This document shows positions 1-21,961 of a stretch of 21,961 nucleotides of DNA, in pieces. A model generated the notes under the pieces. The model saw nothing but the letters and a program-made list of their open reading frames with translations, had not been told where the DNA came from and did not search any database. Origin of the DNA: Candidatus Altimarinota bacterium. GTDB taxonomy: Bacteria > Patescibacteriota > Gracilibacteria > GCA-2401425 > JAJOLG01. How positions within the stretch are numbered: position 1 is the stretch's first letter; every line of letters starts with the position of its first letter. A program made the translations under genes and the position numbers. The stretch spans positions 1 to 21,961 of the forward strand of contig JAJOLG010000011.1 of the NCBI GenBank assembly GCA_021129445.1, read 5' to 3'.

Positions 1-1
1 A

Positions 2-271
2 AGAAATGAAATAAATTGAAAAGATTGATGATGAATTTGAGAAGATGTTGATATTTTAAAAAATTTTACTGATGTTTTAAAGTGAGAATGAAATTTTTCG
101 ACTAAGATTCAAGATGCATTTTCAGAAATTACAGAATCATTTGATACAGAAAAAATGAAATCTTTGATGGATTCTGATTGAAATATTAAAATTGCGACAA
201 TTGATGACAAGGATTCAAAAAAAATGAATATTACTTTTATTTCAGCAAAAGAATTTTTAAAAGATGAATAA
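2..271 (+). CDS. Hypothetical protein, C-terminal part (5' end outside window)
   Basis: Open from the left edge and read with TGA as glycine; 89 codons are visible before TAA, and the start lies upstream of the window. The visible part begins with a polar, glycine-rich stretch (three consecutive TGA codons at 26-34) and continues as an acidic, Lys/Asp/Ser-rich segment with no membrane helix or motif I recognise. It is rich in Ile and Asp and ends in KEFLKDE. Its stop overlaps the start of the next gene by 8 bases (ATG at 264), so the two are probably translated from one mRNA. I cannot name a family. It is coding on evidence of the unbroken frame and the operon-like overlap. Confidence 0.6.
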
Positions 272-596
272 AACACAAAAAATCCAAAAAATAACCGACC
301 TGCTTCAAAATAACTCAAAAATCCCTCAGCAAAAGAAAGCAGAAATTTTTAATAAAATTCAAGAAATGAATTCATCTTCTTTGGATATTTTGATTGATTT
401 TTTGGAAAATTTTTCTGAAAAGTGAGCGGATGAGGCCTTGTGAGAAATTCAAAAAAGGCAAATTAAATTGAAGAAATACACAGAAAAAGTGTTTTCCGAT
501 GCGAAAAAAGAAGTTTTTGAAATTGCACAAGAGGAGCAAAAAAATGAAGATGAAAAAATTTTGGCAGAATTGGAAAATGAGGTGGAAAAAGTTTAA
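264..596 (+). CDS. Small charged coiled-coil-like hypothetical protein (110 aa)
   Basis: 110 residues under code 25, starting at an ATG that overlaps the previous stop by 8 bases (ATGAATAA arrangement), which suggests translational coupling. The protein is highly charged and Gln/Lys/Glu-rich. A run of helix-favouring residues through the centre (LDILIDFLENF, then KRQIKLKKYTEKV) and a Glu-rich tail (residues about 90-110) make a helical or coiled-coil fold likely. There is no signal peptide or transmembrane segment. Two in-frame TGA codons, before GADEAL and before EIQKR, need recoding for the gene to be intact. I do not recognise a family and infer only a small soluble helical protein working with its upstream neighbour. 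Confidence 0.7.
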
Positions 597-801
597 TTAT
601 TTTTTAAGAAAAAATTTAATTGCTTCTTTATTTTTCACATTTCATCAAACCGATGTGTATTTTGATTTTCTGTCGATAATGATATTTTTTATTGTTTTGA
701 CTTTAAAATCAAAAATTTTTTCCGTTCAAAAATTTATTGCGAGGTTCAAAATTTTATTTTATTTTTTTATTTTTAAGATAAAATTTTTTAAACAAAAATA
801 A
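577..801 (+). CDS. Possible small basic membrane protein (74 aa)
   Basis: A frame starting at an ATG inside the 3' end of the preceding gene (20-base overlap) and ending in TAA. It encodes a basic, Phe-rich protein with one convincing hydrophobic helix around residues 36-48 (FLSIMIFFIVLTL) flanked by Lys and Arg. There is no in-frame TGA, so unlike most genes here the recoding gives no support, and AT-rich DNA can produce Phe/Lys/Ile-rich frames by chance. The frame is open further upstream to 499, but that part overlies the better-supported gene at 264-596. The overlapping start and the otherwise empty interval to 865 favour a real gene, with moderate doubt. Function unknown. Confidence 0.4.
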   Translation: MRWKKFNYFLRKNLIASLFFTFHQTDVYFDFLSIMIFFIVLTLKSKIFSVQKFIARFKILFYFFIFKIKFFKQK

Positions 802-865
802 AAATTTTTTTTGCTTTTATTTTTTTTAAAAATAAATTTTTTTCATCAAAAAATAATTTTTTACG

Positions 866-1672
866 ATGACAAAAAAAACAAAAAAAATAATTTTAAAAAT
901 ATTAAAAATTTTATTTCAAATTTTTAATATTTTGCTGATTTTATTGACAATTTTTTTAACATTTGTTGCCCTTTTTAAAAAGGAGCGGATTGAAAATTTT
1001 ATTGAATGATTGAAGGTGCAAGTTGAGCATTTGGGGATGTGGAATTATGTGATTGCTTGAAGTTCTGCGGGGATTGAAAATATTCCGGTTTTGTGAAATA
1101 TGCTTCCTGGGCAAAATATTTTGCTTTTGGTTTGATGATTTTTTGGGAATGTTTCGGTGGAAAATGTGATTTATTTGATTGTAATTGCCACAATTTGATG
1201 AATAATTTGAAATTTTATTTGATTTTTTTTATGAAAAGAATATTGAGAGGAATTTTTCAAAAAATATTGAATTTGGATTTGAATTTGAAAAACCGAAGTA
1301 AAATATTTGGAAAAATGAATTCATAAATGGTGAGCTTGGTGAATAATTATTTGAAAATTTCACCCGATTACAAGAGCATTTTTGCCGTTTATCGCTTGAA
1401 GTATGAAGATGACATCTGCAAAATTCATAATTTACAATGCAATTGCATCGTTTGTTTATGCACTTGTGATTGTTTGAATTTGAGTTTTATTTGTTCAACA
1501 TTACAAGGTTATTTTGGATTATCTTTGACATATTATGTTGTGAATTATAATTATTGCAGGGCTTTATATTTATTTTTACAAAAGAGAGGCTTTCAATAAA
1601 TATATGAAGGAGAAAAATTTGGAAATGATGGAAATGGAGGCGGGTATGAAGAAGAAATTTAAGAAAAAATAG
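866..1672 (+). CDS. DedA-family (VTT/SNARE-associated domain) membrane protein
   Basis: 268 residues with TGA as Gly. DedA proteins are inner-membrane transporters; members recycle undecaprenyl phosphate or flip phospholipids. Visible hallmarks: a basic N-terminus followed by a hydrophobic helix (about residues 14-36), a re-entrant region with PGQNILLLVGGFFGN (81-95), a glycine-rich helix GGIIGNFIGFFLGKEYG (111-127), the signature GKFHPITRAFLPFIAG (163-178) with its conserved Pro and Arg, and terminal hydrophobic helices at about 190-238. A Lys/Met/Glu-rich C-terminal tail makes it longer than the usual 200-220 residues. Many of the signature glycines are TGA codons, so the gene is unreadable in the standard code. 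The TAG stop is immediately followed by the ATG of the methyltransferase, implying one operon. Family assignment is firm; substrate unknown. Confidence 0.9.
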
Positions 1673-2248
1673 ATGTCAAAAATAGCTTTTTTTAAACAAT
1701 TTTTACAAAAAAATAAACAGGTCTGAGCGATTTTGCCAAGTTCAAAATTTTTAGCAGAAAAAATTATCGATAAAAATATTTTACAAAATTCAGAAGTTAT
1801 TATTGAATTTTGAGCGGGTCCTTGAGTTTTTACAGAAAAAATTTTTGAGAAATTGTGAAATAATTTTGATAATAAAAAAATTTTTATAATTGAAAAAGAA
1901 AAAGAATTTTTTGATATTTTGATAAAAAAATTTCCTGAGCAGAAAAGTTTTTTTTATAATATTGATGTTTTGGATCTAAAATCAATTTTAGAGAAAAATA
2001 ATATCAAAAAAATTGATTTGGTGATTTCATGACTTCCTTTTAAGTCTTTACCAAAAGAGATTTTTATTTTTTTAATGGAAGATTTTTTTGTGAATTTTTT
2101 TGATAAAAATTCGTATTTTATACAATTTTCATATTTTGAAAGTTTTAAAAAAAATCTTGTAAAATATTTTCCTAATATTGTTGTGAGTAAATGTAATTTA
2201 AATGTGCCTCCTGCACATATTTTTAAATGTTGTGGTTTTTGAAAATAA
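1673..2248 (+). CDS. SAM-dependent methyltransferase, KsgA/PmtA (phospholipid N-methyltransferase)-like
   Basis: 191 residues; the ATG directly abuts the stop of the DedA gene. The class I methyltransferase core is clear: motif I EFGAGPG (45-51), an acidic strand end FIIEKEKEF (71-79), and ISGLPFKSLP (118-127) in the motif IV position. The N-terminus KNKQVGAILPSSKFLAEKI is the arrangement seen in phospholipid N-methyltransferases of the PmtA type, which also resemble rRNA adenine dimethylases. The SGLPF motif fits the lipid enzymes better than the NIPY of KsgA. It probably methylates a lipid headgroup such as phosphatidylethanolamine, but this is inference. Coupling to a DedA transporter supports a membrane role. 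A hairpin terminator follows at 2271-2298. The methyltransferase fold is certain; substrate uncertain. Confidence 0.8.
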
Positions 2249-2270
2249 AAATATGCGATTTTAGAATTTA

Positions 2271-2298
2271 AAAAACAATCAATTAAATGATTGTTTTT
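2271..2298. terminator. Bidirectional hairpin terminator
   Basis: An 11-bp perfect stem (AAAAACAATCA / TGATTGTTTTT) around a 6-base loop, with A-tract on one side and T-tract on the other, so it can serve both the methyltransferase operon (+) and the tRNA-Asp transcript (-). Confidence 0.75.
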
Positions 2299-2310
2299 CT
2301 TGAATTTTAA

Positions 2311-2387
2311 TGGCGGAATTGACGAGATTCGAACTCGCGACTTCCTGCGTGACAGGCAGGCGCTCTAACCAGCTGAGCTACAACTCC
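2311..2387 (-). tRNA. tRNA-Asp(GTC)
   Basis: On the minus strand a complete 77-nt cloverleaf can be folded. The acceptor stem is GGAGTTG with CAATTCC (one G-U), followed by discriminator G and an encoded CCA. The D arm contains AGCTCAGCTGGTTAGAGC, the anticodon stem is CCTGC/GCAGG with loop CTGTCAC, giving anticodon GTC (Asp), and the T arm carries the GTTCGAATC loop. The 3' CCA is genomically encoded. It is far more GC-rich than its surroundings. This is not the glycine tRNA that reads UGA, which must be elsewhere in the genome. Confidence 0.96.
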
Positions 2388-2501
2388 AAAATTAAAATGC
2401 CAAAAAAATTTAAATACTTTTTTTAAAAAATCAAGTAAAAAATAAAGTTTTTTTAAAAAAAGTTAAAAAACTAGATTTTTTATGAAATTTTTTTGATATT
2501 T

Positions 2502-2507
2502 TATAAT
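2502..2507 (+). promoter_or_regulatory. Likely -10 element (TATAAT) for tyrS
   Basis: A perfect TATAAT lies 35 bases before the tyrS ATG in otherwise T-rich DNA. No good -35 hexamer is seen 16-18 bases upstream, so this is a partial promoter call. Confidence 0.45.
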
Positions 2508-2541
2508 TTTTTTTTATTTTTTCAAAAAAATAAAATATTTT

Positions 2542-3822
2542 ATGAAACCATTAAAACAAGAACTTCAAGAAAGGTGATTATTTTTCCAGTTTTCTAGTGA
2601 AGATTTTTTTGAAAAATGTGATAAGTGAGAATGAAGTTTTTATTGCGGATTTGATCCGACTGCGGATTCTTTACATTTGGGAAATTTTATTTGATTTATG
2701 GTTGCTGTGCATTTGATGTTGAGGTGAAATAAATTTACAGCATTGACCGGTTGAGCAACTTGAATGATTTGAGATCCGTGATGAAAAGATGCAGAGAGAG
2801 CATTTTTATCTGAAAAAGTTTTAGATGAAAATCAGGAAAAAATTTCTCAGCAAATTAAAAAAATTTCTGAAAACCTTGAAAATTTTACATGAAAAAAATT
2901 GCATTTTGATTTTGTAAATAACAAAGATTTTTACAAAAATATGTGATATTTAGATTTTTTGAGAGAAGTGTGAAAATTTATCACGGTGAATAATATGATT
3001 GCGAAAGATACTGTGAAAAAGAGGATTGAAGATGAGAATAAATCAATTTCTTACACTGAATTTTCTTACATGCTTTTGCAATGATACGATTTTTTGCATC
3101 TTTTTGAGGAAAAAAACATAACTTTGCAGATTTGAGGGCAGGATCAGTGGTGAAATTTGGTGACTTGAGCTGAAATTATCAGGAAAAAATTGAATAAAAA
3201 AGTTGATGTGATGACTTGGCCTTTGATTACAGATTCAACTTGAAAAAAGTTTTGAAAATCCGAATGAAATGCAATTTTTTTGGACAAAAAAAAGACAAGT
3301 CCGTATTTTATTTATCAATATTTTATGAATACGGCGGATGAGGATATTTCAAAATATTTGAAAATGTTAACATTGATTGAAGTTGAGGAAATAGACAAAA
3401 TAACAGAAAAACATTTTGAAAATCCTGCTGAAAGATATGGTCAAAAAATTTTAGCTTTTAAAGTTGTTGAAATTTTACATTGAACAGATGAAGCAAAAAT
3501 GGCGGAAAAAATTTCGGATTTTATGTTTTGAAATACTGATAAAATGGAGGTTTTAAAAAAATTAACTTCTGACGAAATTGAAACTTTTCAAAATGCAATT
3601 TGAGGTTTTAAATATGATTGAGAAAATTTATTTGAAGTTTTGGTAAAATCTTGACTTGAAAAATCAAATTCAAATGCGAGAAATTCTGTGAAATGAAATG
3701 CGATTGCGATAAATTGAGAAAAAATTTCTGATTTTGAGTATGATTTTGAAAATAATTTTTTGGAAAATTGAGTGATTTTAGTTCAAAAATGAAAGAAGAA
3801 TTTTAGGATTTTGACAAAATAA
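2542..3822 (+). CDS. tyrS: Tyrosyl-tRNA synthetase
   Basis: 426 residues, the normal length for bacterial TyrRS; it charges tRNA-Tyr in the cytoplasm. The class I catalytic domain shows [16 protein letters not shown] with the HIGH-type motif HLGN at residues 45-48, then LTGGATGMIGDPGGK, the tyrosine-binding QIGGQDQWGN, and the KMSKS-type loop KFGKS at 236-240 followed by EGNAIFLD. An S4-like RNA-binding domain occupies about residues 360-426 ([19 protein letters not shown]). Most of the invariant glycines (for example in GGATG, IGDPGG and QDQWGN) are TGA codons, strong direct evidence for UGA=Gly. The gene is preceded by an A-rich leader without a Shine-Dalgarno motif and followed by a hairpin terminator. 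Assignment is essentially certain. Confidence 0.97.
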
Positions 3823-3828
3823 ATTTTC

Positions 3829-3865
3829 AAAAGTATTCCTTTTTTATAAAATTGGAATACTTTTT
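3829..3865 (+). terminator. tyrS terminator
   Basis: An 11-bp perfect stem (AAAAGTATTCC / GGAATACTTTT) with a 14-base loop followed by Ts, 6 bases after the tyrS stop. Confidence 0.85.
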
Positions 3866-3883
3866 ATAAAAAAATACAAAAAT

Positions 3884-4114
3884 ATGAGAATAAAAGTGAA
3901 AACTGTTAAAGGAACTGATAAAGAATTAGCAAAAAAACTTTTTTATTCTGCTTGAAATTTAGAATATTTGCCAAACATCAAATATTGCAAAAAATTAATA
4001 AATTTTTCACCAAAATATAGATTAAGAGTTGGAGATTATAGAATTTTTTTTGATATAAACGATGATATTATTTTAATTAAAAACATAAAACAAAGAAAAG
4101 ATGCTTGCAAATAA
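3884..4114 (+). CDS. RelE/ParE-superfamily toxin-like protein (76 aa), no antitoxin partner
   Basis: 76 residues. The C-terminal half, SPKYRLRVGDYRIFFDIND followed by DIILIKNIKQRKDA, is the standard RelE/ParE-fold signature: a basic strand R-L-R-V-G-D-Y-R, an acidic turn, then a hydrophobic strand and a basic end resembling the mRNA-interferase active surface. The N-terminal half is helical (ELAKKLFYS). The family cleaves mRNA at the ribosome or inhibits gyrase. No antitoxin gene lies next to it: tyrS with its terminator is upstream and prepilin peptidase begins 4 bases downstream. Glycine is coded twice by GGA and once by TGA, whereas most genes nearby use mainly TGA, hinting at acquisition or different constraint. 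It may be a solitary toxin-fold regulator rather than an active toxin. Confidence 0.8.
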
Positions 4115-4118
4115 TTTA

Positions 4119-5195
4119 ATGATTTTATCGTTTTTCACAGTTTTATGATTGATTTTTTGATCCTTCACAAATGCCCTCGTTCGGAGAATTCACGAATGAA
4201 AAAAAATTTCTGAATGAAGATCAGAATGTCCAAAATGTAAAAATCAATTAAAATTTTGGGATTTAATTCCACTTTTTTCTTGGATTTTTTTGAGGTGAAA
4301 ATGCCGTTATTGCTCGGAAAAAATCTGAATTCGTTATCCTTTGGTTGAGTTTTTTTTCTGATTTTTCTTTTTTTTAACAACATTTTTTTTATTTCCAGAA
4401 AATTTTTTTTGAACTTTCCAAAATTTTTTTCTTTCTTGATGAGATTTTTTTACAAATTTAAAAAATTTTTTTTCATCATCAGAAAATTTTTCTGAAATCT
4501 TAAATTTTTTTTTAATACTATTTTTAGTTTGAAATTTTTTAGTTTTAGCAATTTACGATATTTTATTTTTGGAAATCATCGATTGAATTGCAATTTGGAT
4601 TGGTTTTTTGGCTTTGTGATTAAGTTTTACTGATTTTTGATTTGTTGGTTTTCAAGATTGATTTTTGTGATTTTTGATAATTTACACTTTTTTTTACCTG
4701 CAAATTTTAATTCCATGAATTATTTTTTTCGTAAAATGAGAATTTTTGGGGCAAAAAAAATTTTTTTCCTTGAAAGAAAAAATTTCTTGAATCGGAAAAA
4801 TTTTTTCAAGTTATTTTATTTTTCCAATTTGGATGTTTTTAAGGTTGTTTTTTTCGGAAAAATTTTTAGAAAAATTTAAAATTTTTGCAGACGAGCAAAA
4901 AAATTTTCAGTGAAAAGAATTTGAAATTCCAGCTTGGATTTGAGGCGGGGACTTGCGTTTTGCACTTGTGATGTGATTTATTTTGTGATGGCAAAAATCG
5001 ATTTTAGCATTATTTATTTCATATTTAATTTGAGGGATTTACTCGATTATTTTCATGATTTTTGAAAAAATTTCGTGAAAAAATTTTTCTCACGAAATTC
5101 CATTTTTGCCGTTTTTGACACTTTGAACTTTTTTAGTTTTGCTTTTTTGAGATGAAATTTTGAGCTTTTATTTTGAGAATTTTTTGTATTTGTAA
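4119..5195 (+). CDS. pilD: Type IV prepilin peptidase / N-methyltransferase (PilD/GspO family)
   Basis: 358 residues under code 25, one uninterrupted frame. Prepilin peptidase cleaves leader peptides of type IV pilins and N-methylates the new terminus at the inner membrane. N-terminal LIFGSFTNALVRRI is the family signature. The zinc-type motif CPKC (37-40) ... CRYC (62-65) frames LIPLFSWIFLRGKC, followed by IRYPLVE. The first catalytic aspartate fits YD (Asp147) in LAIYDILFLEIIDG, and the second is Asp278 in WIGGGDLRFAL. The C-terminus has IPFLPFLTLGTFL. Between the two aspartates is about 130 residues, unusually long, containing a Phe/Lys-rich segment. It starts 4 bases after the RelE-like gene, suggesting cotranscription. 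Together with pilin genes elsewhere it implies type IV pili. The family is certain; the enlarged loop is odd. Confidence 0.92.
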
Positions 5196-5208
5196 AAAAT
5201 ACTAAAAA

Positions 5209-6315
5209 TTAAACCCTTTTCTTCCAAAAATAACATTTCTCCCCTCAATTATACAACTTCCTCTTTTTATAAAAATCTCTTTTAGTCAAATAATCAAAAT
5301 CAAAAAAACTCGAAATTATTCATCATTTTAATTCAGGATTTTTTCTAAAAAGTTTATCAATATTTCAATACATTTCATTTAAATCTTCAACTTTTATTCT
5401 TTCTCAATAAGGCGGATTTGAAACTAAATTTCAAGATAGTTTTTCGTTTAAAAGTTTTTTAAAATCTTTTTGTTCAAATTTTATTACATCGTCAACTCAT
5501 GCAAGTTTTGCGTTATTTTTAGCAATTTCTAAAATTTCTGGGTTATTGTCTGATGCGAAAATTTTATAATCTCAATCGTAAATTTTTTTTCTTGCTAAAT
5601 TTTTTTCTGTTTCCAAAATTTTTGGGTCTATCAAATCTAACCATTCAAATGCAAAATTTCTGTGCAATCACGGAGCGATGTTTTTTGCTTGCATTGCTGC
5701 TTCAATCACAATTGTTCAGCTTCCGCAGAATGGGTCGTAAAAATTATCTTTAAAAAGCCAGTTTGACGATGAAACTAAAAATGAGGCAAGGGATTCTTTG
5801 ATTGGAGCTGATCAGGATTCTTTTCTGTATCATCTCATGTGAAGTGCGTTTCAAGAGGTGTTTAATAAGATTCTGGCTTTATTATTTATGATTAAAATCA
5901 AGATATCCATTTTTTCTAATTTTTCATTTTCATCGAAAAATTGTCATTCTCAAACTAGTGATTTTACAACTGCCTTTTTACAAATACTTTGGATGGTTCT
6001 GTCAGAAAATAATTCGCTTCTTACTGAACTTGACCTGATTAAAATCGGATGTTTATTTTTAAAATATTTCCCCCAATCGATTTCAGAGACAAAATCAAAT
6101 AATTCATCAAAAGTTGTCACATTTTCTTTTTCTCATAACGCAATATAAAGTTTATTTCAAACTCTTGACCACAAATTTACCTTTGCAATTAAATCTTCAT
6201 TTCAAGAAAATTGAACCAATCTATCAATGGTTTCTCATAACTTTCATCATTGTTTTTTAACTTCTGTTTTTGCCAATGCTTCCATTCAGGCACTTGTTGA
6301 TAATGCAAAATTCAT
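5209..6315 (-). CDS. rlmL: RlmL-type 23S rRNA guanine-N2 methyltransferase (THUMP + UPF0020)
   Basis: 368 residues. The family makes m2G2445 in 23S rRNA. The N-terminus (ALSTSAGMEALAKTEVKK) matches the ferredoxin-like/THUMP region that begins these enzymes and is followed by a THUMP-like section to about residue 165, with the linker NALHMRGYRK (156-164) typical of the family. The catalytic domain has motif I DPFCGSGTIVIEA (194-206), an acidic SAM-contact loop ASDNNPE (254-260) and the N2-methyltransferase motif NPPYG (300-304) followed by ERI. Length fits the single RlmL unit (YpsC type) rather than the fused RlmKL of gamma-proteobacteria. It converges on the prepilin peptidase with only 13 bases between stops. 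It shares a short divergent promoter region with the antiporter gene. Modified position is inferred from the family. Confidence 0.9.
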
Positions 6316-6384
6316 AAAAATTTGTTTTTTAAATATTTTTTATTTAATTTGTAAAAAAATAAAAAATAATATCAAAAAGAAATT

Positions 6385-7410
6385 ATGGAATTTTTACATC
6401 ATTTAATCGAATACACTGCACAAAATTGGTACACAGTAATTTTGAGTTTTATTGTAGTTATGGCAGTTTTAAATTTTGCAACTTCAAAATTAGAAGGCGA
6501 ATTAGTCGTAATTTGAAAAAAATTAAAATTGCCAGATTGAGTAAGAGGTGGGACTTTTGATGCTATTTCTTCGTCTTTACCTGAACTTTTGACAGTTTTT
6601 GTTTGACTGATGTCATTTTGAGCAGCGGGTTTGGAAATTTGAATTTGAACCGTTTCGGGTTCGGCGATTTTTAATATTTTGATAATTCCATTTTTCTCAA
6701 TTTTAGCTTATAAATGAGTAAAAAAAATTTCACCAGAAAAATCCGGAGTTAACCGTGATACGATTTTTTATTTATTTTCAATTATAGTTTTTCTTTTGTG
6801 ATTATATTTTTGAGATTTATTGATAATGTCAATTTGTTTAATTTGAGTTTATTTTTGATATTTATTTGTTTTATTTTTAGATACAGAAAAAAATAAAAAG
6901 TTGAGTAAAAAACTAGTAAATGAAGCATTTGAAGAAGTGAAAAATACAAAAATTTCATATTGGACAATTTTTTACTCTTTGGTTTTGATTTACTTGTGAG
7001 TTGAGGTTGCAGTTGCTTGTGCAAGCTTTGTTTGAGAAAATTTGTGAATTTCTGCAATGGTTGTTTCGCTTGTGATTTTGGCAGCAGTTACATCAATTCC
7101 AGATACTTTACTTTCCGTAAAATCCGCAAAAAAATGAATGATAAATGCATCACTTTCAAATGCTGTTGGGTCAAATATTTTTGATATTTGTATCTGATTA
7201 TGAGTTCCGATTTTTATTTGAGTGGCGTTTTTGTGATTAAATCCAAAAGTTGATTTCGCACAAAATGCACCAATTTTTGTATTTTTGGTTGCTTCTGTGA
7301 TTTTTTATTATTGAATTTTACAGAAAAAAAATATTAAAAAAATTGACTCACTTTGGTTTTTAATGTTTTATTTGTGATTTTTAGGGTATTTGGTACGGAT
7401 TTCAGTTTAA
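6385..7410 (+). CDS. Sodium/calcium exchanger (CaCA) family antiporter
   Basis: 341 residues, length typical of bacterial YrbG-like exchangers with two homologous halves. The alpha-1 repeat is seen at about 54-100 (GGTFDAISSSLPELLT ... SGSAIFNIL), and the alpha-2 repeat at about 233-275 (AAVTSIPDTLLSVKSA ... NAVGSNIFDICIGLG). Both contain the conserved Pro-Glu/Asp pair and the GS-IFN/D signature that binds cation. Around ten hydrophobic helices separated by a cytosolic lysine-rich loop near 165-180 are apparent. It would exchange Na+ or H+ for Ca2+ across the inner membrane. It lies divergently from rlmL and 65 bases before mscS on the same strand, with no clear terminator between. Family certain; ion specificity not determined by the sequence. 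Confidence 0.93.
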
Positions 7411-7475
7411 AAAAATATTTGAGTTTTGATAATAATTTGTAATATTTATAAAAAGTAAAAAAATAATTTAAAACT

Positions 7476-8567
7476 ATGCAAAATTTCTTACAAACAACAA
7501 AAAATTTTTTCGAACCAATAAAAAATTTTTTAGAATCAACAGAATTTTTTTGAAATAATTTAGAAAATATTTTAATCGCAATTTTTATTTTTTTCTGAAT
7601 TTTAGCTTTAAGATTTGCTTTGCAGATTTTTTTTGACAAAAAAATTAAAATTTATGTTAAAAAATCTAAAACAAAAGCTGATAATATAATTTTTGCATCG
7701 GTTCAAAGATTTATAAAATTTTGATTTTTGATTTTGGCATTTTATTTTGCAAAATTTTCGATAATTTTACCAGAAAGTACAGATGATTTGGTAAATAAAA
7801 TTTTAACAGTTACTTTTACTTGATTTGTAATTTTTTTAATTCAAAAATTATTTGCCGATTTGATTTGATACTTTTTCTCTTGTTTTGATTGAGAAAAATA
7901 TTTAGCATCAATGGTAAAAAATATCTCAAATATTGTTGTTTATTGACTTTGAGCATCTTTAGTTTTATCACAGCTTTGATATAATGTTTCAACCCTTGTG
8001 GCTTGATTGTGAATTTGATGATTAGCAGTTGCTCTTGCAGTTCAACCGATTTTATCATCGATTATCGCATCATTTTCATTATTTTTTGATAAACCATTTA
8101 AAGTTTGAGATATTATCAGGATTTGAGATACTTTATGAATAATTTCAGAAATTTGATTGAGAAATGTGAGAATTAAAACTTTTCACTGAACAGAGGTTAT
8201 TATGTGAAATATGGATGTTTTAAACTGAAAAATTGAAAATATTTCATTTAGAGAAAAAGTGAGAGAGGATTTTTGACTTTGAATAATTTATGAGATTTCA
8301 ACAGAAAAATTGAAAGAGTGAATGAAAATTTTGAGAGAAATTTTAAGTTCAAAAGATTGAATTGATAAGGATATCAGGATTTTATTTTCTGATTTTTGAG
8401 ATTTTTCTTTGAATTTGAAAATTACATATTTTTTTGATGGAAGTTTAACTTTTGACGAAAGATTGGCTTTGAAATCTGAGATAAATTTGGAAATAAAAGA
8501 GAGGTTTGAGCAGGCAGGGATTGATTTTGCTTATCCTACTGCGGTTAGGATAAATAAAAATGTTTAG
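7476..8567 (+). CDS. MscS-family small-conductance mechanosensitive channel
   Basis: 363 residues. These channels open under membrane tension to release solutes on hypo-osmotic shock. After a polar N-terminal helix, several hydrophobic helices are visible (about 28-45, 75-95, 105-125, 140-175). They end in the pore helix GGLAVALAVQPILSSIIAS (about 182-200) and directly the family signature FDKPFKVGDIIRIGD, the beta domain GTEVIMGNMDVLNGKIENIS, and the alpha/beta C-terminal domain to about 355. Many glycines in the pore helix are TGA codons, including two adjacent ones. An A-rich leader precedes the ATG. It follows the CaCA antiporter and is ended by a hairpin at 8593-8626. Identification is secure. 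Confidence 0.93.
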
Positions 8568-8592
8568 TTTACTATTTTAAAGTTAATGTTGA

Positions 8593-8629
8593 AAAAATTT
8601 CATCATTTTAAAATGGTGAGATTTTTGTT
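8593..8629 (+). terminator. mscS terminator
   Basis: A hairpin with a stem of about 13-15 bp, two of them G-U pairs (AAATTTCATCATT / AATGGTGAGATTT), a short AT loop and a T-rich tail, 25 bases after the mscS stop. Confidence 0.75.
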
Positions 8630-8656
8630 TTAAATTTAAAAAAAATAAAAAAAATT

Positions 8657-8685
8657 TTGCTAAATTTGAAAAAAATTTTTAAATT
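8657..8685 (+). promoter_or_regulatory. Promoter of lysS
   Basis: -35 TTGCTA (8657-8662), 17-base spacer containing an A-tract then T-tract, -10 TAAATT (8680-8685). The ATG follows 24 bases later after an A-rich leader. The same layout recurs upstream of the DnaQ-like gene. Confidence 0.55.
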
Positions 8686-8708
8686 CAATAAAAAATTAAA
8701 CAAAAAAT

Positions 8709-10310
8709 ATGAATTATTCACAAGAATCTTTGGAAAGAATTGAAAAAGTAAAAAATTTGAAAAAGGCTTGAATAAGCCCTTATGCGAATAAATTTGATAA
8801 AAAAAATTCTTTGGATGAGTTGAAAAATCTTTCAGAAGAAAAATTTTCTGATGTTAATTTTTTGATGGAAAATTGAGCGGAAAATAAATTTTCAACAGCT
8901 TGAAGAATGATGACTTTTAGAGCCCATTGAAAACTTTCTTTTGCAAAAATAAAAGATTTTTCATGAGAATTGCAAATTGCTTTTGTTAGAGATAAAGTAA
9001 AAATTAGAAATAAAAATGAACTTTTGGATGCGATAAAAGTTTGAGAAATTGAGTATACTGCTTATAAATTTATCGAAAAAATAATTGATTTGTGAGATTT
9101 TGTTTGAGTTAAATGAGAAATGTTTGTGACAAAACACTGAGAACCGACACTTTTTGTAAACGAAATTCAGATTTTATCGAAGGCAATTCGTCCGCTTCCT
9201 GAAAAATTTCATTGAATTCAAGATCAAGATGCAATTTATCGTCAAAGGTATTTGGATTTTACAATGAATGATAAATCTTATCAAAATGCGGTTTTGAGGA
9301 CAAAAATAGTGAAGGCGATTAGGCAATTTTATTGGAAAAATGATTTTTCGGAGGTAGAAACACCAGTTTTATGAAATTCTGCGAGTTGAGCAGCGGCACA
9401 GCCTTTTATTACTCATCATAATGATTTTGATCAAGATTTTTATTTGAGAATTGCACCAGAGACTGCCTTAAAAATGACAACTGCTTGAAGATTCGAAAGG
9501 GTTTTTGAGATTTGAAAAAATTTTAGAAATGAGGGGTCTAGCCCAACTCATATGCAGGAATTTACTGCGGTTGAGCATTATGCAGCTTGGTGGAATTTTG
9601 AAGATAATATGAAATTTACAGAAGAAATGTTCGATTTTATTTTTACAGAATTGTGAATTTCGAGAAAAATAATGGTAAAAGATAAAAATTGAGAAGCAAA
9701 AGAGGTTGATTTTTGAAAGAAATTTGAAAAAATTGATTATATTGAGTGAGTAAAAAAAGAATCGTGAATTGATATTTCTGAATTTTGAGCGGAAGATGAG
9801 GATGAATTGAGGGATTTGATAAAATCAAAATGAATTCAATTTGAGTGAATGGACAAAATGTGAACAACAACTTTAATTGATTATTTGTACAAAAAAGTTT
9901 TGAGACCGAAAATTTTATGACCTGCTTTTGTTTATAATTATCCAAAAACAATGCAACCACTTGCAAGGCAAAATGATGAAAATCCGTGAATTGTTGAGCA
10001 GTTTCAATTAGTTGTAAATTGAAATGAGATTTTAAAAGCTTATTCTGAGCTTGTGGATCCGTTTATTCAAGCGGAAAATTTTAATGTTCAGTGAGATGCA
10101 CTTGAAAGATGAGATGAGGAGGCAACAGCATGAGATGACGAGTTTTTGCTTGCAATGGAGCATTGAATGCCTTGTCAATCAGGTTGGGGGATGTGAATTG
10201 ATAGGTTTGTATCGATTTTAACAGAGCAAGATAATTTAAGGGATACGGTTTTATTTCCTTTGATGAAGCCGGTAAGTGGTGAGGAAAAAGTGGAAGAAGT
10301 TGGTGAATAA
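8709..10310 (+). CDS. lysS: Lysyl-tRNA synthetase, class II
   Basis: 533 residues; charges tRNA-Lys. The N-terminal OB-fold anticodon-binding domain (about 55-160) contains [17 protein letters not shown]. Class II motif 1 region follows ([11 protein letters not shown] ... [17 protein letters not shown]), then motif 2 [16 protein letters not shown] (about 262-277) followed by [15 protein letters not shown], and motif 3 GWGMGIDRFV (about 492-501). AYSELVDPF and the acidic DEEATAGDDEF stretch fit the lysine enzyme. Length is slightly above the usual 490-510 because of the region around residues 325-400. Motif glycines are mixed TGA and GGN, a direct test of recoding. Flanked by the mscS terminator and its own terminator, it is probably monocistronic. 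Secure. Confidence 0.97.
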
Positions 10311-10326
10311 TTTTATAAAAATATTT

Positions 10327-10358
10327 TTAAAATCTCAGGTTTTTTTCTGAGATTTTTT
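10327..10358 (+). terminator. lysS terminator
   Basis: A stem of at least 10 bp (AAAATCTCAG / CTGAGATTTT), 8-base T-rich loop and T-tract, 16 bases after the lysS stop. Confidence 0.85.
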
Positions 10359-10367
10359 AAAATTTTT

Positions 10368-10396
10368 TTGCTATATTGAAAAAATTTTTTTAGAAT
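10368..10396 (+). promoter_or_regulatory. Promoter of the DnaQ-like gene
   Basis: -35 TTGCTA (10368-10373), exactly 17 bases, -10 TAGAAT (10391-10396); the ATG is 26 bases downstream. It begins 10 bases after the lysS terminator, so the gene is a separate transcription unit. Confidence 0.6.
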
Positions 10397-10421
10397 TTTT
10401 TTGAAAAATAAAAAAATAAAA

Positions 10422-11006
10422 ATGATATCAAACTTAACTTTTGCAGTTTTAGATACAGAAACAACAGGTTTTAATCCTGATAAATGAGACAGATTACTTG
10501 AAATTTGAATTGTTAAAATCAAAAATTGAAAAGTTTCAAGAGAGGATGCTTTTGAAACTATGATAAATCCAGAAAGAAATATTCCACTTTCTGCAAGTCG
10601 TGTAAACCATATTACTGATGAAATGGTGAAAGATGCACCGACAATTGATAAAATTATTCACGATTTTGTAAAATTTTTTGATGGAGTGGATTACACTTTA
10701 ATTCATAATGCAAAATTTGATATTTGATTTATCGAGCGGAATTTGAAAAAATTTTGATATGAGGATTTTAAAATGCCAAAAATTATTTGTACAATGGAGC
10801 TTTCAAAAGCACTTTATCCGCATTATAATGCACATAATCTTGATGCAATTGCGAAAAGATTTTGACTTTCAATTACAGATTGAGAGTTGAGACACAGGGC
10901 TTTATGAGATGTGATTTTGACAGGTGAGGTTTTTTTGAAATTTGTTGAGGAAAATCCTATGTTGATTTTTTCGATGATGGATGAAATTTCATCAAAATTT
11001 AACTAA
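10422..11006 (+). CDS. DnaQ-like 3'-5' exonuclease (DEDDh family)
   Basis: 194 residues. Exo I motif FAVLDTETTGFNP (7-19) supplies the Asp/Glu pair. Exo II is seen in YTLIHNAKFDIGFIER with Asp after NAKF. Exo III is the DEDDh version, HRALGDVILT, with His and Asp spaced by five. The insert HNLDAIAKRFGL before it is typical of DNA polymerase III epsilon subunits and related proofreading exonucleases. It acts on 3' ends of DNA, as proofreading subunit or in repair; there is no fused polymerase or UvrC domain, and no clear C-terminal clamp-binding motif can be recognised. It has its own promoter and A-rich leader. The DEDDh nuclease call is firm; assignment as the replicative proofreader is a reasonable inference. 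Confidence 0.9.
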
Positions 11007-11011
11007 TATTT

Positions 11012-11040
11012 TTTACAAATTAAAAAAAAATTGTTAAAAT
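11012..11040 (+). promoter_or_regulatory. Promoter of the hibernation-factor gene
   Basis: -35 TTTACA (11012-11017), 17-base spacer, -10 TAAAAT (11035-11040). Transcription would start near 11047, which supports translation from the ATG at 11070 rather than an earlier ATG. Confidence 0.6.
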
Positions 11041-11069
11041 TTTTTTACTTACAAAATAATACAAAAATT

Positions 11070-11417
11070 ATGAAAATTATTACAAAAGCAAAGAATTTTT
11101 CATTAAATGAATCTCAAAAACAATTTATTGATGAAAAAATAGTAAAAATCAGAGAATTGTCAAAAAATTTAAATGACGAATCTCATGAAATTCACATTGA
11201 TTTTGAAGTAAATGAAACGCAAAAGCCAGAAGATAAATATTCTTGTGTTGCAACTGCAAATTTAAAATGACATTCGACAATTAGGGTTGAAAAAAAATCT
11301 GATTCTGTTGAGAAAGCGTTTATGGAAATGAAAAAAGTGCTTGTTGAGGATATTAAAAAATTGAAAAATAAAAAATGATGAATTTTTTGAAAAATTAAGA
11401 ATATTTTTTGAAAATAA
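11070..11417 (+). CDS. hpf: Ribosome hibernation promoting factor (HPF/RaiA, S30AE family)
   Basis: 115 residues, the short-HPF length. These proteins bind the 30S decoding region and silence or dimerise ribosomes under starvation. The sequence has the family's beta-alpha-beta pattern: MKIITKAKNFSLNESQ, then a helix QFIDEKIVKIRELSK (about 18-32), an acidic strand HEIHIDFEVNE (about 43-53), a strand YSCVATANLKG, and a basic helix VEKAFMEMKKVLVEDIKKLK. A glycine- and lysine-rich tail GGIFGKIKNIFGK follows, five of whose glycines or adjacent residues come from TGA codons. The internal ATG at 11070 is chosen because an upstream frame-open ATG at 11031 lies inside the predicted promoter. A strong hairpin follows the stop. 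Assignment good; long-form dimerisation domain absent. Confidence 0.85.
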
Positions 11418-11436
11418 AATTTTTTTAGATTTTTTT

Positions 11437-11464
11437 AAAAACTCCAAATTTTTTTGGAGTTTTT
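11437..11464 (+). terminator. hpf terminator
   Basis: A perfect 10-bp stem (AAAAACTCCA / TGGAGTTTTT) with a T-rich loop, 20 bases after the stop. Confidence 0.85.
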
Positions 11465-11474
11465 AAAAAAAACC

Positions 11475-11504
11475 TTGCAAAATAAAAAAAAATTTTTTCA
11501 ATAT
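11475..11504 (+). promoter_or_regulatory. Promoter of murF
   Basis: TTGCAA (11475-11480) and CAATAT (11499-11504) with an 18-base A-tract/T-tract spacer. It lies 10 bases after the hpf terminator and 22 bases before the ATG at 11527. Confidence 0.45.
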
Positions 11505-11526
11505 TTAAAAAAAATAAACAAAAATA

Positions 11527-13160
11527 TGGTTTTTCTTTCAATTTTGATTTTTTTAAAAAATTTACTTTTTTTCTGAAAAGTTTGGCAAATCAAAGAATAT
11601 CGCATCGACAGGATTTCTGATTGGTTGCAAAATGAAAATTGATTGAAAATTATTTTTAATAAAATTGTAATAATTTATTTATTTTTATTTTTTTTCTGAA
11701 TTTTTTGAGAAAATATTTTTTCTTTTGTTCAAAATTTTTTACCAGTTTTAAAAAATATTTCCTTTCAAAAAATATTTTTTTACTCAATTTTTGTAATTTT
11801 TATTGCAGAAATTTTTCTTATTTTTTTCAAATTGTTTCAAAATAAATTAGTTGTTCCAAAATTCACATCAAGAATGAGTTTGATTTTTTTGGTTTCTGTG
11901 ATTTTAAATATTTTGATTTTGAGTTTTGTGTGATTTAATTTTGAAAACATTTTATTTATAATTTTTCTTTTAAATGCACAATTTTTAATTTTTTGATTGT
12001 GAGTTTTTTTAACCTATCCAGTCGCAAAGCATTTAAAATCAACGATTACGATTTCTGCAAAAAATAAAATTGCAGAATTGAAAAATTTGAAAAAAGTTTG
12101 AATTACTTGATCTTATTGAAAATCAACCGTGAAATCGTTTTTGGTTCAGGTTTTTGAGCAAAATTTTTCTACAATTTGAACTTTTGAAAATCAAAATACA
12201 CCACTTTGAATTTCAAACTTAATTTTAAAAAAATTGGATGATACTTTTGAATATTTTTTTTGTGAAATGGGAGCCTATAAACAGTTAGAAATTCGAGAAT
12301 TATGAGAAATTGTAAATCATAAATATTGATTTTTAACTTGAATAAATAATCAGCATTTGGCACTTTTTGGGTCGCAGGCAAATGTTGTTTTGTGAAAATC
12401 TGAAATTGCTGAAAAAGTTTTTGAAAATGATTGAGTTTTATATGTAAATTGAGATAGTTTTTTTTGTAAAAAAGCGCAATTCCCAAAAGGTTTAAAAATT
12501 GTATTTTATTGATTAAATAAATTAAATTCTGCATTTTCTGAGATTGTAGATTTTTCTGAAAATGGGATGAAGTTTAACTTTTTTTACAAATGAGAAAAAT
12601 ATATTTTTGAAGTTGATATTTTATGAAAGCATAATATCTTGAATTTAACAGGTGTTTTGGCTTTTTCTTTTGATCAGTGATTGACTCACGAGCAAATTCA
12701 AAATGCTTTAAAAACTTTAAAAACACCAGAAAAAAATTTAGAATTAACTAAAAAATTTTTTGATGATTGAAGAAAAATTTTTTTGATAAATGATACTTAT
12801 AATTCTAATTTTGATTGAGTTTTATCAGCCTGCGATAGTGTGCAAATTTTTTGAAATGCGAAAAAAGTTTTAGTTTTAGATGATATTTTGGAGCTTTGAA
12901 AATGAGCAAGAGATATTCATATTGAGCTTTGACGAGAATTGGCAAAGTTTGATTTTGATGAAATTTGTTTAGTTTGAAGGAATTTTAGGGCTTATGTTGA
13001 GCAAGGTTTAAAGGAGAAATGATTTCCTGAGGAGAAAATATTTTTCAATTTTATTTTTGATTTTTTGGAGAAAAATTTAGATGCAAAAAATGAAAAGCAG
13101 ATTTTTTTGTTTGAATGAAGAGAGACGGAAAAGTATTTTGAGAAGGTTAAGAATTTTTAA
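11527..13160 (+). CDS. murF: MurF-family UDP-MurNAc-tripeptide--D-Ala-D-Ala ligase with N-terminal membrane domain; apparent frameshift near 11549-11555
   Basis: Adds the D-Ala-D-Ala dipeptide to UDP-MurNAc-tripeptide in peptidoglycan synthesis. About 543 residues if the frameshift is bridged. The N-terminal third is hydrophobic, beginning with a membrane helix, then WQIKEYRIDRISDWL, then two to four membrane helices before the Mur ligase core. The core shows the P-loop GITGSYGKST at about 190-200, MGAYKQLEIRELGEI, the HLALFGS segment, a tail domain with NDTYNSNFDGVLSACDSV, VLVLDDILELGKGARDIH and LVGRNF, all in MurF order. The A-leader ATG at 11527 (MVFLSILI) runs into TAA at 11554 after a T-run. 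The remaining gene is in the next frame, and one extra T would join them. Either an indel, sequencing error or a non-ATG start explains it. Function secure; start uncertain. Confidence 0.85.
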
Positions 13161-13217
13161 TTAAATAGTGCAAAGAAATTTTCTGTTTTGCTCAGAATAA
13201 CAGAAAAAAATATTTTA

Positions 13218-13257
13218 AATAATTTTCAAGTTTTTAGCTTGAAAATTATTTTTTTTT
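13218..13257 (+). terminator. murF terminator
   Basis: A 13-bp perfect stem (AATAATTTTCAAG / CTTGAAAATTATT) around a 7-base loop, followed by seven Ts. It lies 58 bases after the stop, past a weaker hairpin at 13178-13207. Confidence 0.88.
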
Positions 13258-13293
13258 GAGTAAAATTTTTTACTAAAAACAAAAATAAAAAAT

Positions 13294-13968
13294 ATGAGTA
13301 AAAATACAATAATTCCGTCGATTAAAGACCAGGCTTTGGTTTTGGATAGACTTGCAGAATTTTATTTTTCTTGAATTGATAGTTTTGTTGAGTTGATATC
13401 TGAGATGACATGAGAAATTTCTTTTAAAAAATTAAGGGCTGTAATTTTGTATTTAGTTGAGTTTTGATATATTCAAAGGTCTTATACTTGAAAATGAAAT
13501 GAATTTTATGTAAAAATTACGAAAAAATGAATTGTTTATTATGAAGAAATTTTTTCATCTGAAAATGTAAATAATGAGAAAAAATTAACTTTTCTTGAAA
13601 AAATAAAGAAAGTTTCTGAATGAGTTGGTGCAGTAAAATGAATTGCAACATGAGTTGTTGCGGTTTTTACAATTTTATGAGTTTGATTTCATTCTGAAAT
13701 TTCAAATCAATTTTCTGCAAAAATTTTGCAAACTAATGAAAAAAATGAAATTGTTTTTACTCAAAAAGAAGCAATTAGGTTTTTAAAAAATAAATTTGAA
13801 AATGTAAAATTTAATTGTGTTTTTATTCAAAAAAATACTTTTTCTTGTAAAGTTATAAAAGATAAAAAACTTCAAGTTTTACATTGAAGTTTTGAAGAAA
13901 AAAGACTTGTTGATAAAAAAATTATTTTGAGAAAATGACCTGACTGAGAAATTTTTTTAGTTAAATAA
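13294..13968 (+). CDS. Unknown protein: winged-helix-like N-terminus, one membrane helix, C-terminal domain (224 aa)
   Basis: 224 residues with TGA as Gly. Residues about 10-90 look like a winged-helix module: helices LDRLAEFYF and SFVELISEM, then LRAVILYLVEFGYIQR as recognition-type helix and wing, and NEFYVKITKKGIVYYEEI. A glycine-rich hydrophobic segment, about residues 113-132 (VKGIATGVVAVFTILGVGF), may be one membrane helix. The remaining ~90 residues form a charged, Cys-containing domain ending VDKKIILRKGPDGEIFLVK. This arrangement could be a membrane-tethered regulator, but no known family is recognised and the DNA-binding role is inference. It lies between the murF terminator and the minus-strand fmt block; its end overlaps the neighbouring convergent gene by 12 bases. 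Confidence 0.75.
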
Positions 13969-14193
13969 ATTTTTTATTTTACGATAAATAAAGTTTAAAA
14001 TATTATCAGAAATACAATCAACTTTTTCTCAATTTTCGTAAGATTGTATAAAATTATTTTGCTCTTTATTTTTTTTAATATTTTCTTGGACTCTTTTTTC
14101 AAATTGCTCATCAAAATATTTGCTGTTGTGAAATTGATTTAAAGGTTCATCTGATAAGTCTCTTTCGAAGTATTCTGTATTTTTTCAAAACAT
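13957..14193 (-). CDS. Small hypothetical protein downstream of fmt (78 aa)
   Basis: 78 residues, starting 4 bases after the fmt stop on the same strand, so most likely its operon partner. The sequence is hydrophilic, with an acidic first third (FERDLSDEPLNQFHNSKYF), a Lys/Gln/Asn-rich helical middle (FEKRVQENIKKNKEQ) and a helical end NILNFIYRKIKNLF. It has two in-frame TGA codons and ends in TAA overlapping 12 bases of the convergent winged-helix-protein gene. No signal peptide, membrane helix or known motif is recognised. It is supported mainly by operon position and by the in-frame TGA codons, and its function is unknown. Confidence 0.65.
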
Positions 14194-14197
14194 AAAA

Positions 14198-15130
14198 TTA
14201 AGTTAAAGTTGTTCAAATAAAATTTTGATTTCAATTGATAAAATCAGAAATTTTTTGTGCTTTTTTTCATTCTAATTGCACTTCTAAAATTTCTAAAAAT
14301 CAATGAATAGTATTTATAAAAATTTTTTTATCAATTACAATAACTTTTCAAGGTTTTTTTATGTGATTTTTTTCACATTTTTTATCAAAACTTGCTTTTA
14401 AAATTTTTAATTTTTTCTCTCAAAAATAGCAAAAAACTCATGGCCAAGGGGTAAAAGCATTTAATTTTTGCAGAATTTCTTTTGAAGATTCTTTTTCAAA
14501 ATTTATTTTTCAATCTTCTTTTGAGATTTTTTTGCAATAAGTTGCCAAATTTTCATCTTGTTTTTGAGGTTTTAATTCTCATTTGAAAATTTTTCCCAAA
14601 TCATCGCAAAAATTTTTTGCAAATCATTTCATTTTTTCAAAAATTTTTTCTGTGGTGTCAAATTTTTCAATTTTGCATTTGTGGATATTCCAAACAGCTC
14701 ATGCATCCATTTTTTCTTCCAAATTCATTGTTGAAATTCAGGTTTCCGAGTCTCAATTTAAAATTGCCGATTGAATTGGCGATGCTCCGCGATATTTTGG
14801 CAAAATGCTTCAATGTGCATTGATATTAAATTTTGCGATTTCAAGCGATTCTTTTGGTAAAATTTTTCAATATGCAACAACAACGAAAAAATCAGGTTTT
14901 TCATTTTTTAAAATTTCAGTAATTTCAGATTTTTTTTCTGGTTGAAAAACTGGAATTCAGTATTTTTTTCAAATTTTTTTTGTTTCAGTTTCTGTTAAAA
15001 TTTGCTTTCTTCAAATTTTTTTATCTTCTTGTGAAATAATTGCAGAAACAGAAAATCTTCAATCTTGAATAATTTCCTCCAAATATTTTGCAGAAAAATC
15101 TCATGTTCCTGCGAAAACTATTTTTATCAT
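14198..15130 (-). CDS. fmt: Methionyl-tRNA formyltransferase
   Basis: 310 residues; formylates Met-tRNA(fMet) for translation initiation. The N-terminal Rossmann motif is KIVFAGTGDFSAKYLEEI (residues 3-20). The catalytic core has FFVVVAYGKILPKESL followed by the signature INAHGSILPKYRGASPIQ (103-120) with Asn104 and His106, then NGDSETGISTM and the catalytic-type aspartate in MDAG (Asp142). The C-terminal tRNA-binding domain is indicated by LNAFTPWPGVF followed by basic strands to the end. Length matches the family. The tga codons fall at glycines of FAGTGDF, AHGS and ILNGD. Start chosen because MIKIVFAGTG is the canonical N-terminus. It is followed within 5 bases by a 78-aa gene and preceded by rpmA. 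Secure. Confidence 0.96.
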
Positions 15131-15151
15131 AAAATTTATTTTATTTTTGAA

Positions 15152-15180
15152 TATAAAAAAAAGAATTTAAATTTTTTCAA
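15152..15180 (-). promoter_or_regulatory. Promoter of fmt overlapping the rpmA terminator
   Basis: On the minus strand, TTGAAA (15180-15175) lies in the loop of the rpmA terminator and TTTATA (15157-15152) follows after 17 bases, 22 bases before the fmt ATG. The overlap means fmt transcription starts within the terminator sequence. Confidence 0.45.
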
Positions 15181-15192
15181 ATTTAAATTCTT
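15155..15192 (-). terminator. rpmA terminator
   Basis: Perfect 14-bp stem (AAGAATTTAAATTT and its complement) with a 4-base loop at 15161-15192; on the minus strand it is followed by an uninterrupted run of eight Ts, 18 bases after the rpmA stop. A strong intrinsic terminator. Confidence 0.9.
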
Positions 15193-15209
15193 AATATTTT
15201 TTTTAAAAA

Positions 15210-15488
15210 TTATTTATCAACTACATTTACAACAGTATTTTTGTAAGTTCTTCAATTAAATTTCATTTTTCTTTCAATTGTAAATTTTACAACTCAATCA
15301 CGAATTGCGAAAATTGTGTGATCTCTTCAAAGTGAAACTCATTTTCAAGGATGCCATTTTGTTCATCTTTGTCTAACGATAATATTTCAAGATTTTACAG
15401 TTTCTCATCAAAATTTTTTTACTCACAGACGTTGTCATTTACTGTCTCTGGTGTTTTTTGCCGTACCTCATGCTAGCTTATGTGCCAT
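15210..15488 (-). CDS. rpmA: 50S ribosomal protein bL27
   Basis: 92 residues, a near-textbook bL27. It begins MAHKLAGGTAKNTRDS, continues GQRLGVKKFGGETVKSGNII and VRQRGTKWHPGKGVSLGRDH, and ends NGRTYKNTVVNVVDK. The N-terminal tail reaches the ribosomal peptidyl transferase centre. No N-terminal cleavage extension like that of some Firmicutes is present, since the Met-Ala-His start is immediate. A high fraction of glycines (LAGG, RLGV, FGG, SGN, RGTK, PGKG, DGV) are TGA codons in this extremely conserved protein, making it one of the best proofs of UGA=Gly in the window. Own promoter (TATAAT at 15508-15503 on minus strand) and a strong terminator. Certain. Confidence 0.98.
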
Positions 15489-15502
15489 ATGTTATTTTTT
15501 AA

Positions 15503-15508
15503 ATTATA
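15503..15508 (-). promoter_or_regulatory. Likely -10 element (TATAAT) for rpmA
   Basis: A perfect TATAAT on the minus strand 14 bases upstream of the rpmA ATG, leaving a very short leader. A good -35 is not obvious. Confidence 0.5.
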
Positions 15509-15538
15509 AAACGAGTTTCTATTTTTTATTATTTTTTT

Positions 15539-15614
15539 GAAAAATGGACTACTTTTTTCAGTGAAAAATAATTTGAAATTTTCAGTGCATCAAAAATTTC
15601 GAAAAATAGACTGC
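15539..15614. repeat. Nested imperfect direct repeats in the rpmA/SLH-gene divergent interval
   Basis: GAAAAATGGACTAC (15539-15552) recurs as GAAAAATAGACTGC (15601-15614), 62 bases apart. Between them TTTTCAGTG occurs twice (15555-15563 and 15579-15587, 24 bases apart). They sit about midway in the divergent intergenic region, where an operator could serve either gene. The two G+C-containing words stand out in otherwise pure A/T DNA. Confidence 0.45.
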
Positions 15615-15711
15615 TCATTTTTAATTTTTAATAAAAAAAATCTGTTTTGTCAAAAAAAAATAAAATAATTTTTTTTATATTGAAAAAAATTTATTTTTTA
15701 ACAAAAAAACT

Positions 15712-15717
15712 TATAAT
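15712..15717 (+). promoter_or_regulatory. Possible -10 element (TATAAT) for the SLH-protein gene
   Basis: A perfect TATAAT 36 bases before the ATG. No convincing -35 at the usual spacing. The A-rich leader follows as at other genes here. Confidence 0.45.
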
Positions 15718-15752
15718 TTAAAAGAAAATTTTTATAAAAATAATTAAAAAAA

Positions 15753-18700
15753 ATGAAAAAAATTTTTAGCTTAATTTTAATTTCTATATTTTTTACAAAT
15801 ATTTTTTCTGTTCAAAATATTTTTGCAGAAGAAAAAAAAGACAATTTTCCGGATAAATCAATTCCAGAAATTACAAAAATTGAGATGGTTTATGCAAATA
15901 AAGAGTGAGATTTTTTCATTTATTGAAAAAATTTTTGAAAAGATTTGGCTAACATTGAAGTTTTAGTTGCACCAAAAAATTTTGATTTGTGATTGTGAAA
16001 ATGAGAAAAAAATCAAATCAAAGTAAGAGTTGATAAAATTTATAATACAATGTTAACCTGAAAAATTGAACAGGAGTATAAAAATTGAATTTTAATTGTA
16101 AAAAAGAAAATCTGAGAAAAAGAATTTGTTTCTTCGAATAAGAAAAAAGTGGATTTTTGACTTCCAACTTTGAAAAAAGTTGAAGCACCGAATTGATTTT
16201 TGTGATGAAAAAAGGTGATTTTTTCGTGAGAAAATTTTAAAAAACCGATTTATTGAATTTTGTGATCCGAGAAAATAATTTGTGAAAAAGATGATGAAAA
16301 CACTTGTGAAATTACAATTCCAAAAGATATAACAATTTCTTGAAAAATCTGAATTGAATCATATTGATTTGAAACTTTGCTTTGAGAAAGTGTTTCTATT
16401 GAAAAAACAGCAACTGTGAAAGTGACTTCATATTCAAACAATTTGATAAATTTTTCTGTAAAAGGTTTTGAATTTAAAGATTTGATTAAACCTTTAAAAA
16501 CAAAAAAAGATTATGATGATTTTCAGGATTGAAAGCCAATGGAGTTGAATTCTTGAATAAAAGTTTATGTTGATTGACAAAATTTAACAAAATGTACAGT
16601 TTATAAAACTTTAAGAATTTCTTGTGAAATAGATAAAGAAATTTATCAGCAATGAATTTGATATATTGATTTTTTTGGGATTAAAACACCATTTTTTTCT
16701 TATGATTTATCGGATAAAACACCATATTTAAGAGATTTTAAAAATGAAATAAAGTGGTCATCTTATCAAGATTGAAAATGACAAACTGTTGAGGGAAATA
16801 GGATTTATATCACCATGTGAGTTGAAAATTTTGAGTATCAAAGATCAAATGAGCTTTGACAAGCCACAAAAAATGATTTTGTTTTGGTGTTTTGATGAAA
16901 GGAATACAAGGTTTGAGATAGAAATTTTACCCTTTGAAGGAATAAAGTTGAGCTAAAATTAGAGGATTTTCCATCAAAAATGCAATGAGATATTTATGTA
17001 AAATTGTGAAATGTTGTTGGAAAATCAATTCCTTACGATTTTTGAGATTATATTCCAGAAATTTATAAAGTTTATAAATGAGAAAAAAAAGATGAATTTG
17101 TGATTGAGTGAAAAAATTTAACAAATTTTAATAATTTAGATGCATCGTTAAGCTTTTGAGATATTTCTTTATCGACAGCTGATATTAAAAAAATAATGTC
17201 AGAAAAAGAAAAAGAGGCAAAAGAAATTATTAAAAAATATGAAGATTGGATAAAATTGGAGGAAAAAGAAGATTTGCCAGATACTGAAAAAATAAATTGA
17301 TATAGAAATCAAATTTCAAAATGGAATTCAGTTTTGATAGATTTACAAAATTGAATTTATGAAAGAAATTATAAAGATGAATCAAAAACAGAATGAGAAA
17401 TTGTAAAAAAATCTGATACCAGAATAGTTTTTAAAGTTTTTGATGCAGGTGAATATTGAAAATCAATTTGAAAATGAGATTATACTGTTTCTGTGACTTC
17501 AAATTGACAAACTACAAATAAAATTGATTTTTTTTACGACCCAGAATATCCATTAAATGAAGCATTTGCATATCCAGAAATTGAAAAAATGTATTTTGTA
17601 AATTGAGCATGAGATCCTTCAAAAATTGAAATTAAATGAAAATTTTTAGATAGAATAAAAGAATTATATTTTACTGATTTGAAGGCACAAATTATTAAAA
17701 AAACAAAAAATTTACTTTTAGTTGAGGTTGATCCATGAGCAATTTTAAGAAAAAGGTGAACAATTATTGCCAAACTTGATGATTTTACAATGACTAGTAA
17801 TTTACTTTTTTATGAATTTATTGACGATAAAACAAATGAAATTTCTTTAAAGTGGAAGAAAATTGAGAAAAAACTTGATAAAGATTGAAATCCAATTTCT
17901 GAAAAAATTGATGAAGATAAAAAAACTTTTGAGTTATTATTTAAAAATACTTATAAAGATTTAATTTTAAAAAATTTAAAAATTAAAATTGAAAAATTAG
18001 ATAATTGAGATTTTCCATTTTATGATTTTTCTTTGAATTATCCGTGATGAAGTTTAAAGTGAGTTTATGATAAAAAATCAAAAACAATAAATTTTAAAAA
18101 TACAGATTTTTCAAAAATTATTCCTGTAAATACTGATAAAATGTACGATTTTATAATTACTTTTAATAAAATAAATTTTTGAAAGTGAGAAGTAAAAATC
18201 TCTGTTGTTGATTTAAATTTTTATGATGATTTTAAATTTCCAAAGAAAATTTCATCTAAAAAAATTTCATTTTCAAAAACTCCAAAATTTTATCAAGTTT
18301 CAGATGATTTTTGAAAATTTTGTAGAGAAATAAATTTAAAATGAGAGTTTGTGCTTTGTTGATCAGAAATTTGATTTGATAATTTGGAAGAGTCTGATGT
18401 TTTTAAAGAAGAGGTTATAAAATCTGATTTTAGAGCACCAAAAAAAGATACTTCAAAAATTGCAGATTTTGTTGATGTTGATAAAAATCAATGGTTTGAA
18501 CCATATGTTGTAGATTTATTCCAAAGGTGAATTATTCAATGATATTGAGAGAAATCAAAATTTTTTAAACCTTTAAAAACGATTACAAGGGCAGAGGCTG
18601 TAAAAATTTTGTTAATTGCAAGAAGTGAAGATGTATCAGATTTGAGTTATAAAGTTTATGCATTTGAAGATGTTCCAGAAGGGCATTGGGCGAAAAATAT

Positions 18701-19007
18701 TTTGGAATATGCTGTTAGAAATAAATTTTTGAGTCCTGTGAAAAATTTTCATTTAAATAGAGAGATTACAAGAGGTGAGGCGGCAAAGTTAATTACAAAG
18801 TTTTTTTGAAGAACGGTGCCAAAATATTCACAATTTTCACTTTTGGATTTGTGAAAACATTGGTCATCAAATCATGCAGAGTATTTGTTTCAAAATAAAA
18901 TAATTTCTTGAGTTTGAGATACAAATGAATTTAAACCTGAGAATAAAGTGACGAGATCGGAATTTGCTAAAATGATTAGTTTGGCGATGAAATATTGGGC
19001 AAGGTAA
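15753..19007 (+). CDS. Large secreted surface protein with IPT/TIG-like modules and three C-terminal SLH repeats
   Basis: 1084 residues in one frame once TGA is Gly. An N-terminal signal peptide (Lys-rich start, hydrophobic core FSLILISIFFTNIFS, cut probable near Ala26) exports it. Immunoglobulin-like IPT/TIG modules are suggested by repeated phrases of the form P-x-I-x-K-V-x...G-x-N-F, for example YGKNFGK, FSGENFKK, IEGKNLTNF and IKGKFLD. An internal charged, helical stretch (about 470-530) may be a coiled-coil spacer. Three SLH-like repeats end the protein (about 905-960, 970-1015, 1028-1084): QWFEPYVVDLFQRGII ... TITRAEAVKIL, GHWAKNILEYAVRNKF ... ITRGEAAKLIT, and HWSSNHAEYLFQNKII ... KVTRSEFAKMI. 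SLH repeats bind cell-wall polymers, so this is probably an S-layer or surface-attachment protein. A hairpin terminator follows. Confidence 0.85.
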
Positions 19008-19020
19008 TAAGTAAAATATT

Positions 19021-19058
19021 TTAAAATCATCATAATTTTTTTTATGGTGATTTTTTAA
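19021..19058 (+). terminator. SLH-protein gene terminator
   Basis: A 13-bp stem with one G-U pair (AAAATCATCATAA / TTATGGTGATTTT) around a T-rich loop, followed by Ts, 14 bases after the tandem TAATAA stop. Confidence 0.85.
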
Positions 19059-19064
19059 TTTTTT

Positions 19065-19094
19065 TTGCATAAAAAAAATTTTTTTGAATATAAA
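19065..19094 (+). promoter_or_regulatory. Promoter of the FtsB-like gene
   Basis: TTGCAT (19065-19070) and TATAAA (19089-19094) with an 18-base A-tract/T-tract spacer, just after the preceding terminator. The ATG is only 8 bases from the -10, so the mRNA would have almost no leader if this is the start site. Confidence 0.45.
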
Positions 19095-19102
19095 AAAAAT
19101 CA

Positions 19103-19507
19103 ATGATAAAAAAAAATAATCAATTTTTTAAGGCTTTTAAAACAAATTTTTCAATAATTTTTTGGAGTATTTTTATAATTTCAACATTATTTTTTTTATC
19201 AAAATCATTTTATGAAGAAAAAAAAGTTGATGATTATTTAATTGAGTTTAAGAAACAAAATCAAAAAATTTGACAAAAAAATTTACAACAAGAACAGGAT
19301 TTAAAATTTTTTGAGTCAAAATTTTACAAAGAAATTTATGCAAAAGAAAATTTAAATCTTTTGAATAAATGAGAAAAAGTGATTATTTTTGAAGATTGAG
19401 ATAGTTGAAAAAAGTTTTTTTTGGAAGATTTTTTGAAGGAAAATTTTACTGATGAAAAAGAAATTACAAATGCACAAAAATGGGCAAAATTATTTAATTT
19501 ATATTAG
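19103..19507 (+). CDS. FtsB/DivIC-like septum formation initiator (134 aa)
   Basis: 134 residues. The architecture is that of FtsB/DivIC: short polar N-terminus (MIKKNNQFFKAFKTN), one membrane helix at about 17-33 (SIIFWSIFIISTLFFLS), then a Lys/Glu/Gln-rich periplasmic coiled coil (about 34-75) and a small C-terminal part with YKEIYAKENLNLLNKGEKVIIFED. The last phrase resembles the family's ARE-x-L-x-x-VKxGE-x-VI motif, which is the best specific evidence. FtsB-type proteins link FtsL and FtsQ in the division complex at the septal membrane. The stop overlaps the stop of the convergent dCMP deaminase gene by three bases. Family is probable rather than certain. Confidence 0.75.
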
Positions 19508-19953
19508 TTTTCTAAATCTTCAATTTGAATAATTTCTTTTCAATTTTCTTTTACAAATTTTTCAGCATCGCTTGTTCATCACATTTTATCATATTTTTTA
19601 GAATAAACAATTTTTTTAATTCAGCTTGCTAAAATATTTTTTGTGCATTGAAAACAAGGTTCCAAAGTGCAATAAATTGTTGATCATTCAATTTCAACTC
19701 AATTTCTCGCAGCCCATAAAATCGCATTCATTTCCGCATGAATTTCGTATTTTAAAGACCAATCGTGATGATCTTTTGTGTATTCTCATTTCCAATAATC
19801 GCAACAATTTATGTATCAAGACGGTGTTCCGTTGTATCAAGTTGATAAAATTCTATTGTCTTTAACAATAACAGCTCAAACTTGTTTTGAAACACACTTT
19901 GATCAAGTTGAAATTTCTTGTGCGATTTTTAAAAAATTTTTATCTGTTAGCAT
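19504..19953 (-). CDS. Deoxycytidylate (dCMP) deaminase-like cytidine/deoxycytidylate deaminase
   Basis: 149 residues. Converts dCMP to dUMP for thymidylate synthesis, a zinc hydrolase of the cytidine deaminase superfamily. The family signature is intact: HAEMNAIL with zinc ligand His72 and general acid/base Glu74, and CTLEPCFQC with zinc ligands Cys100 and Cys103. The N-terminus has [27 protein letters not shown], the usual start of dCMP deaminases (ComEB/Dcd type), and the inserted Cys/His-rich section (NCCDYW, KDHHDW) is that of dCMP rather than guanine or tRNA deaminases. The start is supported by length. It converges on the FtsB-like gene with stops overlapping. A gene symbol is not given since ComEB and dcd-type names both apply. 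Confidence 0.92.
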
Positions 19954-20224
19954 AGTAGTTGATTTTTTTTGTAGAAAATAATAGAAAAAAATTGTAAGGC
20001 AAATTTCTTATTGGAAATTGTTGAAATATTTTTTGTTTTCATATATCAATTAAAAAATTCATACAATCAGCGATGATTTTTGGAAAGACCAAGTTTTAAC
20101 AATAAAAAAATTTAGACAAAAAATAAATTAAAAAATAAATTTCTTGAAAAAAGAAAATAAAATTTTTCAATTTAAATATTGAAAAATAAAGCGTTAAACT
20201 TCACTAGATCCTTTTTTAAACAAA
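19954..20224. other. Non-coding interval between dCMP deaminase and pnp terminator
   Basis: About 270 bases without a convincing gene on either strand. The only gene-like piece is a frame of about 24 codons at 20054-20130 (peptide including SDDFWKDQVLTIKKF), which lacks an ATG start and is stopped just upstream. It is slightly more G/C-containing than its surroundings. It also holds the dCMP-deaminase leader. No strong hairpin or tRNA is seen. Confidence 0.4.
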
Positions 20225-20254
20225 AAAAATCTGGAAAAAATTTTCCAGATTTTT
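20225..20254. terminator. pnp terminator (bidirectional hairpin)
   Basis: A 14-bp perfect stem (AAAAATCTGGAAAA with its complement) with a very short AA loop, so the inner pairs will not form; A- and T-tracts on either side. It lies 13 bases after the pnp stop on the minus strand. Confidence 0.85.
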
Positions 20255-20267
20255 AATTTTTTTTAAA

Positions 20268-21961
20268 CTAATTCAACCCTTTCATCGTTAATTTATTTCT
20301 ACCTTGAGAATCAATTTCAACTAATTTAACTTTTACAAAATCTCATTCCTTTGGCATTTCAGAAATATCATTTATTCTTTTGTCAGAAATTTGAGAAATG
20401 TGAACTAATCAGTCAATTCAGGTCATAAATTGAACAAAAATTCAGAATTCCATTACTTTTACAACTTTTCATTCATAAATTTTTCAAGGTTCTGGTTTTT
20501 CCAAAAGTGTTTCAATATATTTTTTAGCAGCATTTCATAAAAGCTGAGTTTCTGCTGTAATTACCACATTTCATTCATCAGAAATATTTATTTCACATCA
20601 AAATTCTGCAATAATTTTATTAATTGTTTCTCATCATTTTCAAATCACAATTTTAATATCGTCTTCTGAAATTTTGAAAGAAATAAGAGAAGGTGCAGTA
20701 TCTTTTAATTTTTTTCTTACACTTGGAATTGCAGAAAGCATTGCATCCATTACTTTTAATCTTCACAATCTTGCTTTTTCAAAGGCTTCTTTGAAAATTT
20801 CCATTTTTATTCAAGTTAGCTTGATGTCCATTTGAATACAAGTAATTCAATCTTTTGTTCAAGTCACTTTGAAATCCATATCTCATCAGAAATCTTCTTC
20901 ATCTTGTAAATCTGTCAAAACTTTATATTCTCAAGTTTCGTAATCTGTCATAAGTCACATTGCAATTCAAGAAACAGGTTCTTTGATTGGCACTCATGCA
21001 TCCATTAAAGAAAGTGTTGATCAACAAGTTGCAGCCATTGATGATGAACCATTTGATGATAAAATTTCACTTACAACTCTGATTGTGTATGGAAAATCTT
21101 CAACTGATGGTAAAACAGGTTTTAATGCTCTTTCAGCAAGTGCTCAATGTCAAATTTCTCTGTTTCAAGTCATTAATCTATTTGAAACTTCTCAAACTGA
21201 AAATGGAGGGAAGTTATAATGATGGAAATAATTTTTTGTTGAATCTCATTCAACTCAGTCTATTATTTGCACATCTCAAGGTCATCAAAGTGTCACAACT
21301 GATAATCATTGAGTTTCTCATCTGTTAAAAAGTCAAACTCAGTGAACTCTTGGTAAAATATCAACCTCACAGTTTAAAGGCCTAATTTCATCAAGTCATC
21401 TTCATTTTATTCTTCTCTCTTTTTTTAAAATGTTGTATCTGATTACTCATTTTTGAACTTTATTGAAAACTTCCATTACTTCTTTTTCATTACAAATTTC
21501 TTCTTCATCAGAATTTAATTCTTCACAAATTTCCTTTGCTGCAAGTTTTGATAAATCTCACATTTTTGCAAATCTATCTCATTTTGAAATATCTTCATAA
21601 ATTATTTCTTCAATTTGATCAGAATATTTTTCTTCAATTAAAGGTTTAATTCTTTCATCTGGAATTTTTACCTCATATTTTCTTTTTTCTTTTCAAACTT
21701 CTTTTTTGATTTTTTCAATAAATTCAATAAATTTTTTTCAATTTTCTAATCAAAATTCCATCGCTTCAATCATTTTTTCCTCTGTGATAATATTTGCACC
21801 AGCTTCAATCATCGCAATATTATCTTTTGTACAAGCAACTAAAAGGTCTAAATCAGATTTTTCCATTTCTTCAACAGTTGGATTTAAAATAAAATCTCAT
21901 TTTTCATCCATTCAAACTCTAACTAAAACATTTTCAATAAATGGAATATCAGAAATAGCAA
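20268..21961 (-). CDS. pnp: Polyribonucleotide nucleotidyltransferase (PNPase), N-terminus outside window
   Basis: 564 codons visible, ending in TAG; the complete enzyme is about 700, so roughly 130 N-terminal residues lie beyond the window. PNPase degrades RNA 3' to 5' using phosphate. Signatures of the second RNase PH domain are clear: [50 protein letters not shown], and the catalytic aspartates in DEEDFGGDMDFKVTGTKDG. The helical domain between the PH repeats (the Glu/Lys-rich section near 21450-21800) is as expected. Then a KH domain with GKGG (IVIGKGGETINKI) and a final S1 domain with FGIFVQFMTGIDGLVHIS. Many glycines are TGA, including three of four in IGKGGE. It is followed by a terminator. 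Secure. Confidence 0.97.

Follow-up and report, generated by a model that had tools for sequence, protein, structure and literature searches.

The window, i.e. the whole 21,961-nt stretch of DNA that was analysed, is one entire contig (C2) of a 672,893-base genome that consists of 77 contigs, is 94.8% complete and has a GC content of ∼ 24–25%. Under translation table 25, it contains 22 coding frames that take up 91% of its length, two of them truncated at the window ends. Of the 20 proteins in the window that were scanned against Pfam, 17 match a family. The features are as follows (coordinates, strand, product, in-frame TGA codons; 'Pfam' marks identification by the Pfam scan):

2..271, +, 5'-truncated frame, 8 TGA, stop TAA
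264..596, +, unknown 110-aa protein without a Pfam family, 2 TGA
866..1672, +, VTT/DedA membrane protein, 23 TGA, stop TAG (Pfam)
1673..2248, +, rRNA adenine dimethylase-like methyltransferase, 6 TGA (Pfam)
2311..2387, -, tRNA-Asp(GUC), the only tRNA of the window
2542..3822, +, TyrRS, 29 TGA, similar to TyrRS of UGA-Gly genomes (UGA-stop relatives have another TyrRS type)
3884..4114, +, ParE/RelE-like small protein, 1 TGA, slightly under the Pfam cut-off
4101..5195, +, A24 prepilin peptidase, 27 TGA, CGG at codon 28, possibly Trp (Pfam)
5209..6315, -, RlmL-like rRNA methyltransferase, 22 TGA (Pfam)
6385..7410, +, sodium/calcium exchanger, 21 TGA (Pfam)
7476..8567, +, MscS channel, 25 TGA, stop TAG (Pfam)
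8709..10310, +, LysRS, 32 TGA, clusters with UGA-Gly genomes
10422..11006, +, DNA polymerase III epsilon-like exonuclease, 8 TGA (Pfam)
11070..11417, +, HPF/S30AE ribosome-hibernation protein, 5 TGA (Pfam)
11526..13160, +, MurF-like Mur ligase, 31 TGA, two CGA at Arg/Lys-like sites (Pfam)
13294..13968, +, unknown protein, 14 TGA
13957..14193, -, unknown small protein, 2 TGA
14198..15130, -, methionyl-tRNA formyltransferase, 20 TGA (Pfam)
15210..15488, -, ribosomal protein bL27, 12 TGA (Pfam)
15753..19007, +, SLH/TIG surface protein, 69 TGA (Pfam)
19103..19507, +, DivIC/FtsB-like protein, 4 TGA, stop TAG, slightly under the Pfam cut-off
19504..19953, -, dCMP deaminase, 11 TGA (Pfam)
20268..21961, -, PNPase, 5'-truncated at the window edge, 46 TGA, stop TAG, nearest to UGA-stop relatives

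Every one of the 22 frames carries at least one TGA and is open only with TGA as a sense codon. Over their 6,616 codons there are 418 in-frame TGA and no in-frame TAA or TAG, and the terminators are TAA (18 frames) or TAG (four frames) but never TGA. A mechanical six-frame reading of the window finds 144–251 TAA and 19–48 TAG in every frame, so that coding frames of this length cannot be ascribed to chance. A sequence-only reading of this stretch had listed 23 genes that need sense TGA, ending in 19 TAA, four TAG and no TGA; TGA is indeed needed throughout, with the numbers of TAG and TGA ends unchanged, although the genes number 22 and the TAA terminators 18. Of the glycine motifs that it named, bL27 LAGGT, MurF GITGSYGKST, PNPase GKGG and TyrRS GQDQWGN were confirmed, as was the absence of tRNA-Gly(UCA) from the window.

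To avoid circularity, TGA, CGA and CGG were masked as X and the proteins were aligned to standard-code genomes only. Glycine accounted for 69% of the residues found opposite 537 masked TGA sites. In TGA columns conserved at ≥ 70%, there were 344 Gly, 11 Ala and 6 Glu, with Trp missing from the six commonest residues, and the glycine share at conserved TGA columns was ∼ 90%; a second tally of masked TGA columns returned 322 Gly, 7 Ala and 6 Lys. Control codons of the same genome gave 70–85% Gly for GGA, GGT and GGG and 60% Trp for TGG. Homologues of LysRS have Gly at the conserved TGA columns (up to 79 of 79), and comparison of TyrRS, with X at TGA, to solved structures places Gly in conserved motifs, such as GGATGMIGDPSG and DQWGN. 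Homologues showed neither Trp nor their own ends at the TGA sites, and the proposal that UGA is read as glycine was thereby borne out. Decoding of TGA as Trp or selenocysteine, or as a stop with read-through, is refuted by the residue tally and by the occurrence of 418 TGA over 22 genes with no TGA terminator in the window, and we regard it as practically out of the question. As judged from residue conservation, the genome evidently translates UGA as Gly and stops only at UAA and UAG, i.e. it uses the known code of NCBI table 25.

The same usage extends across the genome, searches of which covered all contigs of 3 kb or more, the shorter ones (24.5 kb in total) being read as N. Five of 66 contigs (C21, C60, C62, C64 and C66) have a higher GC content, use TGA for 0–3% of Gly codons and are standard-code contaminants of the bin, and in the remaining 61 contigs TGA makes up 74–97% of the Gly codons. 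Without the contaminant contigs, 11,442 of the 13,309 Gly codons (86%) are TGA.

A second deviation concerns CGG, which is rare (84 codons genome-wide) and is found at the Trp of LeuRS RQRYWG, at a Trp/Phe position in DNA ligase (LigA) PRWA and at a Tyr in Elp3. Pfam scores summed over 15 CGG sites favour Trp by ∼ 14 bits, with single sites mixed; in methionine aminopeptidase, Arg is favoured by 3.2 bits. The genome encodes a tRNA(CCG) with the Trp-like features A1-U72, A37 and G73, of which G73 and A1-U72 figure among tRNA identity rules (PMC8629427). CGG is probably, though not provably, read as Trp. CGA occupies Arg positions in RecF and MiaA, and its Pfam sum over four sites is ∼ -9 bits for Trp, so that this codon looks like it remains Arg.

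Among the 26 tRNAs in the examined contigs, the only glycine anticodon is UCC, on which ARAGORN, Infernal and a home-made scan concur. None of these tools recovered tRNA-Gly(UCA) in contigs of at least 3 kb, the home-made scan for UCA yielding AT-rich noise only, and a pattern search for this tRNA across the order and class returned glycine tRNAs with other anticodons, mainly UCC. As tRNA-Glu, tRNA-Met and several more are likewise missing from the 26, the lack of tRNA-Gly(UCA) says little and can be explained by an assembly gap. Two tRNA(CCA) genes were considered as UGA readers, but both have 5-bp anticodon stems, which makes the 4-bp-stem mechanism (PMC13092985) inapplicable. The sequence-only reading had suggested looking through the genome for tRNA-Gly(UCA) and for loss of RF2; the tRNA and RF2 both went unfound, but so did RF1, in a 94.8% complete genome of which 24.5 kb, in contigs below 3 kb, lay outside the search. 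Because UAG is a stop, RF1 must exist and should lie in the missing part.

The UGA-Gly genomes examined encode one full-length class-I release factor, which is RF1-like, with a short RF-like protein added in some. UGA-stop relatives mostly have at least two release factors, and RF2 was recognized by its SPF motif in G012, G048, G030, G017 and others. G001 has two class-I release-factor genes and no sense TGA in LysRS, L2, RpoC or PNPase. TGA terminators are extremely scarce in these lineages, with none in the sampled genes of G001 (0/9), G003 (0/23) and G012 (0/22). Given the rarity of UGA in G001, its stop meaning there rests mainly on the putative second release factor; in G012, RF2 is confirmed by sequence.

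Public taxonomy assigns the genome to the same order as G001, in a class that contains many families without sense TGA as well as the UGA-Gly families f12, f15, f24 and f22, the last with several genomes that are scored as UGA-Gly but contain TGA very rarely. For phylogenetic analysis, taxa were chosen by hand and mostly short tree searches were run with SH-aLRT support only, the combined tree being built with IQ-TREE. In the tree of 17 ribosomal proteins, of whose columns G001 covers less than half, the genome groups with G001 (99) and then G012 (97), away from every UGA-Gly genome, and the AU test rejects uniting all UGA-Gly genomes in one clade (p 0.006). RpoC also joins it to G001 (98) but, taken alone, does not reject such a clade (AU p 0.23), which counts against a separate capture of the code. 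With ribosomal proteins and RpoB/RpoC combined (19 taxa, 3,897 columns), support rises to 100 for G001 and 98 for G012, all branches starred, and the single clade is rejected with a dlnL of 88 (AU p 0.001). Under SR4 recoding, which lessens composition effects, the AU p is 0.0076, and it becomes 0.010 without G001, 0.020 without G001 and G012, and 0.048 without the long f12 branch. These SR4 p-values are modest and were counted against separate capture. GC content does not explain the placement, because G001 and G012 have 35–38% GC versus ∼ 25% in the genome and the genome is not drawn towards the UGA-Gly genomes of low GC.

Other genes were placed by identity and bit scores. The PNPase of the window is 55–58% identical to those of G001, G012, G030 and G048 and 38–46% identical to those of UGA-Gly genomes; for GlyRS, the values are 50–61% for UGA-stop relatives and 43–52% for UGA-Gly genomes. 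Of 20 genes with matches on both sides, 19 score higher against UGA-stop relatives, the sole exception being LysRS. The core genes appear to lie near lineages without sense UGA and outside the clade of Absconditabacterales and BD1-5 (JAEDAM01). The sequence-only reading was right to cite Gracilibacteria and Absconditabacteria as known users of the code, but these core genes put the genome outside the UGA-Gly clade.

LysRS and TyrRS of the window are of the Absconditabacterales/BD1-5 type, while the core genes fall outside that clade. LysRS lies within the UGA-Gly clade (100/100), its grouping with G001 being rejected (p 0.0004), and TyrRS, again compared by identity and bit scores, is 50–57% identical to several UGA-Gly genomes versus 29–32% to UGA-stop relatives. 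Placement of the genome in the known clade by LysRS alone was overturned by the other genes. Horizontal transfer of aminoacyl-tRNA synthetases is a familiar phenomenon, and the simplest reading is that both enzymes were probably acquired from the UGA-Gly clade, although they could instead carry vertical signal. If they do, the genome would branch off first within the known UGA-Gly clade and the core-gene trees would have been pulled by fast-evolving UGA-Gly genomes. Such a single origin, which needs just one code change and is compatible with RpoC alone, draws on the LysRS and TyrRS data but conflicts with the AU tests, in which rejection holds after each removal of taxa, with the SR4 trees, where the UGA-stop G003 stands between the genome and the UGA-Gly clade (94–98), with the proneness of synthetases to transfer and with the assignment to the order of G001; we consider it unlikely, if still deserving of attention. 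Mixed binning is not the cause of the LysRS/TyrRS pattern, because the same contig bears PNPase. A bin that is a chimera of two organisms might be suspected from the five contaminant contigs, but the other 61 are alike in GC and TGA use, the contigs with ribosomal proteins and RpoBC themselves read TGA as Gly, and a single contig holds a UGA-stop-type PNPase together with UGA-Gly-type LysRS and TyrRS; the chimera is largely refuted and retains a very slight probability.

Since the core genes adjoin lineages of the same class without sense UGA and with two or more release factors, the capture of UGA by glycine most likely took place separately from that in the known clade. We hold such a separate origin, plausibly by codon capture, to be probable, with the decoder and RF1 assigned by analogy. 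Because tRNA-Gly(UCA), RF1 and RF2 were not found in contigs of at least 3 kb, these parts of the scheme are inferred from known cases: the decoder would be a tRNA-Gly with a UCA anticodon, for which the genome's own GlyRS would be the charging enzyme, and RF1 would be the sole terminator. The process may have started at low GC with UGA nearly vacant as a stop, as in the relatives, conditions that match the codon-capture model (see PMC8629427). RF2 would have been lost, a gained tRNA-Gly(UCA) would have taken over UGA, and GGN would later have been displaced by UGA. A common code would then have made genes of the UGA-Gly clade usable, which fits the LysRS and TyrRS types in the window. The order of these events and the direction of gene transfer are what we infer.

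Alternatively, the code itself may have moved: the UGA-Gly clade or its phages would have supplied tRNA-Gly(UCA), possibly along with the Trp-like tRNA(CCG), at the same time as the synthetases, and this would have brought about the reassignment. The types of LysRS and TyrRS would agree with this, as would the presence of tRNA-Gly(UCA) on an Absconditicoccaceae phage (PMC13059738) and the reported CGG = Trp in the UGA-Gly clade (PMC8629427). However, GlyRS is native-like, the transfer could equally have come after the code change, and no tRNA-Gly(UCA) gene was recovered from the examined contigs whose ancestry could be traced; this course of events seems rather improbable. It is similarly doubtful that UGA = Gly spread instead of arising on two occasions, with a lineage of near-vacant UGA taking the tRNA and LysRS/TyrRS from the older clade or phages and CGG = Trp being added or acquired. 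If true, such a spread would mean that a genetic code has passed horizontally between bacteria.

According to reviews, UGA = Gly is confined to one lineage and had one origin (PMC13293708; PMC11393006). A second occurrence, next to relatives that have several release factors and hardly any UGA, would repeat a rare code change, with sister genomes that may show the prior state, and would also make it possible to examine whether codes or code-compatible genes are exchanged between lineages. In practice, genomes of this kind are misread by gene callers that apply only table 11 or table 4. The new elements appear to be a test of the code at residue level, evidence from core genes against one common UGA-Gly clade and the mosaic synthetases, along with the pairing of a probable CGG = Trp with CGA = Arg and a UGA codon that is nearly vacant in the relatives.

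Among known systems, the closest is table 25 of Absconditabacteria (SR1) and Gracilibacteria BD1-5 (GTDB class JAEDAM01), which the genome resembles in UGA = Gly, UAA and UAG stops and low GC; RF2 was likewise not found in its contigs of at least 3 kb. It differs in that its core genes go with UGA-stop lineages, that UGA accounts for 86% of glycines and that tRNA-Gly(UCA) was not recovered; this tRNA (G1-C72, U73) is a feature of code 25 users and is absent from the 26 found here, from which tRNA-Glu and tRNA-Met are also missing. Shulgina and Eddy (2021, PMC8629427) report that both CGA and CGG have been reassigned to Trp in Absconditabacteria, and CGG in some Gracilibacteria; CGG is probably Trp in the present genome too, its tRNA(CCG) having Trp-like features, whereas CGA is Arg-like here. 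A literature search on the order name GCA-2401425 returned a single paper, a 2022 Methods note stating that ORFs of the hydrothermal-vent MAG 4559-240_metabat1_scaf2bin.085 of this order need code 25 and that the order's only other genome was annotated with code 11 (PMC9793634). As the order comprised two genomes, that MAG is probably the genome of the window or a close relative. The note rests on mean ORF lengths only, whereas the present analysis examined residues, tRNAs, release factors and the phylogeny of the code.

Among the relatives of the same class that do not read UGA as sense, UGA terminators were almost never seen in the sampled genes of G001, G003, G012 and most of the others (loci L275-L292 and L316-L329), although most of these genomes retain at least two genes of the release-factor family. 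The f22 genomes at loci L294, L296, L298 and L299, which the ribosomal-protein tree groups with the UGA-Gly clade, show just a few sense TGA codons in 16 kb. Within the genome bin studied here, contigs C21, C60, C62, C64 and C66 (GC 0.30-0.34), in which in-frame TGA is nearly absent, are standard-code contaminants.

The following features were located in this genome:

Contig C5, 3026-3102 (locus L026, 1501-1577): tRNA(CCG)
Contig C8, 1944-2019 (L011, 1501-1576): second tRNA with a CCA anticodon
Contig C4, 12904: regular tRNA-Trp
Window, 15753-19007: likely surface-layer protein of 1,084 aa that carries SLH and TIG domains; its reading frame contains 69 TGA codons

With A1-U72, A37 and G73, the tRNA(CCG) looks like a tRNA for Trp and not one for Arg; combined with the occurrence of CGG codons at Trp positions, this suggests that CGG encodes Trp in this genome. 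The second CCA tRNA differs from the regular tRNA-Trp, having C1-G72, G37 and A73; its acceptor and G37 are proline-like.

TyrRS (window 2542-3822) and LysRS (8709-10310) are similar to their counterparts in the known UGA-Gly clade, whereas PNPase, encoded on the same contig, is similar to that of the UGA-stop relatives.

Follow-up and report, generated by a model that had tools for sequence, protein, structure and literature searches.

The window, the whole 21,961-nucleotide stretch of Candidatus Altimarinota DNA that we analyzed, is contig C2 of a genome of 672,893 bases in 77 contigs that is 94.8% complete. Its largest gene, confirmed as such after a sequence-only reading had singled it out, runs on the forward strand from an ATG at 15753 to 19007 and encodes 1084 amino acids. 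Under genetic code table 25, in which TGA is read as glycine, the frame contains 69 TGA codons and runs uninterrupted, free of internal stops; under table 11, TGA breaks it. The genes of the window are open only when TGA is glycine, and TGA accounts for 72 to 100% of the glycine codons in all 17 that were checked. Together with a search of the source genome that found no prfB, this share indicates that the altered code is the right one for the organism. Three glycines of the SLH motifs described below (G926, G930, and G1053) are TGA-coded, so the anchor of the protein needs TGA to be read correctly. No terminator-like site was found, and promoter-like sites showed no excess. The next gene downstream (19103-19507, +) is DivIC-like, with a PF04977 score of 27.1 bits that lies just below the cut-off of 28.9, and a 224-amino-acid frame at 13294-13968 (+) had no Pfam match.

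The protein opens with a segment that resembles a signal peptide (residues 1 to 25; 15753-15827, +): MKK, a hydrophobic run over residues 4 to 19, and then IFA ahead of EEKK. Read by eye from sequence and hydropathy, this start supports the signal peptide proposed earlier, with a likely cleavage site after IFA (residue 25). Residues 36 to 843 are beta-rich in a full-chain AlphaFold model that was weak overall (mean pLDDT of 60 and pTM of 0.33). In structure comparisons, the first module (residues 36 to 135; 15858-16157, +) matched CGTase (4jcm) with a Z of 10.6 over residues 34 to 135 and Met (2uzx) with a Z of 8.8 over residues 36 to 136, while the second (residues 136 to 219; 16158-16409, +) matched 1cgt with a Z of 10.2 over its full span. 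We take the matched CGTase domain to be of the IPT/TIG type, and the IPT/TIG-type fold is present in both modules. The corresponding Pfam model, PF01833, was marginal: the whole protein scored 21.3 bits, barely past the cut-off of 20.9, and module 1 by itself scored 11.8. Homologues scored higher, with 30 (P0003), 55 (G020), and 69 bits (G340). In fold, then, modules 1 and 2 are like the IPT/TIG arrays of Met and plexin and the CGTase domain. They differ from these in lacking any sequence similarity that a PDB search with the array alone could detect, and in their putative use in a wall-anchored bacterial stalk.

The remainder of the array is less certain. Residues 220 to 693 (16410-17831, +) are predicted, at low model confidence, to form further Ig-like beta modules, on the basis of AlphaFold secondary structure, a loose match to plexin IPT3-IPT6 (residues 37 to 425, rmsd of 14.6), and homologues that carry several TIG matches. 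The last beta-sandwich (residues 694 to 843; 17832-18281, +) matched the integrin alpha ectodomain 3k6s at a borderline Z of 8.9. Pfam searches with single modules returned mostly noise, including a meaningless match to coronavirus NS6, and were set aside. The several IPT/TIG-type modules of the sequence-only reading stand for modules 1 and 2, on their fold and on the PF01833 scores of the homologues, and modules 3 to 6 are best described as low-confidence beta domains. The same reading had placed a coiled-coil spacer between the array and the SLH repeats. A helical hairpin is indeed predicted (residues 475 to 533, with helices at 475 to 502 and 511 to 533; 17175-17351, +), but it is inserted in a beta module, which it interrupts, and it is mostly gapped in eight homologues. 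The array is joined to the SLH part by a linker with a cysteine pair, C857 and C869 (18321-18359, +), and the C857 column is cysteine in all nine aligned homologues.

The C terminus carries the three SLH repeats that had been noted, matched by PF00395 in three stretches at 74.3 bits (E of 7.3e-21; cut-off of 20.8). Specifically, the first repeat spans residues 904 to 951 (18462-18605, +; W914, G930, and R946), the second spans residues 968 to 1013 (18654-18791, +; W979 and R1007, with no Gly29), and the third spans residues 1027 to 1080 (18831-18992, +; W1037, G1053, and R1068). Every repeat has a TRAE-type motif: ITRAE at 944, ITRGE at 1005, and VTRSE at 1066. When this part was modeled with an alignment of 20 related SLH parts, the pLDDT was 91.3 and the pTM was 0.88. 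The model matched the SLH domain of Sap (3PYW) with a Z of 21.3 over 174 residues at 2.1 A, and Sap and SpaA SLH structures with bound pyruvylated sugars with Z values of 17 to 19. A missing trimer fold had been named beforehand as grounds for giving up the SLH assignment; the predicted structure has the fold.

The residues that contact ligand allow a finer comparison. A functional groove in SpaA draws on all three repeats, one supplying Arg43, the following one Gly29, and the remaining one Trp13 (PMC6081394). Here, this trio is complete in grooves G1 and G3, and G2 lacks Gly29, with NKFLSP at the expected position; G1 and G3 should therefore bind ligand and G2 should not. In the homologue of the order-mate, as read from its sequence, the same groove is degenerate, with Asn for that Gly29 and Phe for the Trp13 of the third repeat, and G1 and G3 are again the complete ones. 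Sap of Bacillus anthracis (3PYW and 6BT4; Z of 21.3 and 19.4 at 2.1 A) shares the three-repeat fold and the TRAE-type motifs at about 24% identity. However, the trimer of the protein described here is C-terminal, and groove G2, which is occupied in Sap, is the one without Gly29. SpaA of Paenibacillus alvei in complex with 4,6-pyruvyl-ManNAc (6CWH and 7SV4; fold Z of about 17) likewise has a full set of Trp13, Gly29, and Arg43 in two of its grooves, but these are not the same two: SpaA uses G1 and G2 (PMC6081394), whereas G1 and G3 are complete here.

A search for csaB had been suggested along with the SLH assignment, and it turned up a PF04230 gene outside the window at C6:8280-9368. Its product gave a full-length match to TIGR03609 (CsaB; E of 8.5e-44) but scored 150.1 bits, below the equivalog cut-off of 213.1, and for this reason we call it csaB-like. 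A search against PDB sequences gave no useful match. Equivalents of the P. alvei CsaB residues R148, R306, H308, K328, and R207 (PMC10435577), which were assigned by motif and spacing rather than by direct alignment to the P. alvei enzyme, are present in the csaB-like protein, and the spacings R148-R207 (59) and H308-K328 (20) are identical. All 33 of the class members compared keep the equivalents of R148, R306, H308, and K328 unchanged; of these, R148, H308, and K328 are PEP-binding. The csaB-like protein departs from P. alvei CsaB in having Ala for F16, in addition to its lower TIGR03609 score. Because a pyruvyltransferase of this kind with intact PEP-binding residues is encoded in the same genome, the SLH trimer probably binds a pyruvylated glycan, which gives a likely answer to the question about the ligand that the sequence-only reading had raised. 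The genome also encodes a LytR-CpsA-Psr domain protein. A limited literature search yielded no paper that connects csaB with Patescibacteria.

The sugar that is pyruvylated is a different matter. Another point of departure from P. alvei is mnaA, the UDP-GlcNAc 2-epimerase gene: judged by a single Pfam model (PF02350), which matched in 18 of 40 genomes, neither the source genome nor its order-mate has a match. With both genomes about 95% complete, two chance gaps are unlikely. The result puts the classical ManNAc ligand in doubt. In an order that has csaB-like and SLH proteins and no recognizable epimerase, the cell could pyruvylate another sugar or take ManNAc from a host or prey, although we consider it rather improbable that the ligand is something other than self-made ManNAc in either of these ways.

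SLH proteins are not confined to this locus. At least five others are encoded in the source genome: an M23 protein with three SLH repeats and a second three-repeat protein on C18, a DPBB and CAP protein with three repeats and an Ig/PG_binding_1/SLH protein on C7, and a 218-amino-acid three-repeat protein on C41. The M23 and DPBB/CAP domains are wall-enzyme domains, which supports a role at the wall. On C7 (L013:1389-11122), rfbC-, rfbA-, and rfbB-like dTDP-rhamnose genes and two glycosyltransferases, identified by eye, adjoin two of the SLH proteins. In a set of 40 genomes of relatives, the source included, SLH repeats occur in all 40, at 2 to 69 per genome, and PF04230 occurs in 39, always together with SLH. 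Within this set (G001-G039 plus the source, G000), the genomes that read TGA as glycine (G000, G011, G014, G022, G023, G031, and G033) have few repeats, 2 to 11, and the standard-code genomes have 17 to 69. A tendency of csaB to lie beside SLH genes was considered and dropped; with SLH genes so numerous, a handful of close pairs carries little weight. The protein belongs to an already known kind, the SLH-anchored surface protein, and SLH proteins have been reported for the same broad group, the Gracilibacteria (PMC6851277, PMC9530719). The array family and the csaB-like partner are not described in the portions of those two reports that we consulted.

A full-protein scan of the named genomes yielded no relative, and BLAST with the array as a single sequence gave one clear relative outside the source genome. 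A profile built from three sequences was needed to make the array family visible; with it, members were recovered from 10 of the 353 genomes of the class, spread over six genera. Inspection by eye found an SLH C terminus in four of them: the protein described here, that of the order-mate, and those of G002 and G034, both from family f3, with the G034 sequence incomplete at the edge of the fetched stretch. The members from genus g21 (G020, G029, G166, and G039) and from G340 have no SLH repeats by the same inspection; they stop shortly past the cysteine column, with a short, basic tail. The G339 sequence is disturbed by ambiguous bases. By this comparison of sequences, what the family shares is the array, and the anchor differs from member to member.

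Taken together, the sequence and the models make it probable that the gene encodes an SLH-anchored, secreted stalk or coat protein. After export, the C-terminal trimer would grip, without a covalent bond, a pyruvylated glycan in the wall of the same cell; the csaB-like pyruvyltransferase would make that glycan, and the IPT/TIG-type array would stand outward. One rival reading concerns the ligand. The SLH part might bind peptidoglycan or another pyruvate-free polymer, with the csaB-like enzyme serving a different glycan, and the missing mnaA, the breadth of the PF04230 family, the score under the equivalog cut-off, and the OmpM-type single SLH domains among the profile matches are in keeping with such an arrangement. 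Nevertheless, two grooves retain every type of pyruvyl-contact residue named for SpaA, and SLH and PF04230 co-occur in 39 of the 40 relatives; we view a pyruvate-free ligand as unlikely.

Other readings concern what the array does beyond the wall. An anchor like that of Sap, SpaA, and SbsB would suit a main S-layer protein, whose array would assemble with its own kind to form a lattice covering the wall, and some Patescibacteria are reported to have S-layers (PMC13293708). Yet, at least five further SLH proteins are encoded in the genome, and the array family turned up in few genomes of the class (10 of 353); we consider a lattice former somewhat unlikely. The sequence-only reading had instead proposed contact with a host or prey. 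Adhesins often have Ig-like stalks, the SiiE and BspA folds gave weak matches, and large surface proteins are presumed to mediate attachment in related predatory bacteria (PMC8080830). But domain searches of the protein found no adhesin-specific domain, no genomic link to host or prey contact emerged, the fold matches are those of generic Ig-like arrays, and SLH proteins are widespread in the class, with repeats in all 40 relatives. No observation made here points specifically to contact with a host, and we regard a host adhesin as unlikely.

The genetic code of this genome provides a separate lead, one that is more surprising than the surface protein. According to a 2026 review, the reading of TGA as glycine occurs in the Gracilibacteria/JAEDAM01 lineage only and dates from its last common ancestor (PMC13293708). 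The code of the order-mate G001, Candidatus Peregrinibacteria bacterium NORP126, is the standard one, and prfB is present in its genome; the prfB model matched there at two places (C9:33739-34764 and C15:62174-63190), once above and once below the cut-off, and the second of these matches may be a different protein of the release-factor type. For these comparisons, we used the whole window, loci L191 and L070 of G001, and locus L192 of G033, a genome that reads TGA as glycine. The PNPase tree paired the window with NORP126 (97/93), apart from G033, and the csaB-like tree also paired the two order-mates (93/78), likewise away from other lineages that read TGA as glycine. Forcing the two TGA-reading genomes together in the PNPase tree cost 20.8 log units, with an AU p of only 0.048 and with G033 on a long branch. 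Identity was higher to G001 than to G033 for PNPase (57.7% versus 42.9%) and Der (50.5% versus 40.0%) and almost tied for SecA (52.2% versus 50.9%). Because the only order-mate compared is a standard-code organism and pairs with the source genome in both trees, a separate origin of the TGA-to-glycine reassignment in this genome is possible. If this placement is true, the single-origin view will need to be revised.

For the biology of the organism, our analysis suggests that a pyruvylated wall glycan is a likely ligand for surface proteins even in a genome this small. With no epimerase recognized, one can now ask concretely which sugar is pyruvylated, and if ManNAc were derived from a host or prey, the surface coat of the cell would be tied to the supply of that host. 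At the level of the family, the results define a testable group of proteins in which a conserved Ig-like array ends in an SLH anchor in some lineages only. More generally, with SLH repeats in all 40 relatives, the display of proteins on the wall in this class is open to the methods developed for Bacillus and Paenibacillus.
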